A stretch of 64,000 nucleotides of DNA from Bacillota bacterium (GTDB lineage Bacteria > Bacillota > Dehalobacteriia > UBA4068 > UBA4997): positions 1 through 64,000 of the forward strand of contig JAETNY010000010.1 of assembly GCA_021771915.1 (NCBI GenBank), in the 5' to 3' direction. The position numbers and the translations under genes were made by a program. Shown here one piece after another: positions 1-64,000 of the stretch. Within the stretch, counting starts at the first letter, position 1. Every line of letters begins with the position of its first letter. The notes below the pieces were generated by a model. That model was not told the origin of the DNA and searched no databases. It was given only the letters and a program-made list of their open reading frames with translations.

Positions 1-108
<108 letters not shown>

Positions 109-118
109 TTTTTTTTCG

Positions 119-146
119 CCTGTTGCTTCGGCAGCAGGTCTTTTTT
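119..146 (+). terminator. Intrinsic terminator of the rRNA operon
   Basis: CCTGTTGC and GCAGCAGG pair across a stable TTCG tetraloop, followed by TCTTTTTT. It lies eleven bases after the 5S gene, the usual place for an rRNA operon terminator. Confidence 0.9.
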
Positions 147-148
147 GT

Positions 149-177
149 TTGTCTTTTTAAGTGAAATGATATATAAT
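149..177 (+). promoter_or_regulatory. Sigma-A-type promoter for the 201 gene
   Basis: TTGTCT at 149-154 and TATAAT at 172-177 are separated by exactly 17 bases. The start codon lies about 17 bases beyond the expected transcription start. Confidence 0.6.
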
Positions 178-200
178 ATTATACAAAGGGGGGAGTGACC

Positions 201-548
201 ATGCCGTTTACGGAATTATGTATTTATCAGGTGAAGCCGCAAAAGGTTGAGGAGTTTGAAGCACTGATGCAGGAAGCCCAAAGTTTTCTGGCAGAACAGC
301 CCGGGCTGCTTTTGCTGCGCTTTATTAAGCGCAACTATCGCATAGATATGGAGCAGATTAAAGACGGTCTGCCGCCTTTACCAATTAAACGTATTGTAAA
401 GAGTGTTAAATATATGCTTTATTGGGAGTTTGATACCAAAGAAAATTATGGCATAGCCCAAAAAAACTTATATAACAGCTATTGGAAAGCTATTGAAAAG
501 TGTTTGATTATGCCGCATGATAAATATTTGGGCGAAGGGCTGTTTTAA
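201..548 (+). CDS. Putative antibiotic-biosynthesis-monooxygenase (ABM) fold protein
   Basis: This 115-residue protein opens with a strand (FTELCIYQVKPQKVEEFEALM) typical of the dimeric alpha/beta-barrel ABM family, which includes small cofactor-free monooxygenases and heme-degrading enzymes. The first 40 residues fit the family well. The second half (VKYMLYWEFDTKENYGIA) fits the paired barrel strand. ATG at 201 is preferred over an in-frame GTG at 195 because the GGGGGGAG ribosome binding site is correctly spaced for it. It has its own promoter and is not clearly in an operon. No catalytic residue can be named, so the substrate is unknown. Confidence 0.55.
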   Translation: MPFTELCIYQVKPQKVEEFEALMQEAQSFLAEQPGLLLLRFIKRNYRIDMEQIKDGLPPLPIKRIVKSVKYMLYWEFDTKENYGIAQKNLYNSYWKAIEKCLIMPHDKYLGEGLF

Positions 549-579
549 GTGATATTTAGAATGTCTGGCCTGTGGGTGT

Positions 580-1125
580 ATGATAATGAAAAGAATAATA
601 TTCGTAGTTGTTTTAATTATATTCTTATTAAACCTTTCAGCTTGTGTAAATGTGCCTGATAGTTATATGGTGCCATGGAATGGGCAGAATATTATAATAA
701 ATACGGATAATTCAACTATTACTTATTGGCATGATACCTATAAATGTGAATTATCTGATTATGGCATACCTTATGAATTGCGCATTTGTTATCCAGACGG
801 CTCCTTTTATTGGTGGCAGCAAGATAATAACTCTGGCCTTGGTGGTTGGAGTGATGATTATAGCCCGGGGGTCTACTTGTCTGGCGAGGTTATAAGAGAA
901 GCTCTGGAAACAGGTTTTCCTGTTGATAGAGATGAGCGCATTATACCCTGTTTTTTGCTGCTGTTGTTGGCATGTATGCACATTATAGCCCCTGTTGGCA
1001 TGTGGGCTTGTTATTTCGGTTTGTACAGGCAGGGTGAACCGCCGGATACAGAGTTATGGGGTGTTCGTCTGATTGGCGTTTTGATAATAATGGGTACGGC
1101 CGCCTGGTTTTGGGATTGGTTTTAA
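580..1125 (+). CDS. Small exported lipoprotein-like protein with two C-terminal membrane segments
   Basis: I do not recognise this 181-residue protein. Residues 1-22 form a signal peptide ending in LSAC, a plausible lipobox, so it may be lipidated by LspA. A Trp/Tyr/Asp-rich middle part (about residues 25-120) follows. Two hydrophobic segments near residues 124-146 and 160-178 would return the C terminus to the membrane. The ribosome binding site is weak, and starts at 580 or 586 are both possible. Codon use is more AT-rich than in most neighbours. It precedes a group of exported CuAO_N-domain proteins and may belong to the same envelope gene cluster. Confidence 0.5.
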   Translation: MIMKRIIFVVVLIIFLLNLSACVNVPDSYMVPWNGQNIIINTDNSTITYWHDTYKCELSDYGIPYELRICYPDGSFYWWQQDNNSGLGGWSDDYSPGVYLSGEVIREALETGFPVDRDERIIPCFLLLLLACMHIIAPVGMWACYFGLYRQGEPPDTELWGVRLIGVLIIMGTAAWFWDWF

Positions 1126-1239
1126 TTGTTCAACAGAATATTTATCAGGGTTTTAATTGCTTTGTAAGCTGGTTGGGATTATTTCCTGATAAATCCCGGT
1201 CGGTTATTGCAATAAATAAATTTTTAGGAGTGATTCATT

Positions 1240-2145
1240 ATGAGATGGTGTAGTATGAGAGAGTTTGTTTTAGGTATGGTTGTGCTTTGTCTGCTTTGTT
1301 TGCCGCTGACAACAGCGCAGGCTGCGGCCAAGATTGACCTGGCGATTGATGGGGTGATGGTGCCAACGGAGCGCACAGAAGAAAATAATACTCCGTTTTA
1401 TCTGGAGGCACGGCCGCAAATGCGCAGTAACAGTGTTTTTGTGCCAGTGCGTGTGGTTTCGGAAATTTTGGGTGCAGATGTGAGTTGGGAAAATCCGAAT
1501 ATAAATATTAAGTATGAAGATATGACAATAAATTTGACGGTTGGCAGTCGGACGGCATACAATGGCACACAGAAAATTACTTTGCCGGCCGCGCCTTATG
1601 TGCGCAATGGTTATACATATGTGCCAATTCGATTTGTGGCCGAAGCTTTTAATTGTGATGTGGAATGGCAGGCTAAAAAAAATTTGGTTAATATTAAAAT
1701 CAAGCCTTGGGAATTGAACGGTCAGCAGATTGTGGGCGTTGCTCGGAGTATGAATATGGGAACGCGAGAGGTTACACGTCAGGCTGATTCTCCTTATTTT
1801 GCCAAGGCAATATACCAGAAAATAAAGGAAGCGTTGGCTGAAGAAATTGCCGAGCCTAATTATTCATGGCTGGTGCCGGAGTATTTTGAGGGCGATGATT
1901 CGATTTGTTATATGTTAGATTGGGTTTATTTTATGTTGGTTGATGAGGATAACGCGGCTTTGCGGATTGAGTTGTATTCTTTGTGTCGTGGGCAATCTGA
2001 AGATAAATATGTATTGAAACTGGACAATAAATGGTATGCGGTTCCGGAGTCTTTAAGTAATGATTTGTACTATTTGTTTGAAGAAAGCGATAATTTTGGT
2101 TTTGATTATTACAAAAAATATAATCTGTTGGGACAGAATGCTTAA
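1240..2145 (+). CDS. Exported protein with copper-amine-oxidase-N-like domains, paralogue A
   Basis: The 301-residue protein has a signal peptide (to about residue 30, ending AQAA). A pair of copper amine oxidase N-terminal-like (CuAO_N) repeats follows at about residues 45-160, with hallmarks VPVRVVSEILGADVSWE and VPIRFVAEAFNCDVEW. This family is common on clostridial surfaces, where it is thought to act in protein or wall binding and not as an oxidase. Residues 165-301 form a separate domain also seen in the genes at 3244 and 4701 (YQKI...EEIAEP; DEDNA; LDNKWY). Its N-terminal 150 residues are almost identical to those of the 3244 gene, so the two arose by recent duplication. An AGGAG site nine bases upstream supports the 1240 start. 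Confidence 0.75.
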   Translation: MRWCSMREFVLGMVVLCLLCLPLTTAQAAAKIDLAIDGVMVPTERTEENNTPFYLEARPQMRSNSVFVPVRVVSEILGADVSWENPNINIKYEDMTINLTVGSRTAYNGTQKITLPAAPYVRNGYTYVPIRFVAEAFNCDVEWQAKKNLVNIKIKPWELNGQQIVGVARSMNMGTREVTRQADSPYFAKAIYQKIKEALAEEIAEPNYSWLVPEYFEGDDSICYMLDWVYFMLVDEDNAALRIELYSLCRGQSEDKYVLKLDNKWYAVPESLSNDLYYLFEESDNFGFDYYKKYNLLGQNA

Positions 2146-2163
2146 TTGTGAGTGGAGCGAGAT

Positions 2164-3222
2164 ATGGTTATGAAAAGACTGGTTTGTTATATGGCGGCAA
2201 CATTGCTGCTGATTTTATTGGTTATGCCGGCGCCGGTGCAGGCGGCCAGTATACCGACTAATGAGGTGGCAATTTATTATAACGGCGAGCGTCAGGCGGT
2301 TAATGCCTGGCTGAAAGACGGAACTGCTTTGCTGCCTTTGCGCGATGTTTGTAATTTATTTAATATTGCTGTTGATTACAGTGCACAGGAAAGAAAAGTG
2401 CGTTTGTATAATGATGAAAATTTTTATGTTTTTGATTTGAAAACGGGACAGGTTCTGTTAAATGGGGAGCAGGCTATGCCCCTGCCGATTACTCCGCAGA
2501 TGCGTAATGACAAGCTATACCTGCCGCTGCGTTATGTGGGCGAGCTTTTGGACGTTCAGGTAATCTGGCATGAAGCTGACAGGAGTATTGAATTGCTGGA
2601 GCGGCCGATAACGATGTTGATAGATGAAAATGGCGTGTTGACTGCTGTAAAGGCCAATTGGGGTAGTGTTAAGGAGCCATTGGCGCTGGCTATACCAAGC
2701 GGAGTGGTGGAAATTGGCGAAATGGCTTTTTCCGGCGCAAAAATTGATGAGATAGAAATGGCGGACGCTGCTGGTACTCTAAAAAAGATTGGTCCTTGGG
2801 CATTTTATTCTACCAAACTGCAAAGCGCAATCATTCCCGACAGTGTGCAGGAGATTGACGGCTGTGCTTTTAATGCCTGTTGGGAGTTGTCGGAAATCAA
2901 ACTGCCGGCGGAACTTAAGGTGCTGCGGCAGGAGGTTTTTGCGGAAACCAATCTGCGTCGTTTGGTTGTACCACAAAAGGTGGAGGTTATTGAAGCTAAT
3001 ATTTTTAATCTGCATCCCAGGCATATGTCGCCGCATTATACGCCGATTGAACTGGTGGTTTTGCCGCCTGGCGTGAAACAGATTAATGACGACGCGTTTG
3101 CTTATTGCTACGATTTGGTGCTGGAGGGCTTGGCCGGCTCCTATGCGGAGGAGTATGCCAAATCCTGTGGTCTGACTTTTAAGGTTATCAGTGAGCAGGA
3201 GTTGGCGGCTTATTATAAGTAA
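2164..3222 (+). CDS. Exported CuAO_N-domain protein with BspA-like leucine-rich repeats
   Basis: This 352-residue protein has a signal peptide ending VQAAS at about residue 28. Two CuAO_N-type repeats follow (LLPLRDVCNLFNIAVDYS; LYLPLRYVGELLDVQVIW) to about residue 145. The C-terminal half (about residues 155-350) reads as BspA/LRR_5 repeats, with units such as IPSGVVEIGEMAFSGAKI and VVPQKVEVIEANIF. LRR_5 repeats usually mediate surface adhesion or ligand binding. ATG at 2164 is chosen because GGAG lies upstream and an intact signal peptide follows. It lies between the two near-identical paralogues and is probably cotranscribed with them. Confidence 0.75.
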   Translation: MVMKRLVCYMAATLLLILLVMPAPVQAASIPTNEVAIYYNGERQAVNAWLKDGTALLPLRDVCNLFNIAVDYSAQERKVRLYNDENFYVFDLKTGQVLLNGEQAMPLPITPQMRNDKLYLPLRYVGELLDVQVIWHEADRSIELLERPITMLIDENGVLTAVKANWGSVKEPLALAIPSGVVEIGEMAFSGAKIDEIEMADAAGTLKKIGPWAFYSTKLQSAIIPDSVQEIDGCAFNACWELSEIKLPAELKVLRQEVFAETNLRRLVVPQKVEVIEANIFNLHPRHMSPHYTPIELVVLPPGVKQINDDAFAYCYDLVLEGLAGSYAEEYAKSCGLTFKVISEQELAAYYK

Positions 3223-3243
3223 GATTTGGGGGAGGGTGTATAG

Positions 3244-4143
3244 ATGATGAAAAAATTTATGATTATAATGTTGGCGCTGCTAATGTTTATTGCACCGGCA
3301 CAGGCGCAGGCGGCGGCTAAAATTAATTTGGCGATTGACGGATTGGTTGTGCCAACGGAGCGCGTAGAAGGAAATAACACGCCCTTTCATCTGGAAGCAC
3401 GGCCGCAAATGCGCAGTAACAGTGTTTTTGTGCCGGTGCGTGTGGTTTCGGAAATTTTGGGTGCAGATGTGAGTTGGGAAAATCCAAATATAAATATTAA
3501 GTGTGAAGATATGACAATAAATTTGACGATTGGCAGTCGCACGGCATACAAGGGCGAGCAGAAAATTACTTTGCCGGCCGCGCCTTATGTGCGCAGTGGT
3601 TATACGTATGTGCCAATTCGATTTGTGGCTGAAGCCTTTAATTGTGATGTGGAGTGGCAGTCTAAAAAGAATTTGGTTAATATTCAAACCAGACCCTGGG
3701 AATTGAACGGTCAGGAGGTTGTGGGCGTGGTGTTTTTTGTTAACTCCAACACGCATGCGCTGATTTATCCCATGAATTCACCATATATGGCCAGGCAGAT
3801 GTATCAAAAAATTCTGGCATTACGCGGCGAGGAGGTGGCGGCGCCGGAGAATTATGGTACAACGCTCCATAAATATGTTGAGGGAACGGAAGCCCCTAAT
3901 TTTTATTACCAAAGCAATGTTTATTATTTTTTGATTGACGAGGATAATGCAGTTTCGGCTCCGGAGGTTTATCATTTAATGTCAGACAGTCATGAAATTC
4001 CAAACCCGGATATATATCTGCTGCATATGGACGGCAAATGGTATGATGTTGCTCCGGATATTATTGAACAGCTATATGGTTGGGTTGTGGTTAATGATTA
4101 TGAGCAGTTGGATTATTACCGTACCTATAATGTATTGGAGTGA
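3244..4143 (+). CDS. Exported protein with copper-amine-oxidase-N-like domains, paralogue B
   Basis: At 299 residues this is the closest paralogue of the 1240 gene. A signal peptide ending AQAQAA is followed by CuAO_N repeats (about residues 45-155) nearly identical to paralogue A even at the DNA level. After the shared WELNGQ the sequences diverge sharply, although motifs of the C-terminal domain remain (SPYMARQMYQKI; LIDEDNAVS; MDGKWYDV). A strong GGGGGAGGG site precedes the 3244 start. Its stop is closely followed by the next gene, which suggests one operon. The conserved front and divergent back could reflect duplication followed by diversifying selection or recombination; the sequence does not decide which. 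Confidence 0.75.
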   Translation: MMKKFMIIMLALLMFIAPAQAQAAAKINLAIDGLVVPTERVEGNNTPFHLEARPQMRSNSVFVPVRVVSEILGADVSWENPNINIKCEDMTINLTIGSRTAYKGEQKITLPAAPYVRSGYTYVPIRFVAEAFNCDVEWQSKKNLVNIQTRPWELNGQEVVGVVFFVNSNTHALIYPMNSPYMARQMYQKILALRGEEVAAPENYGTTLHKYVEGTEAPNFYYQSNVYYFLIDEDNAVSAPEVYHLMSDSHEIPNPDIYLLHMDGKWYDVAPDIIEQLYGWVVVNDYEQLDYYRTYNVLE

Positions 4144-4148
4144 AATTT

Positions 4149-4685
4149 ATGTACGTTTGCAAACCAGGGTTTTTGATGCGCATTATATGTTGGCTGTTAA
4201 TGCTGGTGTTGCTGCCGGAGGTGGTCTTTTGTCTGCATATGCTGACTTTGTGTCCGGTGGAGGAAAGAACGGTTTATTTGGGTGGAGCCCTGGTGTTTGG
4301 CGCGCTTTTTCTGGCGTTGCTTTGGCGGCTGGTGCGTCTGGGGGTGGCCTGGTTGGAATATGATGATGAAAAGCTGATTTTCCATTTGCGTCGTGACGAT
4401 GAATTTGCTGTGCCCTGGGCGGAGATACCGTCAAGCGCGGTAATGGTGCAGCCGGAGGGGCGCAATTTGATGTTTCTCTTTGGTGTTGAACTGGGTTTTG
4501 ACCGTGAGCAAAAGCTTTTGCTCACGCCGATGTTCAGCGGATATCGGGATTTTAAGCAGGAATGTGAGCGTCGGGGGCTTATCATGCGGCCGTATACCGC
4601 CAAACAGGCTTATGAACAAATGGTGCCGTATTTGGATAGGCTTTTTAATGAAGTGGAAAAGAAAAAAAATGAGATTAAAAAATAA
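4149..4685 (+). CDS. Membrane protein with two N-terminal transmembrane segments
   Basis: I do not recognise this 178-residue protein. Two hydrophobic helices fall at about residues 10-30 and 40-65, followed by a cytosolic-looking domain with strands around FHLRRDDEFAVPWAEIPSSA and a Lys-rich C terminus. This topology resembles small PH-like/YcxB-type membrane proteins, but I cannot confirm that. ATG at 4149 is preferred because TTGGAG lies eight bases upstream, inside the end of the preceding gene. An in-frame GTG at 4140 has no spacing for that site. The position implies translational coupling with the CuAO_N paralogues. Confidence 0.5.
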   Translation: MYVCKPGFLMRIICWLLMLVLLPEVVFCLHMLTLCPVEERTVYLGGALVFGALFLALLWRLVRLGVAWLEYDDEKLIFHLRRDDEFAVPWAEIPSSAVMVQPEGRNLMFLFGVELGFDREQKLLLTPMFSGYRDFKQECERRGLIMRPYTAKQAYEQMVPYLDRLFNEVEKKKNEIKK

Positions 4686-4700
4686 TTGGGGTGGTGTATG

Positions 4701-6077
4701 ATGAAAAAAATATTTTCGGCTCTGTTGCTGGTTCTTTTATTGACTGTGTTTCCGGGCACAGCCCGGGCGGAGGATACGCTTGAGTTGAATATGCAACAGC
4801 GTGATGAGATTGTGGCGGCACTGAAAAATATACCAAATATGCGCAATATGTTGGGCGAAACGGAGGAAGACCAGGTCGTCAATCTGGCCAAACTGGTTTT
4901 GGGACAGCCAATTCAGGTGTATTATTATTCGGAAGCCGGTTTTGAGCCTTTGCATATTGTTTATCCGCTGCTTTATGAGGGCGAGTTGAAATATTTGCTT
5001 TCGGCCGTAAAACGAGATGATTTAGCCGGCAGCAGTGATACGTTTTATAATTTTAATGAGAACAGGTTTGTGCCGCAGGTGCGTGCGGCGGCGATGCAGA
5101 ACAAGAGTGTGGCGCTGGTTTGCGATTGCAACTGTTTATATCTTTTTGACGGCCGAAATTGGCAGCTGCTGCGTGAAAGCACTGATGCGCATACTCGGGA
5201 TTTAACAGGCGCAGTGCTTGACCCAACGGCTCAAATTGATACGTCTGCTTTGCAGTTGACGAAAATTTGTGGTTTTCTGGAGTTAGAAAATGCTTATCTG
5301 GGGCGTTTGCCCAGAGTGGCGCCGCCGGCAGATGAAGATATTGCGATTTATCTGGACGGCGAAAGGCTGGCGGCCGAGGGCTGGCTGCGCAAGGGGCGTG
5401 TTTTGCTGCCTCTGCGCGCTGTTTGTGATTTGCTTGATTTGCCGCTGGAATATGCGGATAATACCCAGCGGATTACTCTGCATCAGGGTCGGCATACGTA
5501 TTCGCTGCGTTTGAATGATAGCGAAGTTCTGCGCGATGGTCATTTAAGTCCTGCGCTGGACGTGCCGGCGCTGGAAAGGGAGGGCAGATGCTATCTGTCG
5601 CTGCGTTTTGTGGCGCAGTTGTTTGATTTGGATTTGCAATGGGACGAAAACAGTTTGCGTGTGGATATCGTACGGCCGGAGCAGCCGGTGGTCAGAGTGG
5701 TGCGCCATGTGAGAATGACTAATGAAACCTGGGATATGCAGCTGGATAGGCCTTATTTGGCACAGCAAATGTATGCTGAAATTTTTGCGGCCTGCTTTGA
5801 GGAGGCAGCTGCACCGGCGGCGGAGAATTTGGGTGTGTGGCCTAATTTGGATAATCCGGATAGTTATTATCTGCTGACGGAGTATGATTTTTTGCGGCAG
5901 GACGGCAGTGTTTATGCCAGCTTTGAGTTATATTTGCATGCTCCCGGTCAGCAGGTACCAGAGGAGTATACGGAATATCTGATTTGCAGCGACGACAAAT
6001 GGTATCTGACGCTTGATGATTTGCCGGAGATACTGAAAGAATGGGATAACATAGAGGGCTGGCAGCGTTTGTATTAA
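4701..6077 (+). CDS. Exported three-part protein: unknown N-terminal domain, CuAO_N, shared C-terminal domain
   Basis: This 458-residue protein has a signal peptide ending ARAED. Residues 30-205 form a domain I do not recognise (a run of VALVCDCNCLYLF is notable). CuAO_N repeats follow at about residues 210-325 (LLPLRAVCDLLDLPLEYA; CYLSLRFVAQLFDLDLQW). The C-terminal part (about residues 330-458) matches the tails of the 1240 and 3244 proteins: RPYLAQQMYAEI, a short Ala/Pro stretch, then SDDKWYLTL. It is last in the cluster and is followed by a strong terminator. ATG at 4701 is better spaced from GGGGTGG than ATG at 4698. Confidence 0.7.
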   Translation: MKKIFSALLLVLLLTVFPGTARAEDTLELNMQQRDEIVAALKNIPNMRNMLGETEEDQVVNLAKLVLGQPIQVYYYSEAGFEPLHIVYPLLYEGELKYLLSAVKRDDLAGSSDTFYNFNENRFVPQVRAAAMQNKSVALVCDCNCLYLFDGRNWQLLRESTDAHTRDLTGAVLDPTAQIDTSALQLTKICGFLELENAYLGRLPRVAPPADEDIAIYLDGERLAAEGWLRKGRVLLPLRAVCDLLDLPLEYADNTQRITLHQGRHTYSLRLNDSEVLRDGHLSPALDVPALEREGRCYLSLRFVAQLFDLDLQWDENSLRVDIVRPEQPVVRVVRHVRMTNETWDMQLDRPYLAQQMYAEIFAACFEEAAAPAAENLGVWPNLDNPDSYYLLTEYDFLRQDGSVYASFELYLHAPGQQVPEEYTEYLICSDDKWYLTLDDLPEILKEWDNIEGWQRLY

Positions 6078-6116
6078 AAAAAGCAACGACTACTTTTTTA
6101 GTAGTCGTTGCTTTTT
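6078..6116. terminator. Bidirectional intrinsic terminator between the CuAO_N cluster and lysS
   Basis: A perfect 16-bp stem (AAAAAGCAACGACTAC with its complement) encloses a seven-base loop. The A run on one side and T run on the other let it serve both the rightward cluster and the leftward lysS transcript. Confidence 0.9.
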
Positions 6117-6141
6117 GGTGTTATTGTATAATTTTTACGTT

Positions 6142-8082
6142 TTAGTAAAGCTTGGCGCCGGCAGGAATGTGGTTGTCCACCATCAGAAGATGCAGTTTTT
6201 CGGCGCCTTCTTCATTATGAACGGCACTAATCAGCATACCGCAGGAGTCAATCCCCATCATTTTTCTTGGCGGCAGATTAGTGATGGCAATGCAAGTTTT
6301 GCCAAGTAATTCTTCCGGTTCATAATATTCGTGAATACCGCTTAAAATTATTCTGTTTTCCGCAGTACCGTCATTTAAGGTGAATTTCAACAGCTTTTTG
6401 GATTTGGGTACTGCTTCACAGGCCAGAACCTTTACGGCTCGGAAATCTGACTTGCTGAATGTTTCAAAATCAACGAAATCCTTAAATAAAGGCTCAATTT
6501 CTACTTTTGAAAAATCAATCTTTGCCGGCTCCGCTTCTGTAACAGCTTCAGAAATAACATTATGTTCTTCTTTCGCACTGTTTAAGGGCCGCATGGCCGG
6601 GAAAAGGAGAACATCGCGAATTGACGAGGCGTTGGTCAGCAGCATGACCAGCCGGTCCATGCCAATGCCCAAGCCACCAGTGGGCGGCATACCATATTCC
6701 AGAGCGTTTACATAATCTTCGTCCAGCATGTTGGCTTCTTCATCGCCGCGCTCGCGCTCCAGCATTTGCTGCATAAAGCGTTCACGCTGGTCAATGGGGT
6801 CGTTCAACTCAGAGAAAGCGTTGGCTAACTCGCGGCCATAAACAAAGGCTTCAAAACGATAAACCATGTTGGGGTCGTCAGTATGCTTTTTAGCCAGCGG
6901 TGAAATTTCAATCGGATAATCGGTGATGAAAGTAGGCTGGATTAAATGCTCCTCCACGTAAGCGTCAAAGAAGAGAGAAAGAATTTTGCCTTTGGTGAAA
7001 TGCGGCTCAATAACAATATGATGCTCTTTGGCCAGCGCCTGGGCGGCCGCATCGTCCGGCACCTGGGCAAAATCCACGCCGCTGAATTTTAACACGGCCT
7101 CTTGCATAGTCATGCGGTTCCAGGGCGGAGTTAAATCAATTTGTGTATCCTCATAAGTAATTTGCATTGTGCCCAAAACTTTTTGCGCTACCTGTGCCAC
7201 CATGTTTTCGGTTAGTTCCATCATACCCTGATAATCGCTGTACGCCTGATAGAGTTCCAGCAGGGTAAATTCCGGATTATGCTTGTAATCCAGACCCTCG
7301 TTGCGGTATACGCGGCCAATCTCATAAACTTTTTCCAGACCGCCGACAATCAGTCGCTTGAGGTATAACTCCAGGGCAATGCGCATGTAGAGGTCAATAT
7401 TCAGCGCGTTGTGGTGGGTGATAAACGGGCGCGCCGCCGCGCCGCCGGGAATGTTGTGCATGGTGGGCGTTTCCACTTCCAAAAAGCCTTGTCCGTTCAG
7501 ATAATCGCGCACGGCGCTGATAATCAGGCTGCGTTTGATGAATGTATCCTTAACTTCCGGGTTGACAATTAAATCAACATAGCGCTGACGGTAGCGCAGT
7601 TCCACGTCCTTTAAGCCGTGCCATTTTTCTGGCAGGGGGTGCAGGCTTTTGCTGAGTATGGTTAACTGCTGGGCACGGACGGAAATCTCGCCGCGTTGAG
7701 TGCGGAAGACCGGGCCGGCAACGCCGATAATATCGCCAACGTCCAGCAGCTTCAGCAAGGAGAATTGTTCTTCGCCGACTTCGTCAATTTTTACGTAAAT
7801 TTGCAGCTTGCCGGACTGGTCATGCAAGTCTAAAAAGGAAACCTTGCCCTGGCCGCGTTTAGACATGATGCGGCCGGCAATTTTTACGGTTTTTTCAGGC
7901 TGTTCATCGTCAAATTCAGCCAGCGCCTGGCTGGTTGTATGGCTGGCGTTAAAAGCCGCGCCAAAAGGGTCTATGCCGCGCTCTCGCAGGGCGTCCAGCT
8001 TTTGGCGGCGCACTTCAATTTCTTTAACCTGAACTTGCTCCTGCTCCTCAGTGGCTGGTGTATTTTTCTGTTCTTTTGCCAA
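6142..8082 (-). CDS. lysS: Lysyl-tRNA synthetase (class II) with fused C-terminal tRNA-binding domain
   Basis: This enzyme charges tRNA-Lys in the cytosol. An OB-fold anticodon-binding domain (about residues 60-150) precedes the class II catalytic domain, with motif 2 around [21 protein letters not shown] and motif 3 [14 protein letters not shown]. Typical bacterial LysRS ends near residue 500. Here an extra 140 residues (about 505-646) form an EMAP-II/Trbp111-like domain of the kind found at the end of MetRS ([36 protein letters not shown]), which should add nonspecific tRNA affinity. Translation appears to start at TTG (8080-8082), with GGAAGTGA upstream. It lies 54 bases after greA in the same direction, a common greA-lysS arrangement. 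No T-box leader is visible. Confidence 0.96.
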
Positions 8083-8136
8083 GATAAATCACTTCCAGTT
8101 TTATATTTATGAAAAATAAGGAATATTTACGGTTTT

Positions 8137-8607
8137 TTAGCTGATTTCCAAAATTTTGTATTGCAGTGCGCCTTTGGGAGCCGCAACCTGTACAACATCG
8201 CCTTTTTTGTGGCCGATAATGGCCTCGCCAACCGGGCTTTCATTGGAAATACGGCGTTTGGTTGGGTCTGACTCTGTGGAGCCAACGATAGTATATTCCA
8301 TTTCTATATTGCGCGCCATGTGCAGCAGGCGCACTGTGGAGCCAATGTTGACTGTGTTGGAGTTGGCCTGGGTTTCAATCACGCGTGCATTGCGGATTTT
8401 GTTTTCCAACTCCACAATCTGGCCTTCAACCATCGCCTGTTCATTTTTGGCGTCCTCATATTCAGAGTTCTCGCTAAGGTCACCAAAACCAATCGCGATT
8501 TTAATGCGCTGGGCAACCTCAATACGTTTTACGTTTTTCAGGTTATCAAGCTCTGCCTCCAGCTTTTCCAAGCCCTCTTTGGTGAGTAAAACCTCTTTTT
8601 CTGCCAT
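8137..8607 (-). CDS. greA: Transcription elongation factor GreA
   Basis: GreA (156 residues, normal length) rescues backtracked RNA polymerase by stimulating transcript cleavage. The N-terminal coiled coil (about residues 1-75, LTKEGLEKLEAELDNLKNVK) carries the acidic tip (DLSENSEYEDAKNEQ) that reaches into the polymerase channel. The C-terminal FKBP-like domain includes SPVGEAIIGHKKGDVV. A GGAGG site lies upstream. It heads a leftward greA-lysS transcription unit. Confidence 0.97.
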   Translation of the reverse strand: MAEKEVLLTKEGLEKLEAELDNLKNVKRIEVAQRIKIAIGFGDLSENSEYEDAKNEQAMVEGQIVELENKIRNARVIETQANSNTVNIGSTVRLLHMARNIEMEYTIVGSTESDPTKRRISNESPVGEAIIGHKKGDVVQVAAPKGALQYKILEIS

Positions 8608-8644
8608 TTAAAATACCTCCATATTTGTATAAAATAACAAACAA

Positions 8645-8667
8645 CAAGCATCTTACCCAGATGCTTG
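8645..8667 (-). terminator. Hairpin downstream of the 8707 gene
   Basis: CAAGCATCT and AGATGCTTG pair across TACCC. On the minus strand it is followed by a moderately T-rich stretch, so it probably ends the 8707-9543 transcript before greA. Confidence 0.5.
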
Positions 8668-8706
8668 CATATTATTTCTATTCCTACTATTATAATATTG
8701 CCGCTG

Positions 8707-9543
8707 CTATTTGTCAAGAGTTATATGCTGAAACAGGGCGGCGGCCTGTCCGGCCGGGAAGCTGCCGAAGCTGAAACGTCCCCGGAAACTGCCCGGCACG
8801 CTGACATGTGGCTCCCGAAAATAAAAGACGCTTTTGCTGCTGTTATTAACCGCCGCGGTTTGGGGGCGGCCTTTTAAGACCAGAATAATCTGGCTGCTGC
8901 GGATTGCCTTGCGCGCGCCGAAAACGGGTATGGCAATGCCATATTTTTGATAATAATGTTCGGCCAGTCCCAGCGCATGACTGCCATATAAAATGGGACG
9001 GCTGCCGGTGGCCAACAGCGCTTCGCAAATATGCTGCTCGGCCGGGCTGGCGCCCTCCACGCCCAAAATAGCTATCTGTTTAGCCTGTAAACCGCCTGAC
9101 TCTGCTGCCATTTGGCGAATAAATTCCCGGGCGGCCAGCTGCCAGCCATCGGCCAGATTGTTGGAACGCGCAGAGGCTGGCAAGAGAGTTTGCAGGCTTA
9201 AGGGCATGCCGATTTGCAGAACGCCGCCTATCTGTTTGTTGGGCAAGGTTAGCCAGTGCAGCGCGTGTTGTAACTGCTGACGACGTTGTAATAAGGGCAG
9301 GGCGCGAAACTCCTCTTTGGTATAGGGCAGTTCCAGCAGATTAACCGGCGTGTCGTCGGGCAGCCGGCCGATGTTTTGCGTTAATCTCTGTGGCCAGATG
9401 CGGCTTAACCAGCGGTGCAGCCACAGGCGAAATCTGGCCAGTCGCTTGGGGCGTTTTGGTGTTGCGGCGGCAGGGCGCAGGCCTAACAGCCAGACGGCTG
9501 GCTGGTCTGTGGCTGGAGGGTATAGCGATTTTTTTATCCGCAT
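8707..9543 (-). CDS. Conserved-looking protein of unknown function, possibly nucleotide-binding
   Basis: I cannot assign this 278-residue protein. The N terminus (residues 1-60) is basic and Trp-rich. The middle has a Rossmann-like pattern: a strand AKQIAILGVEGASPAEQHI, then a second RPILYGSHALGLAEHYYQKYG and IILVLKGRPQ, which recalls shikimate-dehydrogenase-like NAD(P)-binding folds. That resemblance is weak and is inference only. No membrane segment or signal peptide is visible. It is leftward, lies between greA and the membrane-bound XRE regulator, and ends at the hairpin at 8645. Codon use matches its neighbours. Confidence 0.45.
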   Translation of the reverse strand: MRIKKSLYPPATDQPAVWLLGLRPAAATPKRPKRLARFRLWLHRWLSRIWPQRLTQNIGRLPDDTPVNLLELPYTKEEFRALPLLQRRQQLQHALHWLTLPNKQIGGVLQIGMPLSLQTLLPASARSNNLADGWQLAAREFIRQMAAESGGLQAKQIAILGVEGASPAEQHICEALLATGSRPILYGSHALGLAEHYYQKYGIAIPVFGARKAIRSSQIILVLKGRPQTAAVNNSSKSVFYFREPHVSVPGSFRGRFSFGSFPAGQAAALFQHITLDK

Positions 9544-9602
9544 CTGGGGGCACCTCTTTTGGAGTTTTTAGCATATATATGCGCCCGGACGGATAATTAT
9601 GC

Positions 9603-10325
9603 TTATTGGTTCAGCTTGCTGCGGCAGTTGCGCCAGACGCTTAAGCAGATAATCAGCCAGGCGCCCCAGAAGAAAACGAAAAGGCCAATGCCGGCCCAGG
9701 CAAAATAATAATGAGAGATAACGGGAGCCAAAATCTGGCCGCCGGTGGAAAGCGCGCTATATAGCAGACCCAACGCCAGCTGGGCAATCGGCCAGATGTT
9801 CCAGCACCAGAAGCTGCGCCAAAGCCGGCGGCGTTCCTGCGCCTCCGGCGCAGTGTTTAAACCAACGGCCAGCACGGCCGCGCCAATTATCGTCATGGCG
9901 ACACTTAACATGGCGCAAATGGAAAGCTGCCAGTAATCCCAAAGTCCCCAGCCTAAAAGCAGGCCGATGTAATTGAAAAGGGTGGCGTTAATTATAAACA
10001 GCTGCCGGCCGCGGCCTTGGGCGCTGGGGCTGGAGGAAGTCGTTATGCTCGGCGGCTCCGGCGCTGTTGGCTCTCCCTTTAACAGATAATCGGTGCTGAC
10101 CTGAAAAAAATCGCTTAAAACCAGCAGCTTTTCCAACTCCGGCTGGGCCTGGGCGCTCTCCCATTTTGAAACGGCCTGTCGGGATACCTTAACGGCTCCG
10201 GCCAGTTCTTCCTGCGAGATACCGCGCTGGCGGCGCAGCTGTTGAATACGTCCGGCCAGTGTTGTTTCCGGCGTTCGGGTTTGGTTTTCCCGGCTTATGC
10301 TTACGTCCATTGTTGTAGGGTTCAT
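9603..10325 (-). CDS. XRE-family DNA-binding protein with C-terminal membrane domain
   Basis: This 240-residue protein begins with a Cro/C1-type helix-turn-helix at about residues 25-80 (RIQQLRRQRGISQEELAGAVKVSRQAVSKWE). A Pro/Ser linker and about four hydrophobic helices (residues 110-235) follow, so it is a membrane-tethered regulator. An AGGAGG site supports ATG at 10325. Its promoter (TTGCCT-17-TATAAT on the minus strand, 10373-10401) has its -35 box inside a perfect 20-bp palindrome, which points to autoregulation. It is divergent from the PIN-TRAM gene, which it may also control. The signal it senses is unknown. Confidence 0.75.
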   Translation of the reverse strand: MNPTTMDVSISRENQTRTPETTLAGRIQQLRRQRGISQEELAGAVKVSRQAVSKWESAQAQPELEKLLVLSDFFQVSTDYLLKGEPTAPEPPSITTSSSPSAQGRGRQLFIINATLFNYIGLLLGWGLWDYWQLSICAMLSVAMTIIGAAVLAVGLNTAPEAQERRRLWRSFWCWNIWPIAQLALGLLYSALSTGGQILAPVISHYYFAWAGIGLFVFFWGAWLIICLSVWRNCRSKLNQ

Positions 10326-10372
10326 GGTGTGACCTCCTGAATAATAAGTTTTTGTTTTTTCACTCTGGTTTA

Positions 10373-10406
10373 ATTATATATTTTTTGTTGGTTGCAGGCA
10401 ACCAAC
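10373..10406 (-). promoter_or_regulatory. Promoter and palindromic operator of the XRE regulator gene
   Basis: On the minus strand, TTGCCT (10396-10401) and TATAAT (10373-10378) are spaced by 17 bases. A perfect palindrome, GTTGGTTGCAGGCAACCAAC, spans 10387-10406 and covers the -35 box. A second dyad, CAACCACTGGTTG, lies at 10424-10436. Both contain GGTTGCAGG, so they may be two binding sites of one protein, most simply the XRE regulator itself. Confidence 0.6.
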
Positions 10407-10487
10407 CAGGCCGGACAAGCTGTCAACCACTGGTTGCAGGCTGAAAAAAAATGCCTAAAAAGGTATGTCGCTGTATATTTAAGCCGG

Positions 10488-10516
10488 TTGGCAGGATTTT
10501 CCCTTTTGGGTATAGA
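10488..10516 (+). promoter_or_regulatory. Sigma-A-type promoter for the PIN-TRAM gene
   Basis: TTGGCA (10488-10493) and TATAGA (10511-10516) are 17 bases apart, about 65 bases before the start codon of the PIN-TRAM gene. Confidence 0.55.
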
Positions 10517-10580
10517 ATTGTTTTGCTTGTGATATTGTTTTTGCGCTGCTGTTTATTGATTGGAAAAACGGAGGATAAAT

Positions 10581-11684
10581 ATGGAAACCAAAAAGGACGC
10601 AATCACACCCCCGGCCTGGCGTCGTAGATTGTCTTATTTTTTTTATGCTTTAATTTATCTGCTGATTGGGGCTGGTGTTTTTTGGCTGGCTTTTAGATTT
10701 TCAGATGGTATGGAATCGTTTGAGCGTGGTCTGGCCATTTTTGTAACTACATTTTTGGGCGTGATGATTGCAGCCTTTTTACTGCCGCCGCTGTTCAATG
10801 TTATTTCTGGTATTTTTGCCAAATTTGTTAACCATATTTTTAAAATGCCAGTGTTGGATATCTGTTGTGTGGTATTGGGCTTGATTATCGGCCTGATTAT
10901 TGCCAGCCTTTTAAACACTGTGGTTGGTAAGATACAGGTAATCGGCCCCTATATCTCCATGACCTCGTTACTGTTTTTTGCTTATCTGGGTATTTTGGTG
11001 GCTTATCGTAAGCGTACGGAACTGGCCAGTCTGCTGAACTGGCGCAGCACTGGTGCTTTGGGTAAAAATATGCATGTTACGGGCAGTCAGGCGGCGGAGG
11101 CCAAAGTTGTAGATACCAGCGCTATTATTGACGGCCGCATGGCGGATATTTGTCGGCTGGGTTTTCTGGAGGGGCAGTTGGTTGTGCCGAATTTTGTTTT
11201 AGATGAACTGCGCCATATTGCCGATTTGCAGGACGTTTTGAAGCGCAACCGCGGCCGCCGTGGTCTGGATATTTTGAACCGTCTGCAAAAGGAACTGCCC
11301 GGACGTGTGGTAATTATGGACGTGGATTATCCCGATATTAATGAGGTGGACAATAAGCTGCTGCGTTTGGCGCAGGACTTAAAGGGCTCTGTGCTGACCA
11401 ATGATTTTAATCTGGCTAAGGTGGCGCAGGTTCAGGGCGTGCATATTCTGAATGTTAATGAGTTGGCCAACGCCCTGAAAGCGGTTTGGCTTCCGGGCGA
11501 GGTTATTTCAGTGGAAATTGTGCATCAGGGTAAGGAGCCTAATCAGGGGCTGGCTTATCTGCCGGACGGCACGATGATTGTGGTGGAGAACGGCCGTCAG
11601 CATATTGGCCGCAAAATCAAGGCGGAGGTCAGCAGTGTTTTACAAACAGCTACTGGTCGCATGATTTTTGCTCGCCCCAAATAA
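10581..11684 (+). CDS. Membrane-anchored PIN-TRAM domain protein (YacL-like)
   Basis: This 367-residue protein has four hydrophobic helices in the first 150 residues. A PIN ribonuclease-like domain follows at about residues 180-300, with conserved acidic residues in KVVDTSAIIDGR, VLDELRHIAD and LTNDFNLAKVAQ. A C-terminal TRAM domain (about residues 315-367) includes VEIVHQGKEPNQGLAYLPDG. This architecture matches B. subtilis YacL, whose gene also precedes ispD. The acidic PIN residues suggest metal-dependent nuclease activity on RNA, which has not been established for this protein. A GGAG site supports ATG at 10581 over an upstream TTG. Confidence 0.9.
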   Translation: METKKDAITPPAWRRRLSYFFYALIYLLIGAGVFWLAFRFSDGMESFERGLAIFVTTFLGVMIAAFLLPPLFNVISGIFAKFVNHIFKMPVLDICCVVLGLIIGLIIASLLNTVVGKIQVIGPYISMTSLLFFAYLGILVAYRKRTELASLLNWRSTGALGKNMHVTGSQAAEAKVVDTSAIIDGRMADICRLGFLEGQLVVPNFVLDELRHIADLQDVLKRNRGRRGLDILNRLQKELPGRVVIMDVDYPDINEVDNKLLRLAQDLKGSVLTNDFNLAKVAQVQGVHILNVNELANALKAVWLPGEVISVEIVHQGKEPNQGLAYLPDGTMIVVENGRQHIGRKIKAEVSSVLQTATGRMIFARPK

Positions 11685-11834
11685 TTTTAAGATTTTGACA
11701 TGCCAGAGGTAGGTTGAGGGGGACTGGGTTTAGTGTTGTAAAGTTATATAGTAAAAGATAAAGTAATTAAGATAAATTAAAAAACTAATAGAAGATATAT
11801 AAAAAAATATAAAATATAAAAGAATGGTGTTCTT

Positions 11835-12557
11835 ATGCAGGTTACGGTTATATTACTGGCGGCTGGACAGGGTCAACGCATGGGGGCGACGATTAATAAA
11901 ATATGGCTGTCCTTAAATGGCAAGCCGCTGCTGCAATATTCTTTGGCGTTTTTTGAGCAGGCGCCGCAGGTTAATCAGGTTATTGTGGTGGCGCAGGAGG
12001 GGGAGATTGCCCAGACGGAGCAGCTGATTGCACAACTGCGCTTACAAAAGGCCGGTTTGGTTGTGGCGGGCGGCAGTACGCGTCTGCGCTCAGTGGCGGC
12101 GGCGCTGCCCTATATCAGCTGCACGGCGGAGTTGGTGGCGGTGCATGACGCTGCGCGGCCGCTGCTGCAAATGGCTGATTGGCAGGCGGTTTTACAGGCG
12201 GCCAGTCTGCCGGATTATGTGGGCGCTGTTTTGGCTGCGCCGGTTACCGATACTATTAAATTGCTGGCGGCAAATGAAGCAGCGCCGGATAAATCGGCCG
12301 GCGCTGTGGTGGGAGCGATTGAAGCTACGCCGCCTCGAGATTTGCTTTGGCGTGCGCTGACGCCGCAGGTTTTTGCGATTGAGCCTTTTATTGAAGCCTA
12401 TTCCACCATGGATAAGGATTTTACTGATGATGCGGCGCTGCTGGCGGCTAACGGCGGCGGCCGTGTGGCTTTGGTGCGCGGCAGTGCGGATAATATTAAA
12501 ATTACCACGCCGCGTGATTTGCAGCTGGCACAGCTGATTTTGACCGAGGAGGGTTAA
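11835..12557 (+). CDS. ispD: 2-C-methyl-D-erythritol 4-phosphate cytidylyltransferase
   Basis: IspD transfers CMP from CTP to methylerythritol phosphate in the non-mevalonate isoprenoid pathway. The 240-residue protein shows the nucleotide-binding start ([20 protein letters not shown]), the central VHDAARPLL and the dimer-arm/active-site region [16 protein letters not shown]. Note an unusual INKIWL where most family members have NKQFL or NKAFL. It is followed one base later by ispF, a coupled arrangement. The leader (11690-11834) is very A-rich and no clear Shine-Dalgarno is seen apart from GGTG. Confidence 0.95.
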
Positions 12558-12558
12558 A

Positions 12559-13026
12559 ATGCGGATTGGCATTGGTTATGATGTGCATAGGTTGGCGGCG
12601 GACAGAGCGTTGATTTTGGGCGGCGTGAAAATACCGCATACGTTGGGACTGCTGGGCCATTCTGATGCGGACGTGCTTTGTCATGCTTTGATGGACGCGC
12701 TTTTGGGCGCGGCGGCGCTGCCAGATATTGGCCGGCTGTTTCCTGATAATGACCCCAAGTACGCCGGCGCAGACAGCTTGCAGCTGCTGGGCCAGGTGGT
12801 GGATATGCTGCACCGTGAGGGTTGGCAGGTTGGCAATGTGGACGCGGTAATCATGGCGGAGCGCCCCAAGCTGGCGCCGCATATTGAGCAAATGCGAAAG
12901 AATATTGCCGGCGTGTTGGGTCTGGAGATTGGCGCGGTTGGCTTGAAAGCCACTACCACCGAGAAATTGGGCTTTGTTGGTCAAGAGGAAGGAATTGCGG
13001 CTCAGGCCGTGGTGTTGTTAAACTAA
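12559..13026 (+). CDS. ispF: 2-C-methyl-D-erythritol 2,4-cyclodiphosphate synthase
   Basis: IspF (155 residues, normal length) cyclises CDP-methylerythritol phosphate with release of CMP. Metal-binding and active-site motifs are intact: GIGYDVHRL (Asp and His ligands), [28 protein letters not shown] and the C-terminal [12 protein letters not shown]. The ribosome binding site lies within the end of ispD, so the two are translationally coupled. Its last bases overlap the tail of the convergent M29 peptidase gene by nine bases. Confidence 0.97.
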
Positions 13027-14136
13027 TTTTTCCGGGTTCAGGCATTCCAATTCTGGTATAACAAAGCGGCCGTCCCTGCGCACCAGCTGGCCATCGAACC
13101 AGATTTCACCGCCGCCCATTTCTGGGGTTTGCACGTTGACTAAATCCCAGTGAATACTGCTGCTGTTACCGTTAGGCGCATCGTCGTAGCAGTCGCCGGG
13201 GGTGAAATGAAAACTGCCGCTGATTTTTTCATCGAACAGAATGTCATAAATCGGCACGGTGACATTGGGATTGAGTCCCAGCGCAAATTCGCCGATATAG
13301 CGCGCGCCCTCGTCGGTATCTAAAATGCGGTTCAATTTTTCTGTGTGGCGGCCGGCGTCGGCGGCCACAATTTTGCCCTCTGCGAAGCGAAAATGGATTT
13401 GGTCAAAAACTGTTCCTTGATAAAGCGAGGGAGTATTGTAAGTTATTTCACCGTTGACAGAATTGCGTACAGGCGCGGAATAGACCTCGCCGTCCGGGAT
13501 ATTGCAATCGCCGGCGCATTTGATAGCCGGGATATCCTTAATACTGAAATGCAGGTCAACCTGGGGCCCTTTAATGTCTACCCGGTCGGTGCGGTTCATC
13601 AGTTCCACCAGCGCGTCCATAGCGCGGCTTAATTTGCTGTAATCCAGGTTACAGACGCTGAAGAAGTAATCTTCAAAGCGGCTGGTTGGCATTTGCGCCA
13701 GCTGTGCCATGCTGTGGTTGGGCCAGCGCAGAATTACCCATTTGGTATGCGGCACGCGAATATCCATATGCACCGGTTTTTGCCAGAATTTGTTATACAT
13801 TTCTACTTTCTCCGGCGGCAGTGCGGCCATGGCGAAGCTGTTGTCGCCGGCGCGCACGCCGATATAAGCCTGCATGTCTCGCATGCGTGCGGCTTCATAT
13901 TTGGCGATTAATTCCAGCTGTTGCTGCGTACAGTTTTGCAGCAATGTTTCTTTGATTTCCTCCTGCTTTTGGCTGACGAACGGCAGACCGCCGGCGCGGT
14001 AAACTTCTGCCACCAGTGCGCAGGCCAGTTCTGTGGCCTCGCCGTTAATTTCAATAAGCACTTTTTCGCCGGGCTGCACGCGTGTGGAATAGTTTACCAG
14101 ATTATGCGCCAGCTGTTGAATACGTGGGTCCTGCAT
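13018..14136 (-). CDS. M29-family aminopeptidase
   Basis: This 372-residue protein resembles the thermophilic-aminopeptidase (M29, AmpS/AmpT) family of dinuclear-metal aminopeptidases. Family features include [21 protein letters not shown] at the N terminus, and the C-terminal metal-site region with [23 protein letters not shown] and a final [19 protein letters not shown]. It probably clips N-terminal residues from cytosolic peptides. A GGAGG site precedes ATG at 14136. It is a single leftward gene, divergent from the YvlD-like gene. Confidence 0.9.
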
Positions 14137-14260
14137 GTTTTTTTCCTCCTGTTTTGTCTATATATTTTTTGAGAATATTAATTATTAATAAAAAAGTTGC
14201 ATGAATACATTATAAATATAAATAATCGCTTCACTGGTCTTGCATTTTATCAATAATAAT

Positions 14261-14288
14261 GCTAAAATAAGGCTAAACTTATTTTAGC
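14261..14288. repeat. Perfect inverted repeat between divergent genes
   Basis: GCTAAAATAAG and CTTATTTTAGC form an 11-bp dyad around GCTAAA. It lies between the starts of the M29 peptidase gene and the YvlD-like gene. Because both genes point away from it, an operator is more likely than a terminator, although no T run decides it. Confidence 0.5.
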
Positions 14289-14358
14289 CAATCAGACACA
14301 AAAAAACAATTAATATTTTCAAAAAACTTAAAAATTGTTGGGATAAGGAGGGCTTTTT

Positions 14359-14760
14359 TTGCGCAGAGATGGTTATATAGACAATCGGGGCAATTATGTG
14401 CGTCCGGGGCCGGATTATCAGCGGCTGCTTATTGTGGCGATGATGAATGCGCTGGCTATGCTGTTGGCGGAGCGGCTGGTGGGCGGCTTGAATTTTGGCA
14501 GTTTGCTTTCCCTGCTTTTAGCGGCGGTTTTATTCACTGTGCTTAATCTGAGCGTTAAGCCGGTTTTGCAGCTGGCGGCCTTGCCGCTGACGATACTCAC
14601 CTTTGGGGTTTTTGCGCTGGTGCTTAACGGTTTTATGCTTTGGCTGGTGGTATGGTTAATTCCGGGCTGCTCTGTGGCCGGTTTTGGCTCGGCAATCCTG
14701 GCCAGCGTTGTTATTTCTTTGGCTAATACCCTGATTACCTGGATTATTGGCCGCCTGTAA
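14359..14760 (+). CDS. YvlD-like four-helix membrane protein (phage-holin-4 family, PF04020)
   Basis: The 133-residue protein has about four hydrophobic helices (roughly residues 25-45, 50-70, 75-100 and 105-130) in the pattern of the PF04020 family: NFGSLLSLLLAAVLFTVLNL then VKPVLQLAALPLTILTFG. Despite the Pfam name, chromosomal members such as B. subtilis YvlD are not prophage holins. Their role in the envelope is unclear. Translation appears to start at TTG (14359-14361) with AAGGAGG eight bases upstream. It is 60 bases upstream of ilvC. Confidence 0.8.
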   Translation: MRRDGYIDNRGNYVRPGPDYQRLLIVAMMNALAMLLAERLVGGLNFGSLLSLLLAAVLFTVLNLSVKPVLQLAALPLTILTFGVFALVLNGFMLWLVVWLIPGCSVAGFGSAILASVVISLANTLITWIIGRL

Positions 14761-14792
14761 TATAATATTGTTTGTCAGTAACTTTTAAATAA

Positions 14793-15836
<1,044 letters not shown>

Positions 15837-15855
15837 TTAACTAAACGATATTAAT

Positions 15856-15891
15856 AAAAAAGTGCAATCTGTAAAATGATTGCACTTTTTT
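15856..15891 (+). terminator. Intrinsic terminator of ilvC
   Basis: GTGCAATC and GATTGCAC pair, flanked by an A run and followed by TTTTTT. The T run leads directly into the tandem repeat that follows. Confidence 0.85.
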
Positions 15892-16018
15892 AAAGCCTTG
15901 GCAATCCGGAGTTTTTTTAAAGCCTTGGCAATCCTGAGTTTTTTTAAAGCCTTGGCAATCCGGAGTTTTTTTAAAGCCTTGGCAATTCGGAGTTTTTAAA
16001 GGCTTTGGCAATTCGGAG
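15892..16018. repeat. Five-unit tandem repeat after ilvC
   Basis: Units of AAAGCCTTGGCAATCCGGAG, each followed by a run of T, begin at 15892, 15919, 15946, 15973 and 15998. The first three periods are exactly 27 bases. Unit 4 has a shorter T run, and unit 5 carries a one-base insertion. Point changes are confined to CCGG, CTGG and TCGG variants. It encodes nothing and is not a CRISPR, since there are no unique spacers. The rest of the gap to bioA (16019-16124) shows no feature. Confidence 0.9.
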
Positions 16019-16124
16019 TGAGGTTAAACTATTATGCCAGAAAACAATTCTATTCTATAAAGAAAAAATCAAATAGCAGTACTACCTAACATAGTTTGTC
16101 AATATCTTAAAAAATGTCAATATT

Positions 16125-17309
16125 TTAAAAAAACCAGGATTTCATAGTATCAAAAATTTTGATTAATTCATCGTCCTTAATGATGTAGGGTACCATAGAA
16201 TACATATATCGCAGGAAGGGGCGGCAGAAAACGCCGCGTTCATAGGCGAACTGTTGGAAGCCCTCTAGGGTTGCGCTGTCATAAACCTCAATGCAGGCGC
16301 AGCCGCCCATCACTCGCACATCTTTAATGCGAGGGTCGCTTAGGCCGGCCAATTCGCGCCGGGATACCTCCTCAATATGTTGGATTTTGCTCATGTAATC
16401 GTCTCGCTCAAAAATCTCAATGCCTTTTAAAGCGACGGCGCAGGCCAGGGCATTGCCCATGAAAGTGGGGCCGTGCATTAGGGCGTGGCGGTCGTTATCG
16501 CTGTAAAAAGCGTTGAAAACTTTATGGTTGGCAACGGTTGCGGCATGGCCGATATAACCGCCGGTAAGCGCTTTGCCCAATACCAGAATGTCCGGCAGAA
16601 CGAGGTCGGCTACAAAGCGATTGCCAGTGCGGCCAAAGCCAGTGGCTACTTCATCGAAAATCAGCAGCACATCATATTCATCGCAAAGTTGCCGGGCGCG
16701 TTGTAAAAAGTCAATGTTATACATCAGCATGCCGCCGGCTCCCTGCAATAGCGGTTCTACAATAAAGCAGTTCAGCTGGTCATGATATTGCTCAAAAGCG
16801 GCCTCCAGAGCCGGAATTTGCGTGGGAATATGCACTACTCCGCTTTTTTCTTCAAAAGCAAAATGGTAGTCTTCATCATCGCCGACTTCCATGGCTTTGA
16901 ACGTATCGCCATGATAGGCATGCTCCAGCGCAAGCACCAGCGGCCGTTTGCGTCCCTGATTGGTGTTGTATTGCAGCGCCATTTTGAGCGAAACCTCTAC
17001 CGCGACGCTACCGGAGTCTGAAAAAAAACAATAATCCAAATCACCGGGCAGAAACTCCTGTAATTTGGCGGAAAGCTGCTGTACGGGTTCATGCGTTAAG
17101 CCGCCAAGCATTACATGGCAGAAATTGTCCGCCTGCTTTTTTAGCGCCGCGGTTAACTCTGGGTGTTTATAGCCATGAATCATGCACCACCAGGAACTGA
17201 CGGAGTCAATCAGTTTTTGGTCGTGGGTTTGGAGATAAACGCCGTTGGCGTCCAGAATTTTGTAGGGCTGGCGCATGGTTTTCATTTGCTCATAGGGATA
17301 CCAAATCAT
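16125..17309 (-). CDS. bioA: Adenosylmethionine--8-amino-7-oxononanoate aminotransferase (DAPA synthase)
   Basis: BioA makes 7,8-diaminopelargonic acid in biotin synthesis, using S-adenosylmethionine as amino donor and PLP as cofactor. The 394-residue class III aminotransferase has the BioA-typical start (WYPYEQMK), substrate-binding SSWWCMIHGYKHPEL, the cofactor Asp in LLIFDEVATGFGRTG and the PLP lysine in ILVLGKALTGGYIGHAATV. Its promoter overlaps a BirA box, so it should be repressed by biotin. No other biotin genes are in the window, although bioA usually clusters with bioD, bioF or bioB. Confidence 0.93.
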   Translation of the reverse strand: MIWYPYEQMKTMRQPYKILDANGVYLQTHDQKLIDSVSSWWCMIHGYKHPELTAALKKQADNFCHVMLGGLTHEPVQQLSAKLQEFLPGDLDYCFFSDSGSVAVEVSLKMALQYNTNQGRKRPLVLALEHAYHGDTFKAMEVGDDEDYHFAFEEKSGVVHIPTQIPALEAAFEQYHDQLNCFIVEPLLQGAGGMLMYNIDFLQRARQLCDEYDVLLIFDEVATGFGRTGNRFVADLVLPDILVLGKALTGGYIGHAATVANHKVFNAFYSDNDRHALMHGPTFMGNALACAVALKGIEIFERDDYMSKIQHIEEVSRRELAGLSDPRIKDVRVMGGCACIEVYDSATLEGFQQFAYERGVFCRPFLRYMYSMVPYIIKDDELIKIFDTMKSWFF

Positions 17310-17330
17310 TTTATAATCACCTCATTTTAT

Positions 17331-17391
17331 TTGTAAACAAGTTTGATATTATATTGTTTACAATTATAGCATTGATGCGATAGTTTGTCAA
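17331..17391 (-). promoter_or_regulatory. bioA promoter with BirA (biotin repressor) operator
   Basis: On the minus strand TTGACA (17386-17391) and TATAAT (17363-17368) are spaced by 17 bases. A BirA-type operator, TTGTAAAC (17331-17338), 17 bases, GTTTACAA (17356-17363), covers the expected transcription start. A further half-site, GTTTACAA, lies at 17409-17416. Biotin-loaded BirA would block initiation here. Confidence 0.85.
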
Positions 17392-17476
17392 CTGATTATT
17401 TGATTTTAGTTTACAATTTGTCTGTTGTTTAGATAATTTTAATGTGGTAAGCAATAAAAGGACCAATAAATTTTAT

Positions 17477-17524
17477 AAAAAAATTAGCCGAACCTTTTTT
17501 ATTGAGGGTTCGGCTAATTTTTCT
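17477..17524. terminator. Bidirectional terminator downstream of the spore-coat genes
   Basis: AAATTAGCCGAACC and its complement form a 14-bp stem with A and T runs on either side. It ends the leftward coat-protein transcript. Confidence 0.85.
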
Positions 17525-17552
17525 TTAGGCTTCAGAATTAGGGTGTGCAGCC

Positions 17553-17819
17553 TTAATTAGCGCCCTGGCTGCAACAGAATTTTTGTTTTACAGAATTTAT
17601 TTTATTTTGTTCGGCCTGTTCCGGGGCGTACCAGCCTTTGGCCGACATTTTACTGTAAATGCTGTCTTGAATGGCGAGGGAATTGTTCAGGGCGCTGTTA
17701 AAGGTTTGGTGGACGTTGGCCGTGGAGGACTCTATGGCGCCGTGCATATAGAGGTCGCACACGCCTTTTTCCAGCAGCAGCATATTTTCCATCAGGTTTT
17801 TATCGTTATTGTTATTCAT
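17553..17819 (-). CDS. CotF-like spore coat family protein
   Basis: This 88-residue protein fits the short CotF/ferritin-like coat family: a helix pair with VCDLYMHGAIESSTANVHQTF and a C-terminal SKMSAKGWYAPEQAEQNKI. The GWY.PEQA end is the family's most recognisable part. Such proteins occur in the coats of Bacillus and clostridial spores, so it hints at a spore-forming lineage. It is the second gene of a leftward pair with the 17830 gene, ten bases apart, with GGAGGCCGCC as ribosome binding site. Confidence 0.75.
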   Translation of the reverse strand: MNNNNDKNLMENMLLLEKGVCDLYMHGAIESSTANVHQTFNSALNNSLAIQDSIYSKMSAKGWYAPEQAEQNKINSVKQKFCCSQGAN

Positions 17820-17829
17820 GGGCGGCCTC

Positions 17830-18003
17830 CTATAATAAACTGAAAAAGCTTTGATAAATTTGCTGGTTTTTCTGTGCCATTTGCTGTACGCAGGTTTTTA
17901 AATCGGCGTCTTGCAGCTGGCCAAGTGTTTCCTGGCATTTGCTTTGGAAATACTGCGCATGGCCGAGGGCGTCTTCAATATAGAGCAGTTCTTTGGTCGT
18001 CAT
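17830..18003 (-). CDS. Small CotF-like coat protein (57 residues)
   Basis: ATG at 18001-18003 is preceded by AGGAGG. The 57-residue product starts MTTKELLYIEDALGHAQYF and is entirely helical in character. It resembles the small partner that accompanies CotF-like proteins in clostridial genomes. It lies directly upstream of, and is coupled to, the 17553 gene. Just to its right the phage element begins in the opposite direction, so the coat genes mark its left border. Confidence 0.7.
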   Translation of the reverse strand: MTTKELLYIEDALGHAQYFQSKCQETLGQLQDADLKTCVQQMAQKNQQIYQSFFSLL

Positions 18004-18083
18004 GATTTTACCTCCTGAATATCTGTTTTGTAAGGATAGTTTGTCCGGTGCTGGTGTTTTTATGCGTGAAAAAAAATTTTGTT

Positions 18084-18124
18084 GACGTCCTGTTTTGTCC
18101 GATTGTTGTGTGCTAGAATAATAG
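18084..18124 (+). promoter_or_regulatory. Promoter-like element upstream of the terminase genes (copy 1 of 2)
   Basis: This 41-base stretch matches 32 of 41 positions with 19710-19750. The shared core contains TGTCCG, TTGTTGTGTG and the extended -10-like TGCTAGAAT (18111-18119). It has no standard -35 at 17 bases. The two copies sit upstream of the terminase pair and of the portal gene, so a dedicated activator or alternative sigma factor is plausible. Confidence 0.55.
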
Positions 18125-18167
18125 CATTAAAAATTGTTTGAAAATTTGGCGAGGAAAGGAGATTTTT

Positions 18168-18434
18168 ATGGTTGAGAAAAAGCGACGAGCGGTGGCCTGT
18201 AAAACTGAAATTATGCAGTTTTTAACCGAGGTTATGCGCGGCGAGGTGCATGACCGGCATGAAACGCAAAAGGGCGGCGAAGTTCAGGTTCGGTTGGACG
18301 CGCCGAAAGTTAGCGAGCGTACTAAGGCGGCGGAACTTTTGGGGCGCAGCCAGCACCTTTTTTCTGATAAGACGCAGAATACGGGCAAGACTTTGGCGGT
18401 ACGGATTTGGGGCGAGGACGATTTGACGGATTGA
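18168..18434 (+). CDS. Terminase small subunit-like protein lacking the N-terminal HTH
   Basis: The 88-residue product matches only the C-terminal half of Terminase_2/XtmA-type small subunits: EIMQFLTEVMRGEVHDRHE, then SERTKAAELLGRSQHLF. In family members this follows a helix-turn-helix of about 60-70 residues that recognises viral DNA. That region is missing here. An AAAGGAG site supports ATG at 18168, and the upstream sequence is promoter and not coding. It is the first gene of the phage element, 30 bases before the large subunit. Loss of the DNA-recognition half would favour unspecific packaging, which is inference. Confidence 0.75.
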   Translation: MVEKKRRAVACKTEIMQFLTEVMRGEVHDRHETQKGGEVQVRLDAPKVSERTKAAELLGRSQHLFSDKTQNTGKTLAVRIWGEDDLTD

Positions 18435-18464
18435 GAGATGGTTGGGAAAGGAGGGGTTTGAGAT

Positions 18465-19697
18465 TTGCAGGATATTTATTTGCCGCAGCTGGTGGGCGGT
18501 GGTTATCGGGATTTTTGGCATTTTACCGGGCGTTACCGGGTTGTTAAGGGAGGCAGAGCCAGTAAAAAATCGAAAACAACGGCTTTGAATTTTATCTGGC
18601 GTTTGGTACGTATGCCGCAGACCAATTTGTTGGTTGTGCGCAAGACGTATCGTTCTTTGCGCAATTCCTGTTATGCGGAACTTGTCTGGGCGGTACATCA
18701 GCTGGGTTTGAGCGCTGTTTGGCAGTTTCGGGAGGAGCCTTTGGAGATGACTTATCTGCCGACGGGGCAGAAGATTTTTTTTCGGGGTTTGGACGACCCA
18801 CACAAGATTACATCTATTGTGGCGCCGCAGGGGCAGCTTTGTTTTCTTTGGCTGGAGGAGGCCTTTGAAGTAAGCCGGGAGGAAGATTTTACAATTTTGG
18901 ACGAAAGTATTCGCGGACCGGCCCCTTTTAAGCAGCTGACGCTGACCTTTAACCCCTGGAATGAGCGGCACTGGCTGAAGCGGCGTTTTTTTGATGGCCC
19001 GGCCTGCCCGGATATTCTGGCCAAGACGGTGGATTATCGCTGCAACGAGTTTTTGGACGAGGCTGACCGGCAGCTTTTTTTTAACATGGCGCGGCAGAAC
19101 CCCCGGCGTTATCGGGTGGCTGGTTTGGGAGAATGGGGCGTGGCGGAAGGGCTGATTTTTGAGAACTGGCGCGAGGTGGATTTTGATTTATCTGCTTTGC
19201 GTGCTCGACCGCAGATGTGCAGCATTTTTGGTTTGGATTTTGGTTATGTGAATGATGAAACGGCGCTGTTTTGCGGCCTGGTGGATTTGGCTGCGCGGCG
19301 TATTTTTGTTTTTGATGAAATTTATCAGCGTGGGCTTAGTAATGAGCAGATTTATGCGGAGATTGGGCGCAGGGGGTATGCCAAGGAGCGAATTTGCGCG
19401 GACAGCGCTGAGCCGAAGAGTATCGACCGGCTGCGTGAACTTGGTATTGAGCGGATTAAACCGGCGCGCAAGGGTCCGGACAGCGTGCGGCATGGTATTG
19501 ATTTTTTGCAGGATTTTGAAATTCTGGTGGCTCCGCGCTGCCGGAATTTTTTGGCGGAAATCAGCGCTTATAATTGGCAGGCGGATAAAAATGGCCGGTT
19601 GCTGAATGTGCCGGCGGATTGTAATAATCATTTGATGGACGCAATGCGCTATGCGGCGGAAGATTTGTTGCTGCGAGATAGCTTTAGCTTTAGTTAG
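18465..19697 (+). CDS. Phage terminase large subunit (PBSX/XtmB family)
   Basis: This ATPase-nuclease motor pumps DNA into the procapsid. The 410-residue protein shows a Walker A-like VKGGRASKKSKTTA (about residues 27-40), Walker B with catalytic acid LCFLWLEEAFE, and nuclease acidic residues in GLDFGYVNDETA, ICADSAEPKSIDRL and NNHLMDAMRYAAEDLL. All key motifs are present, so it should be active. Translation starts at TTG (18465), with AAAGGAGGGG at the right spacing. The packaging motor is intact although its small subunit is shortened. Confidence 0.95.
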   Translation: MQDIYLPQLVGGGYRDFWHFTGRYRVVKGGRASKKSKTTALNFIWRLVRMPQTNLLVVRKTYRSLRNSCYAELVWAVHQLGLSAVWQFREEPLEMTYLPTGQKIFFRGLDDPHKITSIVAPQGQLCFLWLEEAFEVSREEDFTILDESIRGPAPFKQLTLTFNPWNERHWLKRRFFDGPACPDILAKTVDYRCNEFLDEADRQLFFNMARQNPRRYRVAGLGEWGVAEGLIFENWREVDFDLSALRARPQMCSIFGLDFGYVNDETALFCGLVDLAARRIFVFDEIYQRGLSNEQIYAEIGRRGYAKERICADSAEPKSIDRLRELGIERIKPARKGPDSVRHGIDFLQDFEILVAPRCRNFLAEISAYNWQADKNGRLLNVPADCNNHLMDAMRYAAEDLLLRDSFSFS

Positions 19698-19709
19698 GCG
19701 TTGGGGAAA

Positions 19710-19750
19710 GATGTCATGGAATGTCCGGTTGTTGTGTGTTAGAATAGTAT
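19710..19750 (+). promoter_or_regulatory. Promoter-like element upstream of the portal gene (copy 2 of 2)
   Basis: This is the second copy of the element at 18084-18124, with core TGTCCG, TTGTTGTGTG and an extended -10-like TGTTAGAAT (19737-19745). It would drive the portal-capsid-tail genes separately from terminase. Confidence 0.55.
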
Positions 19751-19788
19751 CGTCAAGAAAAGTGAACAGGGGGGAAAAGAAAAAATAA

Positions 19789-21252
19789 ATGAAAAGGATT
19801 AGTGAGATTTGCCGCAGGCTTGGTTCAGCCGGCGGTTTTTTGTTGGGCAAAAAAACCGAGCAGCCAGCGGAATTGCAGGTTTTGGGCTGGGAACTGGGGC
19901 GCTGGCTGACCTCTGACAAGCGTCGGCAAATGTTGACCGGGGAGGCTTATTTTGCCGGGCAGCAGGATATTTTGCGTCAGCGGCGCATGGTGATTGGGCG
20001 CGGCGGTCAGCTTGAGACGGCGCCTAATTTGCCAAATAATCGTCTGATTAACAATCAGTATGCCAAGTTGGTTAATCAGAAAACCAATTACATGCTGGGG
20101 CAGCCTATCAGTTGGGAGAGTGATTGTCCGGAGTTTGCCGACGCTTTGGGGCGGATTTTTGACCGGCCTTTTATGCGTTTGCTGAAACGATTGGGCAAGG
20201 ACTGTTATAATCAGGGGATTGCCTGGCTTTTTCCGTATCTTGATGGGGAGGGGCGGCTGGCTTTTGCCCGGTTTGCCGGGCATGAGATTTTACCCTTTTG
20301 GGCGGACGCAGAACATACGCGCCTGACTGGGGCGCTGCGTTTTTTTGGCCGGGAAATCTGGCGGCAGGGGTGTTTACAGACGGTTTGGGGCGTGGAGGTT
20401 TATGGTTTGAATGGCGTGCGCTTGTTTGGTTGGGAGCCGGGGTTGGGGCGGCTGATACCCTGGGCCTGGGGCGAGGCGGAATTGTCCTTGGGGCAGGCCA
20501 GACCGTATTTGCAGCGCGTGAGTGCGGACGGGAGCATTGAGGGCTTTAACTGGCAGCGCGTGCCGCTTATTCCTTTTAAGCTGAATGAGAGTGAGCGGCC
20601 GCTTATTTGTCGGGTGAAATCCTTGCAGGACGCGCTTAACACCATGCTTTCTGCTTTTGAAAATGTTATGCAGGAGGATATGCATAATACGGTTCTGGTG
20701 ATTAAGAATTATGACGGCACGGATTTGGCTGAGTTTCGGCATAATCTGGCTGCTTATGGTGCGGTTAAGGTTAAGACGATTGACGGCGCGGAGGGTGGTA
20801 TTGATACGCTTTCTGTTGATGTGAACGCCGGCAATTATCAGGCTATTTTGGAACTTTTGCAGCGCGCGATTATTGAGAATGGTTTGGGGTTTGACTCCAA
20901 GCTTGACCGGGCTTATCGGGCGGCGAATGAGATGAATATTAAATCCATGTACAGCGATATTTGTCTGGACGCTAACGATTTGGAAACGGAATGGCAGGCC
21001 AGTTTTGCTGAATTACTCTGGTTTGTTAAGCGGTATCTGGCGCTTAGTGGTCAGGGTGATTTTCTCTCCTGCGGTTGGCGGCTGATTTTTAACCGCGATA
21101 TTATGATTGATGAAAGTGAGGCTATTGATAACTGTTTGAAGTCGGTTGGTTTGCTTTCTGAAAAATCGGTTATTGCGCAACACCCCTGGGTGAATGATGT
21201 GGAAAATGAGATGCGCCGACTGGCGGCGCAGGAGGCCCGGCATGCAGGTTGA
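19789..21252 (+). CDS. Phage portal protein (SPP1 gp6-like)
   Basis: The portal forms the dodecameric ring through which DNA enters the head. This 487-residue protein fits the SPP1-gp6 family: an N-terminal wing with NLPNNRLINNQYAKLVNQKTNYMLG, a crown/stem region with SLQDALNTMLSAFENVMQEDMHNTVLVIKNYDG, and a conserved C-terminal RAANEMNIKSMYSDICLDAN. The spacing from the GGGGGG site is long (about 14 bases). It overlaps the next gene by 11 bases. No minor head (Mu F-like) gene and no head protease follow, unlike in many SPP1- or PBSX-type phages. Confidence 0.93.
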   Translation: MKRISEICRRLGSAGGFLLGKKTEQPAELQVLGWELGRWLTSDKRRQMLTGEAYFAGQQDILRQRRMVIGRGGQLETAPNLPNNRLINNQYAKLVNQKTNYMLGQPISWESDCPEFADALGRIFDRPFMRLLKRLGKDCYNQGIAWLFPYLDGEGRLAFARFAGHEILPFWADAEHTRLTGALRFFGREIWRQGCLQTVWGVEVYGLNGVRLFGWEPGLGRLIPWAWGEAELSLGQARPYLQRVSADGSIEGFNWQRVPLIPFKLNESERPLICRVKSLQDALNTMLSAFENVMQEDMHNTVLVIKNYDGTDLAEFRHNLAAYGAVKVKTIDGAEGGIDTLSVDVNAGNYQAILELLQRAIIENGLGFDSKLDRAYRAANEMNIKSMYSDICLDANDLETEWQASFAELLWFVKRYLALSGQGDFLSCGWRLIFNRDIMIDESEAIDNCLKSVGLLSEKSVIAQHPWVNDVENEMRRLAAQEARHAG

Positions 21253-22189
21253 TTTGTTGATTAACGACGGCAAGAACTGGCTGCGGCCGCAGGTTTTGAG
21301 TGGTTTGCGTTTGCAGCGCGCGGCTAATGCGGCGGCTGTTTTGGATTTTGTGGTGGTTAAAAATGGCATGCTGAATTTTTTGGAGGGCGCGCCGGTGCGT
21401 TTGCGTCTGGACGGGCAGACGGTTTTTGTTGGCCGGGTTTTTAGCAAGCGGCGGCGGCAGCCGGAACTTATTCAGGTGCGCGCTTATGACCAGCTGCGTT
21501 ATTTGCAGAACCGTGATTGCTGCATGCTGCGCGATTTTACGCCGGGTGATTTGCTGCGGCGTATTTGCAGTGAGAATAATATGCAGCTGGGTAAGGTGGC
21601 GGATTGTGGATTGCGTTTGGGGGCGCATAGTTTTGATAACCGTAGGTATCTGGATATGCTGGCGGAGGTTTTGGCCGAGGTTTGGCAGGCCAGGGGGCGG
21701 CGTTATTTTGTTTATGATGATTGCGGTGCGGTTTGTCTGCAAAGCTGCTGGGATATGCGCGTTAATATTCTGCTGGCGGCGGATTGTATTGGCGGCTATG
21801 AATATGCTACCTCGATTGATGAAAAGACCTATAATCGGGTTAAGGTGATTTATGAGGATAAGCGCAAGGGGTTGCGCAAGGAGTTTGTGGCCGAGGACGG
21901 GGGCAAAATTGCCGATTGGGGCGTTTTGCAGCTGGTAAGCAAAAACGCGGACGCTAAACAGCAGACTTATAGCCGGGCGCGAGAACTTTTACAGCTTTAT
22001 CGTCAGCGGCGTGAAAGTCTGCTTGTTTTGCAGGCTCCGGGCAATATTATGGTGCGCGGCGGCAGTATGGTGGGCGTGCGTTTAAATCTGGGCGAGCAGC
22101 TGGTGGATTGCTGGGCGCTGGTTAAGCGAGCGGAACATCTGATTGAACAGGGAAATTGTTTGATGAATTTGAGTTTGGAATTACAGTAG
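21242..22189 (+). CDS. XkdQ-like baseplate/tail hub protein
   Basis: The 315-residue protein matches the PBSX XkdQ/gpD-like tail hub family. It begins with VDLLINDGKNWLRPQVLSGL, has RVRAYDQLRYLQNRD-like hub motifs (read as VRAYDQLRYLQNR), a central FTPGDLLRRICSENN, and ends with ALVKRAEHLIEQGNCLMNL. GGAGG just upstream fixes ATG at 21242, inside the end of the portal gene. In PBSX, xkdQ lies far downstream among the tail genes. Here it directly follows the portal gene, which is unusual. Confidence 0.8.
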   Translation: MQVDLLINDGKNWLRPQVLSGLRLQRAANAAAVLDFVVVKNGMLNFLEGAPVRLRLDGQTVFVGRVFSKRRRQPELIQVRAYDQLRYLQNRDCCMLRDFTPGDLLRRICSENNMQLGKVADCGLRLGAHSFDNRRYLDMLAEVLAEVWQARGRRYFVYDDCGAVCLQSCWDMRVNILLAADCIGGYEYATSIDEKTYNRVKVIYEDKRKGLRKEFVAEDGGKIADWGVLQLVSKNADAKQQTYSRARELLQLYRQRRESLLVLQAPGNIMVRGGSMVGVRLNLGEQLVDCWALVKRAEHLIEQGNCLMNLSLELQ

Positions 22190-22259
22190 CGATGCGCTTG
22201 CCTGGGGCGTTCTAATTGGAATGATTGGCATATATATAGAATTCAGGGAGGAGTGAAGG

Positions 22260-22706
22260 ATGTATCATTATTTTATTGGCGAACTGGAGTTGCCGCTGGC
22301 ACCGGAAAAATATACTCTGCGTTTGCGCCAGAATAATCAGCTGGTGCAGCTGGCGGACGGCACTGAGTTGAACCTTTTGCGGCCGGCTGGTTTGCGCGAA
22401 ATCAGTTTTGAGTTGCTGCTGCCTTATTTTGAGGACTCGCCGCTGCTGCGCAATGGGGTGCGCGTTTATAAACCAATTTATTATTTAAACCGGCTGGCGG
22501 AATGGGCGGCCAGCGGTGAGGCACGGCGGCTGATTATCTATCGCTCTCTGCCGAATGGCGAGGAGATTTTTAATACTAGTATGCTGGTGAGTTTGGAGGA
22601 TTATCAGGTTTTGGAAGCAGCCGATTTGGGTTTTGATGTGCGCGTGGCTTTGCGTTTGCGCGAGTATGTAGAGAAAATTTGTCAGAAATATGTGGGTAAT
22701 TTATAA
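22260..22706 (+). CDS. XkdP-like tail protein without LysM domain
   Basis: This 148-residue protein matches the N-terminal part of XkdP-type tail proteins: LPLAPEKYTLRLRQNNQ, LNLLRPAGLREISFELLLP, PIYYLNRLAEW and a RSLPNGEEIFNTSMLVSLED strand pattern. PBSX XkdP (about 220 residues) carries a C-terminal LysM module, whereas this protein stops after VALRLREYVEK. A GGGAGGAG site precedes the start. The protein probably joins the tail hub to the baseplate. It follows the XkdQ-like gene after a 70-base gap. Confidence 0.75.
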   Translation: MYHYFIGELELPLAPEKYTLRLRQNNQLVQLADGTELNLLRPAGLREISFELLLPYFEDSPLLRNGVRVYKPIYYLNRLAEWAASGEARRLIIYRSLPNGEEIFNTSMLVSLEDYQVLEAADLGFDVRVALRLREYVEKICQKYVGNL

Positions 22707-22733
22707 AACCTGTTGACTAGAGGGGGAAAAATT

Positions 22734-23078
22734 TTGCAGACAGCAGCTTTGACGGACGCGCTGGTTGGTTTGGCCAAGCGAGCGGCGGATAGTCTGCCGG
22801 CGGTCAGCTTTGCCTTTGGGCGAGTTGTGAATGAAAGCCCTTTGCAGATTATGCTGGAGCAGCGTCTTTTGGTGCCGGAGGAGGAACTGATTTTGACGGA
22901 CTCGGTGATTGGTTTTGTGGAGCGGCGGCAGGACGATGAGCGTTATTTAAAAGATAAAATTTATCGGGTGTATCATAATTTGGAATTGAATGACCGCGTT
23001 TTGTTGGCCTGCGTTCAGGGTGGGCAGGCTTATGTGATTGTTAGCCGTTATTATGCAACGGAATTGGACGAGGTGTGA
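22734..23078 (+). CDS. XkdR-like phage protein (DUF2577 family)
   Basis: The 114-residue protein matches the DUF2577/XkdR family of small baseplate-associated proteins: LVGLAKRAADSLPAVSFAFG, then LTDSVIGFVERR and LNDRVLLACVQGGQAYVIVS. The family role is structural, near the baseplate hub. TTG at 22734 with AGAGGGGG upstream is the best start; the frame is open from 22713. Its end overlaps the start region of the next gene. Confidence 0.75.
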   Translation: MQTAALTDALVGLAKRAADSLPAVSFAFGRVVNESPLQIMLEQRLLVPEEELILTDSVIGFVERRQDDERYLKDKIYRVYHNLELNDRVLLACVQGGQAYVIVSRYYATELDEV

Positions 23079-23086
23079 GGTTGGAT

Positions 23087-23995
23087 ATGAATGGGGAAAG
23101 TGTTTTGAGCGAATGGCTGGCGCGCTTACAGCAGGGGCGTGTATGGCGGCGGCAGGCGGAGGAGTTTGACAGTTGGAGCCAACTGGCCGGTGAGGATTTG
23201 CTCCGGCTGGTGAGCGAGGCCGCCCCGGGAGAGCGTCCGAGTGAACGGGATATTTGCTTGTTATTGGGTATAAATTCGCCTTTGGCGCAGGCAAATGGCT
23301 ATTCTTTGGCTGGGGTGGGCCAGCGTTTTAATAGTTTATATCAGCGTGGCAAGCATCGTTTAACCTCAACTGCGCCAATGTTAAGCAAAGCAGATGGAGC
23401 GTTTCAGGGAGAAAGTGATAATTTATGGGAAACGGCGGCGGCTGATTTAAGCGAGGTTGGTGCGGAGTTGTTACCGGATTTGGATTCTCCTGACGCAATA
23501 TGGCCGGAAGATTTGTCTGATGATACGACAGCGCTTTCTTTGGTATTGTCTGGGCGAAAGGCGCACAAAGTGGCGGCGGCGGAGAGTAAATCGGGTATGG
23601 AGCGTAAATCGGAAATAAAGATAAAATCTTCTGCGGGGCCAAAAGTAAAAATGAATAGTCAAACCGAAACGGCAAACAAAGTTGAAACGACAGGGGAAGA
23701 TATTGTTTCCGCGTCATGGCCAGAGCTGGTGTTTTCAGCAAATTTGCTTAAATCGGCGGAAAATGAGCCGGTGCAGCCGCTGACGGCGGCAGAGGCGTCA
23801 GCGGAAAGGTTGACGGAAATATCGGCGGATATACCGGTGCAATTGACCTCTGCGCGCTCGGAGGTTTTGAATACGCCTGGCGTGGAGCCGGAGCCGTTGG
23901 TGACTGGGGCTGATGTTGATATGCTGACCGATTTGGTGGCGGAGCGTTTGCGTGAAGATATTGAGGCTTTATTGGGGAGCGCGTCTTTGATTTGA
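23087..23995 (+). CDS. Unknown phage-element protein in the tape-measure position
   Basis: I do not recognise this 302-residue protein. Residues 1-95 look folded and helical (SEWLARLQQGRVWRRQAEEF; ERDICLLLGINSPLAQANG). Residues 95-260 are rich in Ser, Ala, Lys, Glu and Thr and are probably disordered. The last 30 form an amphipathic helix (DMLTDLVAERLREDIEALLG). It lies between the XkdR-like gene and the XkdN-like chaperone gene, where the tape measure (XkdO) would fall if the tail block were reversed. No other tape-measure candidate exists in the element. If it is one, the tail would be very short. It lacks the transmembrane segments typical of tape measures. Confidence 0.45.
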   Translation: MNGESVLSEWLARLQQGRVWRRQAEEFDSWSQLAGEDLLRLVSEAAPGERPSERDICLLLGINSPLAQANGYSLAGVGQRFNSLYQRGKHRLTSTAPMLSKADGAFQGESDNLWETAAADLSEVGAELLPDLDSPDAIWPEDLSDDTTALSLVLSGRKAHKVAAAESKSGMERKSEIKIKSSAGPKVKMNSQTETANKVETTGEDIVSASWPELVFSANLLKSAENEPVQPLTAAEASAERLTEISADIPVQLTSARSEVLNTPGVEPEPLVTGADVDMLTDLVAERLREDIEALLGSASLI

Positions 23996-24028
23996 TGTTT
24001 ATGAGATTATGGGAGAGGGGGGAATTGT

Positions 24029-24439
24029 TTGATGAGCAGGGATTTGACGGCTTTTTTGGCGGCCAGTGCGCCGCGCGAGAATTTGCGACTGCTGGTTTCT
24101 GAGCGTTTTGTGGACGAGCAGGGACAGCCGCAGCTTTGGGAGTTGCAGCCGCTGACGGCGGCCGACTGGCAGGAACTTTTACTGGCGGCGGCACGGCAGG
24201 AGGAAATTGGGCATAAGTTACGCTTTAACGATATTTTTTTGCAGTTGTTGGTAAAATCTGTGGTTTGGCCGGATTTGAACAGTGTTGAGTTGCAGGATAG
24301 TTATGGCGTTTTGGGTGCGGAACAGCTGCTGTTGAAAATGCTTTCACCGGGGGAATATCAGGCTTTGCAGCAGGCTTTTGAACGCTTGAATTTGCAGAGC
24401 CAGACGGCGGAGGCTCATTTGGCGGCGGCAAAAAACTGA
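24029..24439 (+). CDS. XkdN-like tail assembly chaperone (zero-frame product)
   Basis: This 136-residue protein matches the PBSX XkdN chaperone: a central FLQLLVKSVVWPDLNSVELQ followed by DSYGVLGAEQLLLKMLSPGE. Such chaperones bind the tape measure during tail assembly and are classically made in two lengths, like lambda gpG and gpGT. The coding region ends at a slippery A AAA AAC heptamer (24430-24436) directly before the TGA stop. The overlapping -1 frame stays open to 24594, giving a 188-residue longer form. A GAGAGGGGGG site lies upstream. Confidence 0.85.
   Translation: MMSRDLTAFLAASAPRENLRLLVSERFVDEQGQPQLWELQPLTAADWQELLLAAARQEEIGHKLRFNDIFLQLLVKSVVWPDLNSVELQDSYGVLGAEQLLLKMLSPGEYQALQQAFERLNLQSQTAEAHLAAAKN
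24430..24436 (+). other. Programmed -1 frameshift site in the tail assembly chaperone gene
   Basis: A AAA AAC lies in the correct phase: zero-frame codons are GCA AAA AAC, followed at once by TGA. Tandem slippage to AAA AAA continues as CTG ATT AAG and so on. It is one of the best-known bacterial -1 slippery sequences and sits exactly where tail chaperone G/GT shifts occur. Confidence 0.85.
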
Positions 24440-24594
24440 TTAAGGCCGGCGATTGGGAGGTATGCGCAGCCTGGCTGGCGCTTTTGCGCTGGGGTTGGCG
24501 GCCCGGCGAATTTATGCAGTTGAGCGCCGCCGAGCGCGCCTTTGTGATTGCCGGCCTGCAACGGGAAATGGAAATTTTGCAGCAAAATAGCTAA
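24436..24594 (+). CDS. Frameshift extension of the tail assembly chaperone (52 codons)
   Basis: Read only after the -1 shift, this segment has no ribosome binding site and no plausible start of its own. It adds 52 residues beginning LIKAGDWEVCAAWLALLRWG and containing RPGEFMQLSAAERAFVIAGL, a compact helical domain. It ends 16 bases before the scaffold gene. In lambda-type systems the extended form binds the tape measure and the tube subunit. Without the frameshift this stretch would be an unexplained gap. Confidence 0.8.
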   Translation: MIKAGDWEVCAAWLALLRWGWRPGEFMQLSAAERAFVIAGLQREMEILQQNS

Positions 24595-24610
24595 GTATAA
24601 GGAGGGTAAT

Positions 24611-25048
24611 ATGCAGGAAAATGGGCGGAAAAATAAAGCCGAAAATGTGACTGAAAATAAGCCGGAGATGGTAAGCCGGGCGGAGTATGAGCGCCTTAAG
24701 CTGGAAATGACGGCGGAGCGTTTGTTGGCTGAGGCTGGCGCCAGGAGTTTGCCGGCAGCTATGGCCTTGTTGAATTGGTCGGTTTTGGATTTTCAGGCGG
24801 AGGATTGGGTGGAGCGTCTGCGGCAGCAAATCCGGGAACTGCGTCGGCGTTCGGATACCGCTTTTTTGTTTGCGCCGGAACGGCAGGAGCAGGATTATCA
24901 TTGGCTGGGTTTGCAGCCGCAAGCGGCCGGCGATATGATTGATGTTTACGGCGCGGACGGCGCTTTTGGTCTGCGTCTGGCGCAGGCCGAGGGCGTTGAG
25001 GCGATTAAGATTAAGCAGGAAGCGGCTGCGCAGGGAATTATTTTATAA
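24611..25048 (+). CDS. Phage scaffolding protein (GP20-like)
   Basis: The 145-residue protein has a charged coiled-coil N-terminal half (EYERLKLEMTAERLLAEAGA) followed by RSLPAAMALLNWSVLDFQ. That pattern is found in phage GP20-type scaffolds, in which a coiled coil precedes an A.ALL motif. It lies 61 bases before the major capsid gene, as expected for an assembly scaffold removed from the mature head. An AAGGAGG site supports ATG at 24611; an open frame upstream is the -1 chaperone extension region. No head protease gene is present, so the scaffold may leave without being cleaved. Confidence 0.75.
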   Translation: MQENGRKNKAENVTENKPEMVSRAEYERLKLEMTAERLLAEAGARSLPAAMALLNWSVLDFQAEDWVERLRQQIRELRRRSDTAFLFAPERQEQDYHWLGLQPQAAGDMIDVYGADGAFGLRLAQAEGVEAIKIKQEAAAQGIIL

Positions 25049-25109
25049 AAAAATTTTTTAAGTGGTGGGTTGGGTTTGGGTATTTTTTTAAGAAAGGATT
25101 GATTTAATA

Positions 25110-26111
25110 ATGACACAAGTAAGCGAGATTGGAACGGTTTGGAATTTGCCTAATTATGCCGGCGAACTTTTTTCCGCGGACGCGATGCAGACTCCGCTTC
25201 TGGCGATGATTGGGGGGCTTTCCGGTGGACGTATGACCAGCAACTTTGAATTTCCGACGGCGGTGCTTTTTGATTATCCGGAGGCGGCCCAGCCGGAAAT
25301 TTCTGAATCGGCGGCTGCGGTGGCTCCGGAGGCGGTTATGGCGGCGCGCTCACAGGAAAGTAATGTTGTGCAAATTCATCAGGAGATTATTAATCTGACC
25401 TATGCCAAGCAAAGCAATGTGGGACGTATGCAGGGTTTGAACACAGCTGGCTTGGAGGGTGACCCGGTGGCGGACGAGAGGGCTTTTCAGGTACAGCATA
25501 AGCTGATTAAAATTGCCCGTGATGTGGAGCACAGTTTTATTAACGGCCAGTTTAAGCGCGCGGCCAGCAGCAACGAGGCCAATAAGACCCGGGGGCTGCT
25601 GGAACTTTGCTGCGGCGGTACGACTCTGGAGGCTAAGGGCGCGCCTTTGAGCAAGGCCATGTTGCAGCAGATTTTCCGCGAGATGGCGGATAATGGCGCT
25701 TATTTCAGCAATATGGTGATGTTTTTGCCGGCCTATCAGAAGCAGGCGTTATCAGAAATTTATGCTTCACAGTTTAACGGCACGCCGGTTTATACGCCCA
25801 GTCAGCGTCAGGTGGGCGGTCTGAATATTACCGAACTGGAAACAGATTTTTGCCGGCTGGGGGTTTGCTGGGACCGCTTTATGCCGGCAGATAGTGTGCT
25901 GATTGCTGATGTGGCGCATTTGGCTCCGGTTTTTCAGGCGGTGCCAGGCAAGGGCGTTTTGTTTGAGGAAGAATTGGCGAAAACCGGCGCGGCGGATAAA
26001 ATTCAGCTTTATGGTCAGATTGGTTTGGCGCATGGCCCGGCCTTTTTGCATGCTTCGATTACCGGTTTGGCGACGGGCGGCGGCGTTAATGCCGGCAGTG
26101 AGCAGGTATGA
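25110..26111 (+). CDS. Major capsid protein (SU10-like HK97-fold family)
   Basis: This 333-residue protein forms the head shell. It matches the SU10-type major capsid family (PF17236): N-terminal EIGTVWNLPNYAGELFSADA, a segment with VVQIHQEIINLTYAKQSNVG, and the conserved ERAFQVQHKLIKIARDVEHSF and NGQFKRAASSNEANKTRGLLEL. A C-terminal Gly-rich tail (TGGGVNAGSEQV) ends it. The upstream gap has a T-rich stretch and an AGAAAGGA site. It overlaps the next gene by four bases. Confidence 0.9.
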   Translation: MTQVSEIGTVWNLPNYAGELFSADAMQTPLLAMIGGLSGGRMTSNFEFPTAVLFDYPEAAQPEISESAAAVAPEAVMAARSQESNVVQIHQEIINLTYAKQSNVGRMQGLNTAGLEGDPVADERAFQVQHKLIKIARDVEHSFINGQFKRAASSNEANKTRGLLELCCGGTTLEAKGAPLSKAMLQQIFREMADNGAYFSNMVMFLPAYQKQALSEIYASQFNGTPVYTPSQRQVGGLNITELETDFCRLGVCWDRFMPADSVLIADVAHLAPVFQAVPGKGVLFEEELAKTGAADKIQLYGQIGLAHGPAFLHASITGLATGGGVNAGSEQV

Positions 26112-26539
26112 TGATGGCGGATTTGGACGAACTGCGCCGGCGTTTAATGGCTTTGGGCTATCTGTTTGCGGAGGAGGACAACGAGGCGGCCTTCGGATTG
26201 GAGCAGGCGGCGCTTGAGCTGGCTTTAAGCCGGTCGGCTGCTTTTGTGGAGCAGTTTTGTAATCGTCTGCCGCAGGCGGAGGGGGCGGAACTGCCTCTGG
26301 TTTCTGCGTTTTTGGATTTGGCCGCCGCTTATTTTTTGCAATCTCGATTGGCTTTGACACCGGAAAGTTTGGCGGTTATGCCCAACCTGACCTCGCTGCG
26401 TTTGGGGGACGCGGCCTGGGGCTTTGGCGGCGGCAGCCAGAGGAGTGGTGTTGACGAAAAAAGCCGTGCCGAGGGGCTGGCGGACGATTTGCTTCATTCC
26501 GCCAGGGCGGCGCTGTGCGCCTGGCGCTCTGTTTATTAG
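26108..26539 (+). CDS. Phage head-tail connector protein (gp6/YqbG-like)
   Basis: The 143-residue mostly helical protein follows the capsid gene with a four-base overlap, the position of head-tail connector proteins (HK97 gp6, skin-element YqbG). It shows an N-terminal helix (DLDELRRRLMALGYLFAE), a central VEQFCNRLPQAEGAELPLVS like the connector family, and a helical C terminus. The assignment rests on position and size more than on motif. Starts at 26108, 26111 or 26114 are possible. Confidence 0.65.
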   Translation: MMMADLDELRRRLMALGYLFAEEDNEAAFGLEQAALELALSRSAAFVEQFCNRLPQAEGAELPLVSAFLDLAAAYFLQSRLALTPESLAVMPNLTSLRLGDAAWGFGGGSQRSGVDEKSRAEGLADDLLHSARAALCAWRSVY

Positions 26540-26562
26540 CGAGATAGGGGGGTATGGCATAC

Positions 26563-26961
26563 ATGACAACAATGGACGCTGCATATGCGGCGGCGCGGCA
26601 ACAACTGCGCCGGCTTTTGGTCGGCGTTTGCACGGTTTATGCTTTGCAGGTTCAGGAAGTGGCCGGTGTTTGCTGCGGCGAGTTTTGGCAGCCGTTGGCC
26701 GGCTGGTCTGATTTGCCCTGTTATTTGGCTTTTGGCCAGAATGAGCCGGCCAGAACGGACAGCGCGGCTGACGGTAGCGGCGTGGAGGCGCGTTTCCAAC
26801 TGTTTTTGCCGCCGGCCGAGCCGGGTTTGGCCTTGCCGGTTGGCAGTCGGGTGCGCGTTGAGCAATGGGGACAGGTTTATTGGTTGGCGTGCAGTGGACA
26901 GGCGGCCTGTTATCCGACACATATGGAGGTTATGGTGCGGCTTTTGGACGAACGTGCCTGA
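26563..26961 (+). CDS. Phage head closure/stopper-like protein
   Basis: This 132-residue protein begins with a short helix (AAYAAARQQLRRLLVG) followed by beta-strands (CTVYALQVQEVAGV; GSRVRVEQWGQVYWLACSG). It resembles head-closure (YqbH/DUF3599-like) proteins, which plug the connector and receive the tail. The position between connector and tail terminator supports this. ATG at 26563 has better spacing from AGGGGGG than ATG at 26554. It is unusually rich in cysteine for its size (about six). Confidence 0.6.
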   Translation: MTTMDAAYAAARQQLRRLLVGVCTVYALQVQEVAGVCCGEFWQPLAGWSDLPCYLAFGQNEPARTDSAADGSGVEARFQLFLPPAEPGLALPVGSRVRVEQWGQVYWLACSGQAACYPTHMEVMVRLLDERA

Positions 26962-26979
26962 AAGGGGGGGTGATGAGTT

Positions 26980-27501
26980 TTGCAGGATTTTTTGTGGGCG
27001 GCGGCAACTAAGCTGCGTCAGCTTTTTCCGGGCGGCGAGGTGGGGCCGGTTTATTTTGGCCGGCTTTTGCAGGGCGAGCGAACGCCCTGCTTTTATTTAC
27101 CGCCGCCGGCGCTGCATCGTCAGCTTTGGCCCTGTGGACGGGTGCGCCGGGAGATTGATTTGACTTTGCATTATTATCCCCGTCCGTCTAAGGCGGCGGC
27201 TGAAAAGCCGGATGGGGCATGGAGCGGTTTGGCGGAACAGGAACGCATTGGCGAGGGGCTTGTGCGTGGTATGGCGGAATTGAGCGGTCGGCTGCGCGCT
27301 TATCGGGGGCATGATTTGCATTGGCAGGCTGGCAATGAGTACTTATGTTTTCAGGCCAAATATGTTTATTATACAACGCTGGAATTGGAGGCAGCTGATA
27401 AATTGAGTTTGCCGCCGAAGGGTGCTGATTTGATGCAGTTTTTGGCTATTGGGTCGCTTGATGATACGGCGGCGGATATTAATAAAAAAATTGAAAAATA
27501 A
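26980..27501 (+). CDS. Phage tail terminator-like protein (YqbJ/XkdJ position)
   Basis: This 173-residue protein precedes the sheath gene, where PBSX- and skin-type elements encode the tail completion protein. It has an alpha/beta pattern with REIDLTLHYYP and a C-terminal CFQAKYVYYTTLELE, compatible with the tail-terminator fold. The call rests mainly on position. It starts at TTG (26980), after AAAGGGGGGG. Its end lies 16 bases before the sheath gene. Confidence 0.6.
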   Translation: MQDFLWAAATKLRQLFPGGEVGPVYFGRLLQGERTPCFYLPPPALHRQLWPCGRVRREIDLTLHYYPRPSKAAAEKPDGAWSGLAEQERIGEGLVRGMAELSGRLRAYRGHDLHWQAGNEYLCFQAKYVYYTTLELEAADKLSLPPKGADLMQFLAIGSLDDTAADINKKIEK

Positions 27502-27517
27502 AGGAGGGTGACAGCAT

Positions 27518-28825
27518 ATGTCATTTGGTGGCGGCAGTTTTGTGACGCAAAATAAAATTTTGCCGGGTGTTTATGTTAATGTTAACCAGCAGGGCCGGGT
27601 TGGCTCTAATCTTTCTGACCGCGGCGTGGCGGCTTTGGGTTTGGAATTGGACTGGGGACCGGACGGCGAGGTTTTTTATCTGGACGCCGGAGAGTTCCGC
27701 ACGCGCGCTCAGGGGCTGTTTGGATATGCTTATGGCGAAGATGTGTTGAAAGGTTTGCGCGATTTGTTTCTGCATGCCGGCGGTTGTTATTTTTATCGCT
27801 TAAACAGCGGCGTTAAGGCGAGTTGCGCTTTATGTGAGGCGAAATATAGCGGCGAGCGAGGCAATGCTCTGGTGATTAAGGTGGACGCTGACCCGGAAGC
27901 CGAAAACGGTTTTGTGGTTTTGACTTTTTTGGCCGGGCAGGAAGTGGACAGCCAGCAGGTGGTCAGCGCGGCCGACCTGCAGGATAATGATTTTGTTTGT
28001 TGGAAAAGCGGCGCGGAATTGACGGACGGCAGTTATTTGCAGCTGACCGGCGGCACTAATAAGGCGGCGGTGGCTTCTGAGGAATATCAGAAGATGCTGG
28101 ATTTGCTGGAGGAATATGAATTTAATGTTTTGGGTTGTTTGAGCATGGATAATGCGGTTAAGACGCTTTTGTTGAAATATACACGTGAGCAGCGTGAGGA
28201 AAATGGCCGCAAATTCCAGACGGTGCTTTATGATTTTGCGGCCAATTATGAGGGCGTGATTTCTGTTGGCTATCCGGCGCAGGAGGAGGGTTTGGCGGCC
28301 AGCGCCAGCGTTTATTGGCTTTTGGGCGCGGAGGCCGGCTGTGCGGTTAATGCTACGCTGACCAATGCGGTTTATGACGGCGAGATTAAGGTTTCCGCTT
28401 TGAGCGGTCAGCGTGAGTTACAGCAGGCATTGTTGGCCGGGCGTTTGGTTTTGCACCGTCTGCATGGTGAACTGCGCGTTTTGGAGGACGTTAACTCTTT
28501 GCAGGGCTGGCAGGAAAGCGGCCAGGAGGACCGGCGTTTTAATCAGACTATTCGGGTTTTGGACCAGATTGTTTTAGATTTATCGGGTTTGTTTTATCAG
28601 CGTTATTTGGGCATTGTGCCGAATGATAACGCCGGACGTATCAGTCTTTGGGGCGATGTGGTGGCTTATTTCCGTAAGCTGGAGGGACTGCGCGCAATTG
28701 AAAGTTTTGATACGGCTGATGTTACGGTGGCTCCGGGCGAGAATAAAAAATCGGTTGTTATTGGTGTTTATTTAAATGTGACTAATGCGATGTCGCAGCT
28801 GTATTTAACGGTTACTTTTGCTTAA
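27518..28825 (+). CDS. Contractile tail sheath protein (XkdK family)
   Basis: The 435-residue sheath subunit wraps the tail tube and contracts on contact. Its N-terminal strand (ILPGVYVNVNQQGRVGS) and C-terminal VIGVYLNVTNAMSQLYLTV are the parts that link subunits in this family. A middle section contains TGGTNKAAVASEEYQKMLDLLEEYEFNVLGCLS, close to PBSX XkdK and skin YqbM. It shows that the particle is of contractile (myovirus-like) type. An AGGAGGGTG site precedes ATG at 27518. Confidence 0.93.
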   Translation: MSFGGGSFVTQNKILPGVYVNVNQQGRVGSNLSDRGVAALGLELDWGPDGEVFYLDAGEFRTRAQGLFGYAYGEDVLKGLRDLFLHAGGCYFYRLNSGVKASCALCEAKYSGERGNALVIKVDADPEAENGFVVLTFLAGQEVDSQQVVSAADLQDNDFVCWKSGAELTDGSYLQLTGGTNKAAVASEEYQKMLDLLEEYEFNVLGCLSMDNAVKTLLLKYTREQREENGRKFQTVLYDFAANYEGVISVGYPAQEEGLAASASVYWLLGAEAGCAVNATLTNAVYDGEIKVSALSGQRELQQALLAGRLVLHRLHGELRVLEDVNSLQGWQESGQEDRRFNQTIRVLDQIVLDLSGLFYQRYLGIVPNDNAGRISLWGDVVAYFRKLEGLRAIESFDTADVTVAPGENKKSVVIGVYLNVTNAMSQLYLTVTFA

Positions 28826-28844
28826 AAAGGGGGGATTTCAGGAT

Positions 28845-29312
28845 ATGGCAACAACTATGAACGCCTGGGACGCTTTAAGCGCCGGGCTGGCGGAATGTTA
28901 TGTGACGCTGGACGGGCGGCGTTATAAATTTATGCAGGCTATTAATCTGGAGGCCAGCATTGAGAAGAAGAAAATGCAGGTTCCGGTTTTGGGGCGCGTG
29001 GGGCGCGGCAATAAGGGGGTTAGCTGGAGCGGCTCCGGCAAGGCGACTTTTCATTATAACAGTTCTATTTTTCGGGAGCTGTTATATCGCTTTAAGGAAA
29101 GCGGCGAGGATATGTATTTTGATATTCAGATTACCAATGAGGACCCGGTGAGCAGCGTGGGGCGGCAGACGGTTATTTTGAAAGACTGCAATTTGGACGG
29201 CGGCGTTTTGGCCAAGTTCAGTGCCGATGACGAATATTTGGAGGAAGAAATGCGTTTTACCTTTGAAGATTTTGAAATTCCGGAGAAATTTAATGATTTG
29301 GCCGGTATGTAA
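28845..29312 (+). CDS. Tail tube protein (XkdM family)
   Basis: This 155-residue protein forms the inner tube. It matches XkdM/YqbN: an AECYVTLDGRRYKFMQAINL start, ASIEKKKMQVPVLGRVGRGN, then YNSSIFRELLYRFKESGEDMYFD. The start at 28845 follows AAAAGGGGGGA. It directly follows the sheath gene, as in PBSX. In PBSX the chaperone and tape measure genes come next. Here the next gene is the XkdS-like one, because those genes lie upstream of the capsid gene. Confidence 0.93.
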   Translation: MATTMNAWDALSAGLAECYVTLDGRRYKFMQAINLEASIEKKKMQVPVLGRVGRGNKGVSWSGSGKATFHYNSSIFRELLYRFKESGEDMYFDIQITNEDPVSSVGRQTVILKDCNLDGGVLAKFSADDEYLEEEMRFTFEDFEIPEKFNDLAGM

Positions 29313-29351
29313 GCGGCAAAGGGCTGAACCAGTGAAAAGGGGAGATGGCTG

Positions 29352-29717
29352 ATGACGGAGGAAACTAAAACCTATGCTATGAGCAACCTTTCTGGTCGGG
29401 GCTGTGTGGTGCGCGGTATGACTGACGGTTTGGAGGCGCTGCGGCAGGCGGTTTTTCTGCTTTTGCAGACCGAGGCTGGACGTTGGCCGGTTTATTCTGG
29501 GGATTATGGAGTTGAGTTGGCCGGTCTTTTTGGTCGGCCATCGGCTTATGTGATACCGGAGGCGGAAAGACGGCTGCGCGAGGCTTTGCTGCGTGATGAG
29601 CGCATTTTGGCGGTGGAGGATTTTAAGTTTAAGCAGCAGGGCAGTCGTTTGGCCTGCTGTTTTGTGGTGAAAAGCATCTATGGAGAATTGGCGCTGGGAA
29701 CGGAGGTTTTGTTATAA
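29352..29717 (+). CDS. XkdS/gp25-like baseplate wedge protein
   Basis: The 121-residue protein fits the T4 gp25-like/DUF2634 family, which nucleates sheath assembly at the baseplate. It contains TEAGRWPVYSGDYGVELAGL with the W..Y...YG pattern, then RRLREALLRDERILAVEDF, which is typical of gp25-type proteins. It is followed by the baseplate J protein gene, as in XkdS-XkdT. A GGGGAG site precedes ATG at 29352. Confidence 0.88.
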   Translation: MTEETKTYAMSNLSGRGCVVRGMTDGLEALRQAVFLLLQTEAGRWPVYSGDYGVELAGLFGRPSAYVIPEAERRLREALLRDERILAVEDFKFKQQGSRLACCFVVKSIYGELALGTEVLL

Positions 29718-29794
29718 AAGCCTGAGCAGACCGGTGATTTGATATTGCTGTTGGGTTGCCGGAGGGGCTGACGGCGAAAGGAGGTAAACTGGAA

Positions 29795-30865
29795 ATGTAT
29801 GAGAGTATGACATATGAAAAAATTCTGGCGGATATGCTGAAACAGGTTAACAGCCCAGTGGATAAGCGCGAGGGCAGTCTGATTTGGGACGCGCTGGCTC
29901 CGGCGGCCTGGGAGTTGGCTCAACTTTACCGGGGTTTGGAGCAGGTTTTGCAGGAGGGGTTTGCGGATACGGCTTCCCGGCCTTATCTGGTGCTGCGCGC
30001 CAGCGAGAGGGGGCTTGCGCCGCGTGCGGCCAGCGCCGCCCGGGCTTTGGGGCGGATTGAACTGGCTTCTGGCGCGCAGGTTCCGCTGGGTACGCGTTTT
30101 TGCTGCGAGCGTTTTAATTGGCGTGTGGTGGATAAGCTGGACGATAATTTTTATGAATTGGAATGTGAGCAGGTTGGCAGCCAGCCCAACGCTTATATTG
30201 GTCATATGGCGCCGCTGGAATATTTGAACGGTTTGAGCAAGGCTGAGTTGGAGCGCATTTTGGTGCCGGGCGAGGACGAGGAGGGAACCGAGGCTTTTCG
30301 GGCGCGTTATTTAAAAGATTTGTTGGAGCAGAGTTTTGGCGGTAATGTGGCGGATTATGTAAATAAGGCCGAGGGCATTGCCGGCGTGGGTGCGGCCAAG
30401 GTTCAAGCGGCCTGGCAGGGCGGCGGTACGGTTAAACTGATTTTGTTGAATGAGAAACTGGGCGTGCCGGATAGTGCGCTGGTGCAGCGTGTGCAGATGC
30501 TTTTTGACCCTTCGCCGACGCAGGGCGCCGGGTTGGGACTGGCGCCGATTGGTCATGTGGTTACGGTGGCGGCGGCTAAGGCGAAAAGCGTGGCGGTCGG
30601 TTTGCAGGTTAGTCTGCGCGAGGGCTGGCAGCTGGCGGACGTGCAGGCGGCGGTTGCCGGTTGTATAGACGAGTATTTTGCGGATTTGGCGGCTGACTGG
30701 AGCGCGGCCGCTTATTTGACGGTGCGCGTCAGTCAGCTGGAGGCGCGTATTTTGCAGTTAAATGGGGTTTTGGACGTCAGCGGTTTGACTTTTAACGGGC
30801 GAGCGGCTAATTTGTTGCTGGCGGCTGATGAAATTCCCGTCAGGGGTCAGGTGGTGGTGCGATAA
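29795..30865 (+). CDS. Baseplate J-like protein (XkdT family)
   Basis: The 356-residue baseplate wedge component has the J-family pattern: MLKQVNSPVDKREGSLIWDALAPA at the N terminus, a central ERILVPGEDEEGTEAFRARYL and a C-terminal LEARILQLNGVLDVSGLTFNG. Together with gp25- and XkdU-like proteins it builds the wedge. AAAGGAGG fixes the start at 29795, although the frame is open from 29756. It ends three bases before the next gene. Confidence 0.92.
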   Translation: MYESMTYEKILADMLKQVNSPVDKREGSLIWDALAPAAWELAQLYRGLEQVLQEGFADTASRPYLVLRASERGLAPRAASAARALGRIELASGAQVPLGTRFCCERFNWRVVDKLDDNFYELECEQVGSQPNAYIGHMAPLEYLNGLSKAELERILVPGEDEEGTEAFRARYLKDLLEQSFGGNVADYVNKAEGIAGVGAAKVQAAWQGGGTVKLILLNEKLGVPDSALVQRVQMLFDPSPTQGAGLGLAPIGHVVTVAAAKAKSVAVGLQVSLREGWQLADVQAAVAGCIDEYFADLAADWSAAAYLTVRVSQLEARILQLNGVLDVSGLTFNGRAANLLLAADEIPVRGQVVVR

Positions 30866-30868
30866 ACT

Positions 30869-31411
30869 ATGGCGAATAAATTGGACAGTTATTTGCCGCC
30901 GGTGGCTTTGCAAATTCAGGACGTGGCTCAGGTTTTGGCGGTTGAGCAGCCTTATTTTACTTTGGCTTGGCAGCATGTGGAGCAGGTTTTGCTTGAGCAG
31001 ATGATTATGCAGGCCGGCGAATATGGTATTGAGCGCTGGGAAAAGCTTTTGCAGCTTTCCGGCCGGGAAACATTGAGTTTAGCAGAGCGGCGGCATGCGG
31101 TTTTGCTGCGTTTGAATGAACAACTGCCTTTTACCATTACGAGGCTGCGTGAACTGCTGGCGGCCAGTCTGCCGGAGGGCGAATATATTTTGACGCTGGA
31201 CGCGGCTGCTTATACGCTGCATGTTTTTCTGGAATTGAGCGCAAAAGGCTGTGCGCCGGCTTTGCGTGAACTTTTACAGCGAGTTCTGCCGGCTAATTTG
31301 CAACTGGATTTGCAGCTTTTATATAATACCTATGGCCGGATTGCCGTTTATACGCATCAGCAGCTGGCGGCGCTGCGGCATTGGGAAATTAGAGAGGAGG
31401 TGTTGAACTGA
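30869..31411 (+). CDS. XkdU-like baseplate protein (DUF2313/YmfQ)
   Basis: The 180-residue protein has the YmfQ-like (DUF2313) layout: LAVEQPYFTLAWQHVEQVLLEQ, GIERWEKLLQLSGRETLSLAERR and LPFTITRLRELLAASLPEGEY. It usually connects the baseplate wedge to tail fibres. Its stop overlaps the start of the fibre gene by one base, which suggests coupling. In PBSX the order xkdS-xkdT-xkdU is the same. Confidence 0.88.
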   Translation: MANKLDSYLPPVALQIQDVAQVLAVEQPYFTLAWQHVEQVLLEQMIMQAGEYGIERWEKLLQLSGRETLSLAERRHAVLLRLNEQLPFTITRLRELLAASLPEGEYILTLDAAAYTLHVFLELSAKGCAPALRELLQRVLPANLQLDLQLLYNTYGRIAVYTHQQLAALRHWEIREEVLN

Positions 31412-32469
31412 TGGCAACCTATACGCCTAATTATAAATTGAAAAAACCGGCGGCTTCAGAATATTATAATATTCAGGATTTTAATGAGAATGCGGATAAG
31501 ATTGATACACAGCTTAAAATTGGCGAGGAGGCTAAAACTTTGGCTGATACGCTTAATAGCAGCATGACGGAGGCGCAGAGGGATATTACTTTGTTGTTGC
31601 AGCGGAGTTTGATTTCTTTTGAAATTTGGGCGCCGCCTAATACGCAGGTTATGTTACAGCAAGGGCAGCTTTCTTTTTCCGGCACGGTGGGTGATACGAT
31701 GGAACTGACGGCTTCTGTTTCCGCGCTGGGTACTTGGCAGATGATGTATGTTTATGCTAATAGGACCTATTCCCGGGAGGTGCGTTTGGAGCATATTGGT
31801 CAGACGCGCATTTTGGCGGCACCTACGCTGGCGGCTTCTCCCTGGGCTTATATTGCCAAGCTTTCAGCGGCTGGTCTGGCCAGAGAGGCTTATGCGCTGG
31901 GCGATACTAAAAGCGTTAGCAGCAGTTTGGGCACATATGATATGCAGATTATCGGTTTTGCGCATGATGTGTTGACGGCGGCTAAGGCCGGACAGGAGCG
32001 CGCCGGTATTACCTTTCAGATGAAATCAGCGACGCCGGCCAATTATTTTATGGACGAAAATATTTATTTTGCTAATACCTGGGAGCAGACTAATATGCGA
32101 ACCGTGCAGCTGCCGGCTATTTTGCAGTCTATGCCGAGCGACTTGCGCACGGTGATTAAGCAGGTGAATAAATATACGGCGGTTACGGGTAATAATATTG
32201 GCAAGACAACCAAGGAAAAGCTGTTTTTGTTTTCTGATTATGAACTTTGCGGTTACAGCAGACTGATTAATGATTATTGTTTTGGGCAGCAGTATGAATA
32301 TTATCGCTTTGGGCATACGCCGAATAAATCTACAATTTATTGGCTGCGTAATAATATTTCCGGACCGAATGGCAAGGAGAATTTTTTAGTGATGCATCCT
32401 GACATTTTGCAGCCGGGTTTTTATCGCTGCGAGGGTACTTATGGCATTAGTTTGGGTTTTTGTGTTTAA
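31411..32469 (+). CDS. Tail fibre/receptor-binding protein
   Basis: The N terminus (ATYTPNYKLKKPAASEYYN, then IQDFNENADKIDTQLK) is typical of fibres that attach to PBSX-type baseplates. A short coiled coil, a small beta domain and a C-terminal domain (about residues 265-352) follow. The last contains EKLFLFSDYELCGYSRL, YWLRNNISG and a final GISLGFCV, which resembles the DUF6273 surface-binding domain. The 352-residue length makes it a single short fibre. No fibre chaperone gene follows, and no reverse transcriptase or template repeat for diversification was seen. Confidence 0.8.
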   Translation: MATYTPNYKLKKPAASEYYNIQDFNENADKIDTQLKIGEEAKTLADTLNSSMTEAQRDITLLLQRSLISFEIWAPPNTQVMLQQGQLSFSGTVGDTMELTASVSALGTWQMMYVYANRTYSREVRLEHIGQTRILAAPTLAASPWAYIAKLSAAGLAREAYALGDTKSVSSSLGTYDMQIIGFAHDVLTAAKAGQERAGITFQMKSATPANYFMDENIYFANTWEQTNMRTVQLPAILQSMPSDLRTVIKQVNKYTAVTGNNIGKTTKEKLFLFSDYELCGYSRLINDYCFGQQYEYYRFGHTPNKSTIYWLRNNISGPNGKENFLVMHPDILQPGFYRCEGTYGISLGFCV

Positions 32470-32522
32470 GCTTTGAGGGACATTGCGTTATAAGAGGAAT
32501 ATAATATAGAGGAGGACATTAA

Positions 32523-32753
32523 ATGATGATTTTACAAAGACTGGCCAGGCTTTTGGACGTTAAAAGTCTGGTGACGCTGGCGCTGGTTCTGGTTTTGTGT
32601 ATTATGACGTTGAGCGGCCGGGAGGTCAGCGAACTTTTTAGCAGCGCGGTGATGCTGGTTCTGGGCTTTTTTTTCGGTAAAAATGTTCAGAGAGATAATA
32701 TATCTGTTGATTTAGACAAAAATCAGGCGGATAGTTATCTGGGCGGCAAATAA
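32523..32753 (+). CDS. Small two-helix membrane protein, holin-like
   Basis: The 76-residue protein has two hydrophobic segments (about residues 15-32 and 38-55) and a charged C terminus (NQADSYLGGK). Its size, topology and place between fibre and hydrolase genes fit a holin. I see no family-specific motif, so this is inference from context. A GAGGAGG site precedes the start. Confidence 0.6.
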   Translation: MMILQRLARLLDVKSLVTLALVLVLCIMTLSGREVSELFSSAVMLVLGFFFGKNVQRDNISVDLDKNQADSYLGGK

Positions 32754-32804
32754 ATTGTAAAAAAGTTGAATAGTAAAAATAAACAGGAGCGAGAGGAGAG
32801 AAAA

Positions 32805-33416
32805 ATGCGTTATCCTTTTGATAAATATCGCCTGGGGACGCGTTATGGCGCGAAAGGGCGTTTTTGGAAGGCCGGTTGGCACAGCGGCCAGGATTTTATT
32901 TCCATAAGTTTTGGTGGTGACGGTCTGGTTTATCCTTTGTATGCCGGCGAGGTGCTGCGTGTGAGCCATGGTGGCAGTTATGGCAACTGTGTTTATTTGC
33001 GCCATGCGGACGGCTACATTACTCTTTATGCGCATTTGCGTACTGTTTACGTGCGCGTTGGCCAGACGGTGCAGGAAGATACCGTTTTGGGTATTGAGGG
33101 CGCTACGGGGAATGTGACCGGCCGGCATTTGCATTTGGAGGTACATAAGGGCAGTTATAGCTATCCCTCAATGATTGACCCTTTGCAGTTTATTGCTAAG
33201 GGTATTATGAATGATAATAATTCTGGAGGCGGAGAGGAGGCGGAAGAATTGGAAAAGCAGCTTAAAATTCGTTTGAACGGCGTTTTGAAAAATGTGCAGG
33301 CTATTGAAAAGCAGGGATTTAATTATGTTCGTTTGCAGGATTTGCGTGACGCGCAGATTGAAGTGGGCTATGATGAGATTGCGCATATTCCATTTTTGAG
33401 CGTGCAGGCGGAATAA
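32805..33416 (+). CDS. M23-family peptidoglycan hydrolase (endolysin or tail-tip lysin)
   Basis: The 203-residue protein consists of a LytM-type M23 metallopeptidase domain (residues 1-130) with zinc ligands in GWHSGQDF and GRHLHLEVH, and a charged C-terminal tail (residues 140-203: EEAEELEKQLKIRLNGVLK). The tail has no recognised wall-binding module. There is no signal peptide, so export would need the preceding holin-like protein. AGGAGAG precedes ATG at 32805. It is the last gene of the phage element and ends about 80 bases before a host promoter. Confidence 0.88.
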   Translation: MRYPFDKYRLGTRYGAKGRFWKAGWHSGQDFISISFGGDGLVYPLYAGEVLRVSHGGSYGNCVYLRHADGYITLYAHLRTVYVRVGQTVQEDTVLGIEGATGNVTGRHLHLEVHKGSYSYPSMIDPLQFIAKGIMNDNNSGGGEEAEELEKQLKIRLNGVLKNVQAIEKQGFNYVRLQDLRDAQIEVGYDEIAHIPFLSVQAE

Positions 33417-33491
33417 GCCCTGAGCAGACTGGTTTTATTTCTGAATTTGAGCGGTTAATTTGTAAAAAAAGGTGTATTTTTTTTATTTGTA

Positions 33492-33510
33492 TGATATAAT
33501 ATAAATTATG
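33492..33510 (+). promoter_or_regulatory. Extended -10 promoter directly at the start codon of the 33508 gene
   Basis: TG A TATAAT (33492-33500) forms an extended -10 box. The start codon ATG at 33508 lies only seven bases after it, so transcription would begin at or next to the A of ATG. No ribosome binding site precedes it. The mRNA is predicted to be leaderless. Confidence 0.6.
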
Positions 33511-33750
33511 TTAAAAAAATTAGGTTTGGAAAAGAAAACGCTGCGCCGCCGACTGGGCTTTTTTATGCGCCATTTTCTGGCCGGAATTTATCGCGGTATG
33601 GGCTTTGCACTGGGCTTCTTTCTGCTTAGTGCGCTGGCGCTTTATTTACTTAATTTGCTGGTGGATTTGGGTATCCCGATTATTGGTGATTTTATTGCTC
33701 AACTATTGCAGTATATTGAGAGCGTGCAGCGAGCCAAGGGATTGGTTTAA
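33508..33750 (+). CDS. Small membrane protein, DUF5665-like
   Basis: The 80-residue protein has a basic N terminus (LKKLGLEKKTLRRR), then AGIYRGMGFALGFFLLSALALYLL as a membrane helix and a C-terminal VDLGIPIIGDFIAQLLQYIE. This closely follows the DUF5665 family, whose function is unknown and which often sits near lspA in clostridia. The family usually has 15-20 more N-terminal residues, so this is a short form. It is predicted to be translated from a leaderless mRNA. An alternative TTG start a few codons downstream is possible. Confidence 0.7.
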   Translation: MLKKLGLEKKTLRRRLGFFMRHFLAGIYRGMGFALGFFLLSALALYLLNLLVDLGIPIIGDFIAQLLQYIESVQRAKGLV

Positions 33751-33789
33751 AAAACGGCGCTGTATTGGTTTGTCAAAAGAGGTTTGATA

Positions 33790-34248
33790 ATGATTTTTGT
33801 TGTGATAATTATATTGGGGCTGGCTTTGGACCAACTTAGCAAATGGCTGGTGGTGCAAAGCCTGCCTTTGGGCGCCAGCCAAGATGTTTTGGGTTCCTTG
33901 CTGCGTCTGCATCATGTGCAGAATACTGGCGCGGCCTGGAGTATGTTTCGCGACAGCACGTTTGCGCTGGCAATTTTTTCTGTTCTGCTGCTGGCGCTGC
34001 TGCTGGTCTGGTTTTTTCTGACCTCTCCGGAGCATTGGGGGCAGCGTCTGGCTTTGAGTGTGATAATCTCCGGGGCGTTGGGCAATATGTTTGACCGCTT
34101 TCGGTTGGGATATGTGGTGGATTTTCTTGAATTGCCGCATTGGCCGGTTTTTAATGTGGCTGATATTTTGCTTTGCTGCGGCGTGGCCGCGTTGGCGGTG
34201 TTGATTTTGCTGGAGGAGCGGCAGGAAAAGCAGCTTGATAAGAAATAA
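33790..34248 (+). CDS. lspA: Lipoprotein signal peptidase (signal peptidase II)
   Basis: LspA cleaves the signal peptides of diacylated prolipoproteins. The 152-residue membrane protein has four helices. Catalytic aspartates lie in GNMFDRFRLGYVVDF and in FNVADILL. The N-terminal LDQLSKW and the NTGAAWS motif are typical. AAAGAGG upstream supports ATG at 33790. It is followed by rluD, the common lspA-rluD pair. Lipoboxes visible in this window (for example at 48154 and 52071) would be its substrates. Confidence 0.97.
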   Translation: MIFVVIIILGLALDQLSKWLVVQSLPLGASQDVLGSLLRLHHVQNTGAAWSMFRDSTFALAIFSVLLLALLLVWFFLTSPEHWGQRLALSVIISGALGNMFDRFRLGYVVDFLELPHWPVFNVADILLCCGVAALAVLILLEERQEKQLDKK

Positions 34249-34278
34249 GCAAAAAAATAACAGGATTTTGGAAAACAT

Positions 34279-35268
34279 ATGGATTTATATAAGCAGGAAA
34301 TAAACAGCGAATTGCTGGACAGTGAATTAAATCAGGAATTATATTTTCTGACGCCGGAGTTGGCGGCCGGGCAGCGGATTGACCGTTTTTTGACGGAAAA
34401 TTCGGCGGAGTTGGCGGAGGGAAAATCGCGCTCTTTTTGGCAGAAGCTGCTGAAACAGGGCGCGGTGCAGCTGCGCCCTGCCGGCGGCGCGGTTTGTGCG
34501 CCCAAGCCTAATTATCAGCTGAATGTTGGCGACGAAATTTGGGTCAGTTTGCCGGCGCCGCAGCTTTTGCAGGCGGAGCCAGAGGACATTCCGCTGGACG
34601 TGGTTTTTGAGGACGCGGACGTTTTGGTGGTGAATAAGCCGCGCGGCATGGTGGTTCACCCGGCGGCCGGTAACTGGCGAGGAACGCTAGTTAATGCACT
34701 GCTGGCGCATTGCCGCGATTTATCTGGTATAAATGGGGTTTTGCGGCCGGGTATCGTGCATCGTTTGGATAAGGATACAACCGGGCTGATTATTGTGGCG
34801 AAAAGTGATTTGGCGCATCAGCGGCTGGCGGCGGGCTGGCACGAGGGCGCTGTTAACCGTTGGTATCTGGCGCTTTTACACGGCAGTATGGCCGAGCCGG
34901 GCGGCACGATTGACGCTCCGTTGGGGCGCAGTCCGAAAGACCGCAAAAAGATGGCGGTTTTGCCGGGCGCCGGCCGGCATGCGGTTACGCATTATCAGGT
35001 TTTGGAGCGTTTGGGGCAGTTTACGCTGGTGCGTTGCAAGCTGGAAACCGGGCGCACACACCAGATACGCGTACATATGAAATATCTTGGTTATCCTTTG
35101 GTGGGGGACAGGCTTTATGGGCCGCGGAATACGCCTGACGTGGGTATGCTGCTGCATTCGTCGCGGCTGGAATTTGTTCACCCGATTACGGAGGAGAAAA
35201 TCAGTCTGGAAGCGCCTTTGCCGGCGGATTTTGATGATTTTCTGGCGCAGTTGCGCAAGGGTTTGTAG
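34279..35268 (+). CDS. rluD: 23S rRNA pseudouridine synthase, RluD type
   Basis: This enzyme converts uridines of 23S rRNA helix 69 to pseudouridine. The 329-residue protein has an N-terminal S4 RNA-binding domain (about residues 30-95) and a catalytic domain with the active-site Asp in GIVHRLDKDTTGLI, the KPRGMVVHPAAGN motif and LETGRTHQIRVHM near the C terminus. An N-terminal extension of about 20 acidic residues is present. It forms an operon with lspA (30 bases apart). Confidence 0.95.
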   Translation: MDLYKQEINSELLDSELNQELYFLTPELAAGQRIDRFLTENSAELAEGKSRSFWQKLLKQGAVQLRPAGGAVCAPKPNYQLNVGDEIWVSLPAPQLLQAEPEDIPLDVVFEDADVLVVNKPRGMVVHPAAGNWRGTLVNALLAHCRDLSGINGVLRPGIVHRLDKDTTGLIIVAKSDLAHQRLAAGWHEGAVNRWYLALLHGSMAEPGGTIDAPLGRSPKDRKKMAVLPGAGRHAVTHYQVLERLGQFTLVRCKLETGRTHQIRVHMKYLGYPLVGDRLYGPRNTPDVGMLLHSSRLEFVHPITEEKISLEAPLPADFDDFLAQLRKGL

Positions 35269-35341
35269 TTATAGGAGCCGCTTTAGGCTGGTCTGGCTTA
35301 AATGTTGGTTATCTGCATATTTATTAAGGGGGATTTGAGGT

Positions 35342-36667
35342 ATGAATCAGCCTAATTTGTTTAGCGCTCAGGCGGAGCAGAACCGCAGACGGGCGGCGCC
35401 GTTGGCGGCGCGTATGCGGCCGCGCAGTTTGGCGGAGTATGCCGGGCAGGAGCAGATTTTGGCGCCGGGGCGTTTGCTGCGCCGGGCGATTGAAGCTGAT
35501 CAGCTTTCTTCCCTTATTTTTTATGGGCCGCCGGGCGTGGGCAAGACTTCTTTGGCGCGAGTGATTGCCAACAGCACCAGCAGTGATTTTAAGCAGCTAT
35601 CCGCGGTGGGGACCGGGGTTAATGATATTCGGGCGGTTTTGCAGGCGGCCAGGGAAAATTTGGAACTTTACAATATGCGCACAGTTTTGTTTATTGATGA
35701 AATTCATCGCTTTAACAAAGGACAGCAAGATGCGCTTTTGCCGGCAGTTGAAGATGGTACGGTGATTTTGATTGGCGCGACTACGGAAAATCCGTATTTT
35801 GAAGTTAACAGCGCGCTGCTTTCTCGCTCACGCATTTTTCGGCTGGAGCCGCTACGGCCGCCGCATATTCGGGCCTTGCTTTTGCAGGCTTTGCAGGATA
35901 AGGAGCGCGGATTGGGCAATTATCAAGTGGATTTGCAGGAGCAGGCTTTGGCGCATATTGCCGAATCTGCCGCCGGGGACGCTCGCAATGCTTATAACGC
36001 TTTGGAATTGGCGGTTTTGACAACGCCGCCGGCAGCGGACGGGGTTCGGCATATTACGCTGGAGGTGGCGGCGGAGAGTATTCAGCAGAAGGCGCTGCAT
36101 TATGATAAGCAGGGGGATAATCATTATGATGTGATTTCTGCTTTTATTAAAAGTATGCGTGGTTCTGACCCGGACGCGGTTCTGCATTATCTGGCGCGCA
36201 TGATTAGAGCCGGTGAGCAGCCGGAATTTATCTGTCGGCGAATTATTATTTGTGCGGCGGAGGACGTGGGGTTGGCTGACCCCCGGGCTTTGCAGGTGGC
36301 TACGGCCTGTATGGACGCGGTGCATTTTGTCGGTTGGCCGGAGGCGCGTATTCCTTTGGCCATGGCGGCGGTTTATGTGGCGCGCGCGCCTAAGAGCAAC
36401 AGCGCTTATATGGGGATTGACGCGGCGCTGGCGGACGTGGATAAGCTGGGTGATTTTGCCGTACCACGCCATTTGCGTGATTCCAGCTATCCGGGCGCCA
36501 AGCAGTTTGGACATGGTTTGGGCTATAAATATGCGCATGAGTTTGGCGGTTATGTGCAGCAGCAATATCTGCCGGCTGAATTGCAGGGTAAAAAGTATCT
36601 TAACCCGACCGGTAATGGGGACGACTTGCCGGAGCCGTGGTTTCAGCATAAAAATAAAAAGCAATAG
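35342..36667 (+). CDS. rarA: Replication-associated recombination protein A (RarA/MgsA)
   Basis: RarA is an AAA+ ATPase that acts at stalled replication forks. The 441-residue protein has Walker A FYGPPGVGKTSLA, Walker B VLFIDEIHRFNKGQQDALLP, sensor 1 GATTENPYFEVNSALLSRS and the C-terminal tetramerisation region (KSMRGSDPDAVLHYLARM; GWPEARIPLAMAAVYVA). A GGGGGA site precedes the start. It lies between rluD and the phosphoglycerate-mutase homologue. Confidence 0.95.
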   Translation: MNQPNLFSAQAEQNRRRAAPLAARMRPRSLAEYAGQEQILAPGRLLRRAIEADQLSSLIFYGPPGVGKTSLARVIANSTSSDFKQLSAVGTGVNDIRAVLQAARENLELYNMRTVLFIDEIHRFNKGQQDALLPAVEDGTVILIGATTENPYFEVNSALLSRSRIFRLEPLRPPHIRALLLQALQDKERGLGNYQVDLQEQALAHIAESAAGDARNAYNALELAVLTTPPAADGVRHITLEVAAESIQQKALHYDKQGDNHYDVISAFIKSMRGSDPDAVLHYLARMIRAGEQPEFICRRIIICAAEDVGLADPRALQVATACMDAVHFVGWPEARIPLAMAAVYVARAPKSNSAYMGIDAALADVDKLGDFAVPRHLRDSSYPGAKQFGHGLGYKYAHEFGGYVQQQYLPAELQGKKYLNPTGNGDDLPEPWFQHKNKKQ

Positions 36668-36679
36668 GGAGATGATTTT

Positions 36680-37900
36680 ATGAAATATGTTGTGATTTTG
36701 GCGGACGGCATGGCGGACTGGCCTTGTCCGGAGTTGGACGGCAAAACGCCGATGAGCGTGGCGAATAAGCCGCATATTAATGCGATGGCGGCCGGGGGCG
36801 TTACTGGTCTTTGCCAGACGGTGCCGTCGCAGTTTACGCCTGGTTCTGATGTGGCTAACCTTTCTATTCTGGGCTATCCGCCGGAGCAGTTTTATAAAGG
36901 GCGTTCTTCTTTGGAGGCGGTTTCGGCCGGCGTGCCGCTGAATGACGGCGATTTAACGCTGCGCGCTAATCTGGTGCAGTTATCTGACGAGCCAAATTAT
37001 GCTGACCGGCGTATGCTGGATTATTCCGGCGGTGAGATTGCCACGGTGGACGCGGTTGAGCTGATTAAGGCGGTGGCGGCCGAGATGAACAATGAGAAGC
37101 AGACCATTTTCCCGGGGGTTTCTTATCGGCATTTGCTGCTTTGCCGCGGCGCACAAAATGATACTACTTATACGCCGCCCCATGATATGCTGGGCGAGCG
37201 GATTGGCGACCATTTGCCGCAGGGCGAGAGCGCGGAGGCCATGCTGGCTTATATGCAGCGTGCCGGCGAGATTTTGGCGCGTCAGCCTTATAATCTGGCC
37301 AAGGCGGCCAAGGGCGAGGGTTATGCGAATGCTATCTGGCTTTGGGGACCCGGCGTTAAGCCAGTTTTGCCGGTGTTTAAGGAACGTTGGCAGTTAAAGG
37401 GCGGCATTATCAGCGCGGTTGATTTGCTGCGCGGCATTGGTCTTTCCGCCGGTATGGACGTTTTATATCTTTCTTCGGCTACGGGCAGTGTGGATACGGA
37501 TTTCCGCGGTAAAGGCGAGTTGGCGGCTGCTTATCTGAAAGGCGGCGGCGATTTTGTGTATGTTCATATTGAGGCTCCGGACGAAAGTGGGCATCAGGGT
37601 TTGCTGCAAAAGAAAATCAGCGCGATTGAGCATATTGATACTGAAACGATACCGCCGATTTTGGAAGCCATGCGAGCTATGGGCGAGGATTATCGTATGC
37701 TTATTTTGCCTGACCATTTTACGCCGCTGAAAATTCGCACACATGCCCGGGACGCTGTGCCATTTGTTTTGTTTGACAGTCGCCATCATGTTATGACTAA
37801 TTCTGTGGTGCATGATGAGGCGCGCGCGGCTGCGCAGAATTTGGTGCTGCCGGACGGTATTGGTCTTTTGCAAAAGCTGTTTAATCCTGATTTCTATTGA
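36680..37900 (+). CDS. Archaeal-type cofactor-independent phosphoglycerate mutase homologue (possible homoserine kinase analogue)
   Basis: The 406-residue protein belongs to the alkaline-phosphatase-superfamily ApgM group. The metal/phosphoserine region begins VVILADGMADWPCPELDGKTP, and later motifs include QFTPGSDVANLSILGYPP, IEAPDESGHQG and ILPDHFTP. Its sequence class differs from the canonical gpmI gene at 56735. In several bacteria related proteins are annotated as predicted functional analogues of homoserine kinase. Because glycolysis here already has gpmI, a role in threonine synthesis is worth considering. No hom or thrC gene is adjacent to support it. It lies 13 bases after rarA. Confidence 0.85.
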   Translation: MKYVVILADGMADWPCPELDGKTPMSVANKPHINAMAAGGVTGLCQTVPSQFTPGSDVANLSILGYPPEQFYKGRSSLEAVSAGVPLNDGDLTLRANLVQLSDEPNYADRRMLDYSGGEIATVDAVELIKAVAAEMNNEKQTIFPGVSYRHLLLCRGAQNDTTYTPPHDMLGERIGDHLPQGESAEAMLAYMQRAGEILARQPYNLAKAAKGEGYANAIWLWGPGVKPVLPVFKERWQLKGGIISAVDLLRGIGLSAGMDVLYLSSATGSVDTDFRGKGELAAAYLKGGGDFVYVHIEAPDESGHQGLLQKKISAIEHIDTETIPPILEAMRAMGEDYRMLILPDHFTPLKIRTHARDAVPFVLFDSRHHVMTNSVVHDEARAAAQNLVLPDGIGLLQKLFNPDFY

Positions 37901-37909
37901 TTTTAAGAT

Positions 37910-38620
37910 ATGATTAATAATAATTTTACTAAAGGGCTGCATGACGGCGTGCCGATTGGTTTGGGTTATTTTTCGGTGGCCTTTACCTTTGGCTTGGCGG
38001 CGGTGGCGCTTGGACTGCCGCTTTGGTCGCCGGTTTTAATTTCGATGAGCAATGTGACCTCTGCCGGGCAGTTTGCCGGTTTGCAGGTTATTGCGGCCTG
38101 TGGTTCCTTGTTGGAGATTGCACTTTCCCAGTTGATTATTAATATGCGTTATGCATTGATGAGTCTTTCGCTTTCCCAGAAGCTTGATTCTACGGTTCGT
38201 CTGCGCGACCGTTTTTTGATTGCCTTTGTCAATACGGACGAGGTTTTTGCTGTTGCGGCCGGGCGGCCGGGCGAGGTTGGCCGGGCTTATATGTTCGGTT
38301 TGATTTGTATGCCTTATCTGGGCTGGGCGGCTGGTACGCTGTTTGGCGCGGCAGCCGGGGATTTTCTGCCGGCTTCTTTGGCCTCGGCGCTAGGTATTGC
38401 TATTTATGGCATGTTTTTGGCGATTATTATTCCGCCGGCCAAACAGAACAGGGCGATTGTGGCGGTTATTCTGTTGGCGGTGGCTTTAAGCTGTCTGCTG
38501 CAATGGCTGCCGGTTTTTGCCGGCTTGGGCAGCGGTTTTATCATTATAATCTGCACATTGCTGGCGGCGGTTTTTGCGGCCTGGCGTTTTCCGCTGAAGG
38601 AGGCTGAGTTTGATGAGTAA
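37910..38620 (+). CDS. azlC: Branched-chain amino acid exporter large subunit, AzlC family
   Basis: The 236-residue membrane protein has about seven hydrophobic segments and AzlC-family motifs: KGLHDGVPIGLGYFSVAFTFG at the N terminus, SAGQFAGLQVIAACGSLLEIALSQ and NMRYALMSLSLSQKL. With AzlD it exports branched-chain amino acids, and in B. subtilis the system is linked to 4-azaleucine resistance. Its last codons overlap the azlD start. Confidence 0.93.
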   Translation: MINNNFTKGLHDGVPIGLGYFSVAFTFGLAAVALGLPLWSPVLISMSNVTSAGQFAGLQVIAACGSLLEIALSQLIINMRYALMSLSLSQKLDSTVRLRDRFLIAFVNTDEVFAVAAGRPGEVGRAYMFGLICMPYLGWAAGTLFGAAAGDFLPASLASALGIAIYGMFLAIIIPPAKQNRAIVAVILLAVALSCLLQWLPVFAGLGSGFIIIICTLLAAVFAAWRFPLKEAEFDE

Positions 38621-38933
38621 TGCCTCTTTGCTGTCTTATATTGGCGTTATGGCGTTGGTTACGTATTTAATTCGTTTATTGCCGCTGGTTTTGTTTACCA
38701 AAAAAATTACCAATAATTTTCTGCGTTCCTTTTTGTATTATGTGCCTTATGCGGTTTTGGGCGCGATGACCGTACCGGCGATTTTTACCTCTACCACTTA
38801 TGTTACGGCGGCGGTTTTGGGCGGTTTGACGGCGGTATTCTTTGCTTATCGGGAAAAGAGCCTGTTGTTTGTGGCGGTTGCGGCCAGCGCGGTAGTATTT
38901 ATTTCAGAGCGGATTATTGAAATGATTTTGTAA
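38613..38933 (+). CDS. azlD: Branched-chain amino acid exporter small subunit, AzlD family
   Basis: The 106-residue membrane protein has three to four hydrophobic segments and the AzlD pattern (VTYLIRLLPLVLFTKKITN, then LYYVPYAVLGAMTVP). ATG at 38613 is preferred: AAGGAGG lies nine bases upstream, inside azlC. It is translated together with azlC as a two-component transporter. A Lrp-type regulator gene lies about 2 kb further on but points away and is separated by other genes. Confidence 0.93.
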   Translation: MSNASLLSYIGVMALVTYLIRLLPLVLFTKKITNNFLRSFLYYVPYAVLGAMTVPAIFTSTTYVTAAVLGGLTAVFFAYREKSLLFVAVAASAVVFISERIIEMIL

Positions 38934-38947
38934 GGGGAGTGATAAAT

Positions 38948-39853
38948 ATGGCGCATGATTTTAAGCAGGTCATGTTTACGATGTTTGAGCAGCTGCAAAG
39001 GAATGCCGTATATCTGGCCTATCAACCAGCGGCGGAGCCAGTTGCCGTGGGAAGGAGCAAGATTGGCGGCCGGCCTGATTTGCCGGCGGATTTTGTTTGG
39101 CCGTATTATGAGGGCAAGGGCTATCTTGATGAAACTCCGGTTAATCGTCCGCTGACTTTTATGGCGCAGATTAACTTGGCCGAGGCGGCTGAATTCGACA
39201 AAGAGAATTTGTTGCCAAAAACAGGTCTGCTAACTTTCTTTTATGAGTTGCATACGGAGAAATGGGGTTTCGACCCGGCAGATAAAGGCTGCGCCCGGGT
39301 TTATTATTTTGCGGATACTTCAGTTTTGATGCGTTGTGAATTTCCGGCTGATTTGGAGGCGGAATATCAACTGCCGGAATTTGCGGTGACGCTGGCGAAT
39401 GGAACAGAACTGCCGGATTGTGGTAATTTTATGTATCTACCGCTGACGCAGGATATTCCCCGGCAGTTTCCGGAGGAAGCCGATAATCTTGATTGGGACG
39501 ATTACGAAGAAATGCGCGCGGAGTATGGCTGCACACCGCCGGAGGACGGTTGGAGTGAAACTACCAAACTGCTTGGCTGGCCGAATGTTATTCAAAATCC
39601 GATGGAATTTCAGTGCGAGAAAGTTTCTCGGGGTATTTATGACGGAACTCCACAGGAAGCGGCGGAGGATTTGCAGGCAGAGATTGAGCAGGCCAGCCAG
39701 GATTGGCTTTTGCTGTTTCAGATGGGAACGGTGGAAGACGGTGATTTTGAGCTGATGTTTGGTGATGTGGGTCATATTTATTTCTGGATAAAAAAACGGG
39801 ATTTGGCGGCGCTTAATTTTGATAATGTCTGGCTGATTTTGCAGTGTTCATAA
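38948..39853 (+). CDS. DUF1963 (YwqG-like) protein
   Basis: The 301-residue soluble protein fits the DUF1963 family: SKIGGRPDLPADFVWPYYEG near the N terminus, then TFMAQINLAEAAEFD, GLLTFFYE and a C-terminal LLFQMGTVEDGDFELMFGD followed by GHIYFWIKKRDL. The family occurs widely in bacteria and its function is unknown. A GGGGAGTG site supports ATG at 38948. A terminator follows. Confidence 0.88.
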   Translation: MAHDFKQVMFTMFEQLQRNAVYLAYQPAAEPVAVGRSKIGGRPDLPADFVWPYYEGKGYLDETPVNRPLTFMAQINLAEAAEFDKENLLPKTGLLTFFYELHTEKWGFDPADKGCARVYYFADTSVLMRCEFPADLEAEYQLPEFAVTLANGTELPDCGNFMYLPLTQDIPRQFPEEADNLDWDDYEEMRAEYGCTPPEDGWSETTKLLGWPNVIQNPMEFQCEKVSRGIYDGTPQEAAEDLQAEIEQASQDWLLLFQMGTVEDGDFELMFGDVGHIYFWIKKRDLAALNFDNVWLILQCS

Positions 39854-39864
39854 TCTGGCATAAC

Positions 39865-39904
39865 AAAAAGGCACATCGTTTGTTTAAACGATATGCCTTT
39901 TATT
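39865..39904 (+). terminator. Intrinsic terminator after the DUF1963 gene
   Basis: AAAAGGCA and TGCCTTTT plus ATCGTTT and AAACGAT form a long stem with one mismatch around GTTT, ending in a T run. It serves the 38948 gene and possibly the convergent 39915 gene. Confidence 0.85.
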
Positions 39905-39914
39905 TATGATAAAA

Positions 39915-40817
39915 TTAGGCCTGAATATTAAAGGCTGATAGTCCGGAAGGCTGAGCCGCATGATAAATGGCGGTGTAAGCTGCGTGTGCTGCCTGCCTTT
40001 TGCTCTGATATATTTTAGTCTGTTCTGGTTTTGTATTGCCGGGCGTGCTGGCCGGGCGGTTCGGTTTAGGGTTGGGGCTGGGATTTTCCGGTTTGGAACT
40101 AATGTCTGGTTGGCTGGGTTGTTCGGTTTCCGGTTGGCCTGGTATTTCCGGCGGTTTTGGTTCGGCTGGTTTTTCAATGTCCGGTTCTTCTGGTTTTTCT
40201 GGTGGTTTGGGCAAAGGTTTGGTCTGGATTATCGGTTTTTTGTGTTTGTTTTTGGCTAAATCTACTTCGCTGGGCAGGCGATGATAGGCGCCGCTGCGGA
40301 CAAATGCGCGAGTGCTGGCCTGCAATTTATCACAGCGGATTTTCTCCTGCATGCAGACCTCCAGCTTTTTTTCTGTTGAGATATGCGGATTGTTGGCTAC
40401 GGCGTTAACAGTGCTTAAGGAGGAAGCCAGACAGGTCATTTTTAAGCGCTGTACTTCTTCTTTGGTGCGGCAGCGCCGTAGTCTGCGCTCATAAGCTTTT
40501 TGTTCCTGTTCGGTAAAGCACATTTTGGCATAGGCTTGAGGATTTTTTATCCGCAAGTAACGCCGCTCCTCATCTGTCAGCTTTTTGCCGTTGTATAGCT
40601 TATTCATGATGGAGCGCATTTTTTGCTGACTTTTTTCTTCATCATCGTCTATGCCAAGCTGGCCTTTTTTCAGCGCCTGCCTGGTAGTGTTTATCCATTC
40701 TTCCAGCGTTTTTTTGTGGCTGTTATAATCGCCGTTGTTTTGTTTAATCTGCCACTGGGTTTGTAATTTCATGGTTTTGGTATAGGAATTAACAGAGCCC
40801 ATAATTGTTAAGTTCAT
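39915..40817 (-). CDS. Protein of unknown function with a proline-rich segment
   Basis: I do not recognise this 300-residue protein. It has no signal peptide. Residues 1-205 are charged and helical (KSQQKMRSIMNKLYNGKKLT, then FTEQEQKAYERRLRRCRTKE). Residues 208-270 are a Pro/Glu/Lys/Ser-rich linker (PLPKPPEKPEEPDIEKP). The last 30 residues form a short Ala/His/Tyr-rich segment (AAHAAYTAIYHAAQPSGLS). The start at 40817 follows an excellent AAAGGAGG site. It stands alone, with terminators on both sides. It may bind a partner through the proline-rich part, but no function can be stated. Confidence 0.55.
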   Translation of the reverse strand: MNLTIMGSVNSYTKTMKLQTQWQIKQNNGDYNSHKKTLEEWINTTRQALKKGQLGIDDDEEKSQQKMRSIMNKLYNGKKLTDEERRYLRIKNPQAYAKMCFTEQEQKAYERRLRRCRTKEEVQRLKMTCLASSLSTVNAVANNPHISTEKKLEVCMQEKIRCDKLQASTRAFVRSGAYHRLPSEVDLAKNKHKKPIIQTKPLPKPPEKPEEPDIEKPAEPKPPEIPGQPETEQPSQPDISSKPENPSPNPKPNRPASTPGNTKPEQTKIYQSKRQAAHAAYTAIYHAAQPSGLSAFNIQA

Positions 40818-40895
40818 AAAAAATGCCTCCTTTCAGAATGTGTTTTTATTATTATTATAGTTTTTTAACCTGTGTTTGTCAATGTATTTGCCGAC

Positions 40896-40986
40896 AAAAT
40901 AACCTAACGGCGCTTTTTGGGCAAAACAGCAGCGTCAGGTTATTTATACAATAAATACCGGCGCTTTGGATAAGCACCGGTATTAT
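40896..40986 (-). terminator. Two hairpins downstream of the Lrp-type regulator gene
   Basis: AAATAACCT with AGGTTATTT (40897-40945) and AATACCGG with CCGGTATT (40954-40984) form two successive stems. Reading leftward they follow the stop of the 41066 gene and are the likely terminator region. Confidence 0.65.
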
Positions 40987-41065
40987 TATTTTTTTTGCAG
41001 TTAGCCCAGAGTTTTATCCTTAAGACATCATCAAGCTTTAGCTGTGTTTTTGTCATTCGCCCGGA

Positions 41066-41530
41066 TTAGATGGCCTCATCTGTGCCTGTGGGCGATACCT
41101 CATAGATATTTTTTACTTCTTTCAGTACATAATGTGTGATTGTGCCGGAAACACCGGGGATTTCTTTTACAAAACGATGCAAATCTTCTAACTCCTCTGA
41201 CGAACGACAGCAAATTTTCAGGTTAAAATCAAAATCCCCTGTAAGATAATAGCAATCCACGATATTTGGGTTGCTCTGCACCGCCTCTACAAAGCTATCA
41301 TAAAAGCGCGGGTGTTCTAAACGCACTTCCATCACAGCCAATACATCATAACCTAGCTTGCGTGAATCTAATAGTACTGTATATTTTTTTACAACACCGT
41401 TTTCCTCCAGCTTATGAATTCTATCCAGCACGGCAGAAACGGAAAGATGTATACGTTTGCTGATGCTGGAGGCTGTTTCACGCCCATTGTCCTGTAAAAT
41501 TTTTAATATGACCAAATCAATGTTATCCAT
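41066..41530 (-). CDS. Lrp/AsnC-family transcriptional regulator
   Basis: This 154-residue protein has an N-terminal winged HTH (ILKILQDNGRETASSISKRI, then HLSVSAVLDRIHKLEENGVV) and a C-terminal RAM/ligand-sensing domain (about residues 65-145) with YYLTGDFDFNLKI. It probably senses an amino acid. No target operator was identified. It is a single leftward gene with its own terminators. azlCD nearby could be a target, since Lrp-type regulators control azlCD in other Firmicutes, but this is inference. Confidence 0.93.
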   Translation of the reverse strand: MDNIDLVILKILQDNGRETASSISKRIHLSVSAVLDRIHKLEENGVVKKYTVLLDSRKLGYDVLAVMEVRLEHPRFYDSFVEAVQSNPNIVDCYYLTGDFDFNLKICCRSSEELEDLHRFVKEIPGVSGTITHYVLKEVKNIYEVSPTGTDEAI

Positions 41531-41680
41531 ATAGTCTATTCACCCTTTGTTTTGGAAACTCCCAATGTAACTGTATCTCCCTCTTTCGGCAAAAACTCGG
41601 ACTGTTTCTTATATTTTAGCATATTTCGGCAGGTCTGTAAATAAGTTTTTTTGAGAAAAAACCGATATGCCCGAAAAAAA

Positions 41681-42610
41681 TTATTTTAAGAAACCGCTAA
41701 TTATTTGGGCTTCTGCTTCTGCTTCAGTTAAACCTAATGTTTGCAGTTTTAATATTTGTTCACCGGCAATTTTGCCGATGGCAGCTTCATGAATTAAACT
41801 GGCGTCCAGATGATTGGCAACAATTTCCGGAATGGCGGATATTTTGGCAGAGTCCATAATAATGCCGTCACATTCTGAATGGCCGCTGCAAGGCGCATTG
41901 CCGACAATGTTGGAGCAGAATATCTGCTGGCTCTGGCCGGCCGCCACGGAACGAGATGAAACGCTGCAAGCTGCACCGGCACCGTTCATTTCCACATTAA
42001 AATGCGTTTCTGCCAGCTGGTTGCCGTGAGTCATTATTTTTTCCTTAACCACCAGCGTGGCGCCGTTTTGCAAAATAGCGTCGGTGCGGCGAATTGTGGA
42101 GTCTACACCCTTAATCTGCACGGTTTCCATTTCCAGGTAGGAGTCTGGCGCCAGTTCCGCTACCGTGTGTGGGTTCATAATGCGTTGACCGCTGCCATCG
42201 CCCTCGCCGTAATGTTTTTCAATATAGCGCACGCGCGCACCACGGCCAACAAAGAATCGGTGCAGTCCGTCATGCTCGGCTTTGTCCGCGCCGCCGTTAT
42301 GAATACCGCAGCCGGCAACAATTATCACATCAGCGCCCTCGCCAATATAGAAATCATTGTAAACCGTTTCTGTCAGGCCGCTTTCACTCAATACCACTGG
42401 AATATGCACGCTTTCATTGACCGTGCCGGGCTTGATGTGCACGTCAATGCCGGGCTTATCCTCTTTGGTGGTAATTTGAATGTTAGCGGTGCTGCGCCGG
42501 CCGCCGGACTGGCCGTTCAGGCGCAGGTTATAGGCGCCGCTGGGAGTGTCATGCAAATCCGCCACGGCGGCCAGCAGGTTTCTGGTGATGCCGTCCAGTT
42601 GTTTAGTCAT
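41681..42610 (-). CDS. sufB: SufB/SufD-family iron-sulfur assembly scaffold (SmsB-like)
   Basis: The 309-residue protein carries the SufBD beta-helix core: ADVIIVAGCGIHNGGADKAEH, SDRSVAAGQ-type repeats (read as VSSRSVAAGQSQQIF), HSECDGIIMDSAKISAIPEI and HLDASLIHEAAIGKI. It is shorter than E. coli SufB (about 495 residues), and no separate SufD, SufS or SufU is adjacent. This matches the minimal SufC-SufB-type (SMS) system of anaerobes. Its ATG overlaps the end of sufC by eight bases, so the two are translationally coupled. Confidence 0.93.
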   Translation of the reverse strand: MTKQLDGITRNLLAAVADLHDTPSGAYNLRLNGQSGGRRSTANIQITTKEDKPGIDVHIKPGTVNESVHIPVVLSESGLTETVYNDFYIGEGADVIIVAGCGIHNGGADKAEHDGLHRFFVGRGARVRYIEKHYGEGDGSGQRIMNPHTVAELAPDSYLEMETVQIKGVDSTIRRTDAILQNGATLVVKEKIMTHGNQLAETHFNVEMNGAGAACSVSSRSVAAGQSQQIFCSNIVGNAPCSGHSECDGIIMDSAKISAIPEIVANHLDASLIHEAAIGKIAGEQILKLQTLGLTEAEAEAQIISGFLK

Positions 42611-43334
42611 TGCGCGCCCCTCCTTTGCAGTTGTATTTGTAATCAATATTGATAAGCTGGGGCAGAATGGTTTCCCGTTTGCCCTGGCTGGCAATTTGAC
42701 CGCCGGAAAGCACTATCAGTTCATCGGCAATCGCTAAGATGCGCTCCTGATGTGAGATTACGATTATGCTGGCGGCGCTTTGATTACGCAGATTGGTAAA
42801 AACTTCAATCAGATTGTTAAAACTCCAGAGGTCAATGCCTGCTTCTGGTTCATCGAATAGGGCCAGTTTGGTTTGGTCGCCGCGCGCCAGCAGACCGGCA
42901 ATTTCTATGCGTTTTAATTCGCCGCCGGAAAGTTTGCCGTCTACCTCCCGATTGACATAATCACGGGCGCATAAGCCTACTTCAGAAAGGTATTCGCAAA
43001 CCTCTGCGGTGGAAAGTTTTTTATCCATGCCGGCGGCCAGAGAAATTAAATCTGTTACGGTTAAGCCTTTGAAGCGAACCGGCTGCTGAAAGGCAAAGCT
43101 TAGACCCAGTCGGGCACGCTCGGTTATACCCAAATCTGTAATATCCTGGCCGTTGAAAATTATCTGACCCTGGCTGGGCTTTTCAATACCCATAATCAGC
43201 CGGGCCAGCGTGGTTTTGCCACTGCCATTGGGACCGGTTATTACTACAAAACGGTTATCAGCAATTTGCAGGCTGACGTCATGCAGAATGTCACGGTCGG
43301 CAGTCTGAAAATATATATTTTTTAATTCTAACAT
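42603..43334 (-). CDS. sufC: Fe-S cluster assembly ATPase SufC
   Basis: SufC is an ABC-type ATPase that drives the SufB scaffold. The 243-residue protein has Walker A GPNGSGKTTLARLI, the signature LSGGELKRIEIA, Walker B KLALFDEPEAGIDLWSF and the H-loop VISHQERIL. It is 48 bases downstream of the formate/nitrite transporter gene and upstream of sufB in one leftward operon. Confidence 0.95.
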   Translation of the reverse strand: MLELKNIYFQTADRDILHDVSLQIADNRFVVITGPNGSGKTTLARLIMGIEKPSQGQIIFNGQDITDLGITERARLGLSFAFQQPVRFKGLTVTDLISLAAGMDKKLSTAEVCEYLSEVGLCARDYVNREVDGKLSGGELKRIEIAGLLARGDQTKLALFDEPEAGIDLWSFNNLIEVFTNLRNQSAASIIVISHQERILAIADELIVLSGGQIASQGKRETILPQLINIDYKYNCKGGARND

Positions 43335-43382
43335 CTTTTTAAATCACCTCATTTTCTGCATTTTGCCTGAATTGACTATATC

Positions 43383-44033
43383 TTAGAAGTTCTGCAACTT
43401 GTCTTTTAATATACGGCAGCCAGGCAGCAGCAAGCCGCCAACGGCGTTACCCAGCGTCATAATCAGCAGCCAAAGCCAGGTGTGGGCATTCCAGACGTCG
43501 GCCATGGCAAAATAAAACATGTTGGCAACGCAGTGTTCAAAGCCGCAGATAATAAAGACGGCTACGCCGAAGAACAATCCCAGATATTTGCCCAGTTCAT
43601 GGCCGTTACTACGGAAACCATCAACGGCAATATACATTAATATATTACAAAAAACAGCAAGCACAAAAATGCTTAAAGCGCCGTCGGCCAGCTTAACAGC
43701 GGCTATATTGCCGGCTTTTTCGGTAAAGGCTGATGACAGACGCGTCATGTTCAGCAGCGCGGCCACCGTACAGGTGCCGAGCAGATTGCCCAGCCAAACC
43801 ACCAGCAGAAACAGCAGGTATGACGGGGGTTGTCCCCAGGTATAGCCTACCTTGCCGGTGAACAGGTTGAAGCCGTTAACGCAGACTGTAAATAAACCAA
43901 CGGTGAAGAACAGGGCGCCGAGAATTTTGTTGTCAATGGCCAGAAAAACGGCGCCGCCCAGGCCAATGGCCAGACCGGCCAAAATGGCATAAATAAAATC
44001 GGCCAAAAGTGTGGGAAAATATTTTTCTTTCAT
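43383..44033 (-). CDS. Formate/nitrite transporter family protein
   Basis: The 216-residue membrane protein has six hydrophobic helices and FNT hallmarks: IYAILAGLAIGLGGAVFLAI, the central NLFTGK motif, VWLGNLLGTCTVAAL and ICGFEHCVANMFYFAM with the central His. FNT channels conduct formate, nitrite or hydrosulfide. It sits directly upstream of sufC in the same direction. A hydrosulfide or formate role linked to iron-sulfur assembly is possible but unproven. Confidence 0.92.
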   Translation of the reverse strand: MKEKYFPTLLADFIYAILAGLAIGLGGAVFLAIDNKILGALFFTVGLFTVCVNGFNLFTGKVGYTWGQPPSYLLFLLVVWLGNLLGTCTVAALLNMTRLSSAFTEKAGNIAAVKLADGALSIFVLAVFCNILMYIAVDGFRSNGHELGKYLGLFFGVAVFIICGFEHCVANMFYFAMADVWNAHTWLWLLIMTLGNAVGGLLLPGCRILKDKLQNF

Positions 44034-44063
44034 ATTATAGTATCCTTAATTGTTCATATTTAT

Positions 44064-44543
44064 TTAAGCCTGCCAATCTTTGCAGACATTGACCCATTTC
44101 TGGCTTTTGCTCAGGCGTTCCAACTCTTCCAGATTTAAGCGTACCGCGCTGTTGCTGCTGCCGGCAGCCGGGTAAACGGTTGTAAAACGGCGCAGTGATT
44201 CGTCAAGATACACTTTAACGCCGGGATTTATGGCAAAGGGACAAACGCCGCCCACAGCATGGCCGATTACGCTTTCTGCGTCAGCGGCCGGCAGCATTTT
44301 GGCTTTGAAACCAAATTCCTGTTTAAAGCGAGAGTTGTCAACTTTGGCGTCGCCAGCCGCAACAATTAGCAGACAGCCGTTTTCCGGCTCAATAAAGGCC
44401 AGACTTTTGGCGATATGCGCCGGCTCACAGCCCACGGCTTTGGCCGCCATTTCTACCGTGGCGCTGGCTCCCGGTTCTGTAAATTCCAGAATACGGTCAG
44501 CTAGTCCCTGACTGGTTAAATACTGTTTAACTTTTTCTAACAT
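44064..44543 (-). CDS. YbaK/EbsC-family aminoacyl-tRNA deacylase
   Basis: The 159-residue protein belongs to the YbaK/ProX editing-domain family, which hydrolyses mischarged tRNA (typically Cys-tRNA-Pro or Ala-tRNA-Pro). Conserved parts are AKAVGCEPAHIAKSLAFIE with the substrate-binding Lys, LIVAAGDAKVDNSRFKQ and VGGVCPFAIN. It leads a leftward run with the FNT gene (30 bases), sufC and sufB. An AGGAGG site lies upstream. Confidence 0.92.
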   Translation of the reverse strand: MLEKVKQYLTSQGLADRILEFTEPGASATVEMAAKAVGCEPAHIAKSLAFIEPENGCLLIVAAGDAKVDNSRFKQEFGFKAKMLPAADAESVIGHAVGGVCPFAINPGVKVYLDESLRRFTTVYPAAGSSNSAVRLNLEELERLSKSQKWVNVCKDWQA

Positions 44544-44675
44544 TATGTTTATACCTCCTATAAGAAACTGCGGTAATTACTTTTTATGTTTAAAAATTTT
44601 ATTACCTAGCTTTTTAATAGACTATCTGTTTATTTTATACATATACAGGCAATTTGTCAAGCTTTTTGGCCTATA

Positions 44676-44718
44676 AAATAACAGCCGCGTTTCTATGAGT
44701 GGAAGGCTGCTGTTATTT
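44676..44718. terminator. Hairpin between the ybaK operon and the two-component genes
   Basis: AAATAACAGC and GCTGTTATTT form a perfect 10-bp stem with flanking GC pairs. It lies upstream of the rightward response regulator and does not obviously end any transcript in the window. Confidence 0.5.
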
Positions 44719-44757
44719 GTTGCAATTTAGGTAAGACAGATAGAATTGAAAAAAGTA

Positions 44758-44811
44758 CAAGCCTGCACCGTAAGGTGTGGGCTTGCTTTTTGTTTTAAAA
44801 GTTGCTAAAAT
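44758..44811 (+). promoter_or_regulatory. Hairpin overlapping the promoter of the response-regulator gene
   Basis: CAAGCC-TG-CACC and GGTG-TG-GGCTTG form a terminator-like stem followed by TTTTTG. The same bases contain TTGCTT (44783-44788), which with TAAAAT (44806-44811) forms a sigma-A promoter with a 17-base spacer. Confidence 0.6.
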
Positions 44812-44833
44812 ATAGGAACAAGGGGGAGCGTTT

Positions 44834-45505
44834 ATGTATAAAATTTTGCTGGTGGAAGATGATCGGGCTATTGCGCAGGCCATTTGCCGCCACATTACGG
44901 CTTGGGGGTTGGAAATTAAGGCGGCCGGTAATTTCCGGGATATTATGGCCGAGTTTTTAGCATATGACCCTCAGCTGGTGCTGCTGGATATTTCTCTGCC
45001 TTATTTTAACGGTTATCATTGGTGTGAACAAATCCGTCAAATTTCCAGGGTGCCGATAATCTTCATTTCTTCGGCGGCGGATAATTTGAATATTGTAATG
45101 GCTATCAATCAGGGCGCTGATGATTTTATTGCCAAGCCGTTTGATTTAACAGTATTGACGGCGAAAATTCAGGCGGCGCTGCGCCGGGCCTATAATTTTA
45201 CGGGTCAGACCGTTGCCTTGCAGCACCGCGGCGCTCGGCTGAATATTGGTAATGCAAGCCTGACTTATCAGGAGCAACGATTGGATTTAAGCAAAAACGA
45301 CCTGCGCATTTTACAGGTTTTACTGGAAAATCAGGGCAGTGTAGTCAGCCGTAACACTTTAATGGAGCGGCTTTGGGAAACAAACAGTTTTATTGATGAA
45401 AATACGCTGACGGTCAGTGTGGCGCGCCTGCGCAAAAAGCTGGACGCGATTGGACTGACGGATTTTATCAGCACCAAAAAAGGTCTGGGTTATGTTATCC
45501 TTTAA
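44834..45505 (+). CDS. OmpR-family response regulator (BceR/GraR-like)
   Basis: The 223-residue protein has a receiver domain (residues 1-115) with acidic pocket VEDD, phosphoacceptor Asp in LVLLDISLPYFNGYHW and Lys in FIAKPFD. A winged-helix DNA-binding domain follows (about residues 130-223), with NTLMERLWETNSFIDENTLT and VARLRKKL. The sequence is closest in type to BceR/GraR, regulators of cell-envelope stress defence. It is 30 bases upstream of the kinase gene. No BceAB-like transporter genes follow in the window. Confidence 0.92.
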   Translation: MYKILLVEDDRAIAQAICRHITAWGLEIKAAGNFRDIMAEFLAYDPQLVLLDISLPYFNGYHWCEQIRQISRVPIIFISSAADNLNIVMAINQGADDFIAKPFDLTVLTAKIQAALRRAYNFTGQTVALQHRGARLNIGNASLTYQEQRLDLSKNDLRILQVLLENQGSVVSRNTLMERLWETNSFIDENTLTVSVARLRKKLDAIGLTDFISTKKGLGYVIL

Positions 45506-45535
45506 TTTAGTTAAAAACAGAAAGGCGGCGGCAAT

Positions 45536-46546
45536 ATGCAGATTTTTCTGAAGTATTTGCAAAATCATTTGTTGGGGCTGCTTTTGCCGCCGATTTGGGC
45601 GCTGTTTCTGTTTACTATTTTTTGGCTTTATCAGCTGCCGCTTTTCACGCTGTTTTATGCGCTGCTTGTTTGTCTGCTGATTAGCTTGCTGTTTATAGCA
45701 GTCGATTATTGGCGTTGGCGTCGCCTGCATTTGTCAATGCAGGGGCTGGGTGTGGTTTTGCAGGTGGATTATCACCAGCTGCCGCCGCCTAAAAATTTAT
45801 TGGAGCAGGACTGGCACGATATTTTTATGGAAGTTTGCGATTATAAACAGCAGCAGTTGGAAACGATGCAGGCGGTTTGTAGCAATATGACAGATTATTT
45901 TACCGTTTGGGGACACCAAATTAAAACGCCGTTGGCGGCGCTGCGCTTACAGCTGCAAGGTGAGCCGCTGGAGCAGGTGCAGGAGATTGAAAGTTATGTG
46001 GAAATGCTGCTGACCTATTTGCATTTGGAGGCCAAGGCCAGCGATTATGTTATTCGGCAGACGGATTTGGACGATGTGGTGCAGCAGGCGGTGCGCCATT
46101 TTGCGCCCCAGTTTATTCGCCGTCATCTGCGCCTGAATTATCAGCCTTTTGGCGTGAGCGCCCTGACGGACGCGCGCTGGCTGCTTTTTGTGCTGGAGCA
46201 GGTTCTGGCTAACGCCTTGAAATATACGCCAGATGTAGCTCCGCCCCAGGAAAATACAATTACTATCTCTCTGGAGCCGCCGCTTACCCTTTGCGTGGCG
46301 GATACCGGCATTGGCATCGCGCCGGAGGATTTGGCGCGTATTTTTGACCAGGGCTATACCGGTCAAAACGGCCGGGCGCTTGATACGGTCAGCCTGCCCG
46401 GTCAGCAGAAAGCCAGCGGCTTGGGTTTGTATCTCTGTCAGCGTATTTGCGCCAATTTGGGGCACCGCATTTGGGCACATTCTGTGCTTGACGAGGGTAC
46501 GGTAATAAAAATTGATTTAGCCAGCCGGCCGCAGATTTGGGAGTAA
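45536..46546 (+). CDS. Intramembrane-sensing histidine kinase (BceS/GraS-like)
   Basis: The 336-residue kinase has two transmembrane helices close together near the N terminus (about residues 15-57) and almost no external loop, as in intramembrane-sensing kinases. The phosphoacceptor His lies in TVWGHQIKTPLAALRLQL. The ATP-binding domain includes EQVLANALKYTP (N box), VADTGIGIAPEDLARIF and SGLGLYLCQRICANLG. BceS-type kinases normally sense through an ABC transporter. None is encoded here, so the partner is elsewhere or absent. Confidence 0.92.
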   Translation: MQIFLKYLQNHLLGLLLPPIWALFLFTIFWLYQLPLFTLFYALLVCLLISLLFIAVDYWRWRRLHLSMQGLGVVLQVDYHQLPPPKNLLEQDWHDIFMEVCDYKQQQLETMQAVCSNMTDYFTVWGHQIKTPLAALRLQLQGEPLEQVQEIESYVEMLLTYLHLEAKASDYVIRQTDLDDVVQQAVRHFAPQFIRRHLRLNYQPFGVSALTDARWLLFVLEQVLANALKYTPDVAPPQENTITISLEPPLTLCVADTGIGIAPEDLARIFDQGYTGQNGRALDTVSLPGQQKASGLGLYLCQRICANLGHRIWAHSVLDEGTVIKIDLASRPQIWE

Positions 46547-46554
46547 ATGTTCAT

Positions 46555-46593
46555 AAAAAACAAGCCGGCCCATCTTGGGGCTGGCTTGTTTTT
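46555..46593. terminator. Bidirectional terminator between the kinase gene and glnQ-like gene
   Basis: AAAAACAAGCC-G-GCCC pairs with GGGC-T-GGCTTGTTTTT. It serves the rightward kinase gene and the leftward transporter genes. Confidence 0.88.
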
Positions 46594-46598
46594 GGCTT

Positions 46599-47363
46599 TT
46601 AATTATGAATAACGGAACTTAAAAAATTTTTCAGACGCTCACTCTGTGGATTATCAAAAATATCTCGGGGCGAACCCTGTTCAATAATAGAGCCGTCCGC
46701 CATGAAGATAACCCGGTCTGCCACCTCCCGGGCAAAGCCCATTTCATGCGTTACAACCAGCATAGTCATGCGCTGCTCGGCCAGGGTTTTCATTACGTTT
46801 AATACCTCGCCGGTAATTTCCGGATCCAATGCCGAGGTTGGCTCATCGAATAGCATTAATTCCGGCTGCATGGCCAGTCCGCGCGCAATGGCGACGCGTT
46901 GTTTCTGGCCGCCGGAAAGCTGCGCCGGATAACGCTCGGCTTTGTCGGCCAGTCCCACCATTTCTAAAAGGCGTTTGGCCTCGGCCGCGGCTTCATCGGT
47001 GGGTTGTTTTTTTACCTTAATTGGCGCGTAGGTAATATTCGCCAGTGCTGTCATATGCGGAAAAAGGTTAAAATGCTGGAAAATCATGCCGATTTCACTG
47101 CAAATTCGGCGGATTTCTTTTTCCGGCAGATATTCCGGCTTGCCCTGTGGGGAGGTTACCAGCGTTCGGCCGTTGATAATAATTTCCCCAGAGGTTATTT
47201 TTTCCAGATAGTTGACGGAGCGCAGCAGGGTGCTTTTGCCGGAACCGGAGGGGCCGATGATTGCCACGGTTTCTCCTTTGGCAACATGCAGGGATACATT
47301 GTTTAGCGCCTGCACATTGCCAAAGCGTTTGCAAATGTTGTTTAATTCCAGTAAGGCGGCCAT
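46599..47363 (-). CDS. Polar amino acid ABC transporter ATPase (GlnQ/HisP type)
   Basis: The 254-residue ATPase has Walker [19 protein letters not shown], a Q-loop in [19 protein letters not shown], the signature [17 protein letters not shown], Walker [15 protein letters not shown] and the H-loop [10 protein letters not shown]. These are typical of amino-acid importers for glutamine, cystine or other polar amino acids. It is downstream of the permease gene, two bases apart, in a leftward operon. Confidence 0.95.
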
Positions 47364-47365
47364 GG

Positions 47366-48064
47366 TTATTCACTCCTCTGTTCATGCCGGGAAAAGCGTT
47401 TTTCCAAATAACTTTGCAGTTTGGTCAGGGCAAAAGTCAGTATCAGGTAAATGATGGCGGCCAGCAAATAGGCCATCAGGTTGCCGTCGCGGTTTACGGC
47501 GGCGCGTGAGGCTTTTAGCAACTCCGTCACACCCAGTGCATAAACCAGCGAGGTATCCTTAACCAGTGTAATCATCTCATTGCCCACGGCCGGTAGCACT
47601 ACGCGTACCATTTGCGGCAGCACAATACCGCAAATAGTCTGCGTGCGGCTTAAACCAAGACAGGCGGCGGCTTCATATTGCCCCCGGTCAATGGATTTAA
47701 TGCCGCCGCGGTAAATTTCAGAGAGATAAGCGGCATAATTCAGCACAAAAGTAATCATGGCCGAGGTTACTGCGTCAATCATCAAGCCAGTATAGATAGG
47801 CAGAATAAAATAGACAAAAAACAGTTGCAACATCAGCGGCGTGCCGCGGAAAATGAAAACATAAAAACGGCAGAACCAGCGTATTGGCCACCAGCGGCTT
47901 TCACTGCCTAACGCCAGCGGCAGACCCAGCGGAATAGAAAAAATCAGGGTGACCAGAAACACCTTGATAGTCATGAGCGTGCCTTTAAGCAGGGAGGGCA
48001 GAATTAGTTCTGCATAATTCAGGTTGGCGGATAGCCAGTCTGTAAAATCAGCCAGAAAATCCAT
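47366..48064 (-). CDS. Polar amino acid ABC transporter permease (HisMQ type)
   Basis: The 232-residue membrane protein has five predicted helices and the HisM/GlnP EAA motif near residue 155 ([21 protein letters not shown]). IEIYRGGIK-like ([16 protein letters not shown]) precedes it, as is usual. It forms the membrane channel with the adjacent ATPase. A hairpin separates it from the upstream binding-protein gene. Confidence 0.94.
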
Positions 48065-48087
48065 AGCAAAAATCCTTTATTCCAAAG

Positions 48088-48124
48088 CAGTTCAACAGCG
48101 CCCGGCAAAGGCACTGTTGAACTG
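48088..48124 (-). terminator. Attenuating hairpin between binding-protein and permease genes
   Basis: CAGTTCAACAG and CTGTTGAACTG form a perfect 11-bp stem with a loop of about 15 bases. It lacks a strong T run. It probably lowers downstream expression or protects the binding-protein mRNA, so that more binding protein than permease is made. Confidence 0.65.
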
Positions 48125-48153
48125 GGGTTGTTATTATCAATTAAGTTATAGGT

Positions 48154-49032
48154 TTAATCCACCAGAATAACAATATTGGTGCCGAACCATTTTTCAGAAA
48201 TTTCCGCAGCCTTGCCGTTATCAATCAAAGCCTGAATAGCTTCATTAATTTTATCAGCTACGTCAGTTTCACCCTTGCGGCAGCCGATTGCATAGAAGTC
48301 GTCGCCAAAGCCAAAATCACAAACGCTCATAGCGTTATCCATGTTGGCGTTTTTGTATTCGCCCAGCACCTGGTCAACCACAATAGCCTGTACGCGGCCG
48401 CCCTGCATAGCCAGAATGGCTTCGTCATAAGTGGCGTATTCGGTAACATTAGCTTCAAAGGTGCTCCAATCCGGGTTTGCCTGCATGGTGGAAAGCGCCG
48501 CACTGCTAACCTGTGTACCCAGAGTTACATTGGCCAAATCTGCGGTAGATGTAATATTCAGTTCAGGGTCTAAGGTCATGATTATGATTTTATTGTTCAA
48601 ATATTTTTTAGTCAGAGAATAAGCCTCAATACGTTCCGGCAGGACTGACATGCCGTTCCAGATGCAGTCAATGCGTTTGGAGGAAAGTTCCATATCTTTG
48701 GCGTCCCAGTCGATAGGCTTGAAAGTAACATCAAGACCCAGATATTCGCCGGCAGCATTGGCCAAATCAATATCAAAGCCCACCAGATTGCCGTCCTCAT
48801 CGCGGAAGCCCATCGGTGCAAAGGCGTCGTCCAGGCCGACAATTAACTCGCCTTTATTTTCTATGTAGGCCCAACCGGTCAGTTCAGTTTCGTTCTGCTG
48901 ATTATTGGCATTGTTTGCGTTCTGTTTTTGGTCAGAGTCAGAGCAGGCGGCCAACAGCCCCATAGCCAACAGACAGCTTAAAACCAGCAAAAATTTCTTC
49001 ATTAAATTTTTCTTCATTTTGTAATCGCTCAC
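48154..49032 (-). CDS. Polar amino acid ABC transporter substrate-binding lipoprotein
   Basis: A signal peptide with lipobox LLAAC at about residue 30 marks it as a lipoprotein. The mature part (bacterial SBP_bac_3 fold) has GELIVGLDDAFAPMGFRDEDG, LVGFDIDLANAAGEYLGLDV and a C-terminal CRKGETDVADKINEAIQALI. The Asp in VGFDIDLA and the Arg usually found in this family contact the amino acid. The substrate is not determined. The start is either GTG at 49032 (292 residues) or ATG at 49017 (287 residues). Confidence 0.93.
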   Translation of the reverse strand: MSDYKMKKNLMKKFLLVLSCLLAMGLLAACSDSDQKQNANNANNQQNETELTGWAYIENKGELIVGLDDAFAPMGFRDEDGNLVGFDIDLANAAGEYLGLDVTFKPIDWDAKDMELSSKRIDCIWNGMSVLPERIEAYSLTKKYLNNKIIIMTLDPELNITSTADLANVTLGTQVSSAALSTMQANPDWSTFEANVTEYATYDEAILAMQGGRVQAIVVDQVLGEYKNANMDNAMSVCDFGFGDDFYAIGCRKGETDVADKINEAIQALIDNGKAAEISEKWFGTNIVILVD

Positions 49033-49151
49033 TTTCTTTTGGTAAAAATAAAAAATAGTAGAAATTGCCGAGGCAAAATCTGCTTTATTTCGCTAAAGTG
49101 ATAATATCATAAACCCCGGGTAATGTCAAGCATTTTTTTAAAAATTTATTA

Positions 49152-49180
49152 TTGACAAAAATAGCCTTGTGTGGTATAAT
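49152..49180 (+). promoter_or_regulatory. Strong sigma-A promoter of the tRNA-Pro gene
   Basis: TTGACA (49152-49157) and TATAAT (49175-49180) are both perfect consensus hexamers with an optimal 17-base spacer, 12 bases upstream of the tRNA. Confidence 0.92.
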
Positions 49181-49192
49181 AATCTGCGTTGA

Positions 49193-49269
49193 CGAGGTGT
49201 GGCTCAGTTTGGTAGAGCGCTGCGTTCGGGACGCAGAGGCCGCAGGTTCGAATCCTGTCACCTCGACCA
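49193..49269 (+). tRNA. tRNA-Pro, anticodon CGG
   Basis: CGAGGTG and CACCTCG form the seven-pair acceptor stem, with discriminator A and an encoded CCA end. The D arm contains TGGTAGAGC. The anticodon stem GCTGCG/CGCAG closes a loop TTCGGGA with anticodon CGG. The T arm has GGTTCGAATCC. A C1-G72 pair with A73 is the signature of bacterial proline tRNA. The gene stands alone and is not part of a tRNA cluster. Confidence 0.96.
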
Positions 49270-49301
49270 CCTTGGTGTATGTATGAAATAGCTACACAAT
49301 A

Positions 49302-49334
49302 AAGAAGCCGTCTGTTTAGCAGGCGGCTTCTTTT
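49302..49334 (+). terminator. Intrinsic terminator after tRNA-Pro
   Basis: AAGAAGCCG-T-CTG pairs with CAG-G-CGGCTTCTTTT around TTTAG, ending in a T run. Confidence 0.85.
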
Positions 49335-49502
49335 GTGAATGTTAGAATTTATTTAAGCAAATTTATAAAAATATAGGTGCAAAATTATTTTTTCTATGGT
49401 ATAATATAGTATAATTTTATCTTGAACAGATTGGACAAATTTAGGTGCTATTTGCCTTGTTAGGTATAGCTGGACTTAAGCAGGGAAATGGGGTCTTTAG
49501 TA

Positions 49503-52070
49503 ATGAAAGAGCCGGTAAATCAAATCAGAAAAAATAAGGGCATTTATTTTTTTCTACCTATTATATTAATTTTTTGTATTTTAGGAACGCTTGTTTTTTC
49601 GATATCCCAGAAAATATCACGTGAAATGTCTGATTCCGCAATCCAGAACCTGAGTGAGAGTCTGGATTTAATTAAGTGTACCATAGAATCTATTTTTAAT
49701 AATGAAACAGAATTTCAAATGCTGATTGCCCAGGAATTGGCGCGTGTGGATAATCCGGAAGAATATGTTCTTAATTATGAAAAAAATCGAACAATAGCTA
49801 AAATTTCTTTGATTATGGCCGGACAAACGCAGGGTGTTTCCAATGTCGATGAGGTTTTTTCGGCTGACGAACTGGATTTTTCGGCTGATAATATGATAAA
49901 CGGCTTGTCGGTTTCACAATCATATGTGAACTATATGGGCACCTGGGCTTATTCCATTAAATGTCCGGTGCAGAAAAACGGCCAGGAAATTGCCACGCTT
50001 TATATGGAATATACCTATGATTTGATTGACCGTTTTCTGCCGGAGGGCTTTTATAATGCGCAGGCCACGCTCTATATCATGGACGCTGAAAGCGAGCGTT
50101 TTGTTTTAAAACCGGAGGGTATGGGCAAGCGCAGTGCCGGTCATCTGAATTTGGACGATTTTTACCGCGCCAATAATATTATAGATGACTCTCTCAGAAC
50201 AGAAGTAAAGGATTGCTTAACCAATAATCAGAATATTTTGTTTTATCATTATATTCGTGGTGTGCATGCGCTTAATTATATGTGGTCAGTTAATGACGGT
50301 AATATTTTCCTGATTGGTTATGTGCCTGTTGAAGCCATTCAGCAGGAGGGCAAAACGGTTAACCAGAACCTTATTCTGGTTGTTGTGTCAATGTTGCTGG
50401 CTTTCTTCTTTTGCTGTCTTTTATATTATTTCAATCAGTGTCAGCAGCAAAAAATAGCCCGGGAAAGGGAAACGGAAAGGGAGATACACAATAAACAGTT
50501 ATCTGAAGCCTTGTTGGCGGCGCAGATTGCCAGCAATTCCAAAACGATGTTTCTTTCCAATATGTCGCATGATATCCGCACGCCAATGAATGCGGTTTTG
50601 GGCTTTGCGCGTCTGCTGACAACAGAAGCGGAAAATCCGGTTAAGGTCAGGGATTATACCAGCAAAATTATGGCTTCTGGTCAGCATTTGCTCAGCCTTA
50701 TTAATGATGTTTTAGATGTTTCTAAAATTGAAAGCGGTAAGGTTGTGCTTAATATTGAGGAATTCACTCTGAATGATTTGGTGGCTTCTGTTGACGCGAT
50801 TATTCAGCCAATGGCCAAGGCCAAACAGCAGAATTTTCATGTTGAGGTTACCGGAATTAAGCATGAATATCTGTTGGGCGATGAAACCAGAATGAACCAG
50901 ATTTTAATTAATCTGCTTTCCAATGCCGTTAAATATACGCCAAATGGCGGTACTATCTGGTTCAGAATTATCGGCCAGAAGCAGCGCTCCAACCAATATG
51001 AGCATATTCGTATTGAGGTTGAGGATAATGGTTATGGCATGACCCAGGAATATCTGGCTACAATTTTTGAAGCCTTTACGCGTGCCGAGAACAGCACTAC
51101 CAATAAGGTACAGGGGACAGGTCTGGGCATGGCGATTACCAAGAATATTGTGGAACTGATGGGCGGCAGTATTGACGTAAGCAGTGAGGTCAATAAGGGC
51201 AGCCTGTTTAAGGTGGATTTGGAATTTCGTATTCCTGAAGTGCAGATGGAGCGGAAATTCTGGGCGGAAAGCGGTATCAAACGTATTTTGGCCGTGGTGG
51301 AAGACTCTGAAACGGGCGATAATATTAAAACCTTGATGGACGATATGGGCGTTGAGGTGGACTTGGCGCTGGATTTATCAGAGGCCAGGCAGTTGCTGGC
51401 TGCTGGACAGAGTTATCAGGTTGTTCTGCTGGACTGGTTTTTGCCTGATTTGGCCGGATTGCCGGCCTTAAAACAGTTGCGTGGTTTTTTGCCGGATAGC
51501 ACGCCGATTTTCTGCTTGGCGGCTTATGATACAGAGGGGTTGGAGGCTGCGCTGGAAATTGAGAATGTGGATATTATCAATAAACCATTTTTTGTGTCGG
51601 CCTTTAAGGAGAGACTTTTGATTATACAATCCGGTGAAGATAAAACGGAGGATTTGGAACCGGAAATAGAAGATAATTTGGAGGGGTTGCATTTTCTGGC
51701 CGCAGAGGATAATGAGATTAACGCCGAGATTTTAACGGAGATTTTGGATATGGAGGGGGCCAGCTGTGAAATTGTGGAAAATGGCCAGCTGGCTGTGGAG
51801 CGCTTTGCGCAGGCCTCTATCGCTGAATTTGACGCGATTTTAATGGACGTTCAAATGCCAGTTATGAACGGTTATGATGCAACCAGGGCTATCCGGGCTT
51901 TGGCGCGTGACGATGCCCGGGAAATTCCGATTATTGCCATGACGGCTAACGCCTTTGCGGAAGATGAAAAGGCGGCTTTAGACGCTGGTATGAACGCACA
52001 TGTGGCTAAACCGATTGATGTTGATTTGTTGAAAAAGGTTATAAGACAATATACTAAACGGGAGGCATAG
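49503..52070 (+). CDS. Hybrid sensor histidine kinase with two receiver domains
   Basis: The 855-residue protein has a transmembrane helix at about residues 12-35, an external sensor domain to about residue 295 (double-Cache-like length) and a second helix at about 295-320. A coiled linker follows. Then come HisKA with phosphoacceptor His in FLSNMSHDIRTPMNAVLGFA, HATPase_c (NLLSNAVKYTPNGGTIWFRI; VEDNGYGMTQEYL; GTGLGMAITKNIVELMGG), receiver 1 (phosphoacceptor in VVLLDWFLPDLAG) and receiver 2 (AILMDVQMPVMNGYDATRAI). Receiver 1 lacks the usual DD pair at its start, so it may be degenerate. No Hpt domain or output regulator is adjacent. It abuts the solute-binding lipoprotein gene. ATG at 49488 is an alternative start. 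Confidence 0.92.
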   Translation: MKEPVNQIRKNKGIYFFLPIILIFCILGTLVFSISQKISREMSDSAIQNLSESLDLIKCTIESIFNNETEFQMLIAQELARVDNPEEYVLNYEKNRTIAKISLIMAGQTQGVSNVDEVFSADELDFSADNMINGLSVSQSYVNYMGTWAYSIKCPVQKNGQEIATLYMEYTYDLIDRFLPEGFYNAQATLYIMDAESERFVLKPEGMGKRSAGHLNLDDFYRANNIIDDSLRTEVKDCLTNNQNILFYHYIRGVHALNYMWSVNDGNIFLIGYVPVEAIQQEGKTVNQNLILVVVSMLLAFFFCCLLYYFNQCQQQKIARERETEREIHNKQLSEALLAAQIASNSKTMFLSNMSHDIRTPMNAVLGFARLLTTEAENPVKVRDYTSKIMASGQHLLSLINDVLDVSKIESGKVVLNIEEFTLNDLVASVDAIIQPMAKAKQQNFHVEVTGIKHEYLLGDETRMNQILINLLSNAVKYTPNGGTIWFRIIGQKQRSNQYEHIRIEVEDNGYGMTQEYLATIFEAFTRAENSTTNKVQGTGLGMAITKNIVELMGGSIDVSSEVNKGSLFKVDLEFRIPEVQMERKFWAESGIKRILAVVEDSETGDNIKTLMDDMGVEVDLALDLSEARQLLAAGQSYQVVLLDWFLPDLAGLPALKQLRGFLPDSTPIFCLAAYDTEGLEAALEIENVDIINKPFFVSAFKERLLIIQSGEDKTEDLEPEIEDNLEGLHFLAAEDNEINAEILTEILDMEGASCEIVENGQLAVERFAQASIAEFDAILMDVQMPVMNGYDATRAIRALARDDAREIPIIAMTANAFAEDEKAALDAGMNAHVAKPIDVDLLKKVIRQYTKREA

Positions 52071-53384
52071 ATGATGAAGAAAAAATTTAACACCAGAAAA
52101 TGCCTGGCAGCCGGGCTGGCGCTGCTGACGCTGTTTATGCTTACGGCCTGCGGCGAGCCTAAAGATGACGCAAGTATGATTATTTCTTCTGAAAGGGACG
52201 TCAGAACTGTTAATTTGTTTAGTCCTATGGAAAAAACTGACCCCAATGTGGAAAATGTGGCCAGAAGCGCAACGGATATGACCGTACTTTTGGCAGAGGA
52301 AAAGTTGGGCGTGCGAGTTGCATACCGTACCTATACAGCGGAGGATAGCAAAGATAAAACCTACGATGATGTAGTTTTGGATAGAGCGCGCAACGATATG
52401 GACGATTTATATTTGTTAAATCCCGATGTTATTATGGCACTGGCGGCGGAGGGCAAGTTGATGGATTTGTCCGGTCTGGACTGCGCACAAAATCTGCGTG
52501 ATGTTGTGCTGGCGGCCAATATGGTGGACGGTAAGCTGGTGGCTGTTCCGCAGGAAGTTGTGGCTTATGGTCTGTTCATTAATAAGGATATATTTGACGC
52601 CTGCAATCTGGAGTTGCCGAATACGCCGGAGGAATTTTTGGAATGTTGCCGGGTTCTTCAGGAAAACGGCTATGAAACGCCGATTGGCGCTAACCGTTGG
52701 TGGCTGGAAACCTTTGTGCTGGCGATTGCTTATGCCGATTTGTATAATGGCGGCGACGTTGAGGCTGAAATTGCGGCGCTGAACAGCGGTGAGCGTAAAT
52801 ATAGCGATTATATGCGCCCTGGCTTTGAATTTTTGCAGGAATTGATTGATAAAGGTTATATTGATACGGAAAAGGCTCTGAACAGCGAGGCGGTTGAGGG
52901 CGAGGGCGCAGATTTTCGAGCCCAGATAACGCCGATTGTTATGGCCTATTGGGGTGCGGCCAACACTGAAACTGCCTATGGCGGCACAGATTTTGAAATG
53001 CAGGTTATCGGTTTCCCCACACATCTGGGGCAGATGCCGGTTATATCGATGACCGGTTTTGGCGTGGGCATTAATGCAGAACATGCCGAGGACGCTATGG
53101 CGGTGCTTGATGTGATAACCTCTGATGAGGCTCTGCAAATCTATGCGGAAATTAATCGGGTCATTTCACCCTCTGAAAATGTCAAGGTGGATTGTGTGCC
53201 GGCTTTGAAGCCGCTGAATGACCGGATTGAAGAAAATGTTTATGTTCTGGGCTCCAATGCCAATATGAAGCTGGAGCAATGGGGCAATACCTGTCTGATA
53301 GTGCGTCAGCTGCTGGCTGGCGCCACGGTTGATGAATGTATGGCAGAGTTTGACCGTTTGCAGGCTGAAACATTGCCTGAGTAA
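52071..53384 (+). CDS. Extracellular solute-binding lipoprotein (family 1 SBP), orphan
   Basis: The 437-residue protein has a lipobox in LLTLFMLTACGEP at about residue 27. The mature part fits family 1 solute-binding proteins (SBP_bac_1), with GKLVAVPQEVVAYGLFINKD, QIMTPIVMAYWG-like (QITPIVMAYWGAAN) and a C-terminal GVGINAEHAEDAMAVLDVI. These proteins bind sugars or oligosaccharides for ABC uptake. No permease or ATPase gene is adjacent. It begins immediately at the stop of the hybrid kinase gene, so it probably delivers a ligand signal to that sensor, not cargo to a transporter. A strong terminator follows. Confidence 0.85.
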   Translation: MMKKKFNTRKCLAAGLALLTLFMLTACGEPKDDASMIISSERDVRTVNLFSPMEKTDPNVENVARSATDMTVLLAEEKLGVRVAYRTYTAEDSKDKTYDDVVLDRARNDMDDLYLLNPDVIMALAAEGKLMDLSGLDCAQNLRDVVLAANMVDGKLVAVPQEVVAYGLFINKDIFDACNLELPNTPEEFLECCRVLQENGYETPIGANRWWLETFVLAIAYADLYNGGDVEAEIAALNSGERKYSDYMRPGFEFLQELIDKGYIDTEKALNSEAVEGEGADFRAQITPIVMAYWGAANTETAYGGTDFEMQVIGFPTHLGQMPVISMTGFGVGINAEHAEDAMAVLDVITSDEALQIYAEINRVISPSENVKVDCVPALKPLNDRIEENVYVLGSNANMKLEQWGNTCLIVRQLLAGATVDECMAEFDRLQAETLPE

Positions 53385-53390
53385 TATTTT

Positions 53391-53430
53391 AAGTGCAACT
53401 CTTTTCTGTAAAAAGAGTTGCACTTTTTTT
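53391..53430 (+). terminator. Intrinsic terminator after the solute-binding protein gene
   Basis: AAGTGCAACTCTTTT and AAAAGAGTTGCACTT form a perfect 15-bp stem around CTGTA or so, followed by TTTTT. It ends the kinase and binding-protein unit before the glycolytic genes. Confidence 0.92.
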
Positions 53431-53523
53431 ATAGATATGGTAAAATGAATATAGAATACAATAATATGGAATAAAAACAAAAGTTGCCTTTTAAAGCAGC
53501 ACTATATATTTTTGCCTTTTTAG

Positions 53524-54621
<1,098 letters not shown>

Positions 54622-54635
54622 TATGCTAATTGAAC

Positions 54636-54669
54636 AAAAGTATCGGTTATAATTATAACCGATACTTTT
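54636..54669. terminator. Perfect palindromic hairpin between gapA and pgk
   Basis: A 34-base perfect palindrome (AAAAGTATCGGTTATAA and its complement) ends in TTTT. It probably causes partial termination after gapA, giving more gapA than pgk mRNA. It could also mark a processing site. Confidence 0.75.
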
Positions 54670-54707
54670 GGCGCATTTATCTGCTGTTAAAAAAGGGGAG
54701 ATTTAAA

Positions 54708-55907
54708 ATGGCTATTGCAACTTATCATAAAAAAACAATTCGTGATATTGATGTTTGTGGCAAACGTATTCTGATGCGTGTTGATTATAATGTGCCGCGA
54801 GATGACAAAGGCGAGCCGACAGATTTAACGCGGATTAACGGCACTTTGCCCACTCTGCATTATCTGCTGAAGCGCGGCGCCAGCGTGGTTTTGATGAGCC
54901 ATTTGGGGCGGCCGAAAGGCGAGCGAAATATGAAATATTCTTTGGCTAATCTGGTGCCTTATCTGACGCGGCTTTTGGATACCAAAGTTGATTTCTGTGA
55001 GGATTGTATTGGACCCAAGACCGAGGAGATGGCGCAGGCCTTGCAGCCTGGTGAAGTTTTGTTGTTGGAAAACCTGCGTTTTTATCGTGAGGAGGAGGCC
55101 AACGATAAGGGCTTTGCGGCCAAGTTGGCTAAACTGGGCGAAATTTATGTAAACGACGCTTTTGGTACTGTGCATCGGGCGCATGCTTCTATTGCTGCGA
55201 TTGCCGAGTATCTACCGGCGGTTTCCGGTTTGTTGCTGGAAAAAGATTTGGTGATGATGAGCAAAATTTTAACGGCTCCTTACCGTCCCTGCGTGGCGAT
55301 TATGGGCGGCGCTAAGGTTAGTGATAAAATCGGCGTGATTAAAAATCTGTTGCCAAAGGTGGATAGACTGCTGATTGGCGGCGCCATGGCCAACACTTTC
55401 CTTCATGCGATGGGGCATAATATGGGCGCTTCCAAACTTTCCGAGGATTATGTGGAATTGGTGCGCGAACTTTTGCAGAATGATATTGAAAAGAAGATTG
55501 TGCTGCCAGATGATTTGATTGTGGCGGATAAGTTTGATAATGATGCGCATTACCGCAACATGGGCGTGGGCGAGGTGCCGGAGGGCTGGATGGCGCTGGA
55601 TATGGGCGAAAAGACAATTAACACCTATTCCGCGATTATCCGCAGTGCGGCCACGGTTATCTGGAACGGCCCGATGGGCGTTTTTGAGATGCCTAATTTT
55701 GCGAAAGGTACCGAGGCGATAGCGGTTGCCTGCGCCAAATCACAGGGCTCCACGATTGTGGGCGGCGGCGATTCTCTGGCGGCGATTGACCAGGTTGGCG
55801 TAAACTATATGATTACACATGTTTCCACCGGCGGCGGTTCCACTTTGGAATATCTGGAGGGGCGGCGTTTGCCTGGCGTGGACGTCCTGCTGGAAGCAGA
55901 GGAATAA
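54708..55907 (+). CDS. pgk: Phosphoglycerate kinase
   Basis: PGK makes ATP from 1,3-bisphosphoglycerate. The 399-residue protein shows [64 protein letters not shown] and the C-terminal nucleotide site [13 protein letters not shown] with [23 protein letters not shown] supports ATG at 54708; the frame is open further upstream, across the hairpin. tpiA follows 33 bases later. Confidence 0.97.
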
Positions 55908-55940
55908 AAGCAATAATATAATTAACGGGTGGTATAGAAT

Positions 55941-56708
55941 ATGAGAAAAACCTTGCTGGCGGCAAACTGGAAGATGAATAAAACAGCGGCGGAGGCCATA
56001 AGCTGGTTGAACGATTTTTATGGAATGGCTGCTGAAAAGGCCGCAGAAAAGGATTTGGTGGAGGTTGCGGTTTGCGCGCCTTTCACGGCGCTTTATGCGC
56101 TTTATCAGGAGCGCCAGCGGCTGGGCGCTGTTATGGGTCTGGGGGCGCAGAATATTTTCTGGCAGGAAAAAGGTGCTTTCACCGGCGAGATTTCTGCCGC
56201 AATGTTGCAGGAGTTTCAGACCAAATATGTAATTTGCGGCCATTCTGAACGCCGTGTGTTGTTGCAGGAGTCCAGTGAAATGGTTTCTCGCAAATGTGGT
56301 GCGGCTGTTAATGCCGGTATGACGCCGATTATCTGCGTGGGTGAGAGCATCAGCGTACGCCGTGGCGGTTTGCTGCGCCAGTGGCTGGAGGCGCAGCTTT
56401 ATGAGAGCCTGAGTTTTTGGGATAATCAGCAGGAAATTGTGGTGGCCTATGAGCCGGTTTGGGCGATTGGCACCAAGCAGGCGGCCACAACGGCCGACGC
56501 GCAGGAGGCCTGTGGCTATATTCGTCAGATTTTGCGTGAACGCGCTGGTGATATAGCCGATGATATTCGGATTTTGTATGGCGGCGGCGTTACTCCGGAA
56601 AATATTAGCGGTCTGTTAATCTGCGATGATGTGGACGGCGCGCTGGTGGGCGGTTCCTCCCTGGACGCGGCGGCTTTTGATAAGATTGTGATGGCCGCGG
56701 TTGAATAA
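55941..56708 (+). CDS. tpiA: Triose-phosphate isomerase
   Basis: TPI interconverts dihydroxyacetone phosphate and glyceraldehyde 3-phosphate. The 255-residue barrel has the catalytic Lys in AANWKMNKTAAE, His in VICGHSERRV and Glu in VVAYEPVWAIGTKQAAT, plus the phosphate-binding loop LYGGGVTPENISGL and ALVGGSSLDA. Normal length. gpmI follows 26 bases later. Confidence 0.97.
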   Translation: MRKTLLAANWKMNKTAAEAISWLNDFYGMAAEKAAEKDLVEVAVCAPFTALYALYQERQRLGAVMGLGAQNIFWQEKGAFTGEISAAMLQEFQTKYVICGHSERRVLLQESSEMVSRKCGAAVNAGMTPIICVGESISVRRGGLLRQWLEAQLYESLSFWDNQQEIVVAYEPVWAIGTKQAATTADAQEACGYIRQILRERAGDIADDIRILYGGGVTPENISGLLICDDVDGALVGGSSLDAAAFDKIVMAAVE

Positions 56709-56734
56709 GCAGAAATAAAGAGGTATATTATAAT

Positions 56735-58258
56735 ATGAAAAAACCCGTAATGCTTTGCATTTTGGACGGCTGGGGTATGCCCACTGGTCTGCCGGGTGAT
56801 GCGCTGTCAATGGCGCAGCTGCCCAATTTTAATACGCTTTGGCAGGATTGTCCTCATACGCAGTTGGCGGCCAGCGGTTTGGCGGTTGGTCTGCCGGACG
56901 GTCTGATGGGCAATTCAGAGGTTGGTCATTTGAATATTGGCGCCGGGCGTGTGGTCTATCAGGACCTGACAGCGATTGATAAGGCTATTGCTGACGGCGA
57001 TTTTGCGCAAAATCCGGCGCTGCTGGCGGCTTGTCAGGCGGCGCTTAAAGGCTCCGGCCGTTTGCATTTGCTGGGGCTGCTTTCTGATGGCGGCGTACAT
57101 AGTCATTATGAGCATTTGCTGGCGTTGCTGCGTCTGGCCGAGGCGCAGGGCGTGCCGGAAGTTTTTGTGCATTGCCTTATGGACGGACGCGATGTGCCGC
57201 CCACCAGCGGCCTGAGTTATCTGCAAAAGTTGCAGGCGCAGCTGGCGCAGACCGGTTATGGCCGGATTGGTCTGGTTTGCGGCCGTTTTTGGGCGATGGA
57301 CCGGGATAAGCGTTGGGACAGGGTTGAGCGTGCCTGGCGCGCTATGGTTCTGGGCGAGGCCCCCAAGGCGGCGGATTTGTTGGCGGCGGTTAAGGACAGC
57401 TATGCGGCCGATGTGACGGACGAATTTGTTGAGCCGGTTTTGCCGGCCGATTATGACTGCACTTTACAGAACGGCGACGCAGTTGTTTTCTATAATTTCC
57501 GGGCGGACCGGGCGCGTGAGATTACCCGGGCGCTGACCGAGCCGGATTTTGCTGAATTTGCGCGGCCGGTTGTGCCAAGCCTGCATTATTGCTGTATGAC
57601 GGAATATGACGCGACGTTTAATTTGCCGGTGGCCTTTTTGCGCCGGCCGCCGGCTAAAACGCTGGGCGAGGTGGCGGCGGCGGCCGGTTTGAAGCAACTG
57701 CGTATTGCAGAAACGGAAAAGTACGCACACGTTACGTTGTTCTTTAACGGCGGCATTGAAGAACCCAATCCTGGCGAGGAGCGTATTCTGGTACCTTCGC
57801 CTAAGGTGGCAACCTATGATTTGCAGCCGGAAATGAGCGCGCCGGAAGTTTGCCGTCGGGTGGTGGAGGCTATCCGCGGCGGTGAATTTGACCTGATAAT
57901 TTTGAATTTGGCCAATCCGGATATGGTGGGGCATACCGGTATTATTCCGGCGGCGGTTAAGGCTGTGGAAACTGTCGATAATTGTCTGGGGCAGATTGTT
58001 GAAGCTATCCAGGCGGTGGACGGTCAGCTTTTGGTGACGGCTGACCATGGCAATGTGGAGCGGCTGCTTGACGAGGAGGGCCAGCCGGTAACGGCGCATA
58101 CTACCTCACCGGTGCCGCTGATTTATGTGGCTAATAACACCGTTGGTGCAAAACTGGCCGAGGGCGGCGCGTTATGCGATTTGGCGCCGACATTACTGGA
58201 ACTTTTGGGCGTGACTCAGCCGGCGGAGATGACCGGGCGTAGTCTTTTGCAATATTAA
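56735..58258 (+). CDS. gpmI: 2,3-bisphosphoglycerate-independent phosphoglycerate mutase
   Basis: GpmI converts 3- to 2-phosphoglycerate through a phosphoserine intermediate with two manganese ions. The 507-residue protein shows LCILDGWGMP, the catalytic Ser in GLMGNSEVGHLNIGAGR, HCLMDGRDVPPTS, VCGRFWAMDRDKRWDR, LNLANPDMVGHTG and VTADHGNVERLLDEEG. It is fifth in pathway order between tpiA and eno. A second phosphoglycerate-mutase-type protein is encoded at 36680. Confidence 0.97.
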   Translation: MKKPVMLCILDGWGMPTGLPGDALSMAQLPNFNTLWQDCPHTQLAASGLAVGLPDGLMGNSEVGHLNIGAGRVVYQDLTAIDKAIADGDFAQNPALLAACQAALKGSGRLHLLGLLSDGGVHSHYEHLLALLRLAEAQGVPEVFVHCLMDGRDVPPTSGLSYLQKLQAQLAQTGYGRIGLVCGRFWAMDRDKRWDRVERAWRAMVLGEAPKAADLLAAVKDSYAADVTDEFVEPVLPADYDCTLQNGDAVVFYNFRADRAREITRALTEPDFAEFARPVVPSLHYCCMTEYDATFNLPVAFLRRPPAKTLGEVAAAAGLKQLRIAETEKYAHVTLFFNGGIEEPNPGEERILVPSPKVATYDLQPEMSAPEVCRRVVEAIRGGEFDLIILNLANPDMVGHTGIIPAAVKAVETVDNCLGQIVEAIQAVDGQLLVTADHGNVERLLDEEGQPVTAHTTSPVPLIYVANNTVGAKLAEGGALCDLAPTLLELLGVTQPAEMTGRSLLQY

Positions 58259-58299
58259 AAGCATGGAAAAAATCAATATATAGAAGAAACAGGAAATAA

Positions 58300-59598
<1,299 letters not shown>

Positions 59599-59610
59599 CC
59601 GGTGCGGATA

Positions 59611-60240
59611 ATGAAGATAAAGAAAATGATGGCGGCGCTACTGGCAGTTGTACTGCTTGCGGCGCTTGCTGCCTGTACGGCTGGCACGGATAAGCAGCTG
59701 GCGGATAATAAAGCTAAAATTACCACGGCGGAGGTTGAAAAAATCTGGCGCAGTTTGTGCTTTGCCTATAAGGATTGCACCGAGGCGGAGGCTTTGAACA
59801 CTTTGATTTACCAAAGAGTTTACGTTTGGGAAGCCGATAGTTTGGGCTTGCTGCCAGACATTGAAGAAGCCCACCAGCAGGTGCGGCAGAATTATGAAAC
59901 CATTCAGGCCGGCGCCGCCGCCGGGAACCCAGAACAAAACCCGGGCGCACAGGAAGCCTGGGGTGTTTTGCAGGAGTATCTGGCTTATACCGGTTTCAGC
60001 GAAGCGGAATATCTGGAAATGGCGGCAGAAACCTGGCAGGTTTTGGAAGCGGCCGGTATTTTGCGTGAGCGAGTTTATGCGGAGCTTTCGCCGGCTGCTG
60101 ATGAATGGGAAAAGAACCTTGCTTTTGGGGAATATGGCGAGGCGTTAATTGAAAAATATAAGGATTGTCTGGTGGAAGATGATTTGCTTCCTTTGTTGAC
60201 GGACGCGCTGACAGATGAAGTAACAATTAGCTATGAATAA
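59611..60240 (+). CDS. Lipoprotein of unknown function, SurA/PrsA N-terminal-like
   Basis: The 209-residue protein has a signal peptide with lipobox LAALAAC at about residue 23. The mature part is almost entirely helical and acidic. It resembles the N-terminal SurA/PrsA-like chaperone helices (ALNTLIYQRVYVWEADSLGL, PDIEEAHQQVRQNYETIQAG) without a PPIase domain. If so it could be a small extracytoplasmic chaperone, which is inference. It begins 12 bases after eno and its end overlaps trmO by eight bases. Confidence 0.6.
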   Translation: MKIKKMMAALLAVVLLAALAACTAGTDKQLADNKAKITTAEVEKIWRSLCFAYKDCTEAEALNTLIYQRVYVWEADSLGLLPDIEEAHQQVRQNYETIQAGAAAGNPEQNPGAQEAWGVLQEYLAYTGFSEAEYLEMAAETWQVLEAAGILRERVYAELSPAADEWEKNLAFGEYGEALIEKYKDCLVEDDLLPLLTDALTDEVTISYE

Positions 60241-60958
60241 CGAAATCAATTTGAAAATTATCGGCCACGTTTACAATGATTATGACGGTAAGTTCGGCAT
60301 ACCGCGCCAGAGTGGTCTGGTGCCGGAGGTTGTTTCGCGCGTGGTGCTGCGGCAGGAATATCAAAGGCCGGAGGCTTTTCGTGGGTTGTCGGGTTTCTCG
60401 CATATCTGGTTAATCTGGCTGTTTTCAGAGTTCTGGGAAAAAAGAGCGCCAAAAGACGAGTGGTCGCCGACGGTGCGGCCGCCGCGTCTGGGCGGCAATC
60501 AGCGCGTGGGCGTTTTTGCCAGCCGCTCGCCAAACCGGCCCAATCCGCTGGGGCTTTCCGTGGTGCGCCTGTTGGCGGTGCAGCCGAACGCTGCCGGGGA
60601 GGGCATGGAGCTTTTGGTGGCCGGCGCGGACATTTTGAATGGTACGCCGATTTTGGATATTAAGCCTTATGTGCCTTATGCCGACGCGGTGCCGCAGGCG
60701 CAGGGCGGCTTTGCCGTTTCGCCGGAAGATGAGAGGGCGCGCGCCTTGCAGGTTGTTGTGCCGCCGGAGCTGCTGCAAAAACTGCCGCCGGAAAAGCGCC
60801 CGTCGCTGCTGGCGGTTTTGGCGCAGGACCCACGCCCGGCCTATCATGCCGGCCGACAGGAGACAGAGCGCGTGTATGGCTTAAGCTTTGCCGGTTTTAA
60901 TATTCGCTTTCAGGTGCAGGGCGAAATTTTGCAGGTTTTGGCGGTGGATTTGCTGTGA
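60233..60958 (+). CDS. trmO: tRNA (adenine37-N6)-methyltransferase TrmO (TsaA family)
   Basis: TrmO methylates N6-threonylcarbamoyladenosine at position 37 of certain tRNAs, using S-adenosylmethionine. The 241-residue protein shows IGHVYNDYDGKFGIPRQSGL, LSGFSHIWLIWLFSEFW and PRLGGNQRVGVFASRSPNRP, then NPLGLSVVRL, the strongest family signature. A C-terminal extension (residues 150-241) contains LAQDPRPAYH. It overlaps the lipoprotein gene and is followed 10 bases later by the 60969 gene. Confidence 0.9.
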   Translation: MNNEINLKIIGHVYNDYDGKFGIPRQSGLVPEVVSRVVLRQEYQRPEAFRGLSGFSHIWLIWLFSEFWEKRAPKDEWSPTVRPPRLGGNQRVGVFASRSPNRPNPLGLSVVRLLAVQPNAAGEGMELLVAGADILNGTPILDIKPYVPYADAVPQAQGGFAVSPEDERARALQVVVPPELLQKLPPEKRPSLLAVLAQDPRPAYHAGRQETERVYGLSFAGFNIRFQVQGEILQVLAVDLL

Positions 60959-60968
60959 GGTGTATTAA

Positions 60969-61658
60969 ATGAAAGGCAATGTTCAAAACTGGCTTTGGGT
61001 TTCTCTGCCGTTTGCGCTGCTTTTGCTTCTGATTGTTCATTTGGAACTGCCGGAAAAATATAGCGAAGCCGAGGTTATGTCGCCGGATTTTCTTCGCAAA
61101 TTTATATGCGCGGACTATGCCAAAAGTGGGCGGACGATTGTCTCAAACGAATTGGATATTATGGATATCCAAAAGTTGGATGACCGGGTGTTTGTGGCTT
61201 ATGCCTTACAACAGGGCGTGGACGCTGCTGATTATGACGTGGCGGAGTTCAAGGAGCATTACGGCAACTATATTTTTGTCGGGCGGAATTGCTATTGCTC
61301 CCAGGTGGATATTCCAGAACTGGCCGGCGTTCGCGTGATGACCAATTATGGTATTAATAGCGATGAGCCGCAGGGTTATTACTATCTGTTTTTAAGCAAA
61401 GCGGAAAATCTGCGCTGGATAAAGCTGTTTTATAAAAATGATAGCCAGGGCTATGAAAAACCTGATGAGAGTTGGCAGCTGATTGAGGAACTGGAAGTGG
61501 ATAAATGTCCGGCCATACTGATTATGCCGGATATTAAGCCGCCGGAGGACAGCCAAAGTGGCGCATACCGCACTTATTACACTTTTTGGGACAAGAACGG
61601 CGAGGAAATGGCCTTTTGGAGTTGCAATCATTCTTATGAAACGTATGTAGGGAATTAG
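60969..61658 (+). CDS. Membrane-anchored protein of unknown function
   Basis: I do not recognise this 229-residue protein. One N-terminal hydrophobic segment (residues 8-25, WLWVSLPFALLLLLIVHL) acts as membrane anchor or signal. The rest (residues 30-229) is a soluble domain rich in Tyr, Asp and Glu, with CYCSQVDIPELAGVRVMTNY and a final FWSCNHSYETYVGN. It has no close relative in the window. It is the last gene before a terminator. The partner genes (trmO and the eno-linked lipoprotein) suggest cotranscription only. Confidence 0.55.
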   Translation: MKGNVQNWLWVSLPFALLLLLIVHLELPEKYSEAEVMSPDFLRKFICADYAKSGRTIVSNELDIMDIQKLDDRVFVAYALQQGVDAADYDVAEFKEHYGNYIFVGRNCYCSQVDIPELAGVRVMTNYGINSDEPQGYYYLFLSKAENLRWIKLFYKNDSQGYEKPDESWQLIEELEVDKCPAILIMPDIKPPEDSQSGAYRTYYTFWDKNGEEMAFWSCNHSYETYVGN

Positions 61659-61708
61659 AAAAAGACAAAGCGGCCTGCGGTTTAATAAGGCTGTTTTGTC
61701 TTTTTTTG
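61659..61708 (+). terminator. Intrinsic terminator after the 60969 gene
   Basis: AAAAGACAAA and TTTGTCTTTT pair around a GCGGCC...AAGGCTG inner stem, ending in a long T run. The toxin-like locus starts right after it. Confidence 0.8.
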
Positions 61709-61720
61709 TTGAAAAAAAGG

Positions 61721-61729
61721 TGCTATAAT
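61721..61729 (+). promoter_or_regulatory. Extended -10 promoter of the toxin-like mRNA
   Basis: TGC TATAAT forms a good extended -10 box (TG at 61721-61722, TATAAT at 61724-61729). No good -35 lies at the right distance. Transcription would start near 61736, leaving a leader of about 33 bases with a strong GAGAGGGGGGG site. Confidence 0.7.
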
Positions 61730-61762
61730 ATAGATACTCACCGCCTCGGGCAGAGAGGGGGG

Positions 61763-61785
61763 GATAAAATGTCCTTGTTAATTAC
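61763..61785 (+). repeat. Direct repeat A at the toxin start codon
   Basis: The 23 bases span the start codon (GATAAAATGTCC and TTGTTAATTAC). They recur with a two-base insertion and one substitution at 61949-61973. The antisense RNA complement of the second copy could therefore base-pair with this one. Confidence 0.85.
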
Positions 61786-61858
61786 AATAGCCGGTACTGT
61801 CGTGGGTAATGTAATCTCTCATTATGTTATCAAATGGCTGGATAGAGCCTGGCGATGA
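61769..61858 (+). CDS. Fst-like type I toxin candidate (29 residues)
   Basis: ATG at 61769 with a very strong ribosome binding site (GAGAGGGGGGG) encodes a 29-residue peptide: a single hydrophobic helix (LLITIAGTVVGNVI) followed by SHYVIKWLDRAWR. The KWLDR ending after a membrane helix is the signature shape of Fst/Ldr-type membrane toxins (Fst ends in a similar RWLD motif). Its gene has its own promoter. On the other strand lies a divergently promoted antisense RNA whose 5' end is complementary to the start region. This parallels par of pAD1. Toxicity is not shown by the sequence. Confidence 0.65.
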   Translation: MSLLITIAGTVVGNVISHYVIKWLDRAWR

Positions 61859-61860
61859 GT

Positions 61861-61878
61861 CAGCCTGAGCCAAGGCTG
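61861..61878 (+). other. Small hairpin after the toxin-like ORF
   Basis: CAGCCT and AGGCTG pair around GAGCCA directly after the stop codon. It probably folds within the 3' part of the toxin mRNA. Confidence 0.5.
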
Positions 61879-61899
61879 CTTTACTTAGTTAAAAGCCAA

Positions 61900-61929
61900 G
61901 AAAGACCCCAGTAGCCGCTGAGGTCTTTC
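61900..61929. terminator. Shared bidirectional hairpin between toxin and antisense RNA
   Basis: GAAAGACC and GGTCTTTC plus CAG and CTG form a stem with one mismatch around TAGCCG. Both convergent transcripts would contain it. In par-type loci such a hairpin ends both RNAs and helps them meet. The following T-run is weak on either side. Confidence 0.7.
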
Positions 61930-61948
61930 ATTGTGCAAATTATTTGGT

Positions 61949-61973
61949 GATAAAATGCCCTTGTGTTAATTAC
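61949..61973 (+). repeat. Direct repeat B in the antisense RNA start region
   Basis: GATAAAATGCCC and TTGTGTTAATTAC repeat the toxin start region (61763-61785) with a two-base insertion and a T-to-C change. It begins the antisense RNA on the minus strand. Confidence 0.85.
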
Positions 61974-61980
61974 TGCTTAT

Positions 61981-62010
61981 AGTATATCACCTGCGGCGTT
62001 TGTTTGTCAA
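61981..62010 (-). promoter_or_regulatory. Sigma-A promoter of the antisense RNA
   Basis: On the minus strand TTGACA (62005-62010) and TATACT (61981-61986) are separated by 18 bases, a strong promoter. The start predicted from it coincides with repeat B. Confidence 0.8.
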
Positions 62011-62052
62011 TCCCAATCCGGGATTAAATATAAAAAATCCCGTCTGGCGTAC

Positions 62053-62082
62053 TTGTGTTCGGGTTGTCTTTTGTGATATAAT
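62053..62082 (+). promoter_or_regulatory. Sigma-A-type promoter of uvrA
   Basis: TTGTGT (62053-62058) and TATAAT (62077-62082) are 18 bases apart, with an extended -10 TG. No LexA-type box is evident around it. Confidence 0.65.
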
Positions 62083-62128
62083 AATAAAATAATATGAATG
62101 TGATAAATAGTAGGAGAGAAGATAAAAT

Positions 62129-64000
62129 ATGGCTAAACAGGAATATATTTACGTTAAGGGCGCCCGGCAGCATAATTTGCAGAATATTGACGTTAAACTG
62201 CCGCGCAACAAGCTGGTTGTGATAACTGGGCTTTCTGGCAGCGGCAAAAGTTCTTTGGCGTTTGATACTATTTACGCCGAGGGGCAGCGTCGTTATATGG
62301 AAAGTTTGTCTTCATATGCGCGCCTGTTTTTGGGTCAGATGGAAAAGCCGGCGGTTGATGTGATTGAGGGTTTGTCCCCGGCGATTGCTATTGACCAGAA
62401 AACCACCAACCGCAATCCGCGCTCTACCGTTGGTACGGTTACGGAAATTCATGATTATTTGCGTCTGCTTTTTGCGCGCGTGGGCAAACCGCATTGCCCT
62501 AAATGTGGCAAGCCAATCAGTCAGCAGACGGTTGACCAGATTGTAGATACGTTGCTGGCGTTGGACGAGGGAACGCGTTTGCAGGTTTTGGCGCCGATGG
62601 TTAGCGGCCGCAAGGGTGAGTTTCAGCGGCTTTTTGCAGATATTAAAAGCGATGGCTATTTGCGCGTGCGCGTGGACGGGCAAATTTATTCGCTGGACGA
62701 TGAAATTAAGGTTAACAAGCAGCAAAAGCATTCAGTGGAAGTTGTGGTTGACCGTCTGGTGGTGCGGCCGGACGTGGCCAAACGGCTGGCGGAGTCGATT
62801 GAAACGGCTATGGAGTTGGCCGGTGGTCAGCTTTTGGTTCTGACTGAGCAGAAGCAGCTTGACCAGGACGGCCAGGAAATAAACGCGATACAGGAACTGA
62901 AATTTAATAAAAATCTGGCCTGTCCGGATTGTGGCATCAGTCTGGACGAGTTAACGCCGCGCATGTTTTCTTTCAACAATCCTTACGGCGCCTGCCCCGG
63001 CTGTTCTGGTCTGGGCTTTCGTATGAAGGTGGACGCCAGCCTGCTGGTGGTCAGTGATGAACTTTCCCTGCGCGAGGGGGCTTTAGCGCATTGGAGCGAA
63101 AACTTTTCCAGCTGGTGGTTCCGCTTTATCGAGGCCATGTCCAAGCATTATGGTTTTTCTCTGGACGTGCCTTTGCGCGAGTTATCGCCGGAGCATTTGC
63201 AGCTGATTTTGTATGGCACCGGCAAGGAGAAACTGGCCTTTAAGTATATTGATTATAACCACCGGGAAAAATTTGTTAACGCGCCCTGGGAGGGCATGAT
63301 TACCAATTTGGAACGGCGTTATCAGGAAACAGAATCTGATTTTATCCGCGAGGAAATTGAAAAATATATGGTGGAAAGTCCCTGCCCGGATTGTCATGGC
63401 GCTCGCCTGAAACCGGAGGTTCTGGCTGTTACGCTGACCTATCTGGACGAGCAGGGGCGGCCGCAGGAATTGAATATTCACCATTTGAGCGAGATGACAA
63501 TTTTTGAAGCGCAGCAGTTTTTTGCCGGCTTGCAGCTATCGGAGCGCGAGGAGAGCATTGTGCATATGGTGCTTAAGGAAATCAAAGCGCGATTGGAATT
63601 TCTGGTGAATGTGGGGCTGGATTATCTGACGCTTTCCCGGGCGGCATCTACTCTTTCCGGCGGCGAGGCGCAGCGCATCAGGCTGGCTACCCAGATTGGT
63701 TCATCATTGGTGGGCGTACTGTATATTCTGGACGAGCCAAGCATTGGCCTGCACCAACGCGATAACTGTCAGCTGATTGCCACGCTGAAACGTCTGCGCG
63801 ATTTGGGCAATACCGTGATTGTGGTGGAGCATGACGATGAAACGATGCTGGCGGCTGATTATCTGGTGGATATCGGCCCCGGCGCCGGGCGCAACGGCGG
63901 CCGGGTGGTGGCCAGCGGCACGCCGCAACAGGTAATGCGTTGCGCTTCTTCTATCACCGGCCAGTATTTAAGCGGCAAACAGCAGATTGAGGTGCCGCAG
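62129..64000 (+). CDS. uvrA: Excinuclease ABC subunit A, 3' end outside the window
   Basis: UvrA detects bulky DNA lesions for nucleotide excision repair. 624 codons are present of about 940. Visible are the first Walker A (VITGLSGSGKSSLAFDTIYA, near residue 35), YMESLSSYARLFLGQMEKP, CPKCGKPISQQTVDQ, the zinc-binding CPDCGISLDEL with CPGCSGLG, and the first-half signature SGGEAQRIRLATQIGS with Walker B YILDEPSIGLHQRDN (about residues 510-545). The second ATPase half is beyond the window. The start at 62129 follows GTAGGAGAG. The frame is open to the last base. Confidence 0.97.
   Translation, partial: MAKQEYIYVKGARQHNLQNIDVKLPRNKLVVITGLSGSGKSSLAFDTIYAEGQRRYMESLSSYARLFLGQMEKPAVDVIEGLSPAIAIDQKTTNRNPRSTVGTVTEIHDYLRLLFARVGKPHCPKCGKPISQQTVDQIVDTLLALDEGTRLQVLAPMVSGRKGEFQRLFADIKSDGYLRVRVDGQIYSLDDEIKVNKQQKHSVEVVVDRLVVRPDVAKRLAESIETAMELAGGQLLVLTEQKQLDQDGQEINAIQELKFNKNLACPDCGISLDELTPRMFSFNNPYGACPGCSGLGFRMKVDASLLVVSDELSLREGALAHWSENFSSWWFRFIEAMSKHYGFSLDVPLRELSPEHLQLILYGTGKEKLAFKYIDYNHREKFVNAPWEGMITNLERRYQETESDFIREEIEKYMVESPCPDCHGARLKPEVLAVTLTYLDEQGRPQELNIHHLSEMTIFEAQQFFAGLQLSEREESIVHMVLKEIKARLEFLVNVGLDYLTLSRAASTLSGGEAQRIRLATQIGSSLVGVLYILDEPSIGLHQRDNCQLIATLKRLRDLGNTVIVVEHDDETMLAADYLVDIGPGAGRNGGRVVASGTPQQVMRCASSITGQYLSGKQQIEVPQ

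Follow-up and report, generated by a model that had tools for sequence, protein, structure and literature searches.

What does a compact set of phage structural genes still do in a bacterial chromosome when no integrase, lysogeny gene, replication gene or att site accompanies it, so that a functional temperate prophage is contradicted from the outset? The question is raised by a PBSX-type head, contractile-tail and lysis cluster of about 15 kb, located compactly on the + strand at positions 18091–33416 of a stretch of 64,000 nucleotides (the window) from an uncultured gut bacterium of the Bacillota. Its G+C content ranges from 0.43 to 0.59, against 0.36–0.58 outside.

The cluster opens with terS, a truncated small terminase gene (18168–18434; 88 aa from the ATG at 18168, the mechanical ORF running from 18138), followed by terL for the large terminase (18465–19697; PF04466, 2e-51, and PF17288, 3e-24; dN/dS 0.06–0.13) and an SPP1 gp6-like portal gene (19789–21252; PF05133, 3e-63). 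Displaced with respect to the phage order, the gene for an XkdQ/YqbQ-like baseplate hub protein then appears (21194–22189, true start probably near 21243; PF24032, 2e-69), with a short XkdP-like baseplate protein of 148 aa (22260–22706; phrog_380, 1e-20), an XkdR-like DUF2577 protein (22713–23078; PF10844, 2e-15), a variable, low-complexity protein of 306 aa without family match, which we call X (23075–23995), and the adjoining XkdN-like tail assembly chaperone (24029–24439; PF08890, 3e-20). The capsid scaffold (24548–25048, start uncertain) is called from its position between this tail block and the capsid and from a match below the curated cut-off (PF06810, 2e-4). The major capsid protein is of SU10 type (25110–26111; PF17236, 8e-57) and 78–99% identical within the genus. 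Neck or head completion protein 1 is a weak call (26108–26539; phrog_442, E 0.19, and position), followed by a head-tail adaptor (26554–26961; phrog_615, 2e-8), a tail terminator (26980–27501; PF20765, 3e-5, above the cut-off), the contractile sheath (27518–28825; phrog_279, 2e-101; PF04984, PF17482) and the XkdM/DUF2001 tail tube (28818–29312; PF09393, 1e-47). The baseplate is represented by a sheath initiator or gp25-like protein (29352–29717; PF10934, 4e-24), a J-like protein (gpJ, 29756–30865; PF04865, 5e-46) and a Mu gp48-like protein (30869–31411; PF10076, 3e-22). The tail fibre (31411–32469), called from position and a DUF6273 end below the cut-off (PF19789, 3e-4), shares its N-terminus with other tail loci. 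A small holin-like membrane protein (32523–32753; phrog_13256, 6e-13, a family without assigned function; no Pfam match) precedes the M23 peptidase endolysin (32766–33416; PF01551, 5e-20). Hence the preliminary description, which had read all modules as present with intact frames, holds for every module that it named, with the exception that the first gene, terS, is truncated.

On the left, the element is bordered by divergent genes for a Coat_F protein and a 57-aa protein (17553–18003, − strand; PF07875, 2e-18, for 17553–17816), a flank kept in four genomes of the genus (G000, that of the window, G008, G004 and G005). The right flank of DUF5665, lspA, rluD and rarA (33508–36667, + strand) adjoins the element in every genome in which the region is assembled, and is present without it in the sister genus, where the site is empty. 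These flanks had already been taken for chromosomal neighbours, and they are indeed conserved in relatives; likewise, no convincing attachment repeat came out of the flanking-repeat search, as had been claimed, the best repeat families being of 36 nt at 67–72% and lying inside genes. The element occupies the same site, with the same gene order and always beside DUF5665-lspA-rluD, in 8 of the 9 genomes of the genus (Avidehalobacter group, gut bacteria). The assembly of the ninth (G007) lacks rluD and rarA along with the element, so that it gives no evidence of element loss; all genomes compared are assemblies of uncultured organisms. The preliminary description had asked for synteny in relatives and named irregular presence at different sites in close relatives as the contrary outcome; one fixed site was found instead. 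Beyond the genus, the capsid protein was found in none of the order's 26 genomes.

Maximum-likelihood trees of the element and of its flank share one topology, and their synonymous distances run in parallel (dS of element and flank 0.13–0.16 and 0.13; 0.53–0.55 and 0.44; 1.1 and 1.04; 0.75–0.80 and 0.79). The element is thus vertically inherited, descending with the chromosome at a fixed site, and we propose that it became fixed before the genus radiated. Purifying selection maintains the head, tail and lysis genes alike, with dN/dS of 0.07–0.20, 0.06–0.21 and 0.09–0.19, respectively, compared with 0.03–0.13 for flanking genes. The earlier idea of an element kept by selection is therefore borne out by the dN/dS comparison that had been suggested for it (0.06–0.21, far under 1). 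A recently trapped prophage decaying without function could be seen in the one broken frame, that of the sheath in G006, and decay of this kind is exemplified in the window's own genome by another phage locus (G000:C13), in which terL and an integrase-like gene survive as fragments. However, the remaining genomes keep the frames of the element intact even where dS reaches 1–2, its dN/dS is near that of neighbouring housekeeping genes, and its promoters and switch (see below) are conserved; contradicted by dN/dS and by the matching trees, decay is extremely improbable.

The preliminary description had also called the element PBSX-like, which must be corrected as to gene order. The order in PBSX of Bacillus subtilis is sheath-tube-xkdN-xkdO-P-Q-R-S-T, and PBSX is SOS-induced, kills strains without PBSX and has a sigma-like Xpf activator. 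The gene kinds for head, sheath, tube, XkdN/P/Q/R, baseplate and lysis are homologous in both elements, and both reside permanently in the chromosome; however, the block xkdQ-P-R-X-N has here moved between portal and scaffold. This rearrangement is private to the genus: among 103 capsid-relative loci from named genomes and viral contigs, only the loci of the genus share it, together with L096, a contig filed as viral that is 86% identical. Canonical PBSX-type prophages of Clostridia (L067, L102, L112 and others) carry the closest sequences of capsid (65–69%), terminase, portal, sheath and tube, but in canonical order, with full-length TerS and long tape measures. In place of the long tape measure of PBSX and other phages stands X, an ORF of about 300 aa, measuring 286–340 aa in eight genomes versus 626–910 aa in most phage relatives. 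Profile comparison of X with tape measures gave no significant match, and its C-terminal pattern resembles theirs. We infer that X is a candidate for a shortened tape measure, which would make for a short tail, of roughly 45 nm if each residue of X spans 0.15 nm.

The truncation of TerS, a further difference from PBSX in part of the genus, divides the genus into two clades. In the window's clade (G000, G008, G004 and G005) the protein has 82–88 aa and lacks the N-terminal helix-turn-helix; in the sister clade (G001, G002, G006 and G003), as in phage relatives, it is full length and keeps the recognition domain. For the window, the PF03592 match is limited to positions 55–138, the kept part aligns only to residues 84–159 of SF6 TerS, and the fold match is the SPP1-like oligomerisation domain (3zqp); what is missing corresponds to the DNA-binding domain known from crystal structures (2cmp/4zc3). 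The gene still evolves under constraint after the domain loss (dN/dS 0.15 and 0.21). Since helix 1 of the oligomerisation core goes with the truncation as well, ring formation by the truncated protein is uncertain, and since half of the genus keeps the recognition domain, the element can persist without losing it. Nevertheless, a TerS without the N-terminal DNA-binding domain is found in RcGTA of Rhodobacter capsulatus and has been proposed as a mark of gene transfer agents (GTAs) (PMC6854486), so that the loss in the window's clade strengthens a GTA reading.

The head genes bear on another possibility, namely an R-type tailocin, a headless-tail weapon with residual head genes. The contractile tail and baseplate are complete, and the genus does have, at G005:C32, a headless tail locus that shares the element's promoter; yet the element lacks none of terminase, portal, scaffold and capsid, the constraint on these equals that on the tail, and the major capsid protein is among the most conserved proteins of the element, which leaves a tailocin very improbable.

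Two promoters of a private class, with the consensus TGGAATGTCCG-N9/10-TGnTAnAAT, lie on the + strand before terS (18091–18119, TGTTTTGTCCG-N9-TGCTAGAAT) and before the portal gene (19717–19745, TGGAATGTCCG-N9-TGTTAGAAT). The former is conserved upstream of terS in seven genomes and upstream of terL in G003; the latter holds the same position in relatives except G003. In the window's genome, TGTCCG-N9/11-TGnTAnAAT occurs only at the first promoter and at 19722. Across 10 genomes, GGAATGTC-N11/13-TGnTAnnAT gave 12 matches, 11 in the element and 1 in a second tail locus, against 1 for the reversed control. LexA/DinR-type boxes (GAACNNNNGTTC, 1 mismatch) numbered 10 in the window versus 13 expected, none at an element promoter.

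Unlinked to the element, a stand-alone sigma-region-4 (Xpf-like) activator is found in all nine genomes of the genus, with a LexA/CI-type S24 repressor divergent from it in 8 of the 8 examined (dN/dS of the pair 0.04–0.15). The preliminary description had seen no integrase, repressor or replication gene; none indeed lies between the coat genes (17553–18003) and DUF5665 (33508), but a conserved repressor exists, and in the window's genome the pair sits on another contig (G000:C23). In PBSX, unlike here, the repressor (Xre-type) and the activator (Xpf-type) are encoded within the element. The Ala-Gly motif of the S24 repressor leads us to predict SOS induction. From genus-wide co-occurrence, and from prophage loci G001:C17 and G004:C79, in which a related activator directly precedes the same motif, the unlinked pair is likely the element's controller, and such a dedicated switch strengthens the GTA reading. 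The same observations could be read as a lysogenic phage or satellite whose functions lie elsewhere, helped in trans by loci such as G005:C32, G001:C17 and G004:C79: the private promoter is common to these three prophage-like loci, and related activators occur in prophages. However, helper-driven spread would scatter sites, whereas the element keeps strictly to one, has descended with the chromosome without att repeats or integrase, and brings a full head and tail set of its own. Furthermore, two genomes in which no prophage activator was found still have the switch pair (G006, and G007 even though its assembly misses the element region). We regard this explanation as quite improbable.

Taken together, fixed site with vertical descent, purifying selection and the lack of own integration and replication genes are what is expected of a GTA on the level of genes. 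With somewhat better than even confidence, we regard the element as a domesticated PBSX-type prophage working like a gene transfer agent; judged by its gene content, it has lost the means of spreading like a phage. The best reading is a predicted Bacillota particle that is GTA-like, under SOS control and equipped with a short contractile tail. Upon DNA damage, active RecA would induce the unlinked repressor to cleave itself at the Ala-Gly bond, freeing the divergent activator, which would turn on the two private promoters, one before terS-terL and the other before the portal-to-lysin genes. Heads and short contractile tails would assemble, and in the window's clade the terminase, its TerS lacking the pac-reading helix-turn-helix, would load chromosomal DNA without sequence preference, so that the particles of this branch probably contain random pieces of the host genome. 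The holin-like protein and M23 lysin would let the particles out, and these may inject DNA into related cells. Nine of the 10 genomes encode a ComEC homologue, which is weak as evidence on transfer to recipients.

The main rival, unlikely but to be taken seriously, is a PBSX-like killer particle, whose heads carry host DNA without useful delivery while the contractile tail kills competitors, selection acting on the killing. The gene set is of PBSX type, the conserved Xpf-like activator is in keeping with the way PBSX works, and selection extends to the contractile tail and the lysis genes; PBSX itself is reported to package random host fragments of about 13 kb and, once SOS-induced, to leave the cell by lysis (PMC4243946). 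On the other hand, diversification of the fibre would be expected in a particle that kills kin, but between close relatives the fibre shows no excess change (dN 0.010 versus 0.008–0.013 in other tail and head genes). Killing alone, moreover, does not require terL, portal and capsid to be strongly constrained (dN/dS 0.03–0.17), and the candidate tape measure is much shorter than in phage relatives. The sequence favours a GTA over a killer particle only moderately.

The private rearrangement with the short X, the loss of the TerS domain, and the private promoter with its unlinked switch go beyond the preliminary description. They suggest, at a little short of an even chance, a contractile-tailed GTA of gut Bacillota caught in the middle of domestication: TerS passing from pac-reading to a form without recognition domain, the tail shortened, and control handed over to an SOS-type repressor-activator switch that is unlinked and paired with a private promoter. 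To our knowledge, few GTAs are known outside Alphaproteobacteria. RcGTA resembles the element in its compact cluster of about 15 kb, its vertical inheritance, its unlinked regulators and its TerS (PMC6854486), but the sheathed contractile tail, the PBSX-type genes and the Bacillota host set the element apart, and homology is not claimed. In gut Bacillota, one example, the podovirus-like FpGTA of Faecalibacterium, was reported in 2026 (PMC12946183); it is likewise a genus-wide operon with its own lysis genes and a TerS without obvious DNA-binding domain. By description, however, it differs, being podovirus-like with two operons, whereas here one cluster encodes sheath and baseplate; Faecalibacterium did not turn up among the capsid relatives. 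A contractile GTA in another order, if true, would suggest recurrent domestication in the gut. Sister species of the genus carry otherwise matching elements that either keep or lack the TerS recognition domain, so that the proposed step from domain loss to random packaging can be tested directly within the genus.

On the plus strand of the window, 18168-33416 was found to hold all the genes needed for head, contractile tail, baseplate and lysis. Terminase, portal, capsid, sheath, tube, gp25, gpJ, gp48 and the M23 lysin were matched at E 1e-20 to 1e-101, and scaffold, first neck protein, fibre and a small membrane protein were assigned by weaker matches and position. These matches bear out the 15-kb plus-strand particle cluster, from packaging, head, contractile tail and baseplate to lysis, of the preliminary description. 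Its account of what is absent also held at this locus, as no linked integrase, replication or repressor gene was found, nor any flanking repeat. Elsewhere in the window, 1240-2145 and 3244-4143 (within 1240-4143) encode secreted paralogues that closely resemble each other in their N-terminal stretches.

The nearest named records are gut assemblies of uncultured Peptococcaceae and Candidatus Avidehalobacter. The capsid gene occurs in eight of the ten family genomes (78-99% identity), and all eight carriers share one cluster order and the same right border, DUF5665-lspA-rluD-rarA; the left border is a Coat_F pair in the window's clade (G000, G008, G004 and G005) and, for sister-clade genomes, different genes of the chromosome. 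DUF5665-lspA-rluD also occurs in the sister genus (G009), where the element is absent, and G007, which lacks the element, also lacks rluD and rarA in the same assembly. In G003, the cluster is spread over three contigs, one for each half and a third for terS; it seems to have split in this genome, where a transporter gene precedes terL and an intact terS stands apart from it (C189, L093:3867-4310; C175, L017), next to pxpA and with typA after it. Eight element proteins and three flanking proteins gave the same tree topology. The common right border agrees with the expectation of a shared site in relatives.

For the pairs compared, dS of the element was close to that of the flank. Pairwise Nei-Gojobori dN/dS, which saturates at larger dS and here comes from few genomes, all of them assemblies, was well below 1 in the element, as predicted: head genes gave 0.07-0.20, tail genes 0.06-0.21 and lysis genes 0.09-0.19 (flank, 0.03-0.13). 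Since packaging, head and tail genes are equally constrained, both a headless weapon and an element in decay are disfavoured. The broken sheath frame in G006 may be an assembly error.

Full-length small terminases (TerS), N-terminal region included, occur in G001, G002, G003, G006 and related phages; their profile matches SF6 TerS (3zqp) end to end, as well as 2cmp and 4zc3, structures of the DNA-binding domain alone. In the window's clade, by contrast, only the second half of PF03592 was matched (G005 by alignment), and the profile of the retained part aligns to SF6 TerS residues 84-159 only. The modelled fold of the window TerS was matched to the oligomerisation domain of SPP1-like TerS (E 8e-5 to 5e-4), with high rmsd in full-domain superpositions and 2.7-4.9 A in core-only ones. 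There is no space for the lost part, because the gap of only ~164 bases between a divergent 57-aa gene and the terS ATG already holds the promoter. The shortened gene is still constrained (dN/dS 0.15 and 0.21), and the same domain has been described as absent from TerS of the gene transfer agents RcGTA (PMC6854486) and FpGTA (PMC12946183).

Prophages with the nearest capsids (65-69% identity) show the usual order sheath-tube-xkdN-tape measure-xkdP-xkdQ-gp25-gpJ, with tape measures mostly of 626-910 aa; in the genus, xkdQ-xkdP-xkdR-X-xkdN sits between portal and scaffold. Protein X (23075-23995) changes far faster than all its neighbours while staying near 300 aa (286-340 aa in all eight genomes, barely alignable), and is the only loosely constrained gene (dN/dS 0.45, G000 vs G008). 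By eye, its last 30 residues look like phage tape measure ends; a profile comparison with phage tape measures gave no significant match. A short tail is predicted, should this candidate prove to be the tape measure. A possible alternative is a killer particle of the PBSX kind, packing host DNA as well. It is slightly disfavoured by the fibre, which has not changed unusually among close relatives.

Alignment of pre-terS regions revealed a shared block. Across the entire genome that contains the window, the motif TGTCCG-N9/11-TGnTAnAAT has two occurrences, upstream of terS and of portal. The fuller motif, GGAATGTC-N11/13-TGnTAnnAT, gave 12 matches in the ten genomes (reversed control, 1); the element accounts for 11 of them and a second tail locus, G005:C32 (L194:5133-15251), for the other. 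That locus, a contractile tail and baseplate with three copies of the element's private promoter and no head genes, is possibly an R-type tailocin under the element's regulator. In two prophages (G001:C17 and G004:C79) the motif lies between a sigma-region-4/DUF1492-like protein gene and the terminase genes. Prophages sharing the promoter could possibly act as helpers in expression of the element, but not in its spread.

Each of the nine genus genomes carries a distinct stand-alone homologue of this prophage protein (52-98% identity; in G000, PF04545 at 3.5e-9). Its neighbourhood was read in every one of them except G003; in those eight it is divergent from an HTH_3 and peptidase S24 repressor in which the motif RISAG is invariant, and the pair has no further phage genes nearby (in G000, C23:40650-41264, minus strand, and 41462-41881, plus strand). 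Both genes are constrained (dN/dS 0.04-0.15). PBSX itself uses the sigma-like Xpf (PMC4243946). From co-occurrence and the prophage parallel, we infer that this unlinked pair controls the element; the activator-promoter link and SOS control are predictions.

Other PBSX-type loci were also noticed. One in the window's genome (G000:C13; L018, L032, L033), with a 928-aa tape measure, CI-like repressor, integrase-like fragment and terL fragment, and in which no capsid gene was found, is a decaying prophage or tailocin. A compact cluster (L109, IMGVR_UViG_3300010162_000914), whose tape measure has 281 aa and whose sheath lies downstream of the fibre, is possibly a second domesticated element, in another lineage. 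The contig L096 (IMGVR_UViG_3300035520_001426), filed as viral, shares the genus's rearranged gene order, and its capsid has 86% identity to that of the window: the domesticated element is thus counted among viruses.

Our best reading is that of an SOS-controlled, gene-transfer-agent-like particle, which would be made under SOS control, pack host DNA without sequence preference and deliver it, random packaging and transfer being predictions.
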